Shown here piece after piece: positions 1 to 64,000 of a stretch of 64,000 nucleotides of DNA (position 1 is the first letter of the stretch; every line of letters begins with the position of its first letter). Source of the DNA: Gilvimarinus chinensis DSM 19667 (lineage in GTDB: Bacteria > Pseudomonadota > Gammaproteobacteria > Pseudomonadales > Cellvibrionaceae); the NCBI RefSeq assembly GCF_000377745.1, contig NZ_KB898706.1, forward strand, positions 558,001 through 622,000. Direction: 5' to 3'. Made by a program: the position numbers and the translations under genes. The notes under the pieces are model-generated. The model did no database searches. It had not been told where the DNA came from and saw only the letters and a list, made by a program, of their open reading frames with translations.

Positions 1-465
1 AGTGATGTGTTGGCCATGAAGCCCGATGGCGTCTTTCTTGCCAATGGCCCTGGCGACCCAGAGCCCTGTGATTACGCGATTGCGGCGATTAAAGAAATCC
101 TTGAAACCGACACCCCTGTGTTCGGTATCTGCCTCGGGCATCAGCTGCTGGCGTTGGCCTCGGGTGCCAAGACCTCGAAAATGAAGTTTGGCCATCATGG
201 CGGCAACCATCCGGTACAGGATACCGAAACGGGGCGCGTGATGATTACCGCACAAAACCACGGCTTTGCGGTTGATGAAGCGAGTTTGCCCGCGAACCTT
301 AAGGTGACTCATAAGTCCTTGTTTGACGGCACCTTGCAGGGTATCCATCGCACCGATAAGCCTGCGTTTAGTTTTCAGGGGCACCCTGAAGCTAGCCCAG
401 GGCCTCATGATGCCGATGGTCTGTTCGACCACTTTATTGAATTGATGGAGAGCGCGAAACGGTGA
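1..465 (+). CDS. carA: Carbamoyl-phosphate synthase small chain (3' part)
   Basis: This is the C-terminal glutamine amidotransferase part of CarA, which releases ammonia from glutamine for carbamoyl phosphate synthesis (arginine and pyrimidine pathways). The reading frame is open from base 1, so the N-terminal part lies outside the window. The class I amidotransferase motifs are present: the nucleophile elbow GICLGHQLL with its Cys, the AQNHGFAV segment, and the catalytic His-Glu pair in [11 protein letters not shown]. The stop at 463-465 is followed 64 bases later by carB, the usual order, so the two subunits are probably co-transcribed. Confidence 0.95.
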
Positions 466-529
466 CGGACAACGCACGCCGCAAGACGACGCCTTGAACC
501 CGTAAACCGATTCTGACAGCGAGACCGAC

Positions 530-3500
530 ATGCCAAAACGTACCGACATTAACAGCATTTTGATTCTGGGCGCGGGCCCAATCGTGATCGGCCAGGCCTG
601 CGAGTTTGACTACTCCGGCGCCCAGGCCTGTAAAGCCCTGCGTGAAGAGGGATACCGGGTGATTCTGGTGAACTCGAACCCGGCCACCATTATGACCGAC
701 CCGGCGATGGCCGACGCCACTTACATCGAGCCGGTAGAGTGGGAGACGGTCGCCAAAATTATTGAGAAAGAGCGCCCGGATGTGGTCTTGCCGACCATGG
801 GTGGGCAAACGGCGCTTAACTGCGCACTGGCACTGGCCAAAAACGGTGTGCTGGAAAAGTACGGTGTTGAGCTGATTGGCGCTAAAGAAGAAGCCATCAA
901 CATGGCCGAAGACCGTGACCTGTTCGACAAGGCCATGAAGCGGATTGGCCTTGAGTGCGCCCGCGCCAAAATCGTTCATTCGATGGAAGAGGCCAAAGAA
1001 GTCCCCAAAGAGTTTGGCTTTCCCTGCATTATCCGTCCTTCGTTCACCATGGGTGGCTCGGGCGGTGGTATTGCCTACAACTGGGAAGAGTTTGAAGAAA
1101 TCTGTACCCGCGGTTTAGATTTGTCGCCCACCAATGAGCTGTTGATCGACGAATCCTTGCTGGGTTGGAAAGAGTACGAAATGGAGGTTGTGCGCGATAA
1201 AAACGACAACTGCATTATCGTCTGCTCCATTGAAAACTTTGACCCCATGGGTGTCCACACTGGTGACTCGATCACCGTTGCCCCAGCGCAAACTCTGACC
1301 GATAAAGAGCTGCAGATTATGCGTAACGCCTCGCTGGCGGTACTGCGTGAGATTGGCGTGGAAACGGGCGGTTCTAACGTGCAGTTTGCCGTTAACCCCG
1401 AAAACGGTCGCTTGGTGGTGATTGAAATGAACCCGCGAGTGTCTCGCTCTTCGGCCTTGGCCTCGAAAGCGACAGGTTTCCCCATTGCCAAAGTGGCGGC
1501 GAAACTGGCCGTGGGTTACACCCTCGATGAGCTGCAAAACGAAATCACCGGCGGTGCTACCCCGGCGTCTTTCGAGCCCTCAATCGATTACGTGGTTACC
1601 AAAATCCCACGCTTTACCTTTGAAAAATTTGGTGATGCGGATGCCCGCCTGACCACCCAAATGAAGTCTGTGGGTGAGGTGATGGCTATTGGTCGCACCT
1701 TGCAAGAATCCATGCAAAAAGCACTGCGCGGTCTGGAGGTCGGATCAGCAGGGTTTGAGTCGAAGTTGGACCTGAGTGCCGAAGAAACTCCTGCGCGTAT
1801 CCGTCGAGAGTTGACGACACCGGGTGCCGAGCGTATTTGGTATGTTGGCGACGCATTCCGCCTGGGTATGACCGTGGATGAAGTGTTCGATGCATCGAAA
1901 ATTGACCCTTGGTTCTTGGAGCAAATTCGTGAGTTGATCGAGCTGGAACAGAAAGTTCGTGTGGCGAAATTGTCGGATTTAACCGCTGAAGACTTGATGC
2001 TGTTAAAGCGCAAAGGTTTCTCTGATAAGCGCTTGGCTCTTCTGTTGGGTGTTAAAGAGGCGAAGGTGCGTGCAGCTCGTCACGAGCAGAATATTCGCCC
2101 TGTGTTTAAGCGGGTAGATACCTGTGCTGCGGAGTTTTCGACGTCCACCGCGTACATGTATTCCAGCTACGACGAAGAGTGCGAAGCGAATGTCAGCGCT
2201 AAGCCGAAAATCTTGGTTATCGGTGGTGGCCCCAACCGCATTGGGCAGGGCATCGAATTTGATTACTGCTGTGTACACGCGGCCCTGGCAATGCGCGAAG
2301 ACGGTTACGAAACCATTATGGTGAACTGTAACCCCGAGACGGTTTCTACCGATTACGATACCTCGGATCGCCTGTACTTCGAACCTGTCACCTTGGAAGA
2401 TGTGCTGGAAATTGTGCACAAAGAGCAGCCAAAAGGCGTGATTTTGCAGTTTGGTGGCCAGACGCCACTGAAGCTTGCCCGTGCTTTGGAAGCCGAAGGT
2501 GTGCCAATTTTAGGTACCAGCCCGGATGCCATTGACCGCGCGGAAGATCGTGAGCGCTTCCAGCAAATGATCGACAAACTAGGGTTGCTACAGCCGCCTA
2601 ATGCCATTGTGCGTTCACTGGAAGAAGCGTTGATCAGCGCGGAAAAAGTTGGCTACCCACTGGTCGTGCGCCCCTCTTATGTTCTGGGTGGTCGCGCCAT
2701 GGAAATTGTGTACAAAGAAGAAGAGCTGCGCACCTACATGCATTCCGCGGTTAAGGTGTCCGAGGATGCGCCCGTGCTGCTGGATCACTTCTTAAGCGCT
2801 GCTATCGAGGTTGATATCGACGCCGTTTCTGACGGTAAAGAGGTCGTTATCGGCGGAATTATGCAGCACATCGAGCAGTGCGGTGTTCACTCCGGTGACT
2901 CGGCCTGCTCACTGCCGCCTTACTCTCTACCTGCCGAAGTTCAGGATGAAATGCGCGAGCAGGTCAAAGCCATGGCGCTTGAGTTAGGTGTGGTGGGGTT
3001 AATGAATACTCAGCTGGCGTGGCAGGATGGCAAAATTTATGTCATTGAGGTAAACCCTCGCGCATCGCGTACCGTGCCTTTTGTGTCCAAGTGTGTGGGC
3101 GTGTCTTTGGCGAAAGTGGCCGCTCGTTGCCAGGCTGGCGTATCTTTGGCTGAGCAGGGCTTTACCGAAGAAATCGTGCCGAGCTATTTCAGTGTTAAAG
3201 AGGCGGTCTTTCCGTTCAATAAATTTCCTGCGGTAGATCCAATTCTCGGGCCTGAGATGAAGTCCACCGGTGAGGTCATGGGGGTAGGCGCTACCTTTGG
3301 TGAGGCTTACGCCAAAAGCCAATTGGGGGCCAACAGCAAGCTGCCGACTGCGGGGCGTGCGTTTATCAGTGTGCGTGATGTGGACAAGCCCGGCGTTGTG
3401 GCGGTAGGTAAAGAGCTGGTGGAACTTGGCTTCACCCTGGTGGCAACACGCGGTACCGCTAAAGTGCTGGAAGGCTCTGGCGTTACCGTTGAGGTGGTGA

Positions 3501-3751
3501 ATAAAGTCGGTGAAGGCCGTCCGCACATTGTGGATATGATCAAAAACGACGAAATCGGACTGATCATAAATACCACCGAGGGGCGTCAGGCGACCCGTGA
3601 CTCGGCGTCTATCCGCCGCAGTGCTGAAGCGCACAGCGTTTATTACACCACAACCCTGGCTGGCGGAGAGGCTGTCAACATGGCTTTGCGTACCAGTAAA
3701 GAAATCGAAGTTCGTCGCCTGCAGGACTTACATACGGAGGCTGCGCAATGA
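530..3751 (+). CDS. carB: Carbamoyl-phosphate synthase large chain
   Basis: CarB makes carbamoyl phosphate from bicarbonate, ATP and ammonia channelled from CarA. At 1073 residues it has the normal full length. It is built from two homologous halves: each has an N-terminal biotin-carboxylase-like segment ([19 protein letters not shown] near residue 12 and a matching [15 protein letters not shown] near residue 565) and an ATP-grasp domain ending in an [15 protein letters not shown] or [15 protein letters not shown] motif. The last 140 residues form the methylglyoxal-synthase-like allosteric domain. Its stop overlaps the greA start (ATGA), suggesting translational coupling. Confidence 0.98.
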
Positions 3752-4224
3752 ATAAAGTCCCTATGACAGTGGAGGGCGCTGATGCCCTCCGCGCTGAGCT
3801 TGAAGACTTGAAAAAGGTTCAGCGTCCGCGCATTATCGAGGCAATCGCTGAGGCTCGTGAGCACGGTGATTTAAAAGAAAATGCTGAATATCATGCGGCG
3901 CGTGAGCAGCAGAGTTTTTGCGAAGGCCGTATTCAAGAAATTGAAGGCAAGCTCTCTAACTCACAAGTGATTGATGTTAAAACTATTCCTCATTCGGGGA
4001 AGGTGATCTTTGGTACAACGGTGACCATCGTTAACATCGAGACTGAAGAGGAAAAGGTCTATCGCATTGTGGGTGATGATGAAGCGGATGTGAAAGCCAA
4101 TAAGATTTCAATCAGCTCTCCCATCGCTCGCGCCCTGATCGGCAAAGAAGAAGGGGATGTGGTTGTAGTGAAGGCGCCCGGCGGCGAAATAGAGTACGAA
4201 ATTGATAAGGTCGAGCATATTTGA
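3748..4224 (+). CDS. greA: Transcription elongation factor GreA
   Basis: GreA rescues backtracked RNA polymerase by stimulating cleavage of the nascent RNA 3' end. The 158-residue product has the family's normal length. The N-terminal coiled coil carries the acidic tip region ([19 protein letters not shown]), followed by the C-terminal FKBP-like domain ([18 protein letters not shown]). The ATG overlaps the carB stop by four bases, so it belongs to the carAB transcript. A stem-loop starts at its stop codon and should end the transcript before the convergent yhbY gene. Confidence 0.97.
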
Positions 4225-4245
4225 GGGGCTTTTGCCCCTCTTCCG
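4223..4245 (+). terminator. Stem-loop after greA
   Basis: A 7-bp perfect GC-rich stem (GAGGGGC/GCCCCTC) with a TTTT loop begins inside the greA stop codon. The following T-tract is poor (TTCC). The position between convergent greA and yhbY fits a terminator for greA. Confidence 0.55.
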
Positions 4246-4272
4246 GCTTTAGCGACTTAAGCGCTCTGACCG

Positions 4273-4575
4273 TTAGCGCAGTAAATTTGAAAGCTTGGGG
4301 TTTGGCTTTTTCGCGGCGCGATAGAGAAGGGCTACTTTGCCGATACTTTGCACAAGTTCGGTGCGAGGCAGCTTTTTAAGCTCATCAATGACCAGCTGTC
4401 GGTCTTCGCGCTCTGCCAGCGCTAGCTTGACCTTTATCAGCTCGTGATCATCAAGTGCGCGGTTAAGCTCGGTGATTACCCCTTCAGACAGGCCGTTGCC
4501 CGCGATAGTCACAATGGGTTTAAGGTTGTGTCCCATGGTGCGGAACTGTTTGCGTTTTTCAGCGCTTAAGGGCAT
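4273..4575 (-). CDS. yhbY: YhbY family RNA-binding protein (CRM domain)
   Basis: This is a small CRM-domain protein of about 100 residues. YhbY associates with pre-50S ribosomal particles in E. coli. The domain spans almost the whole protein, with the characteristic early motif ([18 protein letters not shown]), the [11 protein letters not shown] segment and the LYR tail. I start it at the ATG at 4575 because an AAAGG ribosome-binding site sits about eight bases upstream and the N terminus ([10 protein letters not shown]) then matches the family. An in-frame ATG at 4590 would overlap that site. It is transcribed divergently from rlmE, a common arrangement. Confidence 0.93.
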
Positions 4576-4645
4576 AGCTTTACCTTTCAAAATTATTCAG
4601 CCGCCGTTAATGACGGAAGGCTATTGTAACTCAACAGGACGCCCG

Positions 4646-5266
4646 ATGGCCCGCTCAAAAAGCAGTAAACGCTGGCTGCAGGAACATTTTTCGGACCAGT
4701 ACGTCAAACAGTCTCAACGCGACGGCTATCGTTCGCGGGCCAGCTATAAATTGCTGGAAATCGACAAAAAAGACCGTTTATTTCGTCCGGGAATGACGGT
4801 TGTCGATTTAGGCGCTGCCCCCGGAGGTTGGTCACAGGTGGCCGCCGAGCGAGTGGGGCATAAGGGCAAAGTGCTGGCTTCTGATATTTTACCGATGGAT
4901 TCGATTGCCGGGGTGGAGTTTATTCAGGGTGACTTTACCGAAGACAGTGTTTTTGAGGTGCTGATGAAGGCCATTGATGGTTCGCCGGTGGACCTTGTAA
5001 TCTCAGATATGGCCCCCAACTTGAGTGGCATGGATGCAGTGGATCAGCCTAAAGCCATGTATTTGGTTGAGTTGGCACTGGATATGGCGCGGCAAATCCT
5101 CACTCCTGGCGGAACATTTGTGGCAAAAGTGTTTCAGGGTGAGGGCTTCGAGCCTTGGCTTGCCGAGGTGAGAGCATCTTTCGGGCGAGTGGTAACACGA
5201 AAACCCGATGCCTCTCGGGCCCGCTCGCGTGAAGTTTATATCGTTGGGCGCGACTTTAAAGGCTAA
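4646..5266 (+). CDS. rlmE: 23S rRNA 2'-O-ribose methyltransferase RlmE (FtsJ/RrmJ)
   Basis: RlmE methylates U2552 in helix 92 of 23S rRNA using S-adenosylmethionine. The 206-residue product matches the family length. Seen in the sequence are the N-terminal [14 protein letters not shown] motif, the SAM-binding motif [15 protein letters not shown], the catalytic-region [10 protein letters not shown] and the late catalytic lysine in [11 protein letters not shown]. The frame is open further upstream, but the ATG at 4646 follows an ACAGGA site and gives the conserved start [11 protein letters not shown]. It precedes ftsH, as in E. coli. Confidence 0.96.
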
Positions 5267-5388
5267 GTTTTTGGCCCCGGGGAAGGCTCTGGGCGCTATA
5301 CTGTCATTGTTATAGGCAGTAAAAATGACCGATGCGGGTCAAACGAACATCAGTGGATGTTCACAATGATGTAACTGAGGGTTTTACC

Positions 5389-7329
5389 TTGAATGATATG
5401 ACCAAAAACCTGATTTTATGGCTGATTATTGCCGCCGTCCTGTTCAGTGTGTTTCAGGGGTTTGAGGGCAAAAGCCAGCCTGATACGGTGACTTATTCGG
5501 ACTTCGTAACCGCGGTTGAGCAGGATCGCGTGCGCGAGGTTACCATTCAGGAAATGCAAGTACGCGGCGTAATGGCCGACAACACCCGATTTTCCACCAA
5601 TCTACCCTTGATTCGTGACGAGGAGCTGATGCCCGATTTGCGTCGCCATGGTGTTGAGATTACCGTGTTGCCACGCGAAGAGCCGAGCTTATGGCATCAG
5701 CTGTTAGTGGCCAGCTTCCCCATTTTGATTATTATTGCCGTGTTCCTGTTTTTTATGCGCCAGATGCAGGGTGGCGCTGGGGGTGGTCGTGGTGGACCTA
5801 TGAGCTTTGGTAAATCCAAGGCGCGTCTGCTGGGTGAAGATCAAATCAAAACCACGTTTGCCGATGTGGCCGGCGTTGATGAAGCAAAAGAAGAAGTGCA
5901 GGAGTTGGTTGAGTACCTGCGCGATCCCTCCAAGTTCCAGCGTTTGGGTGGTCGTATCCCCCGCGGTGTGCTTATGGCGGGGCCTCCAGGTACGGGTAAA
6001 ACTCTGTTGGCCAAGGCCATCGCCGGCGAAGCGAAGGTGCCGTTTTTCTCGATTTCCGGCTCTGACTTTGTGGAAATGTTTGTCGGTGTGGGTGCATCCC
6101 GTGTGCGCGATATGTTTGAAACTGCAAAAAAACAGGCACCCTGTATTATCTTTATCGATGAAATTGACGCCGTAGGTCGGCATCGTGGTGGTGGCCATGG
6201 CGGTGGTCATGATGAGCGCGAGCAAACCCTTAATCAGTTGTTGGTTGAAATGGACGGCTTTGAGGGCAGTGAGGGTGTGATAGTTATCGCCGCCACTAAC
6301 CGCCCTGATGTGCTGGATAAAGCTCTGCTGCGCCCCGGCCGCTTTGACCGCCAGGTAGTGGTGGGTCTGCCGGATATTCGCGGCCGCGAACAGGTATTGA
6401 AAGTGCATATGCGCAAGGTGCCTATTGCAGAAAGTGTCGAGGCCTCTGTTATCGCTCGTGGCACGCCTGGTTTCTCTGGCGCCGATTTGGCGAACCTGGT
6501 GAACGAGGCGGCACTGTTCGCCGCGCGCGCTAACAAGCGCCTGGTCACCATGGAAGAGTTTGAAAAGGCCCGCGATAAAATCATGATGGGCGCTGAGCGC
6601 CGCTCTATGGTGATGGGCGAGAAAGAAAAGGAAAACACGGCCTACCATGAGGCTGGCCATGCCATTGTTGGGCGTTTGGTGCCGGAGCACGACCCCATTC
6701 ACAAAGTGACCATCATTCCCCGAGGCAGAGCGTTGGGTGTGACCCAGTTTCTGCCTGAGGGTGATAAGTACAGCTTGAGTCGCCGTGCAATTGAGTCGCA
6801 AATTTGCACGTTGTTTGGTGGTCGTATCGCCGAGCAGATGACTTTGGGCGATGAAGGTATAACCACCGGCGCGTCTAACGATATTGAACGTGCGACCGAG
6901 TTAGCCCGCAATATGGTGACCAAATGGGGCTTGTCGGACAAACTGGGTCCTCTGCATTACGGTGAGGACGAAGGTATGATGCCAGGCTCTGGCAATCCGA
7001 ATTACTCTGGTGCCACCTCTAAAATCATTGACGAAGAAGTGCGTGACATTGTTGATCGTTGTTACAAGCGTGCCGAGCAGTTGCTGCACGATAACCGCGA
7101 CATTCTTGAAGCGATGAAAGACGCGCTTATGGAGTACGAGACCATTGATTCGGAGCAAGTGGACGATTTGATGGCCCGCCGTAAGGTGCGTCCGCCGCGC
7201 GATTGGCACGATGGTGACTTCAATAGCCACATCGGTGGCGGTGGGGCAGGTGCCACTTCAGACGACTCTGTAGATAAGCCTAAAGAATCGAAGGACGCGC
7301 CTATCGGCGGTCCGGCGGAAGGTCGCTGA
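5389..7329 (+). CDS. ftsH: ATP-dependent zinc metalloprotease FtsH
   Basis: FtsH is the inner-membrane AAA protease that degrades unassembled membrane proteins and regulators such as LpxC. It has TM1 at about 7-23, a periplasmic domain, TM2 at about 108-123, Walker A GPPGTGKT at about 198-205, Walker B IIFIDEID at about 253-260 and the zinc-site HEAGH at about 420-424. I choose the TTG at 5389 (protein [11 protein letters not shown]) because GAGGG lies seven bases upstream. The next ATG, 5398, is too far from that site, and the in-frame ATG at 5332 would add an unconserved tail. The C-terminal 40 residues are low-complexity and hydrophilic. Confidence 0.97.
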
Positions 7330-7345
7330 GCCTATCCGTCAACCT

Positions 7346-7372
7346 AACCCCGCTTCGGCGGGGTTATTTTTT
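7346..7372 (+). terminator. Rho-independent terminator after ftsH
   Basis: An 8-bp stem (AACCCCGC/GCGGGGTT) with a stable TTCG tetraloop is followed by A and six T residues, 17 bases after the ftsH stop. It is a textbook intrinsic terminator. Confidence 0.9.
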
Positions 7373-7393
7373 GCTTGGATATAACCCTGCTTC

Positions 7394-8263
7394 ATGAAAC
7401 ACACACTCCCTTTTACCGACACCTTCCCACTCGCGCACTATTCGCTGGATTTATCCCGCCCACAGATAATGGGTATTTTGAACGCTACGCCTGACTCGTT
7501 TTCTGATGGTGGGAACTGTTACAGCAACGGCCGTATTGACGTGAATGTGGCGGTTGCTCGGGCGCACCAGATGTTAGAAAGTGGTGCGAGTATCATCGAT
7601 GTTGGCGGTGAATCTACCCGGCCGGGCGCTACGCCTGTGGATGAAGCTGAAGAGCTGGCGCGCGTAGTGCCCGTCGTGGAAGCTATCGTGCGGGAGCTGG
7701 GTTGCCCGGTATCCGTCGATACCAGTACGCCATCGGTTATTCGTGAATCTGCCGCCGTGGGCGCTGCACTGATTAATGATGTCAGGGCGTTAAGGCGGGA
7801 GGGCGCGCTTGAGGCGGCGGCGTTGACCGGGTTGCCGGTGTGCTTAATGCACATGCGTGGTGAGCCAGGGAACATGGAGCATCAGCAAAATTATGATGAC
7901 GCCATCAGCGAGGTGCACGATTTTTTTGCTGCGCGTTTAAAAGAGTGTCAGGCCGCTGGCATCGCGCGTGAGCGTGTACTGCTGGACCCCGGATTTGGGT
8001 TCGGCAAGACCTTACAGCAAAACCTTGTGTTGTTGAGTAAACTGGCGCACTTTCATCGCCTTGGCTGTCCGTTGCTGGTGGGCCTGTCGCGTAAATCGAT
8101 GTTGGGCAAATTGCTAGGCCGTGAGCTCGATGAGCGGTTGCCCGGGTCACTGGCGTTGGCGCTTGAGGCCGCCCAGCGGGGGGCGCACATAATCCGCGTA
8201 CACGATGTGCGCGAAACGGCTGATGCGCTGGCGGTGCATCAAGCCCTACAGGAGATTGATTAA
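7394..8263 (+). CDS. folP: Dihydropteroate synthase
   Basis: FolP joins p-aminobenzoate to dihydropterin pyrophosphate in folate synthesis and is the sulfonamide target. The 289-residue product shows the conserved TIM-barrel signatures: [15 protein letters not shown] near residue 25, [50 protein letters not shown] and GLSRKSMLG. It lies after the ftsH terminator and its end abuts glmM. The GlmM start codon lies two bases after the folP stop, so the two are probably translated from one transcript. Confidence 0.97.
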
Positions 8264-8264
8264 A

Positions 8265-9602
8265 ATGAGTCGCAAATATTTTGGTACCGATGGCATCCGC
8301 GGTCGTGTGGGTGAGGCACCCATTACCCCCGATTTTATGCTTAAGCTGGGCTGGGCAGCCGGATGCGTATTGGGTGATCGTTACGACGGTCCAGGACTAA
8401 TTTTAATCGGTAAAGATACTCGTATATCAGGCTATATGTTTGAATCTGCGCTTCAGGCGGGTTTAATTAGCGCCGGTGTGGATGTGGGCTTGTTGGGGCC
8501 TATGCCGACCCCGGGCATTGCCTATCTGACCCGTACGTTTCAAGCTCAGGCGGGTATTGTGATCAGTGCATCACACAACAGTTATCACGATAACGGAATT
8601 AAGTTTTTCAGTGCTAATGGCACTAAGCTGCCGGATGACATAGAGAGCGCCATCGAGGCTCAGTTAGATGAGCCGATGTTTACCGCCGAACGCCTAGGTA
8701 AAGCACGCCGTATCACCGATGCGACAGGACGCTATATTGAGTTTTGTAAGGGCACCATGCCTTGGGGGTTTAACCTCAGTGGTTTACAGATAGTCGTGGA
8801 TTGTGCTCATGGTGCGACTTACCATATAGCGCCCAGTGTTTTCTCTGAGCTTGGCGCAAAGGTGATTCCTTTCGCCACCGAGCCGAACGGTACCAATATT
8901 AATCGCAGCTGTGGTTCGACTAATCCTGAGGCTTTAAAAGAGAAGGTTCAGGAGATGGGCGCTGATTTGGGTATTGCTTTTGATGGCGACGGTGATCGCG
9001 TGGTGTTTGTAGATCACAAGGGTGAGATTGTCGATGGCGATGAGCTGCTCTACATCATTGCCGCCTACCAGCAGGAATATGGTGGTGGTTGTGCAGGTGT
9101 CGTGGGCACCTTGATGAGTAACTTCGGGTTTGAGCTGGGTTTAAAAAAATTAGGTATTGAGTTTGTTCGCGCTAAAGTCGGTGATCGCTATGTGATTGAG
9201 GCTATGCGCAAAAATGGCTGGGCGCTGGGCGGCGAGTCTTCGGGACACATTGTTTGCAGTAACGTGACCACCACCGGGGATGGCATCATTTCGGCGTTAC
9301 AGGTTTTATTGGCCATGTGCACCATGGAGCAGAGTCTGCACACGGCTAAACAAGGTATGACCAAGCTGCCACAAACCATGATTAACGTACATAGGGTCAA
9401 AAAGGTTGACTTGAGCAAAGACAAAGCAGTGCAAAATGCTGTGACTGCTACCGAGTCAAAGTTGGCTGGCCGTGGTCGGGTATTGCTGAGGCCTTCAGGC
9501 ACCGAACCTGTGGTTCGCGTTATGGTGGAAGGGGAAGATAAAGCTCAGGTGAAAACGCTGGCGCAAGAGCTAGCCCAGGCAGTAGAAAAGGCATTAAGTT
9601 AA
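8265..9602 (+). CDS. glmM: Phosphoglucosamine mutase
   Basis: GlmM converts glucosamine-6-phosphate to glucosamine-1-phosphate for peptidoglycan and LPS. The 445-residue product equals the E. coli length. The N terminus [14 protein letters not shown] is conserved, the phosphorylated serine lies in VISASHNS (Ser103), the metal-binding loop is DGDGDR, the sugar-binding loop GGESSGH is present and the phosphate-binding loop [12 protein letters not shown] is near the end. The frame stays open 60 bases upstream into folP, but the ATG at 8265 gives the conserved N terminus. Confidence 0.97.
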
Positions 9603-9711
9603 TGGTGGGCGTTTTGTCGCTATCGTACCCCGTTGCTAAAGCTGGGCGATTGCCGTTGTATCTTGCAGAGTGTTCCGCTACCATTGGCGGCCGTTTTACG
9701 GAGGGTAGAAT

Positions 9712-10485
9712 ATGACGTCGCAGCCCAAGGCTCAGCGTCGTCGGCTGGTTGTCGGCAATTGGAAAATGAACGGCACAAGGGAGGATAACTCCTGTCTGTT
9801 GCAGAACATTCTCGCTGACTGGCCCACCTTGGTAAATGTGGATGTGGCAATCTGCCCGCCATTCGTTTACATCGAACAAGTGGCGCGTGCATTGAGCCCA
9901 CGTGAGCTGTATTGGGGAGGCCAAAGCGTTAACCCTAATGCTCCTGGTGCTTACACCGGTGAAGTATCAGCGCAGATGCTGCGAGACCTAGATTGTCGCT
10001 ACGTTATTGTGGGGCACAATGAAAGGCGTCGACTGCAACACGAAAGCGATGATTGCGTTGCTCGTCAATTCTTGGCTGCTCAGGCAGAAGGGTTGACTCC
10101 CATCCTGTGTGTGGGTGAAAGCAGTGAACAACGCAAACAAGGACAGGCATTGGCCACCATTGGCCGCCAGTTAAAGGCCGTTCTTGAGGTGGCGGGGCTG
10201 GAGGCCTTCAGTAACGCGGTAGTTGCTTACGAGCCTATTTGGGCGGTGGGAACCGGTGTAACGGCAACCCCAGAAGAAGCTGCGCAAGTACATGCTTTTA
10301 TTCGTGATCAGTTTGCTGATGTGGGGCAGTCCCTCGTGATTTTATACGGTGGCAGCGTCAAACCGGAGAATGCGGCAGAACTTTTTGCCAAACCTGATAT
10401 TGATGGTGCCTTGTTAGGTGGGGCCTCTTTGAAGGCTCAAGATTTTATTGCTATTTGCCAATGCGCTGAAAACGCAGGTAAATAA
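9712..10485 (+). CDS. tpiA: Triose-phosphate isomerase
   Basis: TpiA interconverts dihydroxyacetone phosphate and glyceraldehyde-3-phosphate. The 257-residue product contains the substrate lysine in GNWKMNGT (Lys18), the catalytic histidine in IVGHNERR, the catalytic glutamate in AYEPIWAVGTG and the phosphate loop LYGGSVKPENA followed by LLGGASL. GHNERR replaces the usual GHSERR, a minor substitution. A GGAGG site precedes the ATG by about seven bases. It lies between glmM and secG, the standard gammaproteobacterial order. Confidence 0.97.
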   Translation: MTSQPKAQRRRLVVGNWKMNGTREDNSCLLQNILADWPTLVNVDVAICPPFVYIEQVARALSPRELYWGGQSVNPNAPGAYTGEVSAQMLRDLDCRYVIVGHNERRRLQHESDDCVARQFLAAQAEGLTPILCVGESSEQRKQGQALATIGRQLKAVLEVAGLEAFSNAVVAYEPIWAVGTGVTATPEEAAQVHAFIRDQFADVGQSLVILYGGSVKPENAAELFAKPDIDGALLGGASLKAQDFIAICQCAENAGK

Positions 10486-10520
10486 ATATTGAAGACAGGC
10501 TCAAAACAGAGAGCAAAGTA

Positions 10521-10892
10521 ATGGAAAAACTCGTTTTAATCGTACACATTCTTACCGCCTTGGCGATCATTGCCTTAATCTTAATGCAACAGGGTAAAGG
10601 CGCTTCTGCTGGTGCGTCTTTTGGCGCTGGCGCGTCCCAAACAGTGTTTGGTAGTGAAGGCGGTGGTAACTTTTTCACTCGGGCAACCGCTGTTTTTGCT
10701 TTTGTATTTTTCTGCACGAGCTTTGGCTTGGCGATCATAGCAAAAAATAGTGCTGGAGTGACTGACGTTGCGATTCCTTCCATGATAGAATCCGCACCCG
10801 CTGAAAGTGACGTTCCTGCAGCTGACGAATCTTCTGATGTACCTAGTATGGGTAGTGCTGAAGATGACGTACCTGCGGTACCGGTGCAATAA
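10521..10892 (+). CDS. secG: Protein translocase subunit SecG
   Basis: SecG is the small auxiliary subunit of the SecYEG translocon in the inner membrane. The 123-residue product has two transmembrane helices (about residues 2-21 and 52-75) separated by the diagnostic glycine-rich loop (LMQQGKGASAGASFG then SQTVFGSEGGGNFF). The tail is hydrophilic, acidic and rich in Ser, Ala and Pro, as in many gammaproteobacteria. It follows tpiA by 35 bases and is normally followed directly by tRNA-Leu. Here 300 bases of repeats intervene. Confidence 0.95.
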   Translation: MEKLVLIVHILTALAIIALILMQQGKGASAGASFGAGASQTVFGSEGGGNFFTRATAVFAFVFFCTSFGLAIIAKNSAGVTDVAIPSMIESAPAESDVPAADESSDVPSMGSAEDDVPAVPVQ

Positions 10893-10910
10893 ATAGCAAA
10901 TTCGATGCTA

Positions 10911-11052
10911 ATGCATCACCCCTTTGCCCAAGTGGCGAAAGTGGTAGACGATGTGCAGGATGCACAAGTGTCGCGGGAGGCAGGACGCCGCTAGCGACCA
11001 CGCGTAGCGTGTCAGGACTCTTGCACGTAGCGCTTAAGTAATTGATGTTTAA
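10911..11052 (+). repeat. 142-bp tandem repeat, copy 1, with tRNA-Leu 5' fragment
   Basis: This is the first of two head-to-tail 142-bp units between secG and tRNA-Leu. Bases 10926-10956 resemble the 5' end of the real tRNA gene (acceptor 5' strand GCCCAAG and the D-arm GGTAGAC), but the sequence then diverges and no anticodon arm or 3' half follows. The rest holds short inverted repeats (TGTGC/GCACA and CACGC/GCGTG) and the segment that precedes the next copy. It differs from copy 2 at only three positions. Confidence 0.9.
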
Positions 11053-11194
11053 ATGCATCACCCCTTTGCCCAAGTGGTGAAAGTGGTAGACGATGTGCAG
11101 GATGCACAAGTGTCGCGGGAGGCAGGAGGCCGCTAGCGACCACGCGTAGCGTGTCGGGACTCTTGCACGTAGCGCTTAAGTAATTGATGTTTAA
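11053..11194 (+). repeat. 142-bp tandem repeat, copy 2, with tRNA-Leu 5' fragment
   Basis: The second unit is in exact 142-base register with copy 1 and with the leader of the true tRNA gene. The ATGCATCACCCCTTTGCCCA segment recurs at 10911, 11053 and 11195. This copy keeps GTGGTG where the functional tRNA has GTGGTG and copy 1 has GTGGCG, so it is slightly closer to the real gene. It has no 3' half, so it is not a functional tRNA. Confidence 0.9.
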
Positions 11195-11209
11195 ATGCAT
11201 CACCCCTTT

Positions 11210-11294
11210 GCCCAAGTGGTGGAATTGGTAGACACGCTATCTTGAGGGGGTAGTGGCGCAAGCCGTGCCGGTTCAAGTCCGGCCTTGGGCACCA
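11210..11294 (+). tRNA. tRNA-Leu (GAG)
   Basis: This is a class II tRNA of 85 bases with the CCA encoded. The acceptor strands GCCCAAG and CTTGGGC pair completely. The D-arm (GTGGTGGAATTGGTAGACACGC), the anticodon loop CTTGAGG with anticodon GAG, a long variable arm (GTGGCGCAAGCCGT) and the T-loop GTTCAAGTC are all visible. The sequence closely follows E. coli tRNA-Leu(GAG). It sits downstream of secG as in relatives, behind two partial duplicates of its 5' end. Confidence 0.96.
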
Positions 11295-11299
11295 AATCT

Positions 11300-11335
11300 G
11301 AAAAGGCCTGCGCGTAAGCGTGGGCCTTTTCTTTA
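11300..11335 (+). terminator. Rho-independent terminator after tRNA-Leu
   Basis: A 9-bp stem (GAAAAGGCC/GGCCTTTTC) with a smaller inner hairpin (CGC GTAA GCG) begins six bases after the tRNA and ends in CTTT. It should terminate the secG-tRNA transcript and insulates it from the genes that follow. The remaining 208 bases to 11543 contain no clear gene. Confidence 0.85.
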
Positions 11336-11543
11336 TGTGGTCAGGGTTTGGCTGCCAATATGTTTTCCTGGTCATATTGCAGGCTTAGGTGCCGAGACGG
11401 TGTATTAGTGTTGGGAATTGAGGTGGCATAGTATCTTAAGATTTTTGCACCTGACCGTCGAAATTAAACTCGGTAGCGGCTATCCTATCGGTTCTCAGGG
11501 GAGCCTTATTAAGGCGCTTATTATTTACTTTAGGGAAGGAACT

Positions 11544-12209
11544 ATGAAGTCTTGTATATCTCAGCCGTTCTGGGCATTTGTTTGCCTGCTGTGTGTGGTT
11601 GCTCTACCCGCACAGGCCGATCGCATGAACAAATATGAATTTTCCTTACAGGTGCCTTACTTGTACGGTGAAACCATTGATTTTGAAGGTGGTGCTTCGG
11701 CTGATATTGCCTCAGATCCGGGCTTTGGTTTTACCGCCGGTTACAACTATTCCAACAAATTAAATTTGCGCGCCAGTTTTACCTGGAACGATACCCGTTA
11801 CGATGGTGAGCGTGTGATCGATGATGGCAACAGAACCGTTGAGTCCATCAGTGGTGTCATGGACGCCTTCAGCTTTAACGGCGTCGCGGATTACTACTTT
11901 ATGGAAGGCCGTTTCACGCCTTTCGTTAGCGGTATGATTGGCTGGACCTCCATTGACAGTAATATTGCGGCAGGTTACCCGGAAGAAGTGTGCTGGTGGG
12001 ACCCCTGGTGGGGTTATGTCTGTGACTACTATCAGCCCACTTACGGCGGTGACTCTTTCTCTTACGGTGTAGGAGGCGGCTTGCGCCTGGACCTGGGCCC
12101 TAATCATTTTGTTCGGGTTGGTTACTACGAGCGCTGGCTTGATGTGGACTATGCAGAGAGCGACCCTTCTCTAGGTACCGCTATTTTTGAGTTTGGTTTT
12201 ATGTATTGA
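11544..12209 (+). CDS. Outer-membrane beta-barrel protein
   Basis: A 221-residue protein with a clear signal peptide (hydrophobic segment to about residue 24, cleavage after ALPAQA) followed by alternating aromatic and hydrophilic strands. It ends in an aromatic residue (FEFGFMY), typical of OmpA/OmpX-like eight-stranded barrels folded by BamA. A Trp/Tyr/Cys-rich loop near residues 150-170 (CWWDPWWGYVCDYY) has two cysteines that could form a disulfide. I start it at the ATG at 11544, preceded by GGGAAGGA, because the longer frame would add 42 unconserved residues before the signal peptide. The function is unknown. It is followed by a strong terminator. Confidence 0.8.
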   Translation: MKSCISQPFWAFVCLLCVVALPAQADRMNKYEFSLQVPYLYGETIDFEGGASADIASDPGFGFTAGYNYSNKLNLRASFTWNDTRYDGERVIDDGNRTVESISGVMDAFSFNGVADYYFMEGRFTPFVSGMIGWTSIDSNIAAGYPEEVCWWDPWWGYVCDYYQPTYGGDSFSYGVGGGLRLDLGPNHFVRVGYYERWLDVDYAESDPSLGTAIFEFGFMY

Positions 12210-12232
12210 TAGAGCCTGACTACACCTGATTC

Positions 12233-12258
12233 AAACGCCGGGCTTGCCCGGCGTTTTT
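12233..12258 (+). terminator. Rho-independent terminator
   Basis: A 10-bp stem (AAACGCCGGG/CCCGGCGTTT) with a short CTTG loop ends in a run of five T. It follows the barrel protein and lies just before the convergent end of the phosphopantetheinyl transferase gene. Confidence 0.9.
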
Positions 12259-12280
12259 GTTGCTGGGATGGTTTGGTGGC

Positions 12281-12964
12281 TTAGAGGTTGGGTAGGTTTT
12301 GATGGGTTGCCCATTCGAACTCTGGCTCTGAACTTACCGCTGCAAGGTGTAGATTGGGGGGGCTGTTTTCTCTGGGGGGGAAGTAATGATAATGCCAGTG
12401 CGCAGCACTCATCGAGAGAGGGGCCCTTGGGTGGTTTTTGTGAGCAAAGCTCACTTTGTTTAGCCCTTCAGAAATCCCAGTGCCACGCGCTTTGAAGAAG
12501 GCTTCTTTGAGGGTCCAAAGGCGGTAGAATTCGGTTTCCTGCTGGGCAGTGGAAAGATTTTTTAACTTGGCAATCTCTTGTTCGTGGAAATATTGTTCGG
12601 CAATTTTTAGTAGCGGCCGCTTTTTCTGTACATACTCTATGTCCACGCCCAATGGCCCGCACTGGCTGACCCCTAAGGCAACCCATGGGCCGCTATGGCT
12701 GAGGTTAAAGTGCAAGCCTGATTCATCGTTGGTGAGATAAGGTTTGCCGCTGGCGCTGCGAGCCAGCTTTATCTCCGGTGCGGAGATGTTGAGAGTCTGT
12801 GCCAGTACTGTTCGGCAAAATAATCGGCTAATGATATATCGGTTTTGAGAGTCCAGATGGCGAAACTTTTGTGACGTTTGCTGTTCGGCGGCGCTTAAAT
12901 AAGCGCCCCAAATGGATGGCTCAGGTACTTGAAGCTCATCGCTGTTAATCAGGTGTAGTTTCAT
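12281..12964 (-). CDS. 4'-phosphopantetheinyl transferase (Sfp type)
   Basis: Transfers the phosphopantetheine arm of CoA to the serine of carrier proteins, turning apo-ACPs into holo-ACPs. The 227-residue product has the Sfp-type signatures: FNLSHS at 86-91, GVDIEYV with Mg-binding Asp108 and Glu110, and FYRLWTLKEAFFKARGTG (Trp150, Lys153, Glu154, Lys158). Its ATG lies inside the 3' end of the upstream dehydratase gene (20-base overlap), so the two are co-transcribed. It is the left edge of the pigment cluster and most likely activates the three ACPs encoded there. Confidence 0.93.
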   Translation of the reverse strand: MKLHLINSDELQVPEPSIWGAYLSAAEQQTSQKFRHLDSQNRYIISRLFCRTVLAQTLNISAPEIKLARSASGKPYLTNDESGLHFNLSHSGPWVALGVSQCGPLGVDIEYVQKKRPLLKIAEQYFHEQEIAKLKNLSTAQQETEFYRLWTLKEAFFKARGTGISEGLNKVSFAHKNHPRAPLSMSAAHWHYHYFPPRENSPPNLHLAAVSSEPEFEWATHQNLPNL

Positions 12965-13397
12965 TGTGTGGAGGTGTCAGGCTTGCGGTAAGCTGACCTG
13001 TCAGCAAAATCATCTGTTGGGCGCTGAGTTCAAATTCGCACATGCTGCTGCTGTCGTTGCGCGCTAACAGATGCAGTTTTACCAGCAGGTCATCGGGATA
13101 TGCATCAAGCTTCTCACAGTGAGGGGTTAGCTTCGAGGCGACAGCTACAACCCCCTGGCGTGGCGCCCCCTTGGCCTCTGAGTAAAGCCGGGCGTGGGCG
13201 GCCATTGCCTGGGCAGCGTATTCCACACCACAATACACAGAAAGAAAACCGTCGATACGCAATGGGTTGGCAGTATCTAGATGGGATTTGGTGCGGCATA
13301 AGATTTTGGTCGCATCGTGCGCAATGATAGAGTCCAGCAGCACCATCGGTGGTTTATGGGGCAGTAAATGGTCCAGCCCTTGACGTTGATCGCTCAT
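12945..13397 (-). CDS. Hotdog-fold 3-hydroxyacyl-ACP dehydratase (ApeP-like)
   Basis: A 150-residue FabA/FabZ-like hotdog protein. The N-terminal motif HLLPHKPPMVLLDSI corresponds to the HRPPxxLVD element of this group, and YCGVEYAAQAMAAHA carries the conserved Glu of the central helix. In aryl polyene systems such proteins pair with a second short hotdog subunit to dehydrate 3-hydroxyacyl-ACP. The divergently transcribed gene at 13445 is a candidate partner. I start it at the ATG at 13397 because this gives the family N terminus. A GTG at 13439 is possible but has no better ribosome-binding site. Confidence 0.8.
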   Translation of the reverse strand: MSDQRQGLDHLLPHKPPMVLLDSIIAHDATKILCRTKSHLDTANPLRIDGFLSVYCGVEYAAQAMAAHARLYSEAKGAPRQGVVAVASKLTPHCEKLDAYPDDLLVKLHLLARNDSSSMCEFELSAQQMILLTGQLTASLTPPHNETTPD

Positions 13398-13444
13398 GAA
13401 GTGGTATAACGCGGTAATGTGAAAACAGGAGAATATCACAAGTC

Positions 13445-13732
13445 ATGTCCGAACAGTTTAGAGTTAGCTCTGAGGCCTCTTGTGTCAAAGGGCACTTTCC
13501 AGGTCAGCCTATTGTGCCTGGGGCATACTTACTGGCGAAGGTGCATCAAAGCTTCGCCGCCCGTTTTCCGGGTAAAAAAATGGTGTCGCTGAGAAAGGTT
13601 AAGTTTGTTGCTCCTATAACGCCTGAGGAGGCCGTTTTTATAGTCTGGGACGAGAATGCTTGGCCTGTTTGTAAGGTGCGTTTACAGGTGGCTGGCGTTA
13701 CCTGTTTGCAAGCTACGGTTCAGGCTGCTTGA
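13445..13732 (+). CDS. Short hotdog-fold dehydratase subunit (ApeI-like)
   Basis: A 95-residue protein with the FabA/FabZ-type motif GHFPGQPIVPGAYLLA around residues 17-32, where the GHFPxxPxxPG element holds the catalytic-region His. It is shorter than housekeeping FabZ and resembles the ApeI subunit of aryl polyene dehydratases. It is divergent from the ApeP-like gene 47 bases away, so both may share a regulatory region. Its last 20 bases overlap the tail of the convergent DUF2141 gene. Confidence 0.78.
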   Translation: MSEQFRVSSEASCVKGHFPGQPIVPGAYLLAKVHQSFAARFPGKKMVSLRKVKFVAPITPEEAVFIVWDENAWPVCKVRLQVAGVTCLQATVQAA

Positions 13733-14189
13733 CGGTATCTTCATTAGCTTGAGGGTATTGCAGTTGAAGGCTGATAGCGGGTGAATCAGCATTAAGAGTG
13801 GCGACAGATTTGGTAAAACGAAAGCTCGGCTTGTTACGGCGGTCTCCTAAACTGAAGCCGAAAGGTTCGACGGGTGTACGTTGGTTTTTACGGTCTAATA
13901 TTTGATTCTCATTTTCGTCGACAAACGCCTTTACGGCGTAGCGCCCAGGCGGTAATGGTAAAGAAAATTCGGCTTCCGTGGTGGATGGCAGGGTAAAAAC
14001 CAGCTTTTGCAGTATAGGGCTTTGCCAACTGTGAGCCTGTTCAGTATAAACGGCGACGTATAGCTTGGCCCCAGGCCGTAAGTTGTCAGTTACCTTTAGT
14101 GTAAATGCGTGTTCCTGAGAGGCGATGCCGATGGCGGGAAGCATCAGACAGCAGAGCGCTCTGAGGCATAAGCGTATTGTGGCTTGCAT
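13713..14189 (-). CDS. DUF2141 family secreted protein
   Basis: A 158-residue protein with a signal peptide (MQATIRLCLRALCCLMLP, cleavage after about residue 23, GIAS). The mature part is a beta-rich DUF2141 domain with the family motif PPGRYAVKAFVDENENQILD. This contains a calcium-loop-like run of Asp and Asn, and an EPFGFS segment follows. DUF2141 proteins often accompany carotenoid or flexirubin-type pigment genes, but their function is not established. I start at the ATG at 14189 because the longer frame would put 22 polar residues before the signal peptide. Confidence 0.75.
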   Translation of the reverse strand: MQATIRLCLRALCCLMLPAIGIASQEHAFTLKVTDNLRPGAKLYVAVYTEQAHSWQSPILQKLVFTLPSTTEAEFSLPLPPGRYAVKAFVDENENQILDRKNQRTPVEPFGFSLGDRRNKPSFRFTKSVATLNADSPAISLQLQYPQANEDTVKQPEP

Positions 14190-14293
14190 GGTCCTAGTTC
14201 TACCTTTCGTGTGGTAATATCCGCACCATTTTGGGGTCAACCTTAACGGTGCCATGACTGCATAGGGCCCCAGTAATAAAACAGGGGCATGGT

Positions 14294-15232
14294 TTGATCA
14301 AGTTAACACGGCGTTCTCGCGTATTAGTTATCCATTACTCACAAAGTGGGCAGTTGGATAGTGTCGCGCACTCGCTGGTGAAGCCATTGTTGAGCTGCAA
14401 CGATATTCAGGTTGATTTTCTTAATCTTCGGCCGCAACAGGACTTCCCTTTTCCCTGGCCCTTGCTCCGCTTTATTAATGCGTTTCCAGAGTCTGCCCAT
14501 CAGATACCGTGCGACTTACAGCTCGATACCAGTGCTTTGGCGGACGATTATGATCTGGTGATTCTTGCGTATCAAGTGTGGTTCCTGGCGCCCTCTATTC
14601 CCATATCGTCTTTTTTACAAACGCCTACGGCCGCGTCATTGCTCAAAGGTAAACCGGTGGTGACAGTAATAGCTTGTCGCAACATGTGGTTACAGGCACA
14701 GGAAAAAGTAAAATCACATCTCACGCGTTGCAATGCCTCGCTGGTCGGGAATGTGGTGTTCGTTGATGGCGTGAGCTCGGCGGCAAGCTTTTTCTCTACG
14801 CCATTGTGGGTGCTTACCGGGCGCAAAGGCCCTCACTGGTTTGGGCTGGTGCCTGCGGCAGGCGTGAAGCAAAGTGCAATTGACGGTGCTGCCCGGTTTG
14901 GAGAAAAGATTGGATTGACCCTGCACAAACAGCAGGCGTTTGATGAGAGCTTGTTTCGCGGCATGGGTGCCGTAAGAGTCAATGAAAAATTTATTGCCAG
15001 TGAAAAGATTGGTGCTCGAAGCTTTCATGTGTGGGGTAAGCTGTTTTTAGCCTGCGGAGCGCCAGAGAGTCTCCTGCGTCAGTTTTTAGCGCTGTTTTAT
15101 ATCGTATTTCTAATTTTAATGATTGTTACCGTTGTTCCGCTTACGGCGTTGATCAAGACGATCCTGAAGCCTTTTACCAAGGCGCGTGTCGCACGGCAAA
15201 AATCCTATTATTCCTGGCCTTCGGGCGAGTGA
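14294..15232 (+). CDS. darA: Dialkylresorcinol condensing enzyme DarA-like
   Basis: A 312-residue protein with a flavodoxin-like N terminus (RVLVIHYSQSGQLDSVA at about 9-25) and a hydrophobic C-terminal segment (about 268-290). This architecture matches the DarA family. With DarB, DarA makes the cyclohexanedione/dialkylresorcinol core in Pseudomonas and in flexirubin producers. The start is TTG at 14294, preceded by AGGGG. The in-frame triplet before it is a stop and no early ATG exists. The next gene is the DarB-like ketosynthase, the known partner. The assignment rests on domain pattern and neighbourhood. Confidence 0.8.
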   Translation: MIKLTRRSRVLVIHYSQSGQLDSVAHSLVKPLLSCNDIQVDFLNLRPQQDFPFPWPLLRFINAFPESAHQIPCDLQLDTSALADDYDLVILAYQVWFLAPSIPISSFLQTPTAASLLKGKPVVTVIACRNMWLQAQEKVKSHLTRCNASLVGNVVFVDGVSSAASFFSTPLWVLTGRKGPHWFGLVPAAGVKQSAIDGAARFGEKIGLTLHKQQAFDESLFRGMGAVRVNEKFIASEKIGARSFHVWGKLFLACGAPESLLRQFLALFYIVFLILMIVTVVPLTALIKTILKPFTKARVARQKSYYSWPSGE

Positions 15233-15245
15233 CCAGAGGGTATGT

Positions 15246-16394
15246 ATGTCCACTAAGCCAGTATTTATTACTCACACCGGATGTTTCCTGCCTAATTTAC
15301 CTGTCGACAACGAGCAGATGGAATCGCTTTTGGGGCAAGTGGCTGACAGGCCATCGCGGTCGCGTCGGTTGGTGTTGCGCAGTAACCAGATAAAGACACG
15401 TTATTACGCTATCGACCCCAGTACGGGACAGTCGAATTACACCAACGCGGAGCTGTGTGCCGAAGCGATTAAAAACGCTCTAGGTAATGAGGTGCCTTTA
15501 GCTGCGGTATCGAGCCTAGCGGCGGCGACAAGTATTGCAGACCAGTTAATGCCTGGGCATGGGGTAATGGTGCATGGCCTTCTAGGCAGTCCACCTTGCG
15601 AGGTGGCCAGCCTCGGAGGAATTTGTGTCAGTGGTATGAGTGCTTTTAAATACGCTTGGTTGAATGTGGCGGCCGGCCTGCATGAAACAGCCGTGGCGGC
15701 TGCTTCTGAGGCCGCTTCTTACAGCATGAGGGCGGCGAATTTTTCGGCCGAAATTTCGACTCGGGTGGCCGCTTTAGAAGCACAGCCGGAGCTCGCCTTT
15801 GAAAAGGACTTTTTGCGTTGGATGCTGTCCGACGGTGCTGGGGCATGCGTACTGCAAAGTCGGCAACCCCAAGCTTTGGCGCTGCGAGTCGAGTGGTTAG
15901 AGTTACTGTCCTACGCCGGTCAAATGCCCACCTGTATGTACGCTGGAGCGCGTAAAGAGCAAGAGGGCAGCCTCACTGGGTGGCAAGCTGTTAGCTCAGA
16001 TACGGCGCAGGCCGAAAGTTTTATGTCGGTGAAGCAGGATGTAAAACTTCTTAACGAAAATATTGTTCGGTATACCGTAGAAGAAGCCCTCGCTTCAGTG
16101 GTTTGTAAGCATGACCTCAAAGCCGAGGATATAGATTATTTTCTGCCCCATTATTCTTCTGACTTTTTTCGCCAACGGCTGGATGCCGGCATGAAGAAGG
16201 TTGGCTTTGTTGTAGATCAGGAGCGGTGGTTTACAAACCTTGCCAGTAAAGGCAATACAGGCTCGGCATCAATATTTATTATGCTGGATGAGCTGTTTCG
16301 CAGTGGTCGTTTACGCAAAGGCGAGAAAATCCTCTGTTATGTTCCAGAAAGTGGACGCTTCTCGGTAGCCTATATGTTATTGCAGGTTGTCTAA
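15246..16394 (+). CDS. darB: KAS III-like ketosynthase DarB
   Basis: A 382-residue thiolase-fold enzyme of the FabH type. The predicted Cys-His-Asn triad is visible: Cys127 in GGICVSGM, His in YFLPHYSSDF and Asn in SKGNTGSASIF. In dialkylresorcinol synthesis DarB condenses a beta-ketoacyl thioester with an enoyl thioester to form the ring precursor. I start it at the ATG at 15246, six to seven bases after AGAGGG, because the frame upstream lies inside darA. The preceding darA and following small gene suggest an operon from darA to the BtrH-like gene. Confidence 0.85.
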   Translation: MSTKPVFITHTGCFLPNLPVDNEQMESLLGQVADRPSRSRRLVLRSNQIKTRYYAIDPSTGQSNYTNAELCAEAIKNALGNEVPLAAVSSLAAATSIADQLMPGHGVMVHGLLGSPPCEVASLGGICVSGMSAFKYAWLNVAAGLHETAVAAASEAASYSMRAANFSAEISTRVAALEAQPELAFEKDFLRWMLSDGAGACVLQSRQPQALALRVEWLELLSYAGQMPTCMYAGARKEQEGSLTGWQAVSSDTAQAESFMSVKQDVKLLNENIVRYTVEEALASVVCKHDLKAEDIDYFLPHYSSDFFRQRLDAGMKKVGFVVDQERWFTNLASKGNTGSASIFIMLDELFRSGRLRKGEKILCYVPESGRFSVAYMLLQVV

Positions 16395-16403
16395 GGGGAA
16401 AGC

Positions 16404-16811
16404 ATGCGCACAGATGATGTACCGCAAGATAACAGCAGTACCTATGCTGGCCACAAAAAGCTGTTGTACGCGCAGAACGAGCAAGGGCATTACCAAAGCG
16501 TTCAAAGTAATGGTTGGCAAGTGGAGGCTGAGGCTACGCTTGATGCCGTTGCATTGTATGAACGTTTGGCACGTGAAGCCTGGCAATTGGTGAAAGCGGG
16601 GGATAAATCACCATTGTATTTTTATATGTACCACAGTCGCATGGATGAAGCGCTGCTGGCTCAGGTGGCAGGGGTGTGGCGCTGGTGTTTACGTCGGCAC
16701 TTTAAGCCGACTGTTTTTGCTCGACTAACACCCAAAATATTAAGCCGCTACGCTCAAGCGATGGATTTATCCGTCGAGCAACTCACTCAGTTACCGGACA
16801 CGCAGCCATGA
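16404..16811 (+). CDS. Uncharacterised protein upstream of BtrH-like gene
   Basis: I do not recognise this 135-residue protein. It has no signal peptide or membrane segment. The middle is helical and rich in Trp, Tyr and Arg (LAREAWQLVKAGDKSPLYFY; VWRWCLRRHFKP). The C-terminal 30 residues (LSRYAQAMDLSVEQLTQL) look like a helical segment such as a helix-turn-helix, but that reading is weak. An AAGGGGA site precedes the ATG, and its stop overlaps the next start (ATGA), so it is translationally coupled to the BtrH-like protein and is probably its partner. Confidence 0.75.
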   Translation: MRTDDVPQDNSSTYAGHKKLLYAQNEQGHYQSVQSNGWQVEAEATLDAVALYERLAREAWQLVKAGDKSPLYFYMYHSRMDEALLAQVAGVWRWCLRRHFKPTVFARLTPKILSRYAQAMDLSVEQLTQLPDTQP

Positions 16812-17800
16812 GTTTTCAACACCGACAGGCAGCACACTGTGAAAGCGGGGTCATTTCTTCCCTGTTGACTCATCACGGTCTCGCAATCTCAGAGCCTATG
16901 GCCTTTGGCCTTGCCAACGCGCTCGCTTTCGCTTATATCCCGGTGGTAAAAATTGGTGGCCAGCCTTTAATTGCGTACCGCCTCCCGCCGAAAGCAATTA
17001 TCAAAGGGCTCTGTCGGCGTCTGGGGGTGGAAGTGCGCTTCCAGAAATTTAAAAGTCCCGTTGAGGGCGCAAACGCGTTAGACGATTTATTAGCCCAGGG
17101 AAAAATGGTGGGCTTACAGACCTCCGTTTATTATTTGCCGTATTTTCCGCAAGAAATGCGCTTTCATTTTAACGCTCACAACCTTTTGGTGTATGGAGAG
17201 CAGTCGGGACAGTACTTAGTCAGTGACCCTGTTTTTGAGCAACCTGTGACTGTCGCGGCCCGGGATTTAAACAAAGCGCGTTTTGTTCGCGGCCCGCTGG
17301 CCCCGAAAGGATTGCTTTATACCGTTGAGTCGGTACCAAAACATATCGACTATGCCCGCATTATTACGCAAGCGATAGGCAAGAACATTAAAGTGATGAC
17401 AGGGGCCCCTTTACCGGTCATTGGTGTTAGAGGTGTTATGCACCTTGCCAAAAAAATAGAAAAGTCCCGTTTAGACGACACACAGCAGCGGCTTTTTTTG
17501 GGGCACATTGTGCGTATGCAAGAAGAAATAGGGACAGGAGGCGCGGGTTTTCGTTTTATCTACGCTTCTTTTTTGCAGGAGGCCGGGGCACTTCTGGAAG
17601 ATGAGACGCTTGGGGAGGCGTCTCAAGCCATGACCGAGGCGGGTGATTTGTGGCGCGATTTTGCTGTGGCTGTAGCGAAAGAGTGCAAGACATCGCTACC
17701 TATTAATAACTCACAGCTTGCCGATCTGTTGCGCCTTACCGCTACGCGCGAGCAACAGGTTTGGCAGTTGTTAACGCAGTGGTATAAGCGCAGGCGTTAA
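16808..17800 (+). CDS. BtrH N-terminal domain protein (candidate acyltransferase)
   Basis: A 330-residue protein with the BtrH_N-type start HCESGVISSLLTHHG (Cys11) and SEPMAFGLANALAFAYIP, then a papain-like continuation with HFNAHNLLVYG (His) and YLVSDPVF (Asp), followed by a helical C-terminal half of DUF4872 type. In butirosin synthesis BtrH moves an acyl chain from an ACP to an amine. By analogy this protein could move the aryl polyene from its ACP to a hydroxyl of the dialkylresorcinol; that is inference. It is the last gene of the dar-like operon and ends four bases into the convergent gene. Confidence 0.75.
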   Translation: MSFQHRQAAHCESGVISSLLTHHGLAISEPMAFGLANALAFAYIPVVKIGGQPLIAYRLPPKAIIKGLCRRLGVEVRFQKFKSPVEGANALDDLLAQGKMVGLQTSVYYLPYFPQEMRFHFNAHNLLVYGEQSGQYLVSDPVFEQPVTVAARDLNKARFVRGPLAPKGLLYTVESVPKHIDYARIITQAIGKNIKVMTGAPLPVIGVRGVMHLAKKIEKSRLDDTQQRLFLGHIVRMQEEIGTGGAGFRFIYASFLQEAGALLEDETLGEASQAMTEAGDLWRDFAVAVAKECKTSLPINNSQLADLLRLTATREQQVWQLLTQWYKRRR

Positions 17801-18651
17801 GGCTTGGCGGGTATGGCTTCCCAGCTGATGGCGCAATAACTAGATCCGCTGCGCGATAAGTGTAAGGCTTTTGTTTGGCCTAATAGGTGATTGAAGGCCG
17901 CTGCTGAAAAACTGCCGTGGGCCGCGGCGTGGGGGACGGGATCATACACAGTGTGATTGCTCTTAGACAGTAAGCGCTGTTCTTTTTCCGTAGGAAAAAA
18001 GCTCAGTTGGGTTGAGTACCCGTTATCCGATAGTGCGGGTAGATCAGTATAGAATGTGGGGGCCGAGAGCTTTCCTAAAGCTTTGTCTGGAGAGCGTGAC
18101 AAGAGCAGCCAGTGTGTTCCTTCCAGCAGCGCAGGCCTGTTAATGGGCGAGCCTAAGCGCTGATGTTGGTGACTTAACGGTAGCACGGCTTCATCAAAGC
18201 AACCCACTAACGCTGTTTCACATTGCCCTGCCTCCAGATCGAGGCAGGCGTGGTTAAGGGCTGTTTCAAACGAGTGTTCTTCAGCGGAACAAACAAGTGC
18301 AGTGCCGGTAAGGTTTAACAGTTGTGTTAAATAAAACCCTGCCGAATTGCCAAGTGTGTTTACAAAATGCAAAGGTTTAGGCAGTTCACGATCCGATTCA
18401 ATGGTCTGCATCACCCTGGCTGAGGTGGCCACAGCGCCTTTGCTGGTGCCTAAATATAGACTGGTGTTATGGGGGAGTGCGCGCGATTTCACGCAGTTGA
18501 GTCCGCCCGCAATACACAGTTGGATATAGCGATCAATACGACGGATTTTCTTTTCGTGCCATTTTTCGATTACAGGCTTTAAGTCCGGCAGGTTTAAGGT
18601 GTCGGGTTCAATACAGTGCAACAGAGAGTAGTGGTCAATGAGGTAGGGCAT
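17797..18651 (-). CDS. Truncated ketosynthase / chain-length-factor-like protein
   Basis: A 284-residue protein with only the N-terminal part of a ketosynthase fold (SLYLGTSKGA near 64, then NTLGNSAGFYLTQLL near 99). A cysteine (Cys121 in ALVCSAEEHSF) sits where ketosynthases have their nucleophile, but the later HGT and GH histidine motifs are absent. It resembles the PF13723-type chain-length factors of aryl polyene clusters and may pair with the full ketosynthase encoded directly upstream on the same strand (one-base TAATG overlap). It could also be a decayed ketosynthase, but the frame is intact and tightly packed. Confidence 0.7.
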   Translation of the reverse strand: MPYLIDHYSLLHCIEPDTLNLPDLKPVIEKWHEKKIRRIDRYIQLCIAGGLNCVKSRALPHNTSLYLGTSKGAVATSARVMQTIESDRELPKPLHFVNTLGNSAGFYLTQLLNLTGTALVCSAEEHSFETALNHACLDLEAGQCETALVGCFDEAVLPLSHQHQRLGSPINRPALLEGTHWLLLSRSPDKALGKLSAPTFYTDLPALSDNGYSTQLSFFPTEKEQRLLSKSNHTVYDPVPHAAAHGSFSAAAFNHLLGQTKALHLSRSGSSYCAISWEAIPAKP

Positions 18652-19799
18652 TAGTTTATCCCCCGGTCTTGCACGATGAGGGCGTTATTGTTGCCGCCAA
18701 AAGCAAAGCAGTTCAGCAAATAATAACCAGGCGTGGCATCCGTGGGGGTGCTGAGTATATTCATGCCCAGTTTGTTATCTACTGGGGTGCCCGGATTGAT
18801 GGGTAGCTTACCTTGTTGCAGGCAGCCCAGCATCAGTGCGGTTTCAATTGCGCCGCAGGCTCCTAAGGTGTGCCCGATGTAAGGCTTGATTACAAATCCT
18901 GGCGGTGGTTTATCAAAGGTCAGATGCATGGCCGCCGCCTCTGCCTCGTCATTAAGAAGCGATGCGGTACCGTGCAGTTTTACGGCCCTAATATCCTCCG
19001 CGCGTAGTCCGCAATTTTGATACGCCGCCTGGATGACTTTGGCCAATTCTGCGCCGCTTGAGTGCGCTGCCGTCAGGCTGTGGTTGTCGGTGCATATCGC
19101 CCCGCCAGTAAGACTCCAGCGCCTTTGTTCGCTCGGTGTATGGCGTTCGTGGCTTAGCAACAAAGCTCCGCAACCGTCACCGAGTATTAAACCGTCGCGA
19201 TGTGGTGCGAAAGAGGCCATAACCCCCGTGGGTGAAATGAGTCCCAGGCCGTAAAAGCCGAGCGCGCTGGTGGCGTTGATGTGCTCGGTGCCGATTACTA
19301 TTGCATGATCAACCTGACCCTGCTTTATAAGGCGGTTGGCGTATAGCAGTGCGTTTGCGCTGGAGGTGCAGGCCGTGGAATAAGTGCTTCTTACAGGGCC
19401 GAGGCCGAGCGAATCTCCCAGCCTTTGCGCTATTTTTCCATAGCCGATAATGGGCATGGCAACCGCACTATCTTTGCCCTGGCTTTCAAGTGCCTGTCGG
19501 TATTGCTGCTCGGAAATATGGACATCGAAAGAGGAGGAGCCAATCAACAAAGCTGTGCGTTTTCGCTCTTGTGCATTCAACGCGCCTTGCTCAATCAGGT
19601 GCTGCACGGTCTCTTTCAGCTCCTCATAAAAATCAGCCTGTCTGGGGGCCGAAAAATATGGCAGCGTGATTTTTTCACACCGTTGTGAAAAGGACACTGA
19701 ACCCGTGTTGGTTTCAGAGCGCAGCAGTCGCGGGACTGCCTCGGCAATATTTTCTCCTAGGGCGCTGCGGGCACTAAAACTGCGGATAATGGCGCTCAT
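18651..19799 (-). CDS. Beta-ketoacyl-ACP synthase (FabF/KAS II type)
   Basis: A 382-residue condensing enzyme with the full catalytic set: Cys144 in STACTSSANAL, His in KLHGTASLLNDEAE and His in YIGHTLGACGA, plus the C-terminal FAFGGNNNALIV. It extends an acyl chain on ACP by two carbons. Its start overlaps the stop of the ACP gene (ATGA) and its stop overlaps the chain-length-factor-like gene, giving a tight ACP-KS-CLF set on the minus strand. With the dar-like genes next door it may build resorcinol chains rather than the polyene. Confidence 0.9.
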   Translation of the reverse strand: MSAIIRSFSARSALGENIAEAVPRLLRSETNTGSVSFSQRCEKITLPYFSAPRQADFYEELKETVQHLIEQGALNAQERKRTALLIGSSSFDVHISEQQYRQALESQGKDSAVAMPIIGYGKIAQRLGDSLGLGPVRSTYSTACTSSANALLYANRLIKQGQVDHAIVIGTEHINATSALGFYGLGLISPTGVMASFAPHRDGLILGDGCGALLLSHERHTPSEQRRWSLTGGAICTDNHSLTAAHSSGAELAKVIQAAYQNCGLRAEDIRAVKLHGTASLLNDEAEAAAMHLTFDKPPPGFVIKPYIGHTLGACGAIETALMLGCLQQGKLPINPGTPVDNKLGMNILSTPTDATPGYYLLNCFAFGGNNNALIVQDRGIN

Positions 19800-20068
19800 T
19801 GGGTTGACTGTTGGGCGATGGTGTTGGCCAGAGTGTTGATGCTTTTTAATGCCCGTTGGGCCGCCGTGTTGCCTTCAATGCGCACGCCATATTGGTTTTT
19901 TACCGCCATGCATATTTGCAGTACGTCGAGGGAGTCCAGTTCCAGTTTGCCCCGCAGCAGCGGTGCATCATCGTCAATATCCTCAACGGTAAACTCGTCT
20001 TTGTCGCACTCTTCAATGATCAATTGTTTTAATGCTGTTTTTAATTCAGTGGTAACCGTTTGAGGCAT
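19796..20068 (-). CDS. Acyl carrier protein
   Basis: A 90-residue ACP with the phosphopantetheine attachment serine in KLELDSLDVLQ (Ser46) and an acidic helix before it (DKDEFTVEDIDDDAP). Its 5' end overlaps the ABC permease gene by 23 bases, and its 3' end overlaps the ketosynthase start. It belongs to the five-gene minus-strand operon 22129-17797 and probably serves the ketosynthase encoded next to it. Confidence 0.9.
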   Translation of the reverse strand: MPQTVTTELKTALKQLIIEECDKDEFTVEDIDDDAPLLRGKLELDSLDVLQICMAVKNQYGVRIEGNTAAQRALKSINTLANTIAQQSTQ

Positions 20069-21230
20069 GCCGGGTGCTCCGTTTTAGAATCATCGTAGCC
20101 AAAATAAATAAAATAATAGCCAGGCTTATTAATTTTATTGCCGGGGTGTAAATTGCGCTCCATCCGCCCTGTCGCACAATGAGTTCGATAAAGCCGCTGA
20201 GTGCCCAGTGCATGGGAGAAAATTCGGCAATGGTCTGAAGATTGTCGGGCATCATAAAGACCGGCACCATAACCCCGCCAAGTGCAGCCAGCAATAGATT
20301 GCCTGCCGCACTGCTGATCGAGGCCTGTTGAATGGTGTGAGTGCTGGCTGCAATAAGACATGCACACGAGAGCGCGGCAAGGCTTGTGGCTATTCCCATG
20401 ACTGCCAGTGCGGGTAAGTTAGTGTTTGTAAGCGATAATTGATCACCGCCCAGCAGCGGCAAAATATAAATGCCAACCGCAAGCATCAGCGTGAGTTGAA
20501 GCAAATTAATTAAGAAATAAGGTAAAAGTTTTGCACCGTAGATAAGCGCAACTGGAGCCCCCAGCGTGCGTAGCCTTGCAAGCGTACGTTGATTCCGCTC
20601 TTCGATGATTGTGGTTGATAAAGGTACCGCGATAAAAAACATAGCAAAAATAAGCCACGCAGGAACATTTTGCTGCACAGCGGTGGGGGTTATGGCATTG
20701 GTGCTCTGCGCGGGGTCGGTGGTGGCAATAAAATGAGTTAAGAGAAACTCGCGCTCCGCGTATTCGCTGTCGTGTCCCAGTTCATTGGCGATATTTATGG
20801 CTCGCATGCGGCCTACGGCCTCTTGAACCGCGGCGCGAATCAAAGATCTTTCTCGTACCCCCAGCTCAGGTGCAAAGCTCAAGATCAACCCTGGCTGATC
20901 GGAGGTGGCTTCCAGAGCCTGGTCAAAGTGCGGCGTAAACGAAATAGCAAACACCTCGGCGTTAGTGCTGAGAGGTCCGTCTCCTCGCTGCAGGGCGAGA
21001 TAGCGTGATCGCTTAAACTCTCGCTCAAGGGCGAGGCCGTTAAAGGACTGGGTTTGGCCTGTCAGGTAACCTGGAAACTGGGCGGTTTGTTCGCTGCCAA
21101 AACGATCCTGCAAGGCCAGTGACATGATGATGATAAACAGCGCCGGCATCGCAAAAAGAAGGGCCTGGGCGTGCCAGTCACGCATCAACAGTAGGCTTTC
21201 CTTGCGCACAGAGGCGATGAACCTTCTCAT
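20046..21230 (-). CDS. ABC transporter permease (ABC-2 type)
   Basis: A 394-residue inner-membrane protein with the ABC-2 export permease layout: one N-terminal transmembrane helix (about 22-42), a large extracytoplasmic domain (about 43-185) and five or so C-terminal helices beginning near WLIFAMFFIAVPLSTTIIEER. ABC-2 permeases export lipids, polyketides or polysaccharides. It starts on the last bases of the ATPase gene (ATGA overlap), so the two form one transporter. Its place inside an ACP-ketosynthase operon suggests export of the pathway product or an intermediate. Confidence 0.9.
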   Translation of the reverse strand: MRRFIASVRKESLLLMRDWHAQALLFAMPALFIIIMSLALQDRFGSEQTAQFPGYLTGQTQSFNGLALEREFKRSRYLALQRGDGPLSTNAEVFAISFTPHFDQALEATSDQPGLILSFAPELGVRERSLIRAAVQEAVGRMRAINIANELGHDSEYAEREFLLTHFIATTDPAQSTNAITPTAVQQNVPAWLIFAMFFIAVPLSTTIIEERNQRTLARLRTLGAPVALIYGAKLLPYFLINLLQLTLMLAVGIYILPLLGGDQLSLTNTNLPALAVMGIATSLAALSCACLIAASTHTIQQASISSAAGNLLLAALGGVMVPVFMMPDNLQTIAEFSPMHWALSGFIELIVRQGGWSAIYTPAIKLISLAIILFILATMILKRSTRHASNGYH

Positions 21231-22129
21231 GGTTTGACCTCTGTTCTAGCCAGACATTGAAGGTAGACTTCTTCAAGGCGGCGTTGGCCAATGTTAAGTG
21301 TGGTTAATGAGACGCCTGCATGGTCTAACGCTTTTATCAGGCCGGGTAGCGTCAGTTGGGCCTTGTCTAGGTCGCAGCGGTATGCGTTAGCAGATACTTG
21401 AGACAGCGAAAGGCGCTGACAAAGAGAGCTGTCGATAGCCACCGCTGAGCTAAAGCGTACCTGTGAAGCTGCCTCTGTGAGCAGAGTGTGGGTGTCTCCT
21501 TGTAACAGGATTTTTCCTTGGTGCATAACCGCCACTCGGTTTGCGATGGCCTCTACTTCGTCCAGTAAGTGCGAGGTATAGATAATGGCGCAGCCAGAGT
21601 GACTCTGTGCTCGCACGGCAGCGAGAATATCCAGGCGTGATTTTGGGTCAACATTGGCCGTCGGCTCGTCAAGGATCAGTAACTTGGGCTGCTGCAGAAG
21701 TGCGATGGCAAAGTTAAGGCGGCGCTTGTAGCCGCCCGACAGTTTCTCTGCTCGGGTCTTGGCTACCTCGCTCAGTCCAGTTTGCTCCAGACTTTGGTGG
21801 ATTCTTGCGCGTATGGTGTGACGATCCAATGGTAATAGCCCGGCGAAGTAGGAGAGGTTTTCCCGCACGGTAAGGCGAGGATAAAACGCATATTCCTGGG
21901 GTACCAGGGCAATATCACTTTTGCCCAGCTGTATCTGAGCATTGTCAAGCAGGACCTCACCGTGAGAGGGGGTTAACTGGCCTGTCACCAGTGCGGCCAG
22001 TGTTGACTTGCCTGCGCCATTAGGTCCGAGTAAGCCAAGCACCTCACCCGCGGCGACCTGGAGGCTTAATTCATCAATCTGATTCTCGTGCGGGCGATAG
22101 CTAAAACTGACTCGATTTAGACTTAACAT
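21227..22129 (-). CDS. ABC transporter ATP-binding protein
   Basis: A 300-residue ATPase with Walker A LGPNGAGKST near residue 37, the signature KLSGGYKRRLNFAIALL near 133, Walker B LLILDEPTANVDP and the switch histidine in IYTSHLLDE. The C-terminal 80 residues are the extension typical of ABC-2 drug/lipid exporters. It is the first gene of the minus-strand operon, and 136 bases separate it from the divergent chain-length-factor gene. That gap must hold the promoters for both directions, but I could not assign them. Confidence 0.93.
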   Translation of the reverse strand: MLSLNRVSFSYRPHENQIDELSLQVAAGEVLGLLGPNGAGKSTLAALVTGQLTPSHGEVLLDNAQIQLGKSDIALVPQEYAFYPRLTVRENLSYFAGLLPLDRHTIRARIHQSLEQTGLSEVAKTRAEKLSGGYKRRLNFAIALLQQPKLLILDEPTANVDPKSRLDILAAVRAQSHSGCAIIYTSHLLDEVEAIANRVAVMHQGKILLQGDTHTLLTEAASQVRFSSAVAIDSSLCQRLSLSQVSANAYRCDLDKAQLTLPGLIKALDHAGVSLTTLNIGQRRLEEVYLQCLARTEVKP

Positions 22130-22265
22130 GAGGATCTTCGTGGGAAAAGCGGCAACTATACTGTTTTTGGCTGCATTTTCCGAGGATTATGGGGTTAATT
22201 TGTCACTGTTTCTGGATACAAGGTCGTGTAAAATGGCGCACCTATTTGATTAGGCGTGTGGAAAA

Positions 22266-23000
22266 ATGCAGATATGGCTGACTCACTGCAATGCGTGGGC
22301 ACCTGGCTACAGCGACGTAGAACAGTGGCGAGAGTTTACCGTACAGAGTTTACCCGCTGGGGATGAAAAACCAGCAGCTAGCGGCGTACCGGCCATTTTG
22401 CGGCGGCGGTTGACCCGCTGGGGGCGTCAGGCTTTTGAGGTGGCCGAGCAGTTCGGCACTGATTGGCCGGACAGTGCGCCCGTGATTTTTTCGTCCCGTC
22501 ATGGAGACACTGGGCGAACCTTTAAGCTGCTGCAATCGCTCGCCAATAACGAGCCGTTATCGCCCAATGGTTTTAGCTTGTCGGTGCATAACTCCGCGCT
22601 GGGGTTGTTCAGCATTATAAAAAAACTGCAGGCGCCCACGGTGGCGATGGCGGGCGGGCGAGATACTCTGGCTTGTGCTTGGCAAGAGGCCGTAAGCTGG
22701 CTGAGGGATGGGGCCGAGAAAGTGCTTTTAATTCACAGTGAAGAGCCTTTGGCGAGCCTTTACCAGGGTTATGCCGATGAGCGCGAGATGCCCGCCGCCT
22801 TGGCCGTAGTACTTGCCACTAAGCCCTTGACCGGCAGCTGCCCGGTAGAGCTGGTTTGTCACCCCGGGCCGAGCTCAATGCCAGATAGTGCCTCGCAAAT
22901 GGTGGGTTTTTTGGACTGGTGGTTCGGGGATGCTCCGCAGTGGCAGTCGCACACGTCTCGTCATGTGTGGGAGTGGAGGCGGGGCAGTGCTTGCGTTTAA
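22266..23000 (+). CDS. Ketosynthase chain-length factor (ApeC-like)
   Basis: A 244-residue protein of the PF13723 type (N-terminal ketosynthase-like domain only). The diagnostic segment is FSLSVHNSALGLFSIIKKL near 103-121, followed by AMAGGRDTLACAWQEA, where ketosynthases carry their nucleophilic Cys. None is present, as expected for a non-catalytic chain-length factor. In aryl polyene synthesis such a subunit pairs with a ketosynthase. Candidate partners are the enzymes encoded at 35040, 37421 or 38635. It opens the long plus-strand operon that runs to 39861. Confidence 0.82.
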   Translation: MQIWLTHCNAWAPGYSDVEQWREFTVQSLPAGDEKPAASGVPAILRRRLTRWGRQAFEVAEQFGTDWPDSAPVIFSSRHGDTGRTFKLLQSLANNEPLSPNGFSLSVHNSALGLFSIIKKLQAPTVAMAGGRDTLACAWQEAVSWLRDGAEKVLLIHSEEPLASLYQGYADEREMPAALAVVLATKPLTGSCPVELVCHPGPSSMPDSASQMVGFLDWWFGDAPQWQSHTSRHVWEWRRGSACV

Positions 23001-23772
23001 ACGTGTGTTGGATCGAGGCTGGAGAACGCTGGCAACGGGCTTTTGTTTTGCTTTGTTCTCGCTGTTAGCGCTAGCTCAGACCCTTATGGTGTTTCCGGTC
23101 ATCTATCTTCTGCCCGGATCACGAAAAGCAAAGGCCGCCAGGGTGAGGCGATTGCAAAGGTTCAGTTTCAGCGGCTTTGTGGCTTTGATGGAGTGGCTGG
23201 GGTTGATAAGCGTTACGCGCCATAACACAGCGCTGTTGCAGCAGGCTAAAGGGTGCCTGGTTGTGGCTAACCACCCAACGCTGATTGATGTGGTTATATT
23301 GTTTGCGCTGTTGCCAGAGGCCAACTGTGTGGTGAAAGGCGATCTTTGGCGCAATTTGTACATCCGCGGGGTGATGCGCGCGGGGGGGTTTATCAGCAAT
23401 GCCAGTGGTGATGAGTTGTTGCAAGGGTGCCAACAGGCACTGGACGATGGTCAGGCGGTGCTGATTTTCCCGGAAGGTTCACGTAGTGTTCCCGGACAAC
23501 CGTTAGCGTTTAAACGGGGGCTGGCGAACGTGGCTGTGAGAAGTCAGGCGCCAATTTTGACGGCGTTTATTACCTGCGAGCCGCTAACTTTGGTTAAGGG
23601 TGCACCTTGGTATCAAATTCCGCCTAGGCGAGCCGATATCCATGTGTATTTTCACGAGATTATTAACCCTGAACAAGTCATAGAAGGGTTTGATGACAAA
23701 CCTCGGGCGGCGCGCTTGCTAACACGATATTTAGAACATTATTTTGAAGAAGGTTTAAAGCGCTATGGCTGA
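22987..23772 (+). CDS. Lysophospholipid/1-acylglycerol-3-phosphate acyltransferase (PlsC-like)
   Basis: A 261-residue membrane-associated acyltransferase. The HX4D box is VVANHPTLIDVVI and the substrate motif is IFPEGSRSVPG. A hydrophobic N-terminal helix (about 15-36) anchors it to the membrane. I start it at GTG 22987, which has GGAGG seven bases upstream, rather than the in-frame ATG at 22888, which lies inside the previous gene. The 14-base overlap then fits the packing of this operon. It may acylate a lipid anchor for the polyene; the substrate cannot be told from sequence. Confidence 0.87.
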   Translation: MLAFKRVLDRGWRTLATGFCFALFSLLALAQTLMVFPVIYLLPGSRKAKAARVRRLQRFSFSGFVALMEWLGLISVTRHNTALLQQAKGCLVVANHPTLIDVVILFALLPEANCVVKGDLWRNLYIRGVMRAGGFISNASGDELLQGCQQALDDGQAVLIFPEGSRSVPGQPLAFKRGLANVAVRSQAPILTAFITCEPLTLVKGAPWYQIPPRRADIHVYFHEIINPEQVIEGFDDKPRAARLLTRYLEHYFEEGLKRYG

Positions 23773-24025
23773 TATCGATAATGATATTAAACAAATGATT
23801 ATTTCTGAGTTGGAGCTTGAGGATGTAGAAGTCGAGGATATCGACACTCAGGCTCCACTGTTTGGTGAGGGCTTGGGCCTCGATTCTATCGATGCTCTGG
23901 AGCTGGGGTTAGCGCTGCAGAAGCGTTTTAATGTAAAAATAGATGCAAACTCAGACCAGAATAAGGAACATTTTCGCAGTGTCGCAAGCCTGCGAGAGTT
24001 TGTTTTGGCTCAAACTGCCTCGTAG
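23765..24025 (+). CDS. Acyl carrier protein
   Basis: An 86-residue acidic ACP with the attachment serine Ser41 in GLGLDSIDALEL. The preceding loop (TQAPLFGEG) is typical of aryl polyene and other secondary carrier proteins. It overlaps the acyltransferase stop by eight bases and is followed by a second ACP, a pairing seen in aryl polyene clusters (ApeE/ApeF). Which of the two carries the starter and which the growing chain cannot be decided from the sequence. Confidence 0.92.
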   Translation: MADIDNDIKQMIISELELEDVEVEDIDTQAPLFGEGLGLDSIDALELGLALQKRFNVKIDANSDQNKEHFRSVASLREFVLAQTAS

Positions 24026-24046
24026 GCCTGAGAATATAGAATTACC

Positions 24047-24295
24047 ATGACTAAAGATGAAATCTACAACGAATTAAAAAACGTCCTGATCAACTCGTTT
24101 ATGATCGAGGAGGGGGATATATCGCCTCAGGCTGACCTCTACAATGACCTGGACTTCGACAGTATTGATGCGATTGATCTGGCCGCTAAGATTCACAGCG
24201 TCACAGGCAAGCAACTCAAGCCCGAGCAGTTCAAGGGTGTGCGAACCATTGGTGATGCGGTCAATGTTATTGACGAGTTGCTGAGGGCGGAGTGA
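24047..24295 (+). CDS. Acyl carrier protein
   Basis: An 82-residue ACP with the attachment serine Ser39 in DLDFDSIDAIDLAAKI. It differs clearly from the preceding ACP (for example EQFKGVRTIGDAVN in helix III), so this is not a recent duplication. Its stop overlaps the GTG start of the next gene. In aryl polyene systems two ACPs are needed, one for loading and extension and one for transfer. Confidence 0.92.
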   Translation: MTKDEIYNELKNVLINSFMIEEGDISPQADLYNDLDFDSIDAIDLAAKIHSVTGKQLKPEQFKGVRTIGDAVNVIDELLRAE

Positions 24296-24852
24296 CCAGA
24301 ACTCTGGGGGTTTTGGCGGCGCTGGTGTTGCTGCTTTATCCACTCATTGTTTATTTTGCGGGTAACTGGCTTGAGCCGCGATTAGTGGGTGTGATTCTGG
24401 CTGGGGGGTATGGAGTACGTCTTCTTTCTAAAGCGCAAAATGGCAAAGCACGCTTAGCAGCGCTTAGCGCCATCGTGTTACTTCTCGTTGTATTGTGGCT
24501 TTGGAATGATGAACGCATGCTTAAGCTCTGGCCTGCGTTTATAAATGTCCTAATGGTTTCTTATTTCAGTTATACCCTGTTTTGCCCACCCACTTTACCT
24601 GCGCGTATGGCAAGTCGGGAGTTTAACGATGGTCTACCCCCGGTGGTAGAGCTTTATACCCGCAGAGTCACCCAGTTATGGATTGTGTTTTTTATTGTTA
24701 ATGGTGCTTTAGCGGCCTACACCGCGCTGTACGCCAGCCGGGAGGTGTGGGCTTTTTACAATGGCTTACTGGCGTATGTGTTGATCGGGCTGTTGTTTGC
24801 ACTGGAATATCTGTACCGGAATTTATTTTTTAAGAAAAAGCATGGATTGTGA
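24292..24852 (+). CDS. Aryl-polyene-cluster inner-membrane protein (COG4648-like)
   Basis: A 186-residue hydrophobic protein with about six predicted transmembrane helices (near 5-24, 30-44, 57-70, 81-98, 128-147 and 156-175) and a central hydrophilic loop (CPPTLPARMASREFNDGLPP). Membrane proteins of this kind are typical companions of the AMP-ligase in aryl polyene clusters. Their role is not established. The start is GTG at 24292 (GTGA overlap with the ACP stop), preceded by GAGGGCGGA. It overlaps the ligase start by 11 bases. Confidence 0.78.
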   Translation: MTRTLGVLAALVLLLYPLIVYFAGNWLEPRLVGVILAGGYGVRLLSKAQNGKARLAALSAIVLLLVVLWLWNDERMLKLWPAFINVLMVSYFSYTLFCPPTLPARMASREFNDGLPPVVELYTRRVTQLWIVFFIVNGALAAYTALYASREVWAFYNGLLAYVLIGLLFALEYLYRNLFFKKKHGL

Positions 24853-26227
24853 GTCATCAGTCAACTTGCGTCGGCAAGGATTAGTTCGCTCAGAGCAGGT
24901 TTTGGCGTACCGTGCTAACGATGTGGTCACCCGAACTGACTTTAGTCGCCAGGTGCTGGCTTTTTATCGTGCCTTGCGTTCGCGTCCCGAGCAACGCATC
25001 TGTTTGTGGTTGGATTCGGGGGTGGATTTCCTCGCCTCTGTTTTGGCCCTTGCGATGGCGGGCAAACGCACGGTTATGCCGCATAATTTACAACCGCAAT
25101 CGGCTCGAGAGCTGCAGCCTCATTTTGATGCGCTGATTGTCGATACCCCCATGCCCGACATCGATTGTCCTCAGTGGAGCCCGCTGGAGTTGATGGCTGT
25201 TGATGGCGATGATTCGGGCGTGGACGATAACGCACTGCAGCAACCTGCTGAATTATTATTGTTTACCTCGGGCAGTACCGGTGCACCGGAACCCGTTATG
25301 AAAACCCTTGCGGATTTTGAGTCTGAGATCACGTCGCTGCAACGGGTCTTTGCAGCGCAAGTGACAACGACACCTGTGGTGGGTACGGTCAGTCATCAGC
25401 ACATCTACGGGCTGCTTCATTTACTGCTTTGGCCGCTGGAGCGCGGGGCTGGTTTTATGGATGCCAGTTGCCACTACCCCGAGATACTGGCGGATTACGC
25501 TGCTCAGTTCGATGAACTGGTTCTGGTGTCCAGCCCCACACATTTAAATCGTTTGCCTGTGAGTGATAAATTTGTCGCAACCGCTCGCTCGTTTAAGGCG
25601 GTCTTTTCCTCTGGCGGGTTATTGTCTGCGGAGGCGTCTCAAGCAATGGCTAATGTGTGCGGCGGCGCGCCTTTGGAGATTCTGGGCAGTACGGAAACGG
25701 GGGGGGTTGCCTGGCGCTGTCAAAGCGATAGTTCTTTATGGCAGCCGTTACCGGGCGTCAGTATTACCACCAATGCTGAACAATCGCTGGTGGTGTGCAG
25801 TGCTCATTTAGGTCATGGCGGACACTTTACCATGGGCGACTGCATCGAGCTGCAGGCTGACGGTCGCTTTCTTTTACGTGGGCGCGCTGATCAGGTTGTC
25901 AAAGTAGAAGGCAAGCGCTTATCTCTGACCGAGCTGGAAAAGCGTTTGTGTGACCAGCCCTGGGTCCGTGAAGCTCGAGCAGCTGTGCTACGGGGCAAGC
26001 GCGATGAAGTGGTGGTTCTGGCTAGTCTCACAACACAAGGTAATGACGAGCTACACAAACGGGGTAAACGAGCGATTAATCAATTGCTGCGAGCCTCTCT
26101 TGTGCAATTTTTTGAGGCGCCGTTATTGCCCCGCCGGTGGCGTTACGTTGTTGAGCTGCCACGCAATAGCCAAGGTAAACTGCCGCAAAGTGCGGTGCTG
26201 AATTACTTTCAGCAGGAGGACGAATGA
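24842..26227 (+). CDS. AMP-dependent acyl/aryl-acid ligase (ApeH-like)
   Basis: A 461-residue adenylate-forming enzyme that should activate the aryl starter acid with ATP and load it on an ACP. Motifs: P-loop LLFTSGSTGAPEPVMK near 136, LGSTETGGVAWR near 279, RGRADQVVKVEGKRL near 346 and the C-terminal lysine in LPRNSQGKLP. It is shorter than most acyl-CoA ligases, with a reduced N-terminal region, as in ApeH-type enzymes. I start it at the ATG at 24842, which overlaps the previous stop. The upstream in-frame ATG would lie deep in the membrane-protein gene. Confidence 0.87.
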   Translation: MDCESSVNLRRQGLVRSEQVLAYRANDVVTRTDFSRQVLAFYRALRSRPEQRICLWLDSGVDFLASVLALAMAGKRTVMPHNLQPQSARELQPHFDALIVDTPMPDIDCPQWSPLELMAVDGDDSGVDDNALQQPAELLLFTSGSTGAPEPVMKTLADFESEITSLQRVFAAQVTTTPVVGTVSHQHIYGLLHLLLWPLERGAGFMDASCHYPEILADYAAQFDELVLVSSPTHLNRLPVSDKFVATARSFKAVFSSGGLLSAEASQAMANVCGGAPLEILGSTETGGVAWRCQSDSSLWQPLPGVSITTNAEQSLVVCSAHLGHGGHFTMGDCIELQADGRFLLRGRADQVVKVEGKRLSLTELEKRLCDQPWVREARAAVLRGKRDEVVVLASLTTQGNDELHKRGKRAINQLLRASLVQFFEAPLLPRRWRYVVELPRNSQGKLPQSAVLNYFQQEDE

Positions 26228-26583
26228 TACCGTTACCTGCCCCAATTGAAACCCTAGAGTCGTCTGCTCAGCGGTTGGTGTGCGAGTTTGATCTTGAGGC
26301 GCAACACCCTTGCTTTGAAGGTCATTTTCAAGGCTTGCCTGTGCTCGCAGGCGTTGTCCAAATCGCTTGGGTCTATCAGCTGGCGCAAACGCATTTTGAT
26401 CCTTCGCTCTCATTTTCTGAGTTGAGGTCTAACAAATTCCAACAGCTGGTGCGCCCACCGGTTCGCCTGCGTTTGACTCTCCAATATCAAGCCGATAAGG
26501 GTTTACTTAAATTCACTTACCAAAATGCTTCGGGTGTGACGGCTAAAGGTGCGGTGGCGGTCGTGGGGCGAGCCGATGACTGA
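26224..26583 (+). CDS. Hotdog-fold dehydratase subunit (ApeI-like)
   Basis: A 119-residue protein with the FabA/FabZ-like motif HPCFEGHFQGLPVLAGVVQ around 30-48, where His in GHF is the expected catalytic-region residue. The C-terminal half (ELRSNKFQQLVRPPVRLRL) matches the strand pattern of short hotdog proteins. It overlaps the ligase stop (ATGA) and the glycosyltransferase start by eight bases. It is the second ApeI-like gene in the cluster and probably works with the ApeP-like protein encoded at 36205 on polyene intermediates. Confidence 0.8.
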   Translation: MIPLPAPIETLESSAQRLVCEFDLEAQHPCFEGHFQGLPVLAGVVQIAWVYQLAQTHFDPSLSFSELRSNKFQQLVRPPVRLRLTLQYQADKGLLKFTYQNASGVTAKGAVAVVGRADD

Positions 26584-27331
26584 GTCGCTGCGCGTGTGCG
26601 CTGTTATTCCCGTATACAATCATGCGCATCTGGTTGGTGACACCCTTGCCCGCCTACAGAGCCAAGGGCTTGATTGTCTCTTGGTGAATGATGGTGGCGA
26701 CGCGCAGGCGACGGCCATTTTAACTGAGCTAAGTCGCACGACAGGCTGCGAGCTTATCGAGCAACGCCCCAATGGTGGTAAAGGCCGCGCAGTGGTTCTG
26801 GGAATGCATCACGCCGCAAATCGTGGCTATACCCACGCGCTGCAAATTGATGCCGATGGCCAGCACGATACCGATGATGTACCGCACCTTTTGGCGCTGG
26901 CGCAGGCCAACCCCGATGCTGTGATTACGGGCATTCCAAATTACGACGACTCAGTGCCAAAGCACAGATTATACAGTCGCTATATAACCCACGTATGGGT
27001 ATGGATAGAGACCCTCTCCTTTGAAATTAAAGATTCGATGTGCGGTTATCGTGTGTATCCGCTAGCGTCCGTGGTAGACCTGTCACGCCAGGTTACGCTG
27101 GGTGGGCGCATGGACTTTGATACCGAGGTGCTGGTACGCCTTTATTGGCGGGGGGTGCGTGTTATCTCGCTACCTACTCGAGTGGTTTACCCTGAGCATG
27201 GAGTGTCTAACTTCCGCCTGTGGCGAGACAATGTGGTGATCAGCTGGATGCATACACGCCTGGTGTGTGGCATGTTGCTGCGTTTGCCAAAGCTGTTGTA
27301 TTGGGCTTTGCGAGGGCGTGGCAATGGCTGA
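26576..27331 (+). CDS. Family 2 glycosyltransferase
   Basis: A 251-residue cytosolic GT-A enzyme with the nucleotide-sugar start VCAVIPVYNHAHLVGDTL, LLVNDGG, and a metal-binding DxD-type element in QIDADGQHDTDD. The acceptor-side motif is DSMCGYRVYP. Family 2 glycosyltransferases are regular members of aryl polyene clusters and may glycosylate the lipid anchor. I start it at the ATG at 26576, overlapping the previous stop. An ATG at 26549 would lie further inside the dehydratase gene. It overlaps the next acyltransferase gene by eight bases. Confidence 0.88.
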   Translation: MTESLRVCAVIPVYNHAHLVGDTLARLQSQGLDCLLVNDGGDAQATAILTELSRTTGCELIEQRPNGGKGRAVVLGMHHAANRGYTHALQIDADGQHDTDDVPHLLALAQANPDAVITGIPNYDDSVPKHRLYSRYITHVWVWIETLSFEIKDSMCGYRVYPLASVVDLSRQVTLGGRMDFDTEVLVRLYWRGVRVISLPTRVVYPEHGVSNFRLWRDNVVISWMHTRLVCGMLLRLPKLLYWALRGRGNG

Positions 27332-28253
27332 ATGGCACAAGCAGCGAGAGCGCGGCAGTCGAATTGGTATGGCGCTGCTTTTTTGGTTGTATCGCCACGG
27401 CGGTCGCTTTCTTATTTTGCCCGTTGTTTATGTGGTGGTGTTCTATTTCTTTTTGACTCGTTCAGCCACTCGGCGGTATAGCCGTCTGTATTTAAAGCGT
27501 GCAGAGGCTTCAGTAAGCCTCTGGAATGTCTGGTTGCATCATGTGAGCTTTGCCCGAGCGTTAGTGGATAGGCTCGGTGCCTGGATGGGGCGAATTAAAC
27601 GCACAGATGTGGAGTTTTCCGGCCATCAACGGTTATTGCAATTACAGCGTGAAAAACAAGGTGCCGTTATGTTGGGGGCACACTATGGCAATCTGGAAAT
27701 GTGCCGGGCCGTGGTGGAAAACGAAGGGACGTTAAAGCTCAATGTGATCTTGCATACGGCGAACACGCAAAAATTTAATCAGTTGCTGGACAGCGCCAGC
27801 GATCAAGTACAAATGCGTTTGATTCAAGTTGAAGAAATCACACCGGCAACGGCGATTACCTTGAAACAAAAGCTCGATGATGGCGAGTTTTTGATTTTAC
27901 TGGCTGATCGTTTGCCGCCGAGTAATGAACAGCGATTTTTTACTCAAAAATTTCTAGGGGTTGATGCTCGCTTTCCGGTCGGACCATTCTGGTTGGCTCT
28001 TCTACTGCAGGCGCCGGTTTTTTTTATGGCGGGGTATCGCAGCAAAAACGGCTACCGCGCAGAGCTGCAACCTCTTTATAACGGCGCCAAAGTACTCCGG
28101 TCGCAAAGGGACGAGACTTGCCGAGTGTTACTGCATGGCTTCGTTACTCAGCTAGAAATACTGTGCCGCCGCAACCCCTTGCAGTGGTTTAATTTTTACG
28201 ATTTTTGGGGCGATGATACGCCACCAAATACCACCGAAAATCAGGAGCATTGA
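27324..28253 (+). CDS. LpxL/HtrB-like acyltransferase
   Basis: A 309-residue membrane acyltransferase of the LPLAT superfamily. An N-terminal membrane helix (about 15-40) precedes the HX4E box in LGAHYGNLEMCR and the LLADRLPPSNEQR segment. The fold matches lipid A late acyltransferases, but it sits in the aryl polyene operon and probably acylates the polyene lipid. I start it at ATG 27324. The frame is open upstream but only as Cys-rich translation of the glycosyltransferase gene. The glycosyltransferase and acyltransferase genes overlap, and in some aryl polyene clusters I recall them as one fused protein. Confidence 0.85.
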   Translation: MAEWHKQRERGSRIGMALLFWLYRHGGRFLILPVVYVVVFYFFLTRSATRRYSRLYLKRAEASVSLWNVWLHHVSFARALVDRLGAWMGRIKRTDVEFSGHQRLLQLQREKQGAVMLGAHYGNLEMCRAVVENEGTLKLNVILHTANTQKFNQLLDSASDQVQMRLIQVEEITPATAITLKQKLDDGEFLILLADRLPPSNEQRFFTQKFLGVDARFPVGPFWLALLLQAPVFFMAGYRSKNGYRAELQPLYNGAKVLRSQRDETCRVLLHGFVTQLEILCRRNPLQWFNFYDFWGDDTPPNTTENQEH

Positions 28254-28259
28254 TCCGCA

Positions 28260-29810
28260 ATGAGCATAAGTAACACCGCCATCGAATTTGGCGCCAAGGC
28301 TATTACCATTGAAGATGTGGTTGCCATCGCTCGCGGGGCCAGTGCCCGCATTACTGATGACCCAGCCGCTTGCGCCCGCATTAATGCCAGCGCCAAATTT
28401 GTGGCCGATTTGTGGCGCGAAGAGGGCGTGATTTATGGGGTGACTACGGGTTATGGGGACTCATGTACGGTATCAATTCCACCGCATTTGGTTGAGGAAT
28501 TACCCTTGCATCTAACCCGATTTCACGGCTGTGGGTTGGGGCGAGAGTTTGATGCAATACAGGGGCGTGCAATTTTGGCAGCGCGTTTAGCGTCATTGTC
28601 GCGCGGCTATTCCGGGGTGCGCATGGAGTTGTTAGAGCGTTTGGCTGAATATATCGAGCTGGACATTGTGCCTGTAATTCCTGAAGAAGGGTCGGTGGGT
28701 GCCAGTGGTGATTTAACCCCGTTGTCTTATGTTGCCGCGAGTTTGGTCGGTGAGCGCGACGTTTACCATCAAGGTCAGCGCAAAAGTGTCGCAGCCGTTC
28801 TGCAAGAGAAAAATTTGCAACCTCTGCAGTTGGCTCCTAAAGAGGGCTTGGCCATCATGAATGGAACGGCCGTGATGACGGCTGTGGCGTGCCTGGCTTT
28901 CGATAGGGCGCAGTATCTTGCCAAGCTCGCCACGCGAATTACCGCTATGGTCAGTGTTGCGCTCAAAGGTAATAGCAATCACTTTGACGGTAAGTTGTTT
29001 TCGGTAAAGCCGCACCCTGGTCAGGGACAAATTGCCCAATGGATTCACGACGACTTACACGCCCCGGAAGTGGAACGTAATTCTGATCGCCTTCAGGACC
29101 GCTACTCGGTGCGTTGCGCACCGCATATTATTGGTGTTTTGCAAGACGCCTTACCTTGGTTTCGTCAGTTTATTGAAACCGAGTTAAACAGCGCTAACGA
29201 TAACCCCATTATCGATGGTGAAGGAGAGCATGTGCTGCATGGCGGGCATTTTTACGGTGGGCATATCGCTTTTGCTATGGATTCATTGAAAGTGGCCGTT
29301 GCCAATGTCGCCGACTTAATTGACCGGCAAATGGCCCTGTTGATGGATGTAAAGTTCAACAATGGGCTGCCCTCGAATTTATCGGGTGCGGTTTTTGAAC
29401 GCAGCATGATTAATCATGGTTTTAAAGCCGTACAAATTGGCGCTTCTGCGTGGGCTGCCGAGGCGTTAAAACACACTATGCCTGCCAGTGTATTTTCGCG
29501 CTCAACTGAATGTCATAATCAGGACAAGGTCAGCATGGGGACCATAGCCGCCCGCGACAGTCTGCGTGTGCTTGAGTTGACCGAGCAAGTGGTTGCCGCA
29601 GGCCTGCTGGCCGCGACCCAGGCCTTGTCTTTACGTCAACAGCAATCCGACTTTAACCAGCAATTAATTACCCCTGCATTACAGAGTATGACTGAGCAAG
29701 TGCGCAAATACTTTGATGTGGTCGAAGAAGACCGTCCCTTGGAGGGTGTGTTGCGAAAAAGTGTGCAATTAATCCGCGAGCAGCACTGGGAGTTATACAG
29801 CCATGGCTGA
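28260..29810 (+). CDS. Aromatic amino acid ammonia-lyase (HAL/PAL/TAL family)
   Basis: A 516-residue MIO-dependent lyase that should deaminate an aromatic amino acid to an aryl-acrylate, the likely starter of the polyene. The MIO triad Ala-Ser-Gly is at 148-150 in GSVGASGDLTPLSY. The N-terminal catalytic Tyr lies in VIYGVTTGYGD, and the late motif FNSANDNP appears as LNSANDNPIID. The substrate-selectivity segment reads HLTRFHGCG. Phe at the selectivity position recalls phenylalanine lyases, and the following His recalls histidine and tyrosine lyases, so the substrate is uncertain. Its end overlaps the thioesterase start. Confidence 0.9.
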   Translation: MSISNTAIEFGAKAITIEDVVAIARGASARITDDPAACARINASAKFVADLWREEGVIYGVTTGYGDSCTVSIPPHLVEELPLHLTRFHGCGLGREFDAIQGRAILAARLASLSRGYSGVRMELLERLAEYIELDIVPVIPEEGSVGASGDLTPLSYVAASLVGERDVYHQGQRKSVAAVLQEKNLQPLQLAPKEGLAIMNGTAVMTAVACLAFDRAQYLAKLATRITAMVSVALKGNSNHFDGKLFSVKPHPGQGQIAQWIHDDLHAPEVERNSDRLQDRYSVRCAPHIIGVLQDALPWFRQFIETELNSANDNPIIDGEGEHVLHGGHFYGGHIAFAMDSLKVAVANVADLIDRQMALLMDVKFNNGLPSNLSGAVFERSMINHGFKAVQIGASAWAAEALKHTMPASVFSRSTECHNQDKVSMGTIAARDSLRVLELTEQVVAAGLLAATQALSLRQQQSDFNQQLITPALQSMTEQVRKYFDVVEEDRPLEGVLRKSVQLIREQHWELYSHG

Positions 29811-30240
29811 GCAAAAGGTAATTGTTACCCAAACAGTCAAAGTACCTTTTTACGATGTAGATAGCATGGGCATTGTCTGGCACGGCCATTACATAAAATA
29901 TTTTGAGGATGCCCGCTGTGCGCTGCTTGACGCGATCGATTACAACTACGAGTCAATGAGTGCCTCAGGCTATGGCTTTCCGGTGGTGGATTTACATCTC
30001 AAATATGTGAAGCCCGCGCGGTTTAACCGTTTGTTGAAAGTAGAGGCGACGCTCGAAGAATGGGAAGTTCGGTTGAAAATTCGCTATCGCATTATCGATT
30101 TGCACTCCGGTGATATCCTGACCAAGGGACACAGTGTACAGGTGGCGGTGAGTGTAGATGACGGTGAAATGTGTTTTGCAACTCCGCCCATTCTCGCTGA
30201 GAAAGTCCTAACTTATTTGGGTAAAGTCGGAGACGCGTAG
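29803..30240 (+). CDS. Hotdog thioesterase (4-hydroxybenzoyl-CoA thioesterase/YbgC type)
   Basis: A 145-residue hotdog thioesterase with the active-site motif FYDVDSMGIVWHGHYIKYFEDAR near 16-38, where the first Asp-containing part carries the catalytic Asp. It hydrolyses acyl thioesters and may remove stalled chains or release the finished polyene from its ACP. It overlaps the end of the ammonia-lyase gene by eight bases and is followed after one base by the LolA-like gene. Such a thioesterase is a regular aryl polyene cluster member. Confidence 0.88.
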   Translation: MAEQKVIVTQTVKVPFYDVDSMGIVWHGHYIKYFEDARCALLDAIDYNYESMSASGYGFPVVDLHLKYVKPARFNRLLKVEATLEEWEVRLKIRYRIIDLHSGDILTKGHSVQVAVSVDDGEMCFATPPILAEKVLTYLGKVGDA

Positions 30241-30241
30241 T

Positions 30242-30892
30242 ATGAAAAGCATCGTGAGGGCATTCGCTCTGTTGTTACTCTGCTCTTCTACTTTAACGGT
30301 ATCGACCGCGATTGCCCAGGGCATCCTTGATTACCCAGTCAATACCCCTGAACAGATAGAGCGTTTGGACACAATAGCTGGCGCTATGCGTGCCAACTTA
30401 CCGGTTCGGGCTCAAATAAGGCAAGAAAAACACATGGCTGTGCTCGCTCAACCACTGATTTCCTCGGGGGCTTTTTCTCTGGCGGTGAATGGCGATATTG
30501 AGTGGCAGATACGTGAGCCCTTTGCGGTTCGCTACAGCGTCCAAGGAGGTGAAATTACTCGTGAAGTAGACGGCGAGGTAGAGACAATAACAGCCACACA
30601 TGAGCCTTCGGTGTATGGTTTTTTCCGCATGTTCGAGCAATTGTTCAAGTTCGACGCAGAAACTCTGAAACACTATTTTTTAATTTATCTTGCTCCTGCT
30701 TCAGACCGTCACGCTTGGGATATGGCTCTGGTGCCCTCAAAAGCGCCGCTAAGTGACGTGGTGGCTACTCTTATTGTTAGTGGTGATGGCGGCCGAGTGG
30801 AAAAAGTGACGATTACCGAACCGGGTGAAGACTACACGGTGTTGAGCTTTCGCTATGACAATACAGTGTCTACCGAGGCTGTGGCTCCCTGA
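30242..30892 (+). CDS. LolA-like outer-membrane lipoprotein carrier
   Basis: A 216-residue periplasmic protein with a clear signal peptide (basic start, hydrophobic AFALLLLCSSTLTVS, cleavage after AIA near residue 25). The rest fits the LolA fold: an open barrel of strands such as FSLAVNGDIEWQIREPFAVRYSV. LolA-like proteins carry lipids across the periplasm. In aryl polyene clusters they are thought to carry the lipid-linked pigment to the outer membrane. The stop overlaps the exporter start (TGATG), so the two are coupled. Confidence 0.83.
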   Translation: MKSIVRAFALLLLCSSTLTVSTAIAQGILDYPVNTPEQIERLDTIAGAMRANLPVRAQIRQEKHMAVLAQPLISSGAFSLAVNGDIEWQIREPFAVRYSVQGGEITREVDGEVETITATHEPSVYGFFRMFEQLFKFDAETLKHYFLIYLAPASDRHAWDMALVPSKAPLSDVVATLIVSGDGGRVEKVTITEPGEDYTVLSFRYDNTVSTEAVAP

Positions 30893-33228
30893 TGATGCGC
30901 GCTTTTAGCCGCTGCTGCAGGCTACTTGTGCTGGTCATTATGCTTTTGGCTGTGTGGCAATTACCTCAGCTGAAAATCGATAGCGACCTGCTTGCTCTTT
31001 TCCCCACAGGACAGCAACCGGAGGCCCAAGGCCGCGCTGAAGAGTTGCTCTCGAAAAAATACGAACAGCAAGTATTATTGTTATTGGCGGCCGATGACTC
31101 CAGTGCTCTACGCACACACTTGCCTCTTATTGTGGATGTTTTACAGGCTTGCGAATGCATCGCCTGGGCGGGCACCCAATTCAAGACAGAGAACGCCACC
31201 GATAGGCTTGACGCTGTTTATAAAAATCACGCTAATATTGTGCTTACCGAGCCATGGCGTGATCGTTTGTTGCGCGAGCCACCCGAGAAAATACAACAAC
31301 AACGGCTGCGGGAATTTGTAACTTCCCCTGGTTTGCTTAATGAACACATACTGGCCAACGATCCGTTAGGCAGTGTGCAGGATTTTCTTCGTACACTTCG
31401 CTCTGTGCCAGAGTCAGTGAGTTTTGATGAACAGGGCAACCCGTACATTGTTATTGAAAAGCGACATTTTTATTTACTGCGGGTCGAGTTGCAGGGGTCT
31501 CCATTTTCTATACGTACGCAAGCGCAATTTGCACAATCTCTTAATGCCGCACTGAAAAAGGTACGAGAATTACCCGGGTTCCGACAGCTGCAAACCGGTG
31601 CTGTTTTTTACACTATGGACGGCACGGAGCAGGCCCGTACTGAGATATCAACCGTTGGAGTCGGCTCTGCAACCGGTATTGTACTGTTGCTGCTGATCGT
31701 ATTTCGCCGCGTAGACATTGTGTTGTTGGCATTTGCGCCTATTGCTGTCGGTGTGGTTGCAGGCCTGTTAGTTACTCAATGGGCATTTGGTCGTGTACAC
31801 CTTATGGCGCTTGTGTTTGGCGCAGCGCTGGTGGGGGTGGCTATTGACTATAGCTTGCACTTTTTTACCGAAAGACTCGACAGTGGTCCTGCTTGGCAGG
31901 CACCAAAGGGAGCAAAGCGGTTATTTGCACCGCTGGCTTTGGGATTGGTCTCAAGTTGCGCCGGTTATCTGAGTTTTATGGCTTCGGGTTTTCCCGGTTT
32001 TATGCAGATCGCGGTCTTGTCGAGCACAGGTTTGGCCGCTGCTTTTATTTTTGTGATGGGATGGTACCCATTATTACTCGCGCGCCCCGTAAGTACACCC
32101 ATGCCGCGCTGGCTCGCGGTTTTGGTGGCAAAGGTTATCGGTGGGCATAGTCGTTTTTTGGCCAATTGCCAGCGGCCCTCTGTGTACTTTGGGGGTATTG
32201 TTTTGGTGCTTGGAGGTATCAGTTGCTGGCAGGTAAATGATGATATCAGAGCGATGCAAAGTATGAATCCGGCACTTCAGAAAGCTGAAAGTACCTTGCG
32301 CGAATACATGCCCGGACAACCGGCGCTGCAGTATCTTTTAGTCCAGGCTAATGATATCAATACCTTGTTGCGTCGTGGTGAGCAGCTGCAAGCTGAACTA
32401 GATGCGCTAGTGGTGGAAAATAAACTTGGCGGTTATAGCCTCCTGTCGCAATGGGTGCCTTCGCTTGAGCGCCAGCGCGATAGCGCCAGGCTGTGGCAGC
32501 AGCAAGTACTCGACAGTGGGTTGTTAAACCGCTTATATGAAAAGCTCGGGGTAAAAGCTCAGCAGGCAAAGGCCTATACAGCTCGTTGGAGTTCTGCCCG
32601 TAACTTGCCACCAGAAGCACTGTTACCGATATTATCGGAGGTTCCTGGGGCGCCTGGCTATTTTGCGATGAATGACAAGCATTACAGTGTTGTGCATTTA
32701 TATGCGCCCGTGGATGCCGCCGCGGCGGCTTCTCTGGCAGCTCAGCATGCTGAGCGACAATGGGTTGACCCCGTGGCCCGCACCAGTGGTTTACTGCAAA
32801 CTTATCGTGAGCGCGCCAGCGTTCTATTGTTGGTCGCCTACAGCGTGATTTTCTGCCTTTTATTGATTCGTTACCGTGTGTTGGGTGCGGCAAAAGTGAT
32901 AGCGCCGCCGGCCTTGGCGAGTGTACTCACTATCGCGATTTTATTGCTCTCAGGGCAAGCCTTGAGTGTGTTTCATGTAATGGCTTTATTGCTTGTGTTG
33001 GGGATTGGCGTGGATTACTCGTTGTTCTGGCGCGAAAGCGCAGGCAAGTCTCGCGCTACCATGTTAGCCATCGGTTTATCCACGATAACCACCGTACTAT
33101 CCTTTGGACTTTTAGCCCTGAGTTCTACAACGGCCATTCACAACTTTGGCCTGGTGGTGTTAGTGGGAATTTTTCTGGTATTTTTACTGGCGCCGTTATC
33201 TGTGCACAGGTGTGACGCCGGACGTTAA
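30892..33228 (+). CDS. MMPL/RND-type exporter
   Basis: A 778-residue inner-membrane exporter made of two repeats. Each has one helix, a large periplasmic domain and a group of five helices (about 253-415 and 640-775). The groups carry the conserved MMPL segments VGVAIDYSLHFF and LGIGVDYSLFWR with their transmembrane Asp, which conduct protons in this family. Such exporters (COG4258 type) occur in almost all aryl polyene clusters and should move the lipid-linked product across the inner membrane to LolA. It overlaps the next gene's frame but not its chosen start. Confidence 0.9.
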   Translation: MMRAFSRCCRLLVLVIMLLAVWQLPQLKIDSDLLALFPTGQQPEAQGRAEELLSKKYEQQVLLLLAADDSSALRTHLPLIVDVLQACECIAWAGTQFKTENATDRLDAVYKNHANIVLTEPWRDRLLREPPEKIQQQRLREFVTSPGLLNEHILANDPLGSVQDFLRTLRSVPESVSFDEQGNPYIVIEKRHFYLLRVELQGSPFSIRTQAQFAQSLNAALKKVRELPGFRQLQTGAVFYTMDGTEQARTEISTVGVGSATGIVLLLLIVFRRVDIVLLAFAPIAVGVVAGLLVTQWAFGRVHLMALVFGAALVGVAIDYSLHFFTERLDSGPAWQAPKGAKRLFAPLALGLVSSCAGYLSFMASGFPGFMQIAVLSSTGLAAAFIFVMGWYPLLLARPVSTPMPRWLAVLVAKVIGGHSRFLANCQRPSVYFGGIVLVLGGISCWQVNDDIRAMQSMNPALQKAESTLREYMPGQPALQYLLVQANDINTLLRRGEQLQAELDALVVENKLGGYSLLSQWVPSLERQRDSARLWQQQVLDSGLLNRLYEKLGVKAQQAKAYTARWSSARNLPPEALLPILSEVPGAPGYFAMNDKHYSVVHLYAPVDAAAAASLAAQHAERQWVDPVARTSGLLQTYRERASVLLLVAYSVIFCLLLIRYRVLGAAKVIAPPALASVLTIAILLLSGQALSVFHVMALLLVLGIGVDYSLFWRESAGKSRATMLAIGLSTITTVLSFGLLALSSTTAIHNFGLVVLVGIFLVFLLAPLSVHRCDAGR

Positions 33229-33244
33229 TAAGTGGGGATGTTTT

Positions 33245-34507
33245 ATGGCGGATAAGCCAGAGCTGGCCGTGGTGCCGAACAAAGCCGAGGTGGTTGTGAT
33301 TGGCGCGGGGCCCTCGGGGGCTATTGCTTCAGCGTTACTGCACCGTGCTGGTGTGGATGTTGTGGTGTTGGAGCGCGATCGTTTTCCGCGTTTTTCAATC
33401 GGAGAAAGCCTGTTGCCTCAGTGCATGGAGTACATTGAAGAAGCCGGTTTTTTACCAGCGCTGCGCGCGGCGGGCTTTCAGTATAAGAACGGTGCCGCGT
33501 TCGCATGGGGTGAGCGTAAAACTTACTTTAATTTTGAAGAAAAATTCTCACCGGGGCCAGGTACTACATTTCAGGTAGAGCGTGCCCGGTTTGATCAGCT
33601 GCTGGCAGAGCAGGCCGAATTGCAAGGTGTGCCAATCGCCTATCAGCACAGTGTAACCAGCTACACTGAAACAGCAGATGGCGTAAGACTGGGGTATAGC
33701 GACAGCGACAGTAACAGTGGTTCGATTGAGTGTCGTTTTGTACTGGATGCCAGCGGCTTTGGGCGGGTGTTACCTCGACTGCTAGGCCTGGAGTCACCTT
33801 CAGATTTTCCTGTGCGCCAGGCGGCCTTTACCCACATAGACGATGGTATCCGTGATGTTTCGTTTGATCGCAATAAAATTCTAATTACGGTACATCCTGA
33901 AGAGCGGGACATCTGGTATTGGTTAATTCCTTTTGCGAATGGAAAAAGCTCATTAGGCGTTGTAGCCAGTGCCGAAAAACTCGCCCAGCGAGGGGCGAGT
34001 TCACCCCTTGAATTGCTGCAAACCATGGTCAGAGAAGCTCCGTCACTGGCCGAGACGCTCAGCGCCGCACAGTGGAACTGCCCTGCAAATCAATTAACGG
34101 GTTACTCATGTAACGTCAAACATTTAGCGAGCAATCGATACGCCCTCTTGGGCAACGCGGGGGAGTTTCTCGATCCGGTTTTCTCATCCGGGGTAACCAT
34201 AGCAATGCGTTCAGCCAGCATGGCGGTGCGGGTACTTTTGCGTCAATTAGCCGGAGAGTCTGTCGATTGGCAGGCGCAGTATGAGCGACCTTTACGCCAA
34301 GGCGTGGCCACGTTTCGTGTGTTTGTGGATGCCTGGTACGACGGATTGTTTCAAGACATTATATTTTATCCCGATCAGGCGGAGAACTTGCGAGAAATGA
34401 TCTCTTCCATATTGGCGGGCTATGCCTGGGATAGCGACAACCCTTTTGTTGCGCAACCTAAGCGTCGCATGAATACCTTGGCACAGTATTGTTCCTCGGT
34501 GACCTGA
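33245..34507 (+). CDS. FAD-dependent halogenase-like oxidoreductase
   Basis: A 420-residue flavoprotein with the Rossmann motif VVVIGAGPSGAIAS (Gly20-Gly25). It also has features of flavin-dependent halogenases: Lys81 in GFQYKNGAAF, aligned by eye with the catalytic Lys79 of tryptophan halogenases, the WxWxIP fingerprint as WYWLIP (224-229), and FLDPVFSSG (308-316) fitting Fx.Px.Sx.G. It may chlorinate or brominate the aryl head, as in xanthomonadins and flexirubins. A non-halogenating monooxygenase or reductase of the same fold remains possible. I start at the ATG at 33245, which has GGGGA eight bases upstream. Confidence 0.82.
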   Translation: MADKPELAVVPNKAEVVVIGAGPSGAIASALLHRAGVDVVVLERDRFPRFSIGESLLPQCMEYIEEAGFLPALRAAGFQYKNGAAFAWGERKTYFNFEEKFSPGPGTTFQVERARFDQLLAEQAELQGVPIAYQHSVTSYTETADGVRLGYSDSDSNSGSIECRFVLDASGFGRVLPRLLGLESPSDFPVRQAAFTHIDDGIRDVSFDRNKILITVHPEERDIWYWLIPFANGKSSLGVVASAEKLAQRGASSPLELLQTMVREAPSLAETLSAAQWNCPANQLTGYSCNVKHLASNRYALLGNAGEFLDPVFSSGVTIAMRSASMAVRVLLRQLAGESVDWQAQYERPLRQGVATFRVFVDAWYDGLFQDIIFYPDQAENLREMISSILAGYAWDSDNPFVAQPKRRMNTLAQYCSSVT

Positions 34508-35043
34508 TGAAAGTACGTTATTGGCTGTTTGTTCTTAGCGTATTGGTCGCGAGCGGCTGTGCTCGTCAGGTAATGGTTCCTACCGGCGCACATTGTCCTG
34601 AGCTTTACAGCGCAACCGCCTTTCTCACACTTCGTCAGCACGATTCCCCTGTGCGCCTGCTACTGCGTGCAGAGCGCACAGACGAAGGCTTTACCTTTGT
34701 TGCCCTAGATACTTTAGGTGCTCCTCTTTTTGTGGCCCGAACTGCGGGGGGAGAGGCGCAGGAGTGGCAAATAGAGGTGAACAAACTGTACCGCGGCCCT
34801 GCTGCCAGTGAACTGATTGAAGCGTATAGCTGGTGGCAAAGGCGAGCCGCATTAACGGCTGCCTGTGCGATGGCCGCTGGTTTTCAGTTGACAGAAAATA
34901 GTGAACGCGCAGTGCTTTTCAGAGGTAAAAAACCTTGGTGGCAATGGCAAAAGTCTGAACCTATGCAGTACCAGTATGGCGGCATCTCGGTAACCATTAA
35001 TGAAACACAAACTGCTCACCCACAAGACGAGGCCGCACCGTGA
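34507..35043 (+). CDS. DUF3261 family outer-membrane lipoprotein
   Basis: A 178-residue lipoprotein: the signal segment WLFVLSVLVASGC ends in a lipobox with the lipidated Cys18. The mature part is a small beta-rich domain (FTFVALDTLGAPLFVART; VNKLYRGPAASELIEAYSWW), the DUF3261 pattern common in aryl polyene clusters, perhaps receiving the pigment at the outer membrane. I start it at the ATG at 34507, which overlaps the previous stop (TGATG) and sits right before the signal peptide. It ends with a GTGA overlap into the next ketosynthase. Confidence 0.8.
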   Translation: MKVRYWLFVLSVLVASGCARQVMVPTGAHCPELYSATAFLTLRQHDSPVRLLLRAERTDEGFTFVALDTLGAPLFVARTAGGEAQEWQIEVNKLYRGPAASELIEAYSWWQRRAALTAACAMAAGFQLTENSERAVLFRGKKPWWQWQKSEPMQYQYGGISVTINETQTAHPQDEAAP

Positions 35044-36218
35044 AATTTTATTTAACCGATATGGGGCTGGTAAATGGCTTAGGGGAAGGGAAGGCGGGAG
35101 TGAGTAAAGCTCTCTTCGCGGGTGCGAGGGCCTTTCAACCCTGCGACTGGGTGGCTGATAAACCGACTTACGTATCAGCTGTTACCGCCAGCTTACCCGA
35201 ACTGCCCTCTGAACTCGCAGAGTTTAACAGTCGCAACGCTCGCTTGGCTTACAGCGCCATTAGCCAGCTGCAAAACACGTTGGCGCAGGTGAGGGCGCGC
35301 TACGCACCGTCACGTATTGCCGTAGTAGCGGGTACCAGTACGTCGGGTATCGCGGAGGGCGAGGCCGCTGTGGCCGCGCATACTAAAGGTGAACCTATTC
35401 CTGCAGATTACCATTATCACGCTCAGGAGATTGGCAACTTGGGGCCGTTGGTGGCTCAATTGTGTGGCGCTGAGGGGCCTGCTTATACCTTGTCGACAGC
35501 CTGCTCCTCCAGTGCACATGCGCTGGCCTCGGCGCGGCGATTATTGGCGGCGAATATGGCTGATGCGGTCATTGCCGGTGGTTCAGACAGCTTATGCCGA
35601 CTGACGGTGAACGGCTTTGCCGCCTTGGATTCCGTCAGTTCGGGTGTATGCAGCCCGTTCAGTGAGGGGCGCGACGGTATTAATATCGGCGAGGCGGCGG
35701 CGTTTTTTCTGGTAACGCGAGAGCCCATCCTGCACCGGGTGGAGTTACTGGGTGTGGGGGCCTCGTCCGACGCCTATCATATTTCCGCGCCCGACCCGCA
35801 GGGAAAAGGCGCAGAGGCCGCAATCCGTATGGCTTTGCAGCAGGCCAACCTCGAGCCCTGTGCGGTAGATTATGTGAATTTACATGGCACAGGCACACCG
35901 TTAAACGATGCCATGGAAGCGGGGATTATTGATCGCTTATTTCCCCATCGCCCCTGGTGTAGCAGTAGCAAGGGCCAATTGGGGCATACCTTGGGTGCCG
36001 CAGGTGCCACCGAGGCTGCTTTGATCTGGCTGGCGCTGACGAATGGCGATGGTAAACTGCCCCCCCATTGTTTTGATGGTCATTACGATCCGTCGTTACC
36101 GAGCTTAAACCTGGTGCCGACGGGCGGGAAGGCTGAACCGGGTGCACAAGTGTGCCTGAGTAATTCATTTGCTTTTGGCGGTAATAATGCCGCCGTGATT
36201 TTACATGCTGGACATTGA
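35040..36218 (+). CDS. Beta-ketoacyl-ACP synthase
   Basis: A 392-residue KAS I/II-type enzyme with Cys155 in LSTACSSSAHAL, His in NLHGTGTPLND and His in GQLGHTLGAAGATEA, then FAFGGNNAAVIL near the end. All catalytic residues are present. The start is GTG at 35040 (GTGA overlap with the lipoprotein stop). It is more divergent from the two ketosynthases at the end of the operon than they are from each other, so it probably catalyses a different step, for example the first extension of the aryl starter (ApeR/ApeO-like). Confidence 0.92.
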   Translation: MKFYLTDMGLVNGLGEGKAGVSKALFAGARAFQPCDWVADKPTYVSAVTASLPELPSELAEFNSRNARLAYSAISQLQNTLAQVRARYAPSRIAVVAGTSTSGIAEGEAAVAAHTKGEPIPADYHYHAQEIGNLGPLVAQLCGAEGPAYTLSTACSSSAHALASARRLLAANMADAVIAGGSDSLCRLTVNGFAALDSVSSGVCSPFSEGRDGINIGEAAAFFLVTREPILHRVELLGVGASSDAYHISAPDPQGKGAEAAIRMALQQANLEPCAVDYVNLHGTGTPLNDAMEAGIIDRLFPHRPWCSSSKGQLGHTLGAAGATEAALIWLALTNGDGKLPPHCFDGHYDPSLPSLNLVPTGGKAEPGAQVCLSNSFAFGGNNAAVILHAGH

Positions 36219-36681
36219 ACGTTATATACCTCACCGGCCACCTATGCGGCTGGTGGACAACCTGGTTAGCGAGACACCTCAGCAGGTAGTGACGGCGTTC
36301 TCGGTTGACCGGGATCACGTGTTTTTTGATGCGAGTGTCGCCGGTGTCCCTACCTGGGCTGGCATAGAGTTTATGGCGCAGACTGCTGCGGTTTGGCTGG
36401 GCCTTGCCGATGAAAGAGCCGGTCGCGCTATTGCGCCCGCCTTCTTAATTAGCACTCGGCACTACACGGTAACTCAGCCGGTATTTGCCGTAGGGGAAAG
36501 TTTTCAAGTCGCTGTAGAAGTGGCGCTACAGGAGGAGCAAATCGTGTCGTTTAATGGCAGGGTTTACTCCTCTGATAATGCGAAAGGTTATTTGGCCGAA
36601 GCAGTGTTCTCTGCTTTCCGCCCAGATGATGCCGAAGCGTATTTAGCAGCGAGTGAACCACCGGGTTTGAGCCGGTGGTAA
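36205..36681 (+). CDS. Hotdog-fold 3-hydroxyacyl-ACP dehydratase (ApeP-like)
   Basis: A 158-residue FabA/FabZ-like protein with YIPHRPPMRLVDNLVSE at the N terminus and the central helix TWAGIEFMAQTAAVWLG carrying the conserved Glu and Gln. It should dehydrate 3-hydroxyacyl-ACP during polyene extension together with a short ApeI-like subunit (26224 or 13445). Its ATG lies 14 bases before the ketosynthase stop. It is the second ApeP-like gene of the cluster. Confidence 0.85.
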   Translation: MLDIERYIPHRPPMRLVDNLVSETPQQVVTAFSVDRDHVFFDASVAGVPTWAGIEFMAQTAAVWLGLADERAGRAIAPAFLISTRHYTVTQPVFAVGESFQVAVEVALQEEQIVSFNGRVYSSDNAKGYLAEAVFSAFRPDDAEAYLAASEPPGLSRW

Positions 36682-36695
36682 TACAGGAGAATGTT

Positions 36696-37421
36696 ATGCA
36701 GCGTCGGGTCCTAGTTACCGGCTCAAGTCGCGGTATTGGCCGTGCAATTGCGCTTAACTTGGCGCGTCAGGGTTTTGCCGTCAGTGTGCATTGCCGTGGA
36801 AATGTGGCAAAGGCCGATGAGGTCTGCCGCGAGATCGAAGCCTTGGGCTGCGAAACGGAACGCCTGTGCTTTGATGTAGCTGACCGAGCCGCCACGCGCG
36901 AGGCTTTAGAGCAAAGTGTGGCCAGCCACGGCGCGTTCTATGGTGTCGTCTGTAACGCGGGTATCACCCGGGACAACGCATTCCCAGCCATGAGTGAAGA
37001 GGACTGGGACAGCGTTATTCACACCAATCTAGACGGTTTTTATAACGTCGTTCAGCCTTTGGTTATGCCGATGGTTCAGGCACGTAAAGGCGGGCGTATT
37101 GTGACTTTGTCGTCCATTGCCGGGTTGGCGGGTAATCGTGGCCAGGTTAATTACAGCGCTACCAAGGCGGGACTGATTGGCGCCACCAAAGCCTTGGCAT
37201 TGGAGTTGGCGAAGCGCAAAATCACTGTGAACTGTGTAGCCCCCGGCATTATCGAAACCGATATGATTGACGAGGTGTTTGCGGATGAGGCCAAGAAAAT
37301 GATTCCCTTACGACGCTTCGGCCAGGTGGATGAGGTGGCCAGTTTGGTGGGGTATTTAATGAGTGATCAAGCCGCATACATCACTCGCCAGGTTATCTCG
37401 GTAAACGGTGGAATGCTCTGA
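36696..37421 (+). CDS. 3-ketoacyl-ACP reductase (FabG-like, ApeQ-like)
   Basis: A 241-residue short-chain dehydrogenase that reduces the 3-keto group with NADPH. The cofactor motif is VLVTGSSRGIGRA, then CNAGITRDNAFPAM, the catalytic Ser in TLSSIAGLAGN and the Tyr-Lys pair in YSATKAG. I start it at the ATG at 36696 with AGGAGA just upstream. The GTG at 36675 in the same frame would add seven residues. It is the only ketoreductase in the cluster, so it should serve all extension rounds unless the housekeeping FabG helps. Confidence 0.94.
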   Translation: MQRRVLVTGSSRGIGRAIALNLARQGFAVSVHCRGNVAKADEVCREIEALGCETERLCFDVADRAATREALEQSVASHGAFYGVVCNAGITRDNAFPAMSEEDWDSVIHTNLDGFYNVVQPLVMPMVQARKGGRIVTLSSIAGLAGNRGQVNYSATKAGLIGATKALALELAKRKITVNCVAPGIIETDMIDEVFADEAKKMIPLRRFGQVDEVASLVGYLMSDQAAYITRQVISVNGGML

Positions 37422-38638
37422 TGCGTCGGGTGGTTATTACCGGAGTGGGTGCTGTCAGTTCACTGGGTAACACCTGGGCTGAGGTTGAGGCGAGCTTGCG
37501 TGCCGGCAAAAATAAAGTGCGCGTGTTTGAGGCATGGAACGAGATTGAAGGCCTTAATACGCGTTTAGGGGCGCCGGCCGACTTTATCGCTCCCAACTAC
37601 CCGCGCAAAAAATTGCGCAGTATGGGCCGGGTGTCGGTGATGTCGGTTTACGCCACCGAGCGCGCATTGGCTCAGGCAGGCCTAAGCGACGATGCGTGCC
37701 TAACCGACGGTTCAACCGGTGTGTCCTACGGCTCGTGCATTGGTACGCCGGGGGATGTGCCTGCGCTCAGTAAGGTGGTCACAGATAAAACCACCGTTGA
37801 TCTCACGGCGTCTACTTACTTGCGTACCATGACCCACACCGCCACGGTGAATATCGGGATGTTTTTCGGTATGACTGGACGCATTATTCCCACCGCCTCC
37901 GCGTGTACATCGGGCAGCCAGGGTATCGGCTACGCGTATGAAGCCATCAAGTATGGTTTGCAGAATGTGATGGTGGCTGGTGGCGCTGAAGAATTTCACG
38001 TAACCCCCATCGCCGTGTTTGACACGCTATTTGCCACCAGTACCCGCAATGATTCGCCCGAGCTGACACCACGGCCGTTTGATAAAGAACGCGATGGTTT
38101 GGTGATTGGTGAAGGGGCGTGCTCTTTGATTCTGGAAGAGTACGAACACGCACGGGCACGCGGCGCCAATATTCTGGGTGAAGTCGTCGGCTATGGCACC
38201 AACTCAGATGGCGCACATGTGACTGAGCCCAAAGCTGAAACCATGGCGCGCGCCATGCAACTTGCGCTGGATGATGCGGGCCTGGACGCCGCCGCGATTG
38301 ATTACGTCAATGCTCATGGCACCGCTACCGCCAAGGGCGATATCGCCGAAACCCGGGCGACGGAAAATACGGTTGGTAAGGACAAACCCTTTAGTTCGTT
38401 AAAAAGTTACATCGGCCACACCCTCGGTGCCTGCGGTGCATTGGAGGCGTGGATGACTTTGGAAATGATGCGCAGCGGATGGTTTGCTCCGACCATTAAC
38501 CTGCAAAATCCCGATCCCGAATGCGGTGCCTTGGATTACTTGATGGGCAGCGGACGGGAGTTGGATGCCGAGTACGCCATGAGCAATAACTTTGCCTTTG
38601 GTGGCGTGAATACCTCACTGATTATCAAACGCTTATGA
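37421..38638 (+). CDS. Beta-ketoacyl-ACP synthase (FabF-like)
   Basis: A 405-residue KAS II-type enzyme with Cys162 in TASACTSGSQGIGY, His in NAHGTATAKGDIAE and His in YIGHTLGACGALEA. It starts on the last base of the ketoreductase stop (TGATG). It is closely similar to the next gene throughout (shared YPRKK(L/I)RSMGRVS and GEGA(C/A)SL(I/V)LE segments), so the two are tandem paralogues. They may form a heterodimer or act at different chain lengths. Confidence 0.94.
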   Translation: MRRVVITGVGAVSSLGNTWAEVEASLRAGKNKVRVFEAWNEIEGLNTRLGAPADFIAPNYPRKKLRSMGRVSVMSVYATERALAQAGLSDDACLTDGSTGVSYGSCIGTPGDVPALSKVVTDKTTVDLTASTYLRTMTHTATVNIGMFFGMTGRIIPTASACTSGSQGIGYAYEAIKYGLQNVMVAGGAEEFHVTPIAVFDTLFATSTRNDSPELTPRPFDKERDGLVIGEGACSLILEEYEHARARGANILGEVVGYGTNSDGAHVTEPKAETMARAMQLALDDAGLDAAAIDYVNAHGTATAKGDIAETRATENTVGKDKPFSSLKSYIGHTLGACGALEAWMTLEMMRSGWFAPTINLQNPDPECGALDYLMGSGRELDAEYAMSNNFAFGGVNTSLIIKRL

Positions 38639-39861
38639 GGCGCGTGGTGGTGACTGGCCTGGGGGCCGTGACTGCCCTGGGTAATAGCTGGCCCGAGTTT
38701 CGACGCGCTTTAGAATCTGGCACCAGTGGTATTCGCCTGATGCCGGAATGGGCCGACTACACGGGTTTAAACACTCAGGTTGCCGGGCCGGTCGATCACT
38801 TTGTTATGCCGACGGATTACCCGCGTAAAAAAATCCGCAGTATGGGGCGGGTGTCGCAATTGGCCGCCGTTGCCAGCGCGTCCGCTCTGGAGCAGGCGGG
38901 TTTGACGCAAAGTTCGCTGCGCCACAGCGGTCGAATGGGGCTGGCGTATGGTTCGTCTACGGGCAGTACCGATGCCATTTGCGAGTTTGCAGCGCGCCTC
39001 AGCGGGCGGGATTTGTCCGGTGTCACGGCTACCAATTACGTGAAAATGATGAGTAACACCACGGCGGTAAATTTAAGCGTGTGTTTTGAAATACAGGGCC
39101 GCACTTACTCTACCTCTACCGCGTGTACGTCGGGCAGCCAGGCCATCGGCTACGCTTTTGAAGCCATCGCCAGTGGCAAGCAAGATATTATGCTGGCCGG
39201 TGGTGCCGAAGAACTCTGCCCATCTGAAGCGGCGGTGTTTGATACCTTTCGCGCGACTAGCCGTAAAAACCACTGCCCACAACAAACCCCCAGCCCCTTT
39301 GACGCCGAGCGAGATGGCTTGGTGATTGGGGAGGGGGCGGCGAGCTTGGTGCTGGAGGATTACGACCACGCCAAGGCGCGTGGCGCACTGATATTCGGTG
39401 AAATAATAGGGTTTGCCACGAACTCCGACGGTGGGCATGTGACCCAGCCAGATTCCAGCAGCATGCAAAAAGCGATGGCACTGGCGCTGGAAGATGCAAG
39501 GATTAATGCCGCCGATGTGGATTATATTAATATGCACGGCACCGCCACCGAGTGGGGCGATATCGCCGAAAGCGAAGCCTGTTTTAAGGTGTATGGTAAT
39601 CCCATGCCGGTGAGCAGTTTAAAGGGGCATCTGGGCCATAGTCTGGGTGCTTGCGGTGCGATTGAAGCCTGGGCCTGCTTGCATATGTTACGCGATCAGG
39701 TGTTAGCCCCAACATTAAATTTGCATCAGCCTGACCCGCGCTGCGCGCCGTTACAGTACTTAAGCGGCTCTTTGCGCGAGCAAAAAATCCACACCATTGT
39801 CAGCAATAACTTTGCTTTTGGCGGGTTGAATACCTCACTCGTTTTTCGCGCCGTCTCTTAA
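38635..39861 (+). CDS. Beta-ketoacyl-ACP synthase (FabF-like)
   Basis: A 408-residue KAS II-type enzyme with Cys164 in STSTACTSGSQAIGY, His in NMHGTATEWGDIAE and His in HLGHSLGACGAIEA. The start overlaps the stop of its paralogue by four bases. It is the last gene of the plus-strand pigment operon. No clear terminator follows in the 124 bases before the porin gene. Both paralogues keep full catalytic sets, so neither is a mere chain-length factor. Confidence 0.94.
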   Translation: MRRVVVTGLGAVTALGNSWPEFRRALESGTSGIRLMPEWADYTGLNTQVAGPVDHFVMPTDYPRKKIRSMGRVSQLAAVASASALEQAGLTQSSLRHSGRMGLAYGSSTGSTDAICEFAARLSGRDLSGVTATNYVKMMSNTTAVNLSVCFEIQGRTYSTSTACTSGSQAIGYAFEAIASGKQDIMLAGGAEELCPSEAAVFDTFRATSRKNHCPQQTPSPFDAERDGLVIGEGAASLVLEDYDHAKARGALIFGEIIGFATNSDGGHVTQPDSSSMQKAMALALEDARINAADVDYINMHGTATEWGDIAESEACFKVYGNPMPVSSLKGHLGHSLGACGAIEAWACLHMLRDQVLAPTLNLHQPDPRCAPLQYLSGSLREQKIHTIVSNNFAFGGLNTSLVFRAVS

Positions 39862-39985
39862 AACATACTCAGCGCGCCAAGCGTCACTGCATGCGCCGTG
39901 CATTGTCAGTGTCATAAAGCAGCGCTATATTCTCTGACAGTCTGTAAGGCTGTCTATTTCTACGCATTCAATAAGAGGACGTGAT

Positions 39986-41260
39986 ATGCGTTGTTTCCTG
40001 AAAAGTTTTCTCCCTTTAATGATTGCCGCCTCGAGCAGCGGTGTGTGTTTTGCCGATGAGCTGGATGAATTGCGCGAAGAAGTTATGGTTACCCGCGCTC
40101 AGCTTGAATTACTGCAAGCGCGTTTGGGGTTGGGTGAGGCCATTGTCAGCAGTAACGACAGTTGGCGACAAAAGTTTGAGGTGTATGGCTTCGCCCAGCT
40201 GGATTACATTCAGGATTTTGAACGGGTACAACCTGAATGGGATTCCACCTTACGCCCCTCGCGTATTCCCACCACCGACGGTCAATACGGCAGTGACGGT
40301 CAAGCCATTTTAAGTGCCAGGCAAAGTCGGTTGGGGGTGAAAGCCGAGCTTCCCGCTGGTGATGACAGTATTTACACGGTTTTTGAAATTGATATGTTTG
40401 GTGTTGGCTCCGATGAAGGGCAGACGACACTTCGCCTGCGCCACGCCTATGGTCAGTGGCGCAGTTTGTTGGCCGGGCAAACCAACACCCTGTTTATGGA
40501 TGGTGACCTGTTTCCCAATGTGATTGATTATTGGGGCCCATCGGGGATGGTGTATTTGCGCAACCCGCAAATTCGTTGGACGCCCGTAGAAGGTAACAAC
40601 AGTTTTGCCATCGCCATTGAAAACCCAGGCAACGATGTGGACGATGGGCTTCTGGGAGCGGCGGGTTTTAATTTAAGCGGCAGTGAAACCCTGCCGGACC
40701 TGACCGCTCAGTATCGCGCTCAGGATGCATGGGGGCATGTGCAGGTGGCCGGTATTTTGCGCGACCTGAGTTACGAAGAGCAAAGCACCAGCGACCATGA
40801 GCCCAGCGGCAGTGACTTGGGTTACGGCCTCAATATTACCAGCGTTCTTAACCTGGGCGATGATCATCTGCGCGCAGGGGTTGTGTACGGCGAAGGTATC
40901 GCCAGCTATATGAACGATGGCGGTATGGATATGGCGCCCGATACGCTTAACCCTGAGGACTTAACTTCTGTGCCTTTATTGGGGGTGATGGCTTACTACG
41001 AACACGCCTGGAATGATCGCATGAGCAGCGCAGTGGGTTACAGTTTTACCGAGGTAGATAATCACGCTCAGCAATTAGGGAGTGCCTTCAATAAAGGTGA
41101 GTATGCGTCCGTTAACTTACTCTACAGTCCGTTTTCGCAAGTGCTGGTCGGCGCTGAATACCTTTGGGGGCAGCGCACGGATTTTGACGGTGACGCCGGC
41201 ACTGATAACCGCGTGCAATTTTCCGTGAAGTACACCTTTAGCAGTAAAGATTTTTTCTAA
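39986..41260 (+). CDS. DcaP-family trimeric porin
   Basis: A 424-residue outer-membrane protein with a signal peptide (cleavage near VCFA, residue 24), then a short heptad-like coiled coil (ELDELREEVMVTRAQLELL). After this comes a long beta-barrel opening with FEVYGFAQLDYIQDF and ending in KYTFSSKDFF with a terminal Phe. This layout matches the DcaP family, which takes up dicarboxylates and other negatively charged small molecules. A GAGGA site precedes the ATG. The next gene, 10 bases later, is a glutaminase, so they probably form one transcript. Confidence 0.85.
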   Translation: MRCFLKSFLPLMIAASSSGVCFADELDELREEVMVTRAQLELLQARLGLGEAIVSSNDSWRQKFEVYGFAQLDYIQDFERVQPEWDSTLRPSRIPTTDGQYGSDGQAILSARQSRLGVKAELPAGDDSIYTVFEIDMFGVGSDEGQTTLRLRHAYGQWRSLLAGQTNTLFMDGDLFPNVIDYWGPSGMVYLRNPQIRWTPVEGNNSFAIAIENPGNDVDDGLLGAAGFNLSGSETLPDLTAQYRAQDAWGHVQVAGILRDLSYEEQSTSDHEPSGSDLGYGLNITSVLNLGDDHLRAGVVYGEGIASYMNDGGMDMAPDTLNPEDLTSVPLLGVMAYYEHAWNDRMSSAVGYSFTEVDNHAQQLGSAFNKGEYASVNLLYSPFSQVLVGAEYLWGQRTDFDGDAGTDNRVQFSVKYTFSSKDFF

Positions 41261-41270
41261 GGAGCAGAAC

Positions 41271-42290
41271 ATGAGGCAAGTACTATTAAATTGTAAAGCA
41301 TGGGTTTTTTGCTGCGCGGTTATGGTGGCAGGTTTTACCCAGGCAGCAGAAATGACCAAGGCAAATATTAAACAAGCGCTGGCCGATGCCTATAAAAAAT
41401 ATCGTCATTTGGATGAAGGTAAAAACGCCGATTATATTCCTGCGTTGGCGAAAGTGGATTCGGGTATTTACGGTATTGCACTGGTAACAGCCGATGGTAA
41501 GGTCTACACCGAAGGCGACGTAAAGTCTGAAGTGTCTATTCAGTCTATTTCGAAAGTGTTTACCATGGCACTGGTGATAGATCAGGACGGCACCGATGAG
41601 CTGCTGCACAACATGGGGGCGGATGCTACCGGGCAGGTGTTTAACTCCATTGTGGCGATTGAACAGTATCAGGGCTCGGAAATGAACCCTTTGGTAAATG
41701 CTGGCGCAATTGCCACTACCGGTTTAGTCGACGGCAAAGACTACGATGAGATCTGGGGTAAAATTGCCAGCGAATACAACGAGTTTGCCGGGCGCGAACT
41801 TACTGTGATGGAGGATGTGTACCAATCCGAAGCGGCCACCAATCAGCGCAATCAGGCTATTGCGTCTCTTATGCATGCCTACGGTCATATTGATGAAAAT
41901 TTTCTGCGCGCTACGGACATCTACACCCGCCAGTGTTCGGTAGGTGTTAACGCCAAAGACCTGGGGTTAATGGCTGCAACCTTGGCGAATGCGGGCAAAA
42001 ACCCTGTGACTCAAAAGCAGGTGACTTCTGCGGAAAATGTACCGGAAATTCTCGCGGTAATGGCGACGGCGGGCCTGTATGACGATGCGGGGAAATGGCT
42101 GTACAAAACCGGCTTGCCCGCAAAAAGCGGAGTGGGTGGCGGCATTATTGCGGTGTCGCCGGGCAAATTTGGTATTGCCGTGATTTCACCACCGCTGGAT
42201 GCCGCTGGTAATAGTGTGCGTGCGCAAAAAGCCATTGCCGATATTTCCAGTGCTCTTGGCGGCAACCCCTACCAAGTATCCGCTCATTAA
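41271..42290 (+). CDS. glsA: Glutaminase A with a signal peptide
   Basis: Glutaminase hydrolyses glutamine to glutamate and ammonia. The 339-residue product has the serine-beta-lactamase-like motifs of the GlsA family: SxxK as QSISKVF (Ser92/Lys95), MNPLVNAGAIAT, YTRQCSVGVNAKDLG and SGVGGGIIAVSPG. Unusually it begins with a signal peptide (basic RQVLLNCK, hydrophobic WVFCCAVMVAGF, cleavage near TQA), so it is probably periplasmic, whereas E. coli glutaminases are cytosolic. An AAGGAG site precedes the ATG. It follows a porin gene by 10 bases. Confidence 0.92.
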   Translation: MRQVLLNCKAWVFCCAVMVAGFTQAAEMTKANIKQALADAYKKYRHLDEGKNADYIPALAKVDSGIYGIALVTADGKVYTEGDVKSEVSIQSISKVFTMALVIDQDGTDELLHNMGADATGQVFNSIVAIEQYQGSEMNPLVNAGAIATTGLVDGKDYDEIWGKIASEYNEFAGRELTVMEDVYQSEAATNQRNQAIASLMHAYGHIDENFLRATDIYTRQCSVGVNAKDLGLMAATLANAGKNPVTQKQVTSAENVPEILAVMATAGLYDDAGKWLYKTGLPAKSGVGGGIIAVSPGKFGIAVISPPLDAAGNSVRAQKAIADISSALGGNPYQVSAH

Positions 42291-42308
42291 TCTTCAATCT
42301 TCAGGTAT

Positions 42309-42330
42309 GGGGCCGCTAAGCGGCCCATGT
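42309..42330 (+). terminator. GC-rich stem-loop after glutaminase
   Basis: A perfect 7-bp GC stem (GGGCCGC/GCGGCCC) with a TAA loop, 20 bases after the stop. There is no T-run behind it, so it could be a weak terminator or an RNA-stabilising hairpin. Confidence 0.45.
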
Positions 42331-42379
42331 CTTGCCCTTGCAGGTAGTGTAAAATTGCGCCCTTAACAACGGGGGCACA

Positions 42380-43141
42380 ATGATCGATCAATGGCTGTTT
42401 TACGCACTCGCCGTTCCGGTGGTGTTGTTAGTGGGGTTATCCAAAGGTGGTTTTGGTGGCGGGCTGGGATCGTTGGCGGTGCCGGTATTGTCCCTTGCGG
42501 TAGACCCACGTTTAGCCGCTGCGGTGTTGCTGCCCATTCTCTGCAGTATGGATTTAGTTAGCCTATGGAGCTTTCGCGGGCGCTGGGATAAGAAAAACCT
42601 CGCTATCATGTTTCCTTTTGCGATGCTCGGATTAGCACTCGGCGCGGCCATGTTTACCTATATGGATGCGAATATGATTCGCTTTATGGTGGGCTTGATG
42701 GCGCTGTACTTTGTGGGTCATTACGTCTGGGGTAAACATATCCTGCAGCGCGTTGCGGTGCAAAAAGCCAGCGTGACTCGCGGCGGTTTTTGGAGCACCA
42801 TTGCCGGGTTTGTCAGCTACATCGCCCATGCGGGTGGTCCACCCATTTCAATTTACCTGTTGCCACAGCATTTACCCAAAACCCTATTTGTCGGCACGAC
42901 GGTGCTGTTTTTCAGTGTGGTGAATTACATCAAACTGGTGCCATACGTGTGGACAGGCCAGCTGAATTTAAGCGCTTTTTATACCTCGCTGGTCCTCTTG
43001 CCCTTAGCGCCCATAGGTGTACGGCTGGGAGTGTGGTTACACCACCGAGTCTCTGATAAATGGTTTTACGGTGTTTGTTATGTATTGCTCGCGGTGGCGG
43101 GCGTAAAGTTAGTGTTTGAATCTTTATTCGCGTGGGTGTGA
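42380..43141 (+). CDS. TauE/SafE (TSUP) family permease
   Basis: A 253-residue inner-membrane protein with about eight helices, built from two repeats typical of the sulfite/organic-anion exporter family. The conserved segments are VGLSKGGFGGGLGSLAVPVL at the start and GFVSYIAHAGGPPISIYLLP in the middle. Members export or import small organosulfur anions; the substrate here is unknown. It stands alone between the glutaminase and the TonB receptor, with no partner gene that would point to a substrate. Confidence 0.9.
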   Translation: MIDQWLFYALAVPVVLLVGLSKGGFGGGLGSLAVPVLSLAVDPRLAAAVLLPILCSMDLVSLWSFRGRWDKKNLAIMFPFAMLGLALGAAMFTYMDANMIRFMVGLMALYFVGHYVWGKHILQRVAVQKASVTRGGFWSTIAGFVSYIAHAGGPPISIYLLPQHLPKTLFVGTTVLFFSVVNYIKLVPYVWTGQLNLSAFYTSLVLLPLAPIGVRLGVWLHHRVSDKWFYGVCYVLLAVAGVKLVFESLFAWV

Positions 43142-43318
43142 TAGCGCTCTCTCGATAAGCGCAGTAATGACCAAATTCGTTACGGAAACTGAATGGATGG
43201 TTTGGCGATTTATGGTTTTGTGAGCGGGTTCGAATCAAACCCACCAAGGTGCGACAATTTGTCACTGGGCGCAGGGTTTGCTTTACCATAAATTCTCTAC
43301 CCTCTTTGGGGGAGAGTT

Positions 43319-45595
43319 ATGAAAATAAGTAACATTCTGTTGCCCGGGTTCGGGTTGGTTGTAACGTTAAGTGGGCCTGCAGCGGCCGAACATACACCTA
43401 AAATTGAAGAAATAAAGGTCTGGGGACACAGTGCCGAAGCCAGCAGCGCCGAGCGTGTGGGACCAATCAGTCGCCTGCTGCCGAGCGATTTTGCCAGCAT
43501 TAATATGGCCACCACCGAAGATGTGGTGAAGTACGAGCCCAGCCTGGTCATTCGCCGCCGTTTTATTGGCGACTCTAACGGCACTCTGGGTATTCGCAGT
43601 GCCAATATGTTTCAAACTTCCCGCTCTATGGTATTTGCCGATGGCGTGCCTTTGCATTATTTACTGCAATCGCGCTGGAGCGGTGCGCCGCGCTGGACCA
43701 TGGTATCGGCCAGTGAAATTGCACAGGTTGATGTTATTTACGGCCCTTATTCCGCCGAATACAGTGGCAACGCCATGGGCGGCGTGGTGGAAATTGAAAC
43801 CGCCATTCCCCAGCGCCGTGAATTTCATATAGATGGCTCCTGGTTCAGCCAGGACTTTGCCGATTATGGCTTTGACGATTCGGTCAGTGGTTACAAAGGG
43901 TTTGTTTCCTATGGCGATAAAATCGGCAATACCAGCTTTTATGTATCCTATAACCATTTAGACAATGACTCCCAGCCCCAGTCTTTTTACTACGCAGCCA
44001 GTGCTCCGGCCGAAGGTGCAAGCGCTGCCAGTGGTGGAATTTGGGGGCCGGATTCCCAAGAGAACGAGCGCCTTTACTTCGGCGACTCGGGCGTCATTAA
44101 CACCACTACCGATAACGTAAAGTTTAAACTGGGTTATGAGCTGGACCGCTTTTCCGCGCTGCTCAATGTGGCCTTTGAAGACCGACATTCGGATACCGAC
44201 AGCCCTAACAGTTATATTGTCGATGCCGCCGGTCAGCCGGTTTATGGCGGGCGGGTGGCCATCGATGGTGAAGGTTTTTCCATTCCCGCCCATCGCTTAA
44301 ACGTCAGCAGTGCCGACCGTGAAAGCTTGTCGGTAGGCTTACGCTTGCGTTGGGATGTATCAGAACAAACCAGTCTTGAGGCCAACCTGAGCCAGTTTGA
44401 TATTCTCGAAGACATCAGCCGCGCTTCGGCTACTAACCCCGCTTTTGCAGATTACGACTTAAGCGGCCAGGTGAGCGATTATGACGATACCGGCTGGCAA
44501 ACGGCGGGGCTCACCTTAACCAGCAATGACTTTCTGCTGGAGAATCTGGATTTAGTCACCGGGGTTCGCTACGAGGCCTACGAGTTAAACTACAGCGTTT
44601 ATGCCTCGGATAATTATTTAGCCTCCAGCAAAGATCGTTACACCAGCCGCAGTGGCGGTGAAACCAATATCGCGGCGGCTTTTGCTCAGTTTAACTGGCA
44701 GCTGACCGATGAACTGGATATCGCCTTTGGCGGCCGCTTTGAAAGCTGGCAGAGCGAAGCCGGTTATTTTTCTGACGATAACCCGGGCACGCCCGAGTTT
44801 GATCTTACCGCTGTGCCCGGTAACAGCATCGATAAGTTCTCGCCTAAATTCTCGGCGGGGTGGCAGTTGAGCGATCAGTGGCAATTGCGCTACTCGGTGG
44901 CCGAAGCGTATCGCTTTGCCATCGTCGAAGAATTGTTCAGTCAGTATCGTGCCTACAATTCCATCAGCCTGGCAAACCCAGAGTTAGGACCGGAAGAAGG
45001 TTTCCATCAGAACTTGATGTTGCAGCGCGATTTAAGCAACGGCTATGTACGGCTTAATGTGTATCAGGATGATATTGAGCAGGCCATTGAATCGCAGTCG
45101 ACCATCTTGCCCGGAGGCTCATCCATCAGCACGTTTATTCCGATCGATGAAGTGCGCATTCGCGGTGTCGAGTTTATCGCCAACATTAATCAGCTGCTGG
45201 TGGATGACTTGGATGTACGCTTAAACATCGCGTACACGGATTCCGAGATTCTGGCGAATGAAGCGGATCCTACCATTATTGGCAATAAGGTTCCCCGTAT
45301 GCCGCAGTGGCGCGGGAATGTACTGGCCACTTATCAGCTGTCAGATCATTGGAATGTCGGCGGCAGCGTGCAATACGCAAGTAACAGCTATGGTCGGTTG
45401 GATAACGCAGATACCGCGCGCAATGTCTACGGCGCTCAAGATTCTTACACGCGATTAGGGGTTAAAACGAATTATCAATTTAGCAAAGCTTTTAGTGCGG
45501 GGTTAGGTGTAGACAATATCACCAATGAGATTGCCTATGTGGCGCACCCGTGGCCTGGGCGCACCTTCTACATAAACTTTTCCTACGATCTATAA
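43319..45595 (+). CDS. TonB-dependent outer-membrane receptor
   Basis: A 758-residue receptor with a signal peptide (cleavage near GPAAA, residue 22), a plug domain (EEIKVWGHSAEASSAER through VDVIYGPYSAEYSGNAMGGVV) and a 22-stranded barrel ending in YINFSYDL. TonB receptors import ferric siderophores, haem, vitamins or oligosaccharides. The next gene, three bases after the stop, is a PepSY membrane protein of the type linked to ferric-siderophore reduction, so iron uptake is the best guess. I see no clear Fur box in the 177 bases upstream. Confidence 0.93.
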   Translation: MKISNILLPGFGLVVTLSGPAAAEHTPKIEEIKVWGHSAEASSAERVGPISRLLPSDFASINMATTEDVVKYEPSLVIRRRFIGDSNGTLGIRSANMFQTSRSMVFADGVPLHYLLQSRWSGAPRWTMVSASEIAQVDVIYGPYSAEYSGNAMGGVVEIETAIPQRREFHIDGSWFSQDFADYGFDDSVSGYKGFVSYGDKIGNTSFYVSYNHLDNDSQPQSFYYAASAPAEGASAASGGIWGPDSQENERLYFGDSGVINTTTDNVKFKLGYELDRFSALLNVAFEDRHSDTDSPNSYIVDAAGQPVYGGRVAIDGEGFSIPAHRLNVSSADRESLSVGLRLRWDVSEQTSLEANLSQFDILEDISRASATNPAFADYDLSGQVSDYDDTGWQTAGLTLTSNDFLLENLDLVTGVRYEAYELNYSVYASDNYLASSKDRYTSRSGGETNIAAAFAQFNWQLTDELDIAFGGRFESWQSEAGYFSDDNPGTPEFDLTAVPGNSIDKFSPKFSAGWQLSDQWQLRYSVAEAYRFAIVEELFSQYRAYNSISLANPELGPEEGFHQNLMLQRDLSNGYVRLNVYQDDIEQAIESQSTILPGGSSISTFIPIDEVRIRGVEFIANINQLLVDDLDVRLNIAYTDSEILANEADPTIIGNKVPRMPQWRGNVLATYQLSDHWNVGGSVQYASNSYGRLDNADTARNVYGAQDSYTRLGVKTNYQFSKAFSAGLGVDNITNEIAYVAHPWPGRTFYINFSYDL

Positions 45596-45598
45596 ACG

Positions 45599-46939
45599 AT
45601 GAACCAAATCGCATCTACCGTGAAAGCCCCCACCCAAGGGCGAGGGGCAAGCATCAGTTTAAGCCAGCGCCTTTATCGTACTCTGTGGCGCTGGCATTTT
45701 TATGCCGGTCTTTTCTGTATACCCTTTGTCATTACTTTGTCGGTGTCGGGAGCGCTGTATTTATTCAAGCCACAATTTGAAGCCTTTACCGATAGGCATT
45801 GGCACAACCTGACGGTGCAAGGGCAAAGGATTGCGGTTAACGAGGTGATAGCCACCGCGCAAGCGAGTTTGCCTGGGGCGCAGTTTCTATCCTACGAGCT
45901 GCCCTCAAGTCCTCGTGATGCGGCGCTGGTAAACCTGCGCTTTGAAGGGCAAAAGTATCAGGTATATGTTCATCCCTATACCGGTGAAGTACTGTCGCAG
46001 GTCGCGTTTGACCAGCGCTTTATGCGACAGGTGCGCGAGTTTCACGGCGAGCTGATGGCTGGTCGCTTCGGTTCTATTTTGGTCGAACTTGCCGCTTGCT
46101 GGGCTGTGGTTTTGATTTTAACCGGCCTGTACTTGTGGTGGCCTCGCAACGCCAAGGGCCTGGCCGGAGTACTTTACCCGCGTTTACGCCAAAGCAAACG
46201 TATATTCTGGCGGGATTTACATGCCGTGGTGGGCATTTGGTTGTCGGCGTTTGCACTGTTTTTAATTGTCAGCGGTTTACCTTGGGCGATGGTGTGGGGC
46301 GGCGCTTTTAAAGAGGTTCGCAGCTGGAATAAGCCTGTAGTACAGCAGGACTGGAATCAATCTCGCGCCGATGAGAAAAAGTCCTGGGGGCCGATGGCGG
46401 TTGATACCGTGGATATTTCTGAACAAGCCTTGGCGAGTATCCAAGCGCTGGGTTTTGCGCCGCCGGTAGAAGTGTCGGTGTCGAATGCGCAGTTAAACAC
46501 CTTAAAAGTCAGCTCGCAAAATCAAAACCGGCCACTGCGCGCCGAGGCCTGGGTGGATGGCCGCACCGGTGAATTGCTGCGGCAAAAACCTTTTGCCGAC
46601 AGGCCGTTGGTAGATCGAGTCATTGGTGTTGGTATCTCCGCTCATGAGGGACATTTGTTTGGCTGGTTTAATCAGCTATTGGGTGTACTAGTGACCTTGG
46701 GGTTGGTGTTTTTATCGGTGACCGGCACCATTTTGTGGTGGCGTAAAAAGCCCGCAGGGCGACTGGGTGCGCCTGCTTCTTTACCGCAACACGCGGTGGC
46801 CAAGGTGGTCGCCCTCGTCATATTGGCGCTGGGCATTCTGCTGCCGATAGTGGGGCTGTCGCTGTTGATGTTGTGGTTGGTTGAAAAATTAATTTTGCGC
46901 CAAATTGCATTTTTACGTGCCTGGCTTGGGCTGGCGTAA
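45599..46939 (+). CDS. PepSY-associated membrane protein (PiuB-like)
   Basis: A 446-residue inner-membrane protein with a first helix near 35-55 (FYAGLFCIPFVITLSVSGA), a PepSY periplasmic domain (about 60-150), helices near 160-180, 208-228 and 350-372, and a further hydrophobic C-terminal pair. The conserved histidines in RWHFYAG, REFHGELM, RDLHAVVG and SAHEGHLFG are typical of this family. It is thought to reduce ferric siderophores in the inner membrane. Its start lies three bases after the receptor stop, so the two are one operon. The 238 bases that follow hold inverted repeats but no gene. Confidence 0.88.
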   Translation: MNQIASTVKAPTQGRGASISLSQRLYRTLWRWHFYAGLFCIPFVITLSVSGALYLFKPQFEAFTDRHWHNLTVQGQRIAVNEVIATAQASLPGAQFLSYELPSSPRDAALVNLRFEGQKYQVYVHPYTGEVLSQVAFDQRFMRQVREFHGELMAGRFGSILVELAACWAVVLILTGLYLWWPRNAKGLAGVLYPRLRQSKRIFWRDLHAVVGIWLSAFALFLIVSGLPWAMVWGGAFKEVRSWNKPVVQQDWNQSRADEKKSWGPMAVDTVDISEQALASIQALGFAPPVEVSVSNAQLNTLKVSSQNQNRPLRAEAWVDGRTGELLRQKPFADRPLVDRVIGVGISAHEGHLFGWFNQLLGVLVTLGLVFLSVTGTILWWRKKPAGRLGAPASLPQHAVAKVVALVILALGILLPIVGLSLLMLWLVEKLILRQIAFLRAWLGLA

Positions 46940-47010
46940 GATTTTCAATTCGTTTAATTTGTATTAACTCTGGTCGCTTTTATTAAATCTACGAAAGTCC
47001 TTGTCTATAA

Positions 47011-47038
47011 AGGCTTGCAGCGATTTCGTTGTAAGCCT
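47011..47038. repeat. Inverted repeat in intergenic region
   Basis: AGGCTTGCAGCG and CGTTGTAAGCCT form a 12-bp RNA stem, allowing two G-U pairs, with a four-base loop. It lies 72 bases after the PepSY gene and could end its transcript, though no T-run follows. A second weak inverted repeat (AACTCTG/CAGAGTT) spans 47112-47146, before the lipoprotein gene. Confidence 0.5.
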
Positions 47039-47177
47039 GACGCTGTCTGACGTCCTTTATTTTCCTTTGTTGGCATCTGTGTTGCTCTTACCCACTGTGT
47101 GAGTTGATTTTAACTCTGTCTGGAGCGTTTTTTACAAACCAGAGTTCACAGGTGTACGAATTACAAAGGAGAAACCT

Positions 47178-47531
47178 ATGAAGCGCTTAACGCTACTCGT
47201 CCCTGCATTGCTTGCAATGCTGATGCTCGGCTGCGCGACTCAAGACCCTGTATCAGAGTCCGTGGTTGCGCAAACTGAAGCTCGTATTGAACAAGCTCGC
47301 AGCCTCAATGCGGATCGTCATTCCCCCGTCGCCTTTCGCGATGCTCAAACTCACTTAGAGACAGCGAAAAAGGCTATCGCCAACAAAGAATTTGATCAGG
47401 CTCGCGCCTTATTAGAGCGCTCTATGGCAGACGCGGATCTGGCCGTTGCGACCAGCCAGGCCAAAAAGTCTCAACAAGCCGCGAATGAGCTGGAAGAAAA
47501 CCTAAGGGCACTGGAAGCGGAAATTCGCTAA
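47178..47531 (+). CDS. DUF4398-type lipoprotein
   Basis: A 117-residue lipoprotein with a signal sequence and lipobox (LLAMLMLGC, Cys19). The mature part is a two-helix, Ala- and Glu-rich DUF4398-like segment (VAFRDAQTHLETAKKAIANKEFDQARALLERS). Its function is unknown. An AAAGGAGA site precedes the ATG. The next gene is a larger OmpA lipoprotein with the same kind of helical region, so the two are probably functional partners that arose from one module. Confidence 0.82.
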   Translation: MKRLTLLVPALLAMLMLGCATQDPVSESVVAQTEARIEQARSLNADRHSPVAFRDAQTHLETAKKAIANKEFDQARALLERSMADADLAVATSQAKKSQQAANELEENLRALEAEIR

Positions 47532-47568
47532 AGCCTGATGAATGTAAAAACAGTTTGGAGGAAGGACA

Positions 47569-48441
47569 ATGTTTAAACAAACGATAGCTACAAGCAGTCT
47601 GGCTGCCGCGTTACTGGTGGGTGGTTGCGCCACAACCCCCGAGCCGGATGACCGCGTTGAGCGACTACGCGATCAGTATGAAATGGTTGCCGCTACGGAA
47701 CAGGCCAACGAGTATGCGCCTTTAAAATTAGACGACGCGAAAAAATCGCTGGCAAAACTTGAAAGTCTTATTGCTAACGATGCGGAGCCGGCTGAGGTTG
47801 AGCAACAAATTTATATTGTCGAGCGCCGCTTACAAATTGCGACGCAAACATCACGTATGAAGCAGGCCGATGAAATGGTTGATCAAGCCAGTGATCGCCG
47901 AAACAGCATGCTTTTAACTGCCAGAACCCAGCGCGCTGAAGAGGCCGAAGCTCGAGCGCGTTTGGCTCAGGAGGAGGCGCTGGCAGCGCAAGCGCGAGCG
48001 GACCAAATGAGTGAGCGGGCCAAGAAACTCGAGCTAGAATTAGAGAATATTTCTACCGAAAAAACCGATAGAGGTCTTGTTCTAACTCTGGGTAATATTT
48101 TGTTCGAAGTAGACAAGGCGACCATCAAGGCCGGATCGCAACGTACCTTGGAGCGCGTGGCCGATTTTCTGCGTGAATACCCGGATCGCGATGTGATGAT
48201 CGAAGGCTTTACCGATAGCACCGGCAGTGAGAGTTATAATCAGGACTTGTCTGAGCGCCGCGCGCGTTCGGTACAGGACACTTTGGTCAGCAATGGCGTG
48301 AGTGCCGCGCGGATTAAAACCCGTGGTTACGGTGAGGCTCATCCGGTTGCCAGTAACGATAACCCTTCTGGGCGTCTGCAAAACCGCCGCGTGGAGATTA
48401 TTATCGCCAACTCTGGTGAAACTGTTTCTGAACGACAGTAA
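47569..48441 (+). CDS. OmpA-family peptidoglycan-binding lipoprotein
   Basis: A 290-residue lipoprotein (LLVGGC, Cys20) with an N-terminal DUF4398-like helical region, a long Ala/Glu/Arg coiled coil (about 100-165) and a C-terminal OmpA/MotB domain. The peptidoglycan-binding signature is visible: EGFTDSTGSESYNQDLSERRA, then TRGYGEAHPVASN and RLQNRRVEI. It should link the outer membrane to peptidoglycan. It follows the smaller lipoprotein by 37 bases with a GGAGGAAGGA site and ends before a strong hairpin terminator. Confidence 0.92.
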   Translation: MFKQTIATSSLAAALLVGGCATTPEPDDRVERLRDQYEMVAATEQANEYAPLKLDDAKKSLAKLESLIANDAEPAEVEQQIYIVERRLQIATQTSRMKQADEMVDQASDRRNSMLLTARTQRAEEAEARARLAQEEALAAQARADQMSERAKKLELELENISTEKTDRGLVLTLGNILFEVDKATIKAGSQRTLERVADFLREYPDRDVMIEGFTDSTGSESYNQDLSERRARSVQDTLVSNGVSAARIKTRGYGEAHPVASNDNPSGRLQNRRVEIIIANSGETVSERQ

Positions 48442-48449
48442 CGCGACAC

Positions 48450-48473
48450 AGCCCCGCCGGTAGGCGGGGCTTT
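48450..48473 (+). terminator. Stem-loop terminator after OmpA-family gene
   Basis: AGCCCCGCC and GGCGGGGCT form a 9-bp GC-rich stem with a GGTA-region loop, followed by TTT, nine bases after the stop. Confidence 0.75.
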
Positions 48474-48549
48474 GACATGGCATGGTCACAATTTGCGGTC
48501 TATTATCAATCCTGTCGCCCGCTCTGGGCATTTTCTAAAGGACAGAGAA

Positions 48550-48795
48550 ATGGCTTACGTGACTATCGATGGCGTGCAGTATGAAAAAGAACTGTTGGAG
48601 CTTGCCAAGCACCACACCACTGGTCGTGGTGAAGGTAATCTGGCGAAAGATGAAGTAGAAGACTTGTTTAAATCGGCCAACGACGGCCCAGGTATTACCG
48701 ATACCGAACTTCGTACCCTCCGTTATATTCGCGAAACCTTTCCCTTCACTGACGCAGCTGCCGACTTGTTCGACGCTGAATTTGCCAAACTGTAG
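48550..48795 (+). CDS. Small uncharacterised acidic protein
   Basis: An 81-residue soluble, acidic and mostly helical protein (LLELAKHHTTGRGEGNLAKDE; ITDTELRTLRYIRETFPF). I do not recognise the family. I start it at the ATG at 48550, eight bases after AAAGGA. The frame upstream runs through the terminator. Eight bases separate its stop from the next gene, so the two are co-transcribed. It has no signal peptide or cysteine. Confidence 0.7.
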   Translation: MAYVTIDGVQYEKELLELAKHHTTGRGEGNLAKDEVEDLFKSANDGPGITDTELRTLRYIRETFPFTDAAADLFDAEFAKL

Positions 48796-48803
48796 GAGAC
48801 CCC

Positions 48804-49226
48804 ATGAGTTTACTGAAAATGGCAAGTGAGTTGTTTATCAAGCAACTAGGTGGGCAGGGTGGGGGGCTGGATTTAAGCTCGGTAATGACCGGCCTGCAGC
48901 AGCTGTTACCCACCGAAGGTGGCGATTTGGATATACCGGCATTGGTACAGAAGTTTACCGGCAGTGGTGGTGGCTTAGCGGCGATGGCTTCCTCTTGGTT
49001 GGGTGACGGAGCCAATCAGAGTTTTTCGGCCGCCGATGTCATGGGGCTTTTAGGGCAGGACAAGGTCTCTCAGTTTGCCGATCAGGTCGGGGTGGACTCT
49101 CAAACCGCTGCCAGCGGTTTGTCGGATATGATTCCGCAGCTCATTGACAAAGCCAGCTCGGGCGGCGATTTACTCTCGAATATGGCGGGGCCGGGAGCGG
49201 CCTCGTTACTGGGTAAGTTGTTCTAA
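48804..49226 (+). CDS. DUF937 (YidB-like) protein
   Basis: A 140-residue Gly-, Leu- and Ser-rich protein of the DUF937/YidB-like kind. It has an N-terminal amphipathic region (MASELFIKQLGGQGGGLDLS), a middle block (FSAADVMGLLGQDKVSQFAD) and the tail QTAASGLSDMIPQLIDKASSGG. The family has no assigned enzymatic function. A TAGGAGA site precedes the ATG. It is followed by a convergent bidirectional terminator before the ebo operon. Confidence 0.8.
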   Translation: MSLLKMASELFIKQLGGQGGGLDLSSVMTGLQQLLPTEGGDLDIPALVQKFTGSGGGLAAMASSWLGDGANQSFSAADVMGLLGQDKVSQFADQVGVDSQTAASGLSDMIPQLIDKASSGGDLLSNMAGPGAASLLGKLF

Positions 49227-49353
49227 ACGTCAATAACGTCAATATCGAAACAGAGGGCCGAGGGATTCGTCTCGGTCCAGTAACGCTCCACGTTTTAACT
49301 ATTCACGGTTCTCTGGCAATTAAAAAACATGGCCGCTTTATTAAATGTAAATA

Positions 49354-49386
49354 AAAACAATAACTTTACCGTGAAGTTATTGTTTT
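49354..49386. terminator. Bidirectional terminator between DUF937 and ebo operon
   Basis: A 13-bp perfect stem (AAAACAATAACTT/AAGTTATTGTTTT) with a seven-base loop. Because A residues flank one side and T residues the other, it works as an intrinsic terminator on both strands, fitting the convergent genes around it. The rest of 49227-49517 shows no gene. Confidence 0.85.
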
Positions 49387-49517
49387 CTAACAGGTTCTGA
49401 ATCCACTTGAACGGCAGTATTATCAGTTGCCCGGTTTACAGTGACCCCAGCATGGCATCCTGTATTGCCTTGTAGCTTCTCAGTAGCCCTGATAATACCA
49501 AGTAGCGATGGTAGGTA

Positions 49518-50231
49518 TTAATCACCGCGCACGTATTTTTGTCCCCAGCGGGTTAATACCAGCGTAACGACTCCTGCGATCAGCCATGCTGGCGACAACA
49601 ATATCGCTAGGGCTATGCCATCAACCAACCCCATGCAGGCAATCATCCAGGGAATGACCGGAAAACCGTAACCACCGGCCCTGCTGTTTTCAAGCCGTGC
49701 CACGACGGTAACCAGCAGCGTGTACACGCATTGAATAAGCCCCATTACAGTCACGGCGGTAGTGACTGTGCCCGCCAAGGCAAACCCCGCCACGGCATAA
49801 ACACCCAGCCGGGTGAGCGCCATAAGAACCACGGTGGCCCAGTGTTTTTTATGCAGGTAATCGTAGGCGACTATGAGGGCTGCCAAAACACAGGCGGCGA
49901 TAACACCGCGGGCACTGGGGGTAAGCAACAGTAATGCGAAACCAACACAAAACAGTCCTAACGACAAGCTCAATACCGTCGGCGCGCTGATTTTCCCGGC
50001 GGGTATGGGGCGAAAAGGTTGCCGTTCAGCGTCCCAGTGACGGTCGCAGTAATCGTTCAGACACATACCGGCCGCGTAAAAAAAACTCATGGCTAGCGCA
50101 ACGAGAATGGCGGTACCCACCGGCAGTGCTAAACCGAAACTGGCCGCCGTCAATGCCGACGCGCACAGCACATTCATCCAAACGGTGGGGAGGTTACTCA
50201 CGCGGCCCAGGGCCAGTGCGGTTTTAAGCAT
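49518..50231 (-). CDS. eboC: UbiA-like prenyltransferase EboC
   Basis: A 237-residue integral membrane protein of the UbiA superfamily with about seven to eight helices. The first Asp-rich motif is NDYCDRHWDAERQPFRPIP (NDxxDxxxD), which binds the prenyl diphosphate through magnesium. EboC-type proteins belong to the conserved ebo cluster; their exact substrate is not known. I start it at the ATG at 50231, which overlaps the end of the phosphatase-family gene by eight bases. It is the last gene of the operon. Confidence 0.88.
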   Translation of the reverse strand: MLKTALALGRVSNLPTVWMNVLCASALTAASFGLALPVGTAILVALAMSFFYAAGMCLNDYCDRHWDAERQPFRPIPAGKISAPTVLSLSLGLFCVGFALLLLTPSARGVIAACVLAALIVAYDYLHKKHWATVVLMALTRLGVYAVAGFALAGTVTTAVTVMGLIQCVYTLLVTVVARLENSRAGGYGFPVIPWMIACMGLVDGIALAILLSPAWLIAGVVTLVLTRWGQKYVRGD

Positions 50232-51657
50232 CGGGAATCTCTTGTTGAAAATCATCGGTGTCGGATGATAATTGGCTGGCACCATTCGCCGATTCGGCAA
50301 AGATATGCTGCAGAATAATATCGCAGACATCGGTGGCGTGAACCTGGTGGCCTGGCAATAAGTCCGGGTTGCTACTCATCAAGACGGGGGTGGTGTAATC
50401 GCTGCCGTCCCACACGCCGTGGCTGCCTTTAATTTGCGACGCGTCGGTGGAAATAACATCCAGCACATAGCGAAACCCGAGCTTCTTTTGCAGTAGCTTG
50501 CGAATAATGCGCAGCTTGGGCAGCTTGAGTTTCGGGTTTAAAAACATCTCGCAGGGATCAAACCCGGGCTTTTTATGAATTTCTACCTGGTTGGCGTAAT
50601 CCGGTGCGCGAGTATCGTCGTTCCAGTAGTAATAGGTAAACCAGCTGTCGGGCTCCGCCAACAGCACCAGTTCACCGGCGCGCTCGTGATCTAACCCGTA
50701 CTCGGCGCGTTCGGCACCGGCCAGTACCTTTGCCACCCCTGGGGTATTGGCAAACAGGTGTTTAATTTCTGCCAGGTCTTGTTCGGCTTGCACATAAATA
50801 TGCGCGATCTGATGATCGCTCATGGCAAAGGCGCGGCAGGTGTGAAAGTCTATATACTCGCGGCCTAAATCTACCTTGAGCGATAATTTACCCGCCTCGC
50901 GTAAAATGCGGTTGGGATGGATGGGACGGTTGACCGGGCCTATCCCGTACTCGGATAACACGATTACCTGGCAGTCGCGCGCGGTGAAAAAATCCATCAA
51001 CTCACCGACGAGTGCATCAATTTCCTGTAAGTCTTTTGCTATGTCGCCATCGGGGCCAAACTTTTGCAGGCAGTAATCCAAGTGGGGCAAGTACACCAGC
51101 TGCAAGGTGGGCGAGTGCTCGCTTTCCATGTGCATGGCGGCGTCGGCAATCCAGCGGCTGGATTTGACGCTGGTGGCTGGTCCCCAAAAGTGAAACAGGG
51201 GAAAGGTGCCAAACTTTTCGGTCAAGGTGTCGCGCAACTCCAGCGGATAAGTGTAGCAGTCCGGCAGTTTGCGGCCGTCGGCCAGATACAGTGGCCGAGG
51301 CGTCAAGGTGTAGTCGGCATCGGTGGCCATGGCGTACCACCAAAACGTATTGGAGCAGGTAAAGCTGGCGTCGCGCGCGCGGGCAATGTCCCAGATTTTG
51401 GGTGCCTGAATTAACTTGTTGCTCTGGCGCCACAGCCAGACTTCGTTTTGGTCGCGAAAGTACCAGCCATTGGCAACAATACCGTGTTCGCTGGGTTGTT
51501 TGCCGGTTAAGTAAGTGGCTTGCGCGGCGCAGGTGACCGCCGGGGTAACGGGTTTGATGGTGGTGCTGCGACCGGCGAGGCGATTGATGTTGGGTGTGTG
51601 CTCACCCAGTAACGCGCGGGTCAGGCCGACCACATTGAGGACGACGGTTCTTTGCAT
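50224..51657 (-). CDS. eboF: Alkaline phosphatase/nucleotide pyrophosphatase-like protein EboF
   Basis: A 477-residue member of the alkaline phosphatase superfamily (nucleotide pyrophosphatase/phosphodiesterase type) found in ebo clusters. It has TPNINRLAGRS, the nucleophile region PAVTCAAQATYLTG, VLSEYGIGPVNRP and IKGSHGVWDG. The first metal ligand of the family, normally an Asp just before the first turn, reads Asn in LNVVGLT, so metal binding may be altered. I start it at the ATG at 51657 with GAGG five bases upstream. The longer frame has no such site. Confidence 0.85.
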   Translation of the reverse strand: MQRTVVLNVVGLTRALLGEHTPNINRLAGRSTTIKPVTPAVTCAAQATYLTGKQPSEHGIVANGWYFRDQNEVWLWRQSNKLIQAPKIWDIARARDASFTCSNTFWWYAMATDADYTLTPRPLYLADGRKLPDCYTYPLELRDTLTEKFGTFPLFHFWGPATSVKSSRWIADAAMHMESEHSPTLQLVYLPHLDYCLQKFGPDGDIAKDLQEIDALVGELMDFFTARDCQVIVLSEYGIGPVNRPIHPNRILREAGKLSLKVDLGREYIDFHTCRAFAMSDHQIAHIYVQAEQDLAEIKHLFANTPGVAKVLAGAERAEYGLDHERAGELVLLAEPDSWFTYYYWNDDTRAPDYANQVEIHKKPGFDPCEMFLNPKLKLPKLRIIRKLLQKKLGFRYVLDVISTDASQIKGSHGVWDGSDYTTPVLMSSNPDLLPGHQVHATDVCDIILQHIFAESANGASQLSSDTDDFQQEIPDA

Positions 51658-51671
51658 GACAACCTCGTAGT

Positions 51672-52805
51672 TTAATTCGTGTGAGTAGGGCCCAACAGCT
51701 GATGCACCCATTGCAGTTCGCGGGTGATATTTTCGCCTACGCTGCCGTGGCGCAGGTTTTCTGGAATGGCGGTAAAGCTGTAGGTTTCTACTTCCAGTGG
51801 TACCGAGTTATCCAATAAGGGTAGCAGCTCGCGTAAAAAAGTCTGGGTGGTGCCCACGCGGCCGAGATGCTCTAAAAAGATGGGGACATGAAAGTGCACC
51901 CGGCACTCGCTGTAGTGTTCGCCCTGCGCGCGTGCATGGGCAAATTCGGGTAAATCGTTAAAGCGGTGCAGTTTGCCGGTATTGCGGTGGCGGGCGACGG
52001 CCTGGTGTAAGTACACAGGTTCATCAAAGCTGAGCAATGTGTCAATTTCATCGCCAGAGGCTTTCAAGGCGCTGGACACCTGTACTTTGCCCAGCGGTAT
52101 ATTGGCGCGTGACAGCTGCTGCAAACACTCGGCGGCGTTTTCATACTCCACGGCCTGGTGGCAGGCGTCAAAGCACAAGCCTACATAAGGGCGCAGGGCG
52201 TCGGCTAAGTCTAAGCGGGTGAAAAAATCGATGGCCTCGGCGGTGGTTTCCAGCACACAGCCCGGCTCTGGCTCCAGTGCTAATACCAGCTGCGTGCCGG
52301 TTTGCTGTGACAAGCTGCGGTAGTGCTCGGCCACTTCACGCACATGGGCGAGTGCCTGGGGCCAGTCCGCTTCGTTAAAACCGGGTTTAAAGGCAATGGG
52401 CACGGTGGAAATGGAAATACGCTGCGCCCCTGGTTGCAGGGCAATGGCCAAATCCCCCAGCCGTTTGCTGTACTCAACCCGTTCGCGTTCGCGCCAGTCG
52501 GGCAGGTAGACGTTTTCTTTCACTCGCGTTTGATGAAAGGTGCCGTAGGGGAAACCATTAATGGTTAACAGGTAGGTATTGTGTTGCTGACACCAGGCGC
52601 GAAATTCGGCAATGGCATTGGCGTCTGCTTCAAGGGCGGCCTGATGGGCAATACGCAGCCCCAGAGGGAAAGGCGCATTTTGGTTAAGCCTTTGTTTGAC
52701 CTCAAGCGCGTGACCGTTGAGGTTATGCATAACATCCGCCCAGGACTCGCCCGGGTGGATGTTGCTGCAATAGGTGACTGCAGGCGCCGTGGTTACTTCG
52801 GCCAT
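51672..52805 (-). CDS. eboE: TIM-barrel metabolite traffic protein EboE
   Basis: A 377-residue xylose-isomerase-like TIM-barrel protein (AP endonuclease 2 superfamily). Putative metal ligands appear in LALEPEPGCVLE, GLCFDACHQAVEYE and CRVHFHVPIF. The ebo cluster encodes such a protein in cyanobacteria, Pseudomonas and eustigmatophyte plastids. Its reaction is not known. I start it at the ATG at 52805, which overlaps the end of the eboD gene by 13 bases and has a G-rich site upstream. A GTG at 52832 would lengthen it by nine residues. Confidence 0.85.
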   Translation of the reverse strand: MAEVTTAPAVTYCSNIHPGESWADVMHNLNGHALEVKQRLNQNAPFPLGLRIAHQAALEADANAIAEFRAWCQQHNTYLLTINGFPYGTFHQTRVKENVYLPDWRERERVEYSKRLGDLAIALQPGAQRISISTVPIAFKPGFNEADWPQALAHVREVAEHYRSLSQQTGTQLVLALEPEPGCVLETTAEAIDFFTRLDLADALRPYVGLCFDACHQAVEYENAAECLQQLSRANIPLGKVQVSSALKASGDEIDTLLSFDEPVYLHQAVARHRNTGKLHRFNDLPEFAHARAQGEHYSECRVHFHVPIFLEHLGRVGTTQTFLRELLPLLDNSVPLEVETYSFTAIPENLRHGSVGENITRELQWVHQLLGPTHTN

Positions 52806-53938
52806 ACGCCCCCCAGCAACTGCTGGCGGCACTCTTCCATGGCGTGATGATCAATCTCGTTGACTTCAACGGCGGCGCCTTCACGGGTTAGCAGGGTAAT
52901 GCACAGCTTGCCGCCCAGGTGCTCGCGAAAATCCTCCAGCGCCTTGTGAATATCCAGAGATTCCAGCGCGCGATGGTTAAGGGTAAAACCCACACCTTCT
53001 AAGGTATCGCGAATACGCTCAACGCTGGCAAGGCTGATCATGCCTTTGAGATACGAGTACAGAGAGTCCAGCGCGATACCAATGGCTACGGCTTCGCCGT
53101 GGCGCAGCTCACTGGCGGACAGCTCTTCTAAGCGGTGGGCGCACCAGTGACCAAAATCCAGCGGTCGGGCGCTGCCCTGTTCAAACGGATCGCCACTGGT
53201 GCGAATATGGTTTAAGTGCAGCTCGGCGCAGCGGGTAATCATGCGCTCGGTGGCGGCTTGCTCAAAGTCGGCCAGGGCTTGGCGGTTTTGGTACAGCCAA
53301 TCAAAGAATTCACCATCGCGAATCAGGGCAACTTTAATGGCTTCGGCGATACCGCTGACTTTATCGCGGGCGGGTAAGGTGGCGAGAAAATCAAAGTCGT
53401 TGATGACCGCAAAAGGCGCGGCAAAGGTGCCCAGGTAATTTTTCCGGCCGCGATAATTAATCGCGTTTTTTACCCCAATACCGGCATCGTTTTGCGCCAG
53501 TACCGTGGTAGGCATACGAATAAGGCGAATGCCGCGGTGCGCGGTGGCGGCCGCATAACCGATGGCATCTACCACCGCGCCGCCGCCAATCACCAGGGCG
53601 AAACTGTGGCGATCAATATTCTGGGTTTGGGTGCGCTGGTAAAACTCGTCGACCTCAACGGGCTCGGATTTACTGATTTCACCGCCGCGTACCATCAAAG
53701 GCGGGTCAATCAGCTCCATCACATCGCCGTGCACATCGGCGTAAAGCTGCAGACGGTCCACCAGATCAGGGTGTGCCTCCACCACGTTTTGATCAATAAC
53801 CGGCAAAACCCGGTGGGGGCCTTCGCCTGCGCGGCTTAAAATGTCTGTCAGCACCGCGCTTTCAGGGGCCAGTGTGTCCCGGTCAAAGCAGACCGGGAAG
53901 GAGTAAGTCATGGTAAAGCTTTGGTCTATTTGGTACAC
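52793..53938 (-). CDS. eboD: 3-dehydroquinate synthase-like protein EboD
   Basis: A 381-residue member of the sugar-phosphate cyclase family, related to AroB. It shows the NAD-binding GGGAVVDAIGYAAA, MPTTVLAQNDAGIGVKNAIN, and metal-ligand regions AEAIKVALI, FGHWCAHRLEE and RHGEAVAIG. In shikimate synthesis AroB makes 3-dehydroquinate. In ebo clusters the product is unknown and probably differs. I start it at GTG 53938 so that the conserved IDQSF leader is included, with AAAGG about 10 bases upstream. The ATG at 53911 is the alternative. Confidence 0.85.
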   Translation of the reverse strand: MYQIDQSFTMTYSFPVCFDRDTLAPESAVLTDILSRAGEGPHRVLPVIDQNVVEAHPDLVDRLQLYADVHGDVMELIDPPLMVRGGEISKSEPVEVDEFYQRTQTQNIDRHSFALVIGGGAVVDAIGYAAATAHRGIRLIRMPTTVLAQNDAGIGVKNAINYRGRKNYLGTFAAPFAVINDFDFLATLPARDKVSGIAEAIKVALIRDGEFFDWLYQNRQALADFEQAATERMITRCAELHLNHIRTSGDPFEQGSARPLDFGHWCAHRLEELSASELRHGEAVAIGIALDSLYSYLKGMISLASVERIRDTLEGVGFTLNHRALESLDIHKALEDFREHLGGKLCITLLTREGAAVEVNEIDHHAMEECRQQLLGGVWPK

Positions 53939-53950
53939 GTACAGCGGCCT

Positions 53951-54847
53951 TTAGTTTTTAACCGGTTCGTCGATGCGTGGTTGTTGGCCGCGCAGAACTG
54001 AGTTCTCACTGAATCGTTGTGACTGGTCAATCACGGGAGCCTTTAACAGCTCTTCCACGTCGATCTGGCCAGACTGAGCGTAAGCGTCCAGGGCGTTTTG
54101 CCAGCAGGTCAACTCAATGGCGGCTTGATCGATACCGCGCTCTTGCATCAGGTGAGCCGTTTTGGGGACTGACAGCGGATCGCTTACGCCCCAGTCGGCC
54201 GAGCTGTCTACAATAATGCGCTCAGGGCCGTACTGACGGACGATTTCCGTCATTCGTTCAGAACCCATTTTGGTGTTGGGGTAAATGGTAAAGGCCGCCC
54301 AGGCGCCGGCATCCAACACGCTTTGAACGGTTTCTTCATTGTTGTGATCTATCACCAGCTTTTCCATGGGCACGCCCACTTCTCGGGCCACGTCAATCGA
54401 ACGCAATACCCCATTTTTTTTGTCGCGGTGTGGGGTATGCACCATCACGACCATGTCGTGGTCCACGGCAAATTGCAATTGATGCTGGTATACCCATTCC
54501 TCGGCGGGAGTCATTTCGTCATAGCCGATTTCACCAATGGCTACTACACCTTCTTTAAGAGCGAACTGGGGCAGCAGCTCCAGCGCTTCGCGGGCCAGGC
54601 CCTCGTTGTTGGCTTCTTTGGAATTAACGCCAATGGTGCAGTAGTGGGCAATACCAAACTGCGAAGCGCGAAAACGCTCCCAGCCCACCAAGCTGGCGAA
54701 ATAATCGATAAAGCTGCCTACGTTGGTACGCGGCTGGCCCATCCAGAAGGCCGGTTCAATGACGGCGCGGATACCCGCCGCGGCCATGTTTTGGTAGTCG
54801 TCGGTGGTGCGACTGGACATATGAATATGGGGGTCAAAAAATCTCAT
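53951..54847 (-). CDS. eboB: TatD-like metal-dependent hydrolase EboB
   Basis: A 298-residue amidohydrolase-fold protein related to TatD nucleases. Metal ligands are visible in FFDPHIHMSS (HxH), AIGEIGYDEM, MVHTPHRD, VIDHNN and VDSSADWG. EboB is encoded second in ebo clusters. The family may act as a hydrolase on an unknown substrate. It lies 14 bases after the eboA stop and 12 bases before eboD, so it sits in the middle of the operon. Confidence 0.87.
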   Translation of the reverse strand: MRFFDPHIHMSSRTTDDYQNMAAAGIRAVIEPAFWMGQPRTNVGSFIDYFASLVGWERFRASQFGIAHYCTIGVNSKEANNEGLAREALELLPQFALKEGVVAIGEIGYDEMTPAEEWVYQHQLQFAVDHDMVVMVHTPHRDKKNGVLRSIDVAREVGVPMEKLVIDHNNEETVQSVLDAGAWAAFTIYPNTKMGSERMTEIVRQYGPERIIVDSSADWGVSDPLSVPKTAHLMQERGIDQAAIELTCWQNALDAYAQSGQIDVEELLKAPVIDQSQRFSENSVLRGQQPRIDEPVKN

Positions 54848-54861
54848 GGCTAATTCTCGCT

Positions 54862-55755
54862 CTAGTCTGTCACCAAACGGGCAAAATGGATTTGTTGGGT
54901 TTGGCCACCTAGCGTGTGATCAATGACGTGGGCAACCCCGGCGTCTGATTCACTGGTGGCTAATGTGTGTACCTGGCTGTGCAGTCCGGACCTTACCAGC
55001 CCAAAGACAATGGCTTTGCGGTCCTGCGCCGTTGCGCTGTGCCAGTGGCGTTCGACCAGTGCTGTCAGGCGGTTTTTGTCGTGCTCGGTAAAGCACAGCC
55101 ACAGGCCTATGGGTAAACTGCGTCCGGCGCTTTCACGCTCTTCGGCATAGTCCAGTGCCATGCGGTTTAGTTCGGCCGAGCGCCGCTCGTCAAGCCCGAC
55201 GATACGCCAAACTGGTAACTCTAGAAAGAGGGTTTTCATAACCAGCTGATGCCAGGCCGTATCGTCAAAGTGTTTTGCCGGGTAGGGTGAATCCAGCGCT
55301 ATGGCGTGAAAGACACTCAGCATATTGGTGCGGCAGCCGTCACCGGCACGCCACGCAAAACGCTCGCCCGCGGGTAAAAAAGGCAGGGCGCGATACAGGG
55401 CGCAGGTTTCGCCTTCATCGGCATAGACGAATTGGGCTTCATAGTCCTCCGCAAACTGAGCCGAGGTTAAATCATTGCGCCCGCAGATCAGAGCAACCCT
55501 GAGAAGCTCAAGCAGGTTCCATTCATCCAGAGTGAGACCGGGTATGGCCGTGCTTATTCTTTCGCGCTCAATATGGCTCACGTCTAACGGACGTCGTTTG
55601 CAGTAACGACTGGCCAGCGCAATCAGCGCGGCAAAGCGGCTTTTATTGCAACCAGCCGCCAACTCGGTACGGGCGTTGTGCCAAAATTTTTGCGCTTTGT
55701 CGTCCAGGCGGGGCAATAGCAGCTCTTCAAGCAGTGTGTTTGGTGGTTCTGTCAT
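54862..55755 (-). CDS. eboA: EboA family metabolite traffic protein
   Basis: A 297-residue, mostly helical soluble protein matching EboA, the first gene of the ebo cluster. Features seen are the DLTSAQFAEDYEAQF and GDGCRTNMLSVFHAIALDSPY segments, the latter typical of the family. No enzymatic motif is recognised. It opens the six-gene operon; 186 bases separate it from the divergent DjlA-like gene. A TATAAT (minus strand, 55785-55790) lies about 30 bases before the start and could be a -10 element, but I see no good -35. Confidence 0.82.
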   Translation of the reverse strand: MTEPPNTLLEELLLPRLDDKAQKFWHNARTELAAGCNKSRFAALIALASRYCKRRPLDVSHIERERISTAIPGLTLDEWNLLELLRVALICGRNDLTSAQFAEDYEAQFVYADEGETCALYRALPFLPAGERFAWRAGDGCRTNMLSVFHAIALDSPYPAKHFDDTAWHQLVMKTLFLELPVWRIVGLDERRSAELNRMALDYAEERESAGRSLPIGLWLCFTEHDKNRLTALVERHWHSATAQDRKAIVFGLVRSGLHSQVHTLATSESDAGVAHVIDHTLGGQTQQIHFARLVTD

Positions 55756-55941
55756 AGCGTGAAATTCTTATAGGTTGTACGTCGATTATACGTAATGGCT
55801 CTTCAGCACGCGAGGCACTCAACCCCGCTGCAGGGTTTGAATGGGTTAAGAATTGTTGCCGTCGGGTGTTATGGGGCAATCAGCGTTAGGGGCGCCTGTG
55901 ATAAGCTAAGCGACTTTAGACGGCAGGAGAATAGGTAAACG

Positions 55942-56739
55942 ATGGGTAAACTCGTTGGCGGTATTATCGGTTTTGTAATCGGGTTTATTCCCGGCGCGAT
56001 CCTTGGGGTGATACTGGGGCATTTGTTCGATAAGGGGTATGCGGCCAATATGCGCCAGCCCTCTCAGGCTGACCGCGACGCCATTGGCAAAAGCTTTTTT
56101 GAAACCACGTTTACGCTACTGGGGTATCTGGCCAAGGCAGACGGCCGCGTCAGCGAAGCGGAAGTGGCGCAAACTGAACAGTTGATGACGCAAATGGGGC
56201 TTACGGCCGAGCAGCGCCGCGAGGCCATCGCTTTGTTTAAGGCGGGCTCAGCGAAAGAGTTTGACCCCAAGCCCACTATGGCGGCGTTTCGTGCTCAGTG
56301 TGGGCGGCGTCATAACCTGGTACAGATGCTGTTGTCGTATCTGGTTAACCTGGCCCTGGCCGATGGCAGCTTTGATGCATCCGAAGAGCGTGTATTACGC
56401 GAAATTGCAGCGGGCCTGGGGATTAATGGGTTTGCTTTTGAGCAAATCCTGAAAATGATCAAGGCGCAGAACTCTTTCGCTGGTGGTGGTTATCGTCAGG
56501 GGGCCGGAGGCGGTTCGCAGTCCAGCCCTAATGCGCTGGCCGAGGCTTACGACGCTTTGGGGGTGGAATCTTCGGCGACCGATGCAGAAGTAAAGCGGGC
56601 TTATCGCAAGTTAATGAGTCAGTACCACCCGGATAAACTGGCGGGCCAGGGGTTGCCTGAGGATGCCGTTAAGGCGGCGACGGAGCGCTCTAAGGAAATT
56701 CAGGTAGCCTACGATCTGATTAAAAAATCACGCGCTTAA
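55942..56739 (+). CDS. djlA: DjlA-like co-chaperone (TerB + DnaJ domains)
   Basis: A 265-residue membrane-anchored DnaJ-type co-chaperone. A glycine-rich N-terminal transmembrane helix (about 6-28) is followed by a TerB-like helical domain (about 45-170, including KADGRVSEAEVAQ and LADGSFDASEERVL), a Gly/Ser linker and a C-terminal J domain (about 200-262) with the essential HPD in MSQYHPDKLAGQG. It should stimulate DnaK at the inner membrane in response to envelope stress. A GGCAGGAGAA site precedes the ATG. Confidence 0.9.
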   Translation: MGKLVGGIIGFVIGFIPGAILGVILGHLFDKGYAANMRQPSQADRDAIGKSFFETTFTLLGYLAKADGRVSEAEVAQTEQLMTQMGLTAEQRREAIALFKAGSAKEFDPKPTMAAFRAQCGRRHNLVQMLLSYLVNLALADGSFDASEERVLREIAAGLGINGFAFEQILKMIKAQNSFAGGGYRQGAGGGSQSSPNALAEAYDALGVESSATDAEVKRAYRKLMSQYHPDKLAGQGLPEDAVKAATERSKEIQVAYDLIKKSRA

Positions 56740-56752
56740 CTTAAGATCAAAA

Positions 56753-56782
56753 GAGGGCCGTAATAGCCCTCGTCATCTTTTT
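56753..56782. terminator. Terminator between djlA and ferritin-like gene
   Basis: GAGGGC and GCCCTC form a 6-bp stem with a seven-base loop, followed by GTCATCTTTTTCC. It lies 13 bases after the djlA stop, and the A-rich left side lets it act also for the convergent ferritin-like gene. Confidence 0.65.
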
Positions 56783-56786
56783 CCGC

Positions 56787-57326
56787 TTAGTTGCCAATAT
56801 GTTCGATCAAGTCGACCAAATCATCGGCGTGTTCTTCTTCCTGCGCCAGTAGATCCTCCAGAATCCGACGCGTTGTCGGGTCCTGGTCACCCACATACGC
56901 GATCATTTCACGATAGCTGCTGATCGCAATACGCTCGGCAATTAAATCTTCTTTCAGCATATCTAACGTATCGCCGCCACTGTGGTAATCGCTGTGGGCA
57001 TGCGTGCTTAAAAGGTCAGGGTTCATTTCCGGCTTGCCCCCGAGTTGGGCAATACGTTCTGCGAGGCGGTCGGCATGCTCTTGCTCCTCTTGGGCGTGCT
57101 CCCAAAATTCCTCAGCTGCTGCTTTTGTGCCCCGACCATTAGCCGTGTAGTAATGTGTTTTGTATCGCAATACGCATATAAGTTCGGTTGCTAACGCTTC
57201 GTTCAGTAATTTTAAAATGGTGTCCCGGTTTTCCGTATAGTCTTCCGTTACGGCGCCATCCATCATGTGCTTGCGCGCCTGCTCTCGTCGGGAATCCAGA
57301 TCTTGAATAAATGCAGATTCTGTCAT
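56787..57326 (-). CDS. Ferritin-like (bacterioferritin-related) protein
   Basis: A 179-residue four-helix ferritin-like protein. The di-iron ligand positions are visible: ATELICVLRYKTHYY (helix A Glu), EEQEHADRL (ExxH, helix B), EDLIAERIAISSYREM (helix C Glu) and AQEEEHADDLVDL (ExxH, helix D). Such proteins store or detoxify iron under oxidative stress. A GGAG site sits eight bases before the ATG. It is downstream of the BON gene on the same strand, after a strong stem-loop. Confidence 0.87.
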   Translation of the reverse strand: MTESAFIQDLDSRREQARKHMMDGAVTEDYTENRDTILKLLNEALATELICVLRYKTHYYTANGRGTKAAAEEFWEHAQEEQEHADRLAERIAQLGGKPEMNPDLLSTHAHSDYHSGGDTLDMLKEDLIAERIAISSYREMIAYVGDQDPTTRRILEDLLAQEEEHADDLVDLIEHIGN

Positions 57327-57342
57327 GAACTTCTCCAGCTTG

Positions 57343-57365
57343 CTTGCCGGGGTGCCCCCGGCAAG
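57343..57365 (-). terminator. 10-bp stem-loop between BON and ferritin-like genes
   Basis: CTTGCCGGGG and CCCCGGCAAG form a perfect 10-bp stem with a three-base loop. There is no T-run on the minus strand, so it is more likely an RNA-processing or attenuation hairpin within a BON-ferritin transcript than a full terminator. Confidence 0.55.
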
Positions 57366-57401
57366 GTTGGGTATATTTATCTTGAGTGCGGATGTCTGTA
57401 T

Positions 57402-58064
57402 TTACGAGGCAACTTTTAGGTTGTTAACCACCTTGGCAACACCATCGCGTTTGCTGACAATGGCTTCGGCCAGCTTTCGTTGTGCTTCGGTTTCGACCTC
57501 ACCTGACAGGGTTACCTCATCTTTATAGGTATCCACGTCGATAGACATACCATTAATGTTTGAAGACGCTAACAGTTCGGTTTTGATGGCTGCGGTAGTG
57601 GAAATGTCTTCCATGTATTGTGAAAAGTTGCGGCCAGATTCTTCGCCCTTACTTTTGTCGAGATCTGCCTTTACCGAAAGTTTATTTTCTACGGCATCAA
57701 TGCCCTCAATGCCCATGGCAACATTTTCGGCCAGCTCTTTATCAATATCGCTGGACACTTCGCCCGCTAAAGTCGCCTTGGCATCATCCACACTAATGTC
57801 GATTTCAAACGGGTTTAAATGTTCGTTCAACACTAAAGCTGTTTCCAACTTACTTTCAATCCAGCCGTCACGAAACGCGTCCTGGGTGTTCTCCCAGTTT
57901 TGTTCGCTGTCCTGTTTAAAGTCGGCCCAGTATTCTTCGGCGCTGCGTTTATCATCGTAGGCGCCTTCCGAGTTCGCCCCAACGGCTGTAGAAATTGAAA
58001 AAGCCGTGACTAAGGCGACAGAGGTTACTGGTGCAATAACAGTTTGTAAGGCGTTGCGTTGCAT
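57402..58064 (-). CDS. Periplasmic double-BON-domain protein
   Basis: A 220-residue protein with a signal peptide (hydrophobic ITSVALVTAFSISTAVGA, residues about 9-30) and two BON domains. One is at about 65-130 (IESKLETALVLNEHLNPFEIDISV) and one at about 148-218 (TTAAIKTELLASSNINGMSIDV). BON proteins such as OsmY protect the periplasm and are stress-induced. A GGAG site is eight bases before the ATG, and a candidate sigma-54 promoter lies about 60 bases upstream. Confidence 0.9.
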   Translation of the reverse strand: MQRNALQTVIAPVTSVALVTAFSISTAVGANSEGAYDDKRSAEEYWADFKQDSEQNWENTQDAFRDGWIESKLETALVLNEHLNPFEIDISVDDAKATLAGEVSSDIDKELAENVAMGIEGIDAVENKLSVKADLDKSKGEESGRNFSQYMEDISTTAAIKTELLASSNINGMSIDVDTYKDEVTLSGEVETEAQRKLAEAIVSKRDGVAKVVNNLKVAS

Positions 58065-58123
58065 TGTGTTTCTCCAAGCTCGTTAAGATGAATATAACGT
58101 TGCGATAAGTGGTGATGGCGTTA

Positions 58124-58141
58124 ATGCGTAAACTGTGCCAG
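58124..58141 (-). promoter_or_regulatory. Candidate sigma-54 promoter for the BON gene
   Basis: On the minus strand the sequence reads TGGCACAGTTTACGCAT. It has GG and GC elements separated by exactly 10 bases, as required for sigma-54, with a perfect TGGCAC -24 box. The predicted start site is about 50 bases before the BON ATG. The -12 box (ACGCA) departs from TTGCA at two positions. Confidence 0.5.
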
Positions 58142-58330
58142 GTTTTTCCAGAGCAGAAATCCCGGTGTAGGCAGGGCCGTTTAGGCAGACGCTAATGTCA
58201 GTTGGTGTGAAAAAAATACAGAATTTTGTAATTAGGGGGGGGAAGGCTTGATCGTGCTGGCGGTACTTCTGGTATGAATCTGGCATTTGCCGTTGGTTAT
58301 TCATTTCATCACCGGAAGGCGGAACTTTGA

Positions 58331-59437
58331 ATGAACACAAAAACGGATGTAGACAATCGAAGCGAGATTAAAACGGATAGGCGGATGGCTGGTTTGAATA
58401 TTCTGGCATTGATTGCAGTAGCTTATACCTTGTACTTTGCGGAAACATTAATGGTGCCGATTTGTGTGGCGGGTTTTATTGCGCTGTTCTCTAGCCCTAT
58501 TGTCCGGCTGCTGTTGGTTTTAAAAATTCCCAGACCATTGGGGGCTATATTAGTTATTGGTGGATTGCTGTGTGCAGTGGTTTACGTGCTGGGACTGTTG
58601 GTGGATCCGGCTACGCGATGGCTTGAAGTCATTCCCGCCGTGATGGAGCGCTTATCCACGGAAGTAGGGGATGTGGCACAGCCATTGGAATCTTTGCGAA
58701 ACGGTGTGGGCAGCAGTGGAGGCGGTGGAGAGTCTATCGAACAGGCAGTAGATTCTACGTTGCAAAATGTTATTTCTGTTCTTGCAGAGACGACGGTTCT
58801 GTTTGCGATACAGGTAGGTGCGATTATTGTTATCACCTATTTCTTTCTTGTTTTTGGTGATGAGCTAATGCGCAATATAGTGCGGGCGCAAGAATCATTT
58901 TCCCACAAGAAAACTACGGTGGTAATGTTTCAGACCATTCAAAACGATGTCTCCCGTTATGTGTTGGTTATCTCATTAATTAATGTTGGCCTGGGGGCGG
59001 CTACCGCAGGGGCGATGGCGTGTTTAGGCGTTGATGACCCTCTGCTGTGGGGCGCTCTGGCGACTATCTTGAATTTTGCTCCTTATGTCGGCCCTATGTT
59101 GCTCGTGATTATTCTTACCGGGGTAGGCTTTATTGAGTTTTATCAAATCTTTCATGTTTTGTCTGTGCCGGGGGTTTTCTTGGTGCTGAACTTTATCGAA
59201 TGTCAATTTGTAACGCCTACTTTACTGGGGCAGAGGTTTAACATTAACCCTTTGCTGGTCGTGCTGTGGATGTTCGCCTGGGGCTGGTTGTGGGGGGCTG
59301 TGGGTATGCTTATCGCCATCCCCTTGCTGGTGTGTTTTCGTATTTTAGCCACTCACCTGGATTTGGTGGGCGGTTGGGTGAAGGTTCTTAATGGCGGATT
59401 CTCTTCGTCCATTTTTAATTCGAGCTCGGAAAGCTAA
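58331..59437 (+). CDS. AI-2E transporter family protein
   Basis: A 368-residue inner-membrane protein with about eight helices in the layout of the AI-2E/TqsA-PerM family: an N-terminal pair (about 20-60), a periplasmic segment (about 92-150) with a Gly/Ser linker, and a C-terminal group including LINVGLGAATAGAMACLGV and NPLLVVLWMFAWGWLWGAVGMLIAIPLLV. Family members export autoinducers or act as sodium/proton antiporters; the substrate here is unknown. An AAGGCGGA site precedes the ATG. Confidence 0.88.
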   Translation: MNTKTDVDNRSEIKTDRRMAGLNILALIAVAYTLYFAETLMVPICVAGFIALFSSPIVRLLLVLKIPRPLGAILVIGGLLCAVVYVLGLLVDPATRWLEVIPAVMERLSTEVGDVAQPLESLRNGVGSSGGGGESIEQAVDSTLQNVISVLAETTVLFAIQVGAIIVITYFFLVFGDELMRNIVRAQESFSHKKTTVVMFQTIQNDVSRYVLVISLINVGLGAATAGAMACLGVDDPLLWGALATILNFAPYVGPMLLVIILTGVGFIEFYQIFHVLSVPGVFLVLNFIECQFVTPTLLGQRFNINPLLVVLWMFAWGWLWGAVGMLIAIPLLVCFRILATHLDLVGGWVKVLNGGFSSSIFNSSSES

Positions 59438-59530
59438 TGGTAGTTTGTGTAAAAAAGGATTTCGCTTTGCACGCTTTGCAAATAATTTGCTCGGTATTCA
59501 CGTTAAAGCCCCGGTTTTCGGGTTAAATAT

Positions 59531-59547
59531 TTGGCACGGGATTTGAC
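59531..59547 (+). promoter_or_regulatory. Candidate sigma-54 promoter for the DUF1328-YqjD-YqjE group
   Basis: TTGGCACGGGATTTGAC matches the sigma-54 consensus TGGCACG-N4-TTGC, except that the -12 GC reads GA. The GG and this dinucleotide are 10 bases apart. It lies 37 bases before the DUF1328 start. Confidence 0.5.
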
Positions 59548-59583
59548 TGTTTAACAGTGAAGTCATTTAAAAGGAGAATGATG

Positions 59584-59745
59584 ATGTTAGGTTATGCTAT
59601 TTTGTTTTTTATTATCGCTTTGATTGCTGCCGTACTTGGTTTTGGCGGTATTGCAGGGGCGGCTTCCGGTATTGCTCAAATCTTGTTTGTGGTGTTTATC
59701 GTGCTGTTTGTTCTATCACTTATTTTCGGTCGTCGACGTCGATAA
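59584..59745 (+). CDS. DUF1328 small membrane protein
   Basis: A 53-residue protein that is almost entirely two transmembrane helices with a Gly/Ala-rich turn ([21 protein letters not shown]) and a basic tail (FGRRRR), the DUF1328/YtjA pattern. Three ATGs lie in frame (59578, 59581, 59584). I choose 59584 because GGAG ends seven bases upstream and the family begins with MLxxA. DUF1328 genes are commonly stress-induced, but the function is not known. Confidence 0.85.
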
Positions 59746-59810
59746 GTGTCTGTTTTTTGGTTGATGATATTTTCTTTAATTTAAAGGCTTAATTTTAACA
59801 GGAGTTAAAT

Positions 59811-60104
59811 ATGGCTACGCAAGCAAAGAAATCTACTGGAAATTCTGGTGAACAAGCTTCTATGAGTGAAGCCTTCGATAAAGTAAAGGATGCTTCCGCA
59901 AGTGTTCGTGACGCAGTAGGCGCAGTGGGCGCGGCAGGGGCAGCCTCGGCTCGGGTAAAAGTTGAGGAAGGACGCGAGCGTGCTGTGGAGTACGGATCTC
60001 AGGCGGAGAGTTATTTGCGCGAACGCCCTTTGTTGACGGTTGGTGTCGCCTTTGCAGCCGGTTGGGTTGTCTCACGTCTTTTGTCTGGCTCTAATAAGAG
60101 TTAA
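59811..60104 (+). CDS. YqjD/ElaB-like (DUF883) membrane-anchored protein
   Basis: A 97-residue protein with a soluble Ala/Ser-rich amphipathic helix and a single C-terminal transmembrane helix (LLTVGVAFAAGWVVSRLL), preceded by the hallmark YLRERP. The family (YqjD, ElaB, YgaM) binds ribosomes at the inner membrane in stationary phase in E. coli. An AGGAG site precedes the ATG. It opens the YqjD-YqjE-YqjK-like arrangement, the same order as in E. coli. Confidence 0.85.
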   Translation: MATQAKKSTGNSGEQASMSEAFDKVKDASASVRDAVGAVGAAGAASARVKVEEGRERAVEYGSQAESYLRERPLLTVGVAFAAGWVVSRLLSGSNKS

Positions 60105-60109
60105 ACGTT

Positions 60110-60577
60110 GTGGACTCCAACGACCCAACCAGCACCCCCCGCGACAAGCAAGAGTCCAGCGGGGGCTCTGCTCATTCTGCGTTGACTGAAGAGCTTGAGC
60201 GCATACTGGCTCTAGGTGAGCAGACCATGGATGTGGTCAAGGGTAGTGCTGAACTGTTTAAGTTGGAGTTTACGCTTGCAGTTCGTAGTATCCCTAAGGC
60301 TATAGCTACTTGGTTGCTAATTTTGCCTGCTGCCTTGCTCGTCTGGTTGAGCTTCTCTGCGCTGTGCGCGTGGGCTGCCTTTGAGTGGTCAGGGCATGCT
60401 TTAGCCGGGTTTTTTACCTTATTTCTATTGCAGCTTATATCTTTAGGTGTGCTGCGGTGGGCATTGAAAAAATACCAGCGAAATATGACCTTTCCTTACA
60501 CAACCGAGACGTTACACAATTTCCGTCAGGAGCTTTCCAATGCGACTGCAAAAGAAGATTCAACAGCGTCATCTTGA
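60110..60577 (+). CDS. YqjE-like phage-holin-superfamily membrane protein
   Basis: A 155-residue protein with two transmembrane helices (about 66-90 and 95-125) in the phage_holin_3_6/YqjE arrangement, preceded by a hydrophilic, Ser-rich N terminus and a helix (LERILALGEQTMDVVKGSAELFK). The start is GTG at 60110, five bases after the YqjD stop. It is coupled to the next gene by a 38-base overlap. Function unknown; it belongs to the envelope-stress set. Confidence 0.78.
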   Translation: MDSNDPTSTPRDKQESSGGSAHSALTEELERILALGEQTMDVVKGSAELFKLEFTLAVRSIPKAIATWLLILPAALLVWLSFSALCAWAAFEWSGHALAGFFTLFLLQLISLGVLRWALKKYQRNMTFPYTTETLHNFRQELSNATAKEDSTASS

Positions 60578-60770
60578 GCTGCTTACGCAGGGTCGGCGGT
60601 TAAAGCAGTTACTGGCAGACGACCCTCATACGGATCCGCAGGGGCTTTGGCGGGGTCTGGTTTTCGGTGCATTCTTTGCCGGCGTGGTATGGCAAAAACT
60701 GGCACCAAATTCAAAGTTATCGAAAGTGGCTCGTCGGGCCGCCTTAAGTGGATTTATCCAGTCTTTTTAA
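60540..60770 (+). CDS. YqjK-like small protein
   Basis: A 76-residue basic protein with a leading helix (QKKIQQRHLELLTQGRRLKQLL) and a short hydrophobic segment (GLVFGAFFAGVVWQKL). Position and character match YqjK, the third gene of the yqjD-E-K set. AGGAG lies seven bases before the ATG, which is inside the previous gene. The family has no assigned function. Confidence 0.65.
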   Translation: MRLQKKIQQRHLELLTQGRRLKQLLADDPHTDPQGLWRGLVFGAFFAGVVWQKLAPNSKLSKVARRAALSGFIQSF

Positions 60771-60830
60771 CGACCCTTTTGACTCCGTTCACTTGTTTCC
60801 CGATTGGCCTCGGCTGCCAAGGCCGTTCTA

Positions 60831-61013
60831 TTAGCGCCTGCTAAAGTACGAAGCCAGGCGTTGAAAAAAGGGTGTTTTCTGTGTTTTTGTGGTTGCGACC
60901 ATAGTGCTCCATCTCTGTTTGTCTGAGGGTGATAAACTCCCTCCGCAAGCGTCGGTTCCACCAAGGCCGGCTAAGTAGGTTAAGGTCTTACTGCTGGGGG
61001 TTGAATGGTCCAT
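60831..61013 (-). CDS. Possible small protein of unknown function
   Basis: A 60-residue minus-strand frame in an otherwise empty 503-base gap. Its ATG has AGGAG about six bases upstream. The product is polar, with a Ser/Thr/Lys-rich middle and an aromatic, basic C terminus (TPFFQRLASYFSRR). I know no homologue, so it may be chance. Outside it, 61014-61273 shows no gene but should hold the promoter of the response regulator. Confidence 0.35.
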   Translation of the reverse strand: MDHSTPSSKTLTYLAGLGGTDACGGSLSPSDKQRWSTMVATTKTQKTPFFQRLASYFSRR

Positions 61014-61273
61014 TGTACTGCTCCTAAGGTTGGTTTAGACTCGCCTAACTCGACCTTAGCAAGCTGTATGCCAGCGCCTTAAGCCCAACGAGCGGCTCTG
61101 TTTCGGTGATTCCTGCCCGCTTAGTCGCATTGCTGTGCTCATTAGCCAAGGGCGCTGGTATAGATTACAACTGTGCTGTAAATCTGGGGCAGCCGCTTAG
61201 CGTTCTATGGATAATTTTAACCCTGCAAAATAAGTGACCTGTTTAGGTCTGTCTGTCAATAAGAGAGGATACA

Positions 61274-62596
61274 GTGGCGAAGATATTACTGGTGGATGAC
61301 GACCAGGCTTTTTTGGATGCAACTGGTGAGTTATTAACAATGTTAGGCCATTCAGTGGTGACTGCTGACTCTGTGGCTGGGGCGCAGCGCGTTGCCTCGG
61401 GTAAAGTGTTTGATCATGTGATTCTCGATTTGATCCTACCTGATGGAAGTGGCCTGCATGTGCTGGACCAGTTAGAGAGTGGCAACACCACCAATGTTAC
61501 CCTGGTCACTGGGCATCCCTCGGTAAAGTCAGTCGTTAAGGATTTATACGGTCCTAACATTTCCTATTTGATCAAACCTATTGACCTTAAACAGTTGCAG
61601 TCTTTATTGGATAAACCTGTAGCTAAGAAAGTGCGCTCTGAAGAACTTCCGGGTATGCACTTTGGCCATTTGGTGGGCGAGTCGGCGCCCATGAAAAAGC
61701 TTTATGAGATGATCGATCGTGTCTCTGGCACCAAAGCAAATGTATTATTGATGGGGGAGAGTGGCGTAGGTAAAGAAGTGGTGGCTGGTGCTATTCATTA
61801 TGCCAGTCAGCCCGAGGGAGAGTTTGTACCTGCGAACTGTGGCGCGTTTGCACGAGATTTGATCTCCAGTGAGCTTTTCGGCCACGAGAAAGGCGCGTTT
61901 ACGGGGGCTTCACACCGTAAAGCGGGGGTGTTTGAGCTGGCTAACAAGGGCACTTTGTTTTTGGATGAAATTACAGAGATGCCAATAGAGCAGCAGCCCA
62001 ACCTTTTGCGGGTTCTGGAAACGCAAAAGGTAACTCGATTGGGTGCTACCAGCGCCATTGATATCAACTGTAGGGTGGTTTCCGCTACCAATCGCACCGA
62101 ATCTCAATTGGCTGAAGAAAATTGTCTGCGCGAAGATTTGTACTTTCGTTTAGCGGTGTTTCCTATCTACATTCCCCCATTACGTCAGCGGCTCGAAGAT
62201 ATACCGCTTCTGGTGGAGCATTTTCTGGCAGATTTTAATAAACAATACCAGGCCGAAGTCGGCATCGATGAAGCAAGTCTCCGCCGACTCCAGACTTATG
62301 ACTGGCCTGGCAACGTTCGGGAGTTACGCCACGCGATACACCGTGCCTATATTATGGCCGACCGAGATACGAATAATCTGGTGTTGCCCGACGATCTGTC
62401 TTCACCTTTCTCGAAAACCGGTGAAAGTAAAATTTCTGGCATTAGCGTTGGTAAAACCGTGGAAGATGTTGAGCGCGAGTTAATTGAAACAACGTTAGAA
62501 CATCTAGATGGTGATAAGAAAAAGGCTGCGGAAATGTTGGGTATCAGTTTAAAAACCCTATATAACCGTTTAAACAGTTACGCAGAAGAACATTAG
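61274..62596 (+). CDS. Sigma-54-dependent response regulator (NtrC family)
   Basis: A 440-residue regulator with a receiver domain (phospho-acceptor Asp in VILDLILPDGSG near 53), an AAA+ domain (Walker A GESGVGKE, the sigma-54 loop GAFTGA, and a FLDEITEMP Walker B region) and a C-terminal Fis-type helix-turn-helix (KKKAAEMLGISLKTLYNRL). It should activate sigma-54 promoters after phosphorylation. The start is GTG at 61274 with AGAGAGGA upstream. Two genes follow on the same strand: a small phosphoacceptor protein and a histidine kinase, likely its partners. Confidence 0.95.
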   Translation: MAKILLVDDDQAFLDATGELLTMLGHSVVTADSVAGAQRVASGKVFDHVILDLILPDGSGLHVLDQLESGNTTNVTLVTGHPSVKSVVKDLYGPNISYLIKPIDLKQLQSLLDKPVAKKVRSEELPGMHFGHLVGESAPMKKLYEMIDRVSGTKANVLLMGESGVGKEVVAGAIHYASQPEGEFVPANCGAFARDLISSELFGHEKGAFTGASHRKAGVFELANKGTLFLDEITEMPIEQQPNLLRVLETQKVTRLGATSAIDINCRVVSATNRTESQLAEENCLREDLYFRLAVFPIYIPPLRQRLEDIPLLVEHFLADFNKQYQAEVGIDEASLRRLQTYDWPGNVRELRHAIHRAYIMADRDTNNLVLPDDLSSPFSKTGESKISGISVGKTVEDVERELIETTLEHLDGDKKKAAEMLGISLKTLYNRLNSYAEEH

Positions 62597-62607
62597 TAAG
62601 AGTTAAT

Positions 62608-62820
62608 ATGGATGAAGACTATCGCAAGCTAATACACGACGCGCGAAACCCGCTTAATAACATTTCAGTACATGCTGAGTTAAGTAAGCTGGCATTGCAG
62701 ACCAGCTCGGATATCGATAAGGCCATAACTTCATTGGACGTAATTTTGTCTGAGTGTCAGCGCTGCAGCCAAAAGTTGCAGTCGCTGGCCGATACATTAG
62801 AGGCGAAAGAGCGAGAGTGA
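62608..62820 (+). CDS. Stand-alone histidine-phosphoacceptor (HisKA-like) mini-protein
   Basis: A 70-residue protein that is essentially one helical hairpin. Its start carries an H-box, HDARNPLNNISVHAEL, with the candidate phosphoacceptor His10, and a second helix follows (SLDVILSECQRCSQKLQSLAD). There is no ATP-binding domain, so it cannot autophosphorylate alone. It may relay phosphate between the kinase and the regulator, or block or titrate one of them; that is inference. The gap of 11 bases from the regulator and the GTGA overlap with the kinase start place it in the same operon. Confidence 0.75.
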   Translation: MDEDYRKLIHDARNPLNNISVHAELSKLALQTSSDIDKAITSLDVILSECQRCSQKLQSLADTLEAKERE

Positions 62821-64000
62821 ATATTATTCGAAGTTTGAAAGAGGCGGGTATGCCCAGTAAGCCCGGCATCTTGGCGTTGTTTGTCGTGGTTGCATTTTTC
62901 TGTATCAGTATGGCCTCGGCGTATCGCTCTATCGGTCTAATGCATGAGAATAGTCAGAGCGTAAACAATACCCTACAGGTTATTGCTTTGATTAAAGACC
63001 TTCGTACGGAGATGGCAAGTGCCGAAAGTGGGCAGCGTGGCTATCTGTTGACTTCCGATCAACAGTACTTAGAGCCTTATCATACTGCGTTGGCGCGCAT
63101 GGATCACCTTTTGATATCGCTGTCCGAATCTTCTACGGAAATTCCCGAGCAAAAACAGCGGTTCCAGGCTCTTAATCAAAAAGTACGCGCCAAAATTGAT
63201 GAGATGCAAGAGACCATAACGTTAGTGGATGAAAACCGACGTTCTGAAGCACTGAAGCAGGTGCGCACTGACCGCGGTGTGATCATGATGCGCGAGATCA
63301 GAGAGTTAATTGGTCAAATGGAGTCTGACGAGCGAGCGCTGTTGTACCGAAACCGAATGGAATCGCAGAAAGATCGTGAGTTCATCCTAAATACACTGAT
63401 TGTAACCAATATACTAGGTTTGATATTAACGCTGGTGGTGTTTATTGCCATCTATCGTCACAATCGGAAAATTACCGTTCTTTATAACCGTATTGAGCAG
63501 GCAAACGATGAGCTGGAAGATAAAGTTGAAGAGCGAACTCTGGCGCTTCAACAATATTCAGAAGAGCTGCAGCGCAGTAATCGTGAATTGGAAGAATTTG
63601 CTTTTGTTGCCTCTCATGATTTACAGGAGCCTTTGCGGAAAATTCGAGCGTTCGGCGACCGGCTTCGGCAAAAGTACCGCCATGAGTTGGGGGAGAGAGG
63701 TGCCGATTACGTTGAACGTATGCACGCCGCTTCGGAGAGAATGTCACAACTGATTGACGATTTGTTGAGCTTCTCTCGGGTTTCAACACGCCAGCAGCCT
63801 TTTGAAGAGGTTGACCTTAATAAGGTCCTGGTGCAAGTACAAGATGACTTAGAGTATGCCATCGAAGATTCTGGAGCCACTATTAAGGTAGGAAGCTTGC
63901 CTTGCTTGGATGCAGACGCTTCGCAGCTCGGCCAATTATTTATGAATTTGATTGGTAACAGTATCAAATTTCGACGTGCGGATGTGCCGCCCGTTATAGA
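62817..64000 (+). CDS. CHASE3-domain sensor histidine kinase (3' end outside window)
   Basis: The frame is open from GTG 62817 to the end of the window (394 codons). An N-terminal helix (GILALFVVVAFFCISMASA) is followed by a CHASE3 sensory domain with SGQRGYLLTSDQQYLEPY, a second membrane helix (ILGLILTLVVFIAIY), a coiled-coil linker, and the HisKA H-box (ASHDLQEPLRKIRAFGD). The start of the ATP-binding N-box (FMNLIGNSIKF) is also present. The catalytic domain is cut off. An ATG at 62850 is an alternative start, but GTG 62817 overlaps the previous stop. Confidence 0.9.
   Translation, partial: MNIIRSLKEAGMPSKPGILALFVVVAFFCISMASAYRSIGLMHENSQSVNNTLQVIALIKDLRTEMASAESGQRGYLLTSDQQYLEPYHTALARMDHLLISLSESSTEIPEQKQRFQALNQKVRAKIDEMQETITLVDENRRSEALKQVRTDRGVIMMREIRELIGQMESDERALLYRNRMESQKDREFILNTLIVTNILGLILTLVVFIAIYRHNRKITVLYNRIEQANDELEDKVEERTLALQQYSEELQRSNRELEEFAFVASHDLQEPLRKIRAFGDRLRQKYRHELGERGADYVERMHAASERMSQLIDDLLSFSRVSTRQQPFEEVDLNKVLVQVQDDLEYAIEDSGATIKVGSLPCLDADASQLGQLFMNLIGNSIKFRRADVPPVI

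Follow-up and report, generated by a model that had tools for sequence, protein, structure and literature searches.

Pigments and gene clusters in which an aryl polyene (APE) is combined with a dialkylresorcinol (DAR) have been described before (PMC3949708, PMC3992019, PMC10165715, PMC9966250), and clusters of the kind considered here are already known as those for flexirubin and arcuflavin and as the hybrid APE-DAR clusters of marine Pseudomonas and Pseudoalteromonas. The arcuflavin system described for Azoarcus sp. BH72 has a dar set of darA, darB, darD, darE (BtrH-like), the ABC genes darF and darI, darC (acyl carrier protein, ACP), darJ (ketosynthase, KS) and darK, together with APE genes and a 'halogenase' gene, arcA; its product is a hybrid ester, given as C41H52O4 and without halogen (PMC3949708). 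The account of flexirubin in Chitinophaga and Flavobacterium includes DarA and DarB, APE-type genes, an aromatic ammonia-lyase and a 4-coumarate-type ligase (PMC3992019). The marine Pseudomonas are described as having an E. coli-like APE cluster joined to a DAR cluster, and the marine Pseudoalteromonas a hybrid APE-resorcinol cluster (PMC10165715, PMC9966250); these are gammaproteobacteria of other genera, with which comparison is by description rather than gene by gene.

The window analysed here is a stretch of 64,000 nt from Gilvimarinus chinensis DSM 19667 (GCF_000377745.1, NZ_KB898706.1, positions 558,001-622,000, forward strand). It contains an intact APE operon and an adjoining DAR locus at 12281-39861, with the originally named genes present as intact open frames; the original prediction of one dense locus with both gene sets is borne out, as is its statement that the combination is known from flexirubin and arcuflavin clusters. 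The APE genes lie in the order apeC-apeR, as in E. coli (PMC8253772) and as for the ApeO-ApeC/ApeR enzymes of A. baumannii (PMC8358021), and one operon includes a KS-chain-length factor (CLF) pair, a second KS, a ketoreductase, two dehydratases, two ACPs and an acyl-ACP synthetase, the set by which an APE cluster is recognised. Matches were accepted at 1e-3 for Pfam and 0.01 for NCBIfam, and curated model cut-offs are quoted separately. The features of the APE operon, with predicted functions, are:

22266-23000, plus: ApeC chain-length factor (PF13723, 2.9e-53; profile matches 6qsp_B and 7f28_A)
22888-23772, plus: ApeD PlsC-type acyltransferase (PF01553; true start probably downstream)
23765-24025, plus: ApeE ACP (PF00550)
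24047-24295, plus: ApeF ACP (PF00550)
24292-24852, plus: membrane protein at the ApeG position (by position)
24797-26227, plus: ApeH acyl-ACP synthetase, AMP ligase (PF00501)
26224-26583, plus: ApeI dehydratase (PF22818, 50.5 bits, above 28.5)
26549-27331, plus: GT2 glycosyltransferase, part of the ApeJ function (PF00535)
27267-28253, plus: LpxL-type acyltransferase, part of the ApeJ function (PF03279)
28260-29810, plus: aromatic amino acid ammonia-lyase (PF00221, 1.5e-164)
29803-30240, plus: ApeK thioesterase, 4HBT (PF13279)
30242-30892, plus: ApeL LolA-like carrier (NF053544, LolA2_flexi, 3e-9)
30892-33228, plus: ApeM MMPL/RND exporter (PF03176)
33212-34507, plus: halogenase-like flavoenzyme (PF04820, PF01494)
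34489-35043, plus: lipoprotein at the ApeN position (position and, by eye, a lipobox-like start)
35040-36218, plus: ApeO ketosynthase (PRK09185, 478 bits, above 407)
36205-36681, plus: ApeP dehydratase (PF22817, 38.9 bits, above 27)
36675-37421, plus: ApeQ ketoreductase (PF13561, PF00106)
37421-38638, plus: ApeR ketosynthase (PRK09116, 659 bits, above 470)
38635-39861, plus: second ApeR-like ketosynthase (PRK09116, 617 bits, above 470; inside the ApeR group of the tree)

Most genes of the locus have Pfam or NCBIfam support, including the originally predicted DarB, ACPs, ketosynthases, CLF, AMP ligase, dehydratases, GT2, acyltransferases, thioesterase, MMPL exporter and ketoreductase. The LolA-like carrier is recovered by the LolA2_flexi model, although at 36.5 bits, below the cut-off of 125, and without a Pfam match; the predicted DUF3261 lipoprotein occupies the ApeN slot and begins suitably, but gave no match to Pfam at 1e-3 or to NCBIfam at 0.01. 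The protein at the ApeG position has no Pfam match and only a weak NCBIfam match, below cut-off, to a septation protein. Relative to the E. coli and A. baumannii clusters, apeA and apeB are absent from the locus and ApeJ is represented by two genes, while the lyase, the halogenase-like gene, the second ApeR-like KS and the dar genes are additional. The E. coli order of the operon also sets it apart from the flexirubin cluster as described (PMC3992019).

The ammonia-lyase, which the original prediction overlooked, is the sole match to the HutH model in the genome, scoring below cut-off there (405 against 539) and, as a point of difference from the flexirubin cluster, below that of the FlxA equivalog model (342 against 700); the ASG triad is present in 11 of 11 sequences. 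The published account notes that the specificity of such lyases cannot be read from sequence (PMC3992019), and we regard it as probable that this one is a tyrosine lyase giving 4-coumarate, a flexirubin-like starter supply. The best NCBIfam match of ApeH is to 4-coumarate-CoA ligase (115 bits, below the cut-off of 334.7). Where Azoarcus is described with a XanB2-type chorismatase for a 3-HBA starter (PMC3949708), this genome has the lyase instead, and a search for the chorismatase (PF21168) gave no match, the control being likewise silent.

The DAR side comprises the following features:

12281-12964, minus: 4'-phosphopantetheinyl transferase, predicted to activate the ACPs (PF01648, 3.5e-21; PF22624)
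12945-13439, minus: DAR-side copy of a hotdog dehydratase, ApeP-like (E 4.5e-21 by hhalign against the ApeP alignment)
13445-13732, plus: DAR-side copy of a hotdog dehydratase, 95 aa, ApeI-like/FabZ-like (E 3.9e-20 by hhalign against the ApeI alignment)
13713-14255, minus: DUF2141 protein, divergent from darA (PF09912)
14294-15232, plus: DarA, DAR aromatase by published role (linkage to DarB, published order)
15246-16394, plus: DarB, KAS III-like DAR-forming ketosynthase (NF005293, StlD/DarB family, 575 bits, above 450; frame opens at 15186, ATG at 15246)
16404-16811, plus: DarG-family protein, Azoarcus darD by position (NF053536, 176.6 bits, above 70)
16808-17800, plus: DarH, BtrH-like acyltransferase, Azoarcus darE (NF053550, DarH_acyl, 483 bits, above 300; PF14399 and PF16169, BtrH_N and DUF4872)
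17797-18651, minus: DarK, short KS-like, CLF-like partner without the active-site Cys
18651-19799, minus: DarJ, ketosynthase in which the Cys-His-His motifs are intact (highest NCBIfam score with PRK09185, at 183 bits under the cut-off of 407)
19796-20068, minus: DarC, ACP (PF00550, 3.7e-6)
20046-21230, minus: ABC-2 permease, Azoarcus darI (PF12698, PF01061)
21227-22129, minus: ABC ATPase, Azoarcus darF (PF00005, 2.3e-35)

The original prediction had also passed over the ABC exporter (20046-22129), the ACP at 19796-20068, the frame at 13445-13732, the hotdog-dehydratase nature of 12945-13439, and DarJ and DarK. The set corresponds to darA, B, D, E, F, I, C, J and K of Azoarcus, with the F-I-C-J-K block in the opposite order. 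In Azoarcus the dar genes are described as lying about 20 genes from one of two unlinked arc loci and as accompanied by methyltransferase and Phd/PilT genes (PMC3949708), whereas here there is a single locus in which no methyltransferase was seen. The phosphopantetheinyl transferase gene adjoins dar genes in five further stretches from the genus, and the DUF2141 protein is matched in 46 of 80 named dar loci.

DarB carries the Cys, His and Asn motifs, while scoring 476 bits, below the cut-off of 550, with the narrower resorcinol_DarB model; DarG similarly falls below the flexirubin_DarG model (128.7 bits against 170), a further departure from flexirubin. The predicted DarA has no match to Pfam (1e-3) or NCBIfam (0.01), libraries that may hold no DarA model; taken alone, this negative result bears on the condition that the original prediction had set for its refutation, the lack of a DarA family match in a profile search. 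The identity of DarA is taken from the published gene order and from the presence of DarB in all 80 DarA loci, in 77 of them directly after DarA. Of the same loci, DarG and DarH are each found in 79, DarJ in 73, and DarK by profile in 72, always with DarJ. The BtrH-like gene, originally seen as an addition that could give a variant structure, is thus a standard dar gene, listed as darE in Azoarcus (PMC3949708). Its N-terminal HCE motif is present in 16 of 16 sequences, and DarH is the best candidate for an ester-forming acyltransferase in the locus, although the flexirubin study proposes the ligase-like FlxW, and not a BtrH-like protein, for this step (PMC3992019).

The DAR side has further enzymes that resemble those of the APE operon. 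The 12945-13439 profile has 6qsr_B as its best PDB match (9.5e-14), and 11 of 20 family members match Pfam ApeP-like at E 0.1, the window member doing so at 0.0013, with 18.8 bits against a gathering score of 27. The 13445-13732 protein has a GHFPG motif, and its family (E 0.1) matches FabA-like in 17 of 17 members and ApeI-like in 12 of 17, the window member lying below both Pfam gathering scores; FabZ entries come first against the PDB (4zw0, 9.2e-10) and 6qsr_A fourth (7.2e-9), so that it fits FabZ as well as ApeI. Neither dehydratase is universal among the 80 loci (ApeP-like in 52, ApeI-like in 21, both in 14). DarJ forms its own clade with support of 100/100; its best NCBIfam family is that of the window's ApeO, and its best PDB match is FabF 1j3n, followed by the ApeO chain 6qsp_A. 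DarK is ApeC-like by profile and KS/CLF by fold, being short and without a nucleophilic Cys, and in an alignment made by way of the ApeC profile its invariant R37/R38 fall on AbApeC R30/R31, a conserved pair apparently important for ACP-KS contact (PMC8358021). It has no PF13723 (Ketoacyl-synt_2) match at 1e-3, only PF00109 (1.9e-6), and a sequence search of the PDB with its profile brought up a FabF (0.0014) but none of the ApeC entries; DarK resembles ApeC and is predicted to work like it, yet lies outside its Pfam family.

In the scheme that we propose, tyrosine would be deaminated by the ammonia-lyase and the resulting 4-coumarate loaded on an ACP by ApeH, and the polyene would be built by ApeO-ApeC, ApeR, ApeQ and ApeI-ApeP, as shown for homologues. 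DarJ-DarK, working as a KS-CLF pair on the carrier DarC together with the DAR-side dehydratases, would supply thioesters to DarB, which would join two fatty-acid-like thioesters for aromatisation by DarA, DAR formation being shown for homologues. DarH would then move the polyene acyl group onto a resorcinol hydroxyl, and ApeL, ApeM and ApeN with the ABC pair would carry the product to the outer membrane.

Both gene sets occur in one genome together with the accessory DarG and DarH, the combination expected of a hybrid pigment producer, and the distribution among relatives bears on whether there is one product or two. Among 16 neighbourhoods fetched from relatives, 15 have the dar block again, which is more than chance would give, and in ten an APE operon lies alongside it. 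DarB and DarH occur together in six of eight sampled genomes of the genus, and among 195 related genomes those with DarB above its cut-off and those with DarH above its own are the same 20 (this one included), all of which have an ApeC-family gene (PF13723) as compared with 85 of the 195 overall (Fisher, 1.5e-8, not corrected for kinship); this agreement supports one joined product. It depends on the cut-off: genomes G132, G037 and G186 have DarB-family matches just under 450 (449.3, 449.1 and 443.8 bits) and no DarH above cut-off, with PF13723 present in G037 and G186 and absent from G132. DarK gave no match at E 1e-3 in two DarH genomes, G054 and G102. A free or exported dialkylresorcinol, acting as signal or antimicrobial and leaving by the ABC exporter that the DAR side owns, beside an independent APE lipid whose genes are neighbours by chance or through shared regulation, would have a parallel in the free dialkylresorcinol HPR, from a divergent DAR cluster, described in Pseudomonas (PMC10165715, PMC6403133). 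We consider this very unlikely, given that all 20 genomes with DarB and DarH have an ApeC-family gene, in eight of them without demonstrated linkage to dar, that 31 of 31 named genomes chosen from the 80 dar loci also have PF13723, and that in Azoarcus free DAR is reported as not detected and the pigment contains DAR (PMC3949708). The predicted APE-DAR ester is well supported by the gene set, the published precedents and the 20 of 20 co-occurrence.

Whether that ester is modified, and how its DAR half is made, are less firmly indicated. The halogenase-like gene was originally taken as a second addition pointing to a variant, a reading that finds no support, as the arcuflavin cluster has such a gene too. 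The flavoenzyme matches CmlS (3.3e-37) and other halogenases, with the signature residues intact here, WxWxIP and a catalytic-type Lys, aligned to that of CmlS, in 11 of 11 sequences. By far its closest solved protein, however, is 3nix (8.5e-102), titled a flavoprotein/dehydrogenase, and arcuflavin is without halogen despite the 'halogenase' in its cluster; chlorination or bromination of the aryl ring is possible but not predicted, and a halogenated pigment seems somewhat unlikely. As for DarJ-DarK, a match of DarJ to NCBIfam AmcF (cispentacin, named as acyltransfer; 140 bits, below 325) raises the alternative that the pair moves acyl groups onto or off the DAR rather than feeding DarB. We think this unlikely, since DarJ retains Cys-His-His and scores higher with PRK09185, likewise below cut-off, DarK is ApeC-like, and an ACP adjoins DarJ. 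The diverged APE-type enzymes of the DAR side may instead feed DarB, the only part of the scheme that seems little described. Our tentative suggestion, which we hold to be plausible but short of probable, is that the DAR half is served by a separate, diverged copy of the APE engine (DarJ-DarK, the ApeI/ApeP-like pair and DarC) making beta-keto and enoyl thioesters for DarB, with DarH joining the halves.

It is very likely that the locus as a whole directs biosynthesis and export of a hybrid APE-DAR pigment of the outer membrane, as a representative of the flexirubin/arcuflavin kind in the gammaproteobacteria, and an intact single-locus cluster of this type is now placed in Gilvimarinus. The pigment is predicted to be yellow-orange and membrane-located, a polyene acid joined to a resorcinol, a type already known in several bacterial groups. 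The agreement of DarB and DarH with APE genes over 195 genomes suggests DarH as a marker that separates joined pigments from free resorcinols. The genes darK and darE, for which the arcuflavin paper gives no more than a domain or the label hypothetical (PMC3949708), acquire concrete, testable roles, as do the two dehydratase-like genes beside darA. If the suggestion for the DAR half is true, two APE-type synthases working in parallel would build hybrid pigments, in place of a single one together with fatty acid metabolism.

The core of the original prediction, a hybrid pigment cluster joining aryl polyene (APE) and dialkylresorcinol (DAR) genes, stands; the locus is real, intact and conserved, and it is of an already known kind. 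It lies in a genome of 4.07 Mb and is laid out as follows, with APE gene names assigned by profile or domain except for apeG and apeN, which are placed by position only, and apeL, which rests on a below-cut-off match.

Features of the hybrid locus (coordinates, strand, description)
Farther left of the dar genes: DUF2141 gene, two hotdog genes (12945-13439 and 13445-13732) and a PPTase gene
14294-17800, plus: darA, darB, a DarG-family gene and a BtrH-like gene (darH), left of the APE operon
17797-22129, minus: ketosynthase-like protein (DarK), ketosynthase (DarJ), ACP, ABC permease and ABC ATPase, converging on the forward dar block
22266-39861, plus: APE operon, in the order apeC, D, E, F, G, H, I, J, K, L, M, N, O, P, Q, R
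28260-29810, plus: aromatic ammonia-lyase, inserted into the APE operon
33212-34507, plus: halogenase-like flavoenzyme, inserted into the APE operon
38635-39861, plus: second ApeR-like ketosynthase, inserted, closing the operon

The gene order of the APE operon matches that of the E. coli cluster as tabulated in the consulted part of PMC8253772, with apeJ split here into separate GT2 and acyltransferase genes; among the genes scanned at the locus there is no match to apeA or to the methyltransferase apeB. G001 and G006, of the same genus, also have a homologue of the second ApeR-like ketosynthase after apeR; the other stretches stop earlier or show none. A DcaP-like outer membrane protein gene (39986-41260) lies downstream of the operon, with the same placement in G001. 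At the other end, the DUF2141 gene (13713-14255) is divergent from darA, and 46 of the 80 named dar loci contain a relative. ARAGORN predicts a tRNA-Leu (gag) at 11210-11294; scanned against Rfam, the region 8000-44000 yields nothing that reaches gathering score.

A close published counterpart is the arcuflavin cluster of Azoarcus, whose dar genes are given in the consulted part of PMC3949708 as darA, B, D, E (BtrH-like), F and I (ABC transporter), C (ACP), J (ketosynthase) and K (hypothetical). The window carries the identical dar set, names being matched by domain and position; the NCBIfam letters differ, such that DarG and DarH correspond on the same grounds to Azoarcus darD and darE. As far as that source goes, the Azoarcus F-I-C-J-K block runs in reversed order relative to the window, judged from locus numbers, and its Phd/PilT pair is absent from the window locus. 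Gammaproteobacterial precedents for hybrid APE-DAR clusters are described in the consulted parts of PMC10165715, for marine Pseudomonas, and PMC9966250, for Pseudoalteromonas, where the cluster goes with yellow-orange colonies. Our literature search found no paper mentioning Gilvimarinus together with aryl polyene. A PF21168 search gave no match in the genome, and its control was silent as well.

Relatives of DarA are very common, with at least 594 pattern matches, of which at least 586 were confirmed; the 80 named dar loci are the best 80 of the latter, ranked by likeness to the window's DarA, and the closest of them are from Gilvimarinus species. This choice places the Bacteroidetes flexirubin loci outside the comparison. 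Within the 80, DarB is always present, directly after DarA in 77, and DarG is found in 79, DarJ in 73, the permease in 71, the ACP in 69 and the ABC ATPase in 72 (a figure that may include unrelated ATPases); DarK was found in 63 by a first count and in 72 by profile, unchanged once the DarJ profile was added as a competitor. DarH is present in 79, and both it and a halogenase-type gene occur in Azoarcus, so that the BtrH-like and halogenase-like genes, originally proposed as additions, belong to the known type; arcA of the arcuflavin cluster is listed as a halogenase, and the product, C41H52O4, has no halogen (PMC3949708, consulted in part). The 10 kb flanks of these loci mostly stop short of the APE operon, and their APE counts therefore mean little. 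DarA-like proteins with about 30% identity over 94% of the length, annotated as hypothetical, are also encoded by three Streptomyces plasmids, and only such Streptomyces 'hypothetical protein' entries, at about 30%, are named among plasmid records matching DarA.

A scripted tBLASTn search of the neighbourhoods of 16 relatives detected the DAR block in 15, the exception being G098, with a weak ketosynthase-like match only. The APE operon adjoins the block in 10 of the 16, with not all genes detected: the ApeN-position gene was not found in G013, G092, G045 or G137, nor LolA in G045. The G051 stretch stops at ApeC, and no APE genes were found within the stretches fetched for G020, G011, G138 and G178.

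Across 195 related genomes, DarB is above cut-off in 20 and DarH in the identical 20, the genome under study included in both. PF13723, the family of ApeC, is above cut-off in 85 genomes, counting every such match (best per genome from 253 down to 59 bits), and all 20 DarB-DarH genomes are among them (Fisher's exact p = 1.5e-8, a value inflated by shared ancestry). Match coordinates put dar and ape no more than about 25 kb apart in 12 of the 20 and about 73 kb apart in one (G178); in seven they are on separate contigs, which is no proof of distance since some of these assemblies are fragmented. The exact agreement of DarB and DarH hinges on the curated cut-off, because three genomes without DarH above cut-off (G132, G037 and G186) have DarB-family matches just below it, at 449.3, 449.1 and 443.8 bits; these might produce free resorcinols or cyclohexanediones. 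DarK matches outside the DarH genomes are confined to G027, G098 and G183 and are all weak (E 1e-4 to 1e-3). Six of the eight same-genus genomes sampled have both DarB and DarH. G002 and G004, also of the genus, carry a PF13723 gene, and neither DarB nor DarH was matched in them under the limits applied, so that they offer a natural contrast with APE only. The PF13723 check of the named dar genomes covered 31 of the 80, and among 299 genomes sampled across the phylum DarH is above cut-off in eight, again with the genome under study included.

DarK has 284 residues and lacks the ketosynthase nucleophile, the position being non-Cys in all nine aligned sequences and Glu in six (alignment read by eye). 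Profile-profile comparison relates it to ApeC (E 8.5e-10), while it has no PF13723 match and its sequence profile finds only FabF in the PDB (0.0014). An AlphaFold model from a thin alignment of nine (mean pLDDT 83.9, pTM 0.84) has as its top structural matches chains of ketosynthase/chain-length-factor (KS/CLF) entries, ishigamide (23.2) and Ant (22.8), with actinorhodin (21.8) at rank 18; we take the matched chains to be the CLF subunits, and we note that ordinary ketosynthases score close to these, at about 21.5-22. ApeC chains are not among the 50 structural matches listed, which is not counter-evidence to kinship. The invariant R37/R38 of DarK correspond, by way of the ApeC profile, to R30/R31 of A. 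baumannii ApeC (counted along chain 7f28_A, assuming the numbering of PMC8358021). According to the consulted part of that paper, this Arg pair is conserved and apparently matters for ACP-ketosynthase contact.

DarJ retains the Cys, HGT and GHT motifs. Its top NCBIfam model is PRK09185, below cut-off, a model that the window's ApeO passes, and its PDB matches are led by FabF, followed by the ApeO chain 6qsp_A. That DarJ arose by recent duplication of ApeO in the window is rejected on the basis of an unrooted tree of 27 sequences, labelled by best match among the four window ketosynthases, in which DarJ (including three long rows) forms its own clade with support 100/100, one Campylobacterota sequence included.

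Left of darA, the hotdog genes at 12945-13439 and 13445-13732 match the profiles of ApeP and ApeI, respectively. The ApeP-like gene has as its top PDB match 6qsr_B, and for the ApeI-like gene FabZ entries lead, with 6qsr_A fourth; 6qsr is, we presume, the ApeI-ApeP complex of Xenorhabdus. By profile they are present in 52 and 21 of the 80 dar loci respectively, and together in 14, some of these loci having also supplied profile members; with the donors removed the counts are 43 of 71 and 13 of 72, not a clean hold-out because some of the remaining loci repeat a genome under a different identifier. Together with DarJ and DarK, these matches indicate that the APE KS-CLF and dehydratase pairs have diverged counterparts beside darA, which may feed DarB.

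The inserted flavoenzyme has WxWxIP and a Lys in 11 of 11 sequences, the latter aligned with a CmlS Lys that we take to be Lys71; its best solved relative, 3nix, is titled flavoprotein/dehydrogenase. The ammonia-lyase is the genome's only match to the HutH model, yet a housekeeping HutH is rejected, as the match is below cut-off (405 against 539), is the sole one and lies inside the operon. The FlxA cut-off is not reached either, and specificity is not predictable from sequence alone according to the consulted part of PMC3992019. DarH belongs to a family named 'BtrH-related acyltransferase' by NCBIfam; all 16 sequences compared share an N-terminal HCE motif. BtrH is an acyl transferase that takes its acyl group from a carrier protein, and we infer that DarH would join the polyene and DAR halves; this role is our own proposal, since PMC3992019, in the part consulted, suggests FlxW instead as the ester gene.

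The KS-CLF and dehydratase reading of the DAR half is little described in the literature searched, as far as the sources were available. These proposed functions, together with the close co-occurrence of DarB, DarH and ApeC, make up the modest new content that this locus adds.
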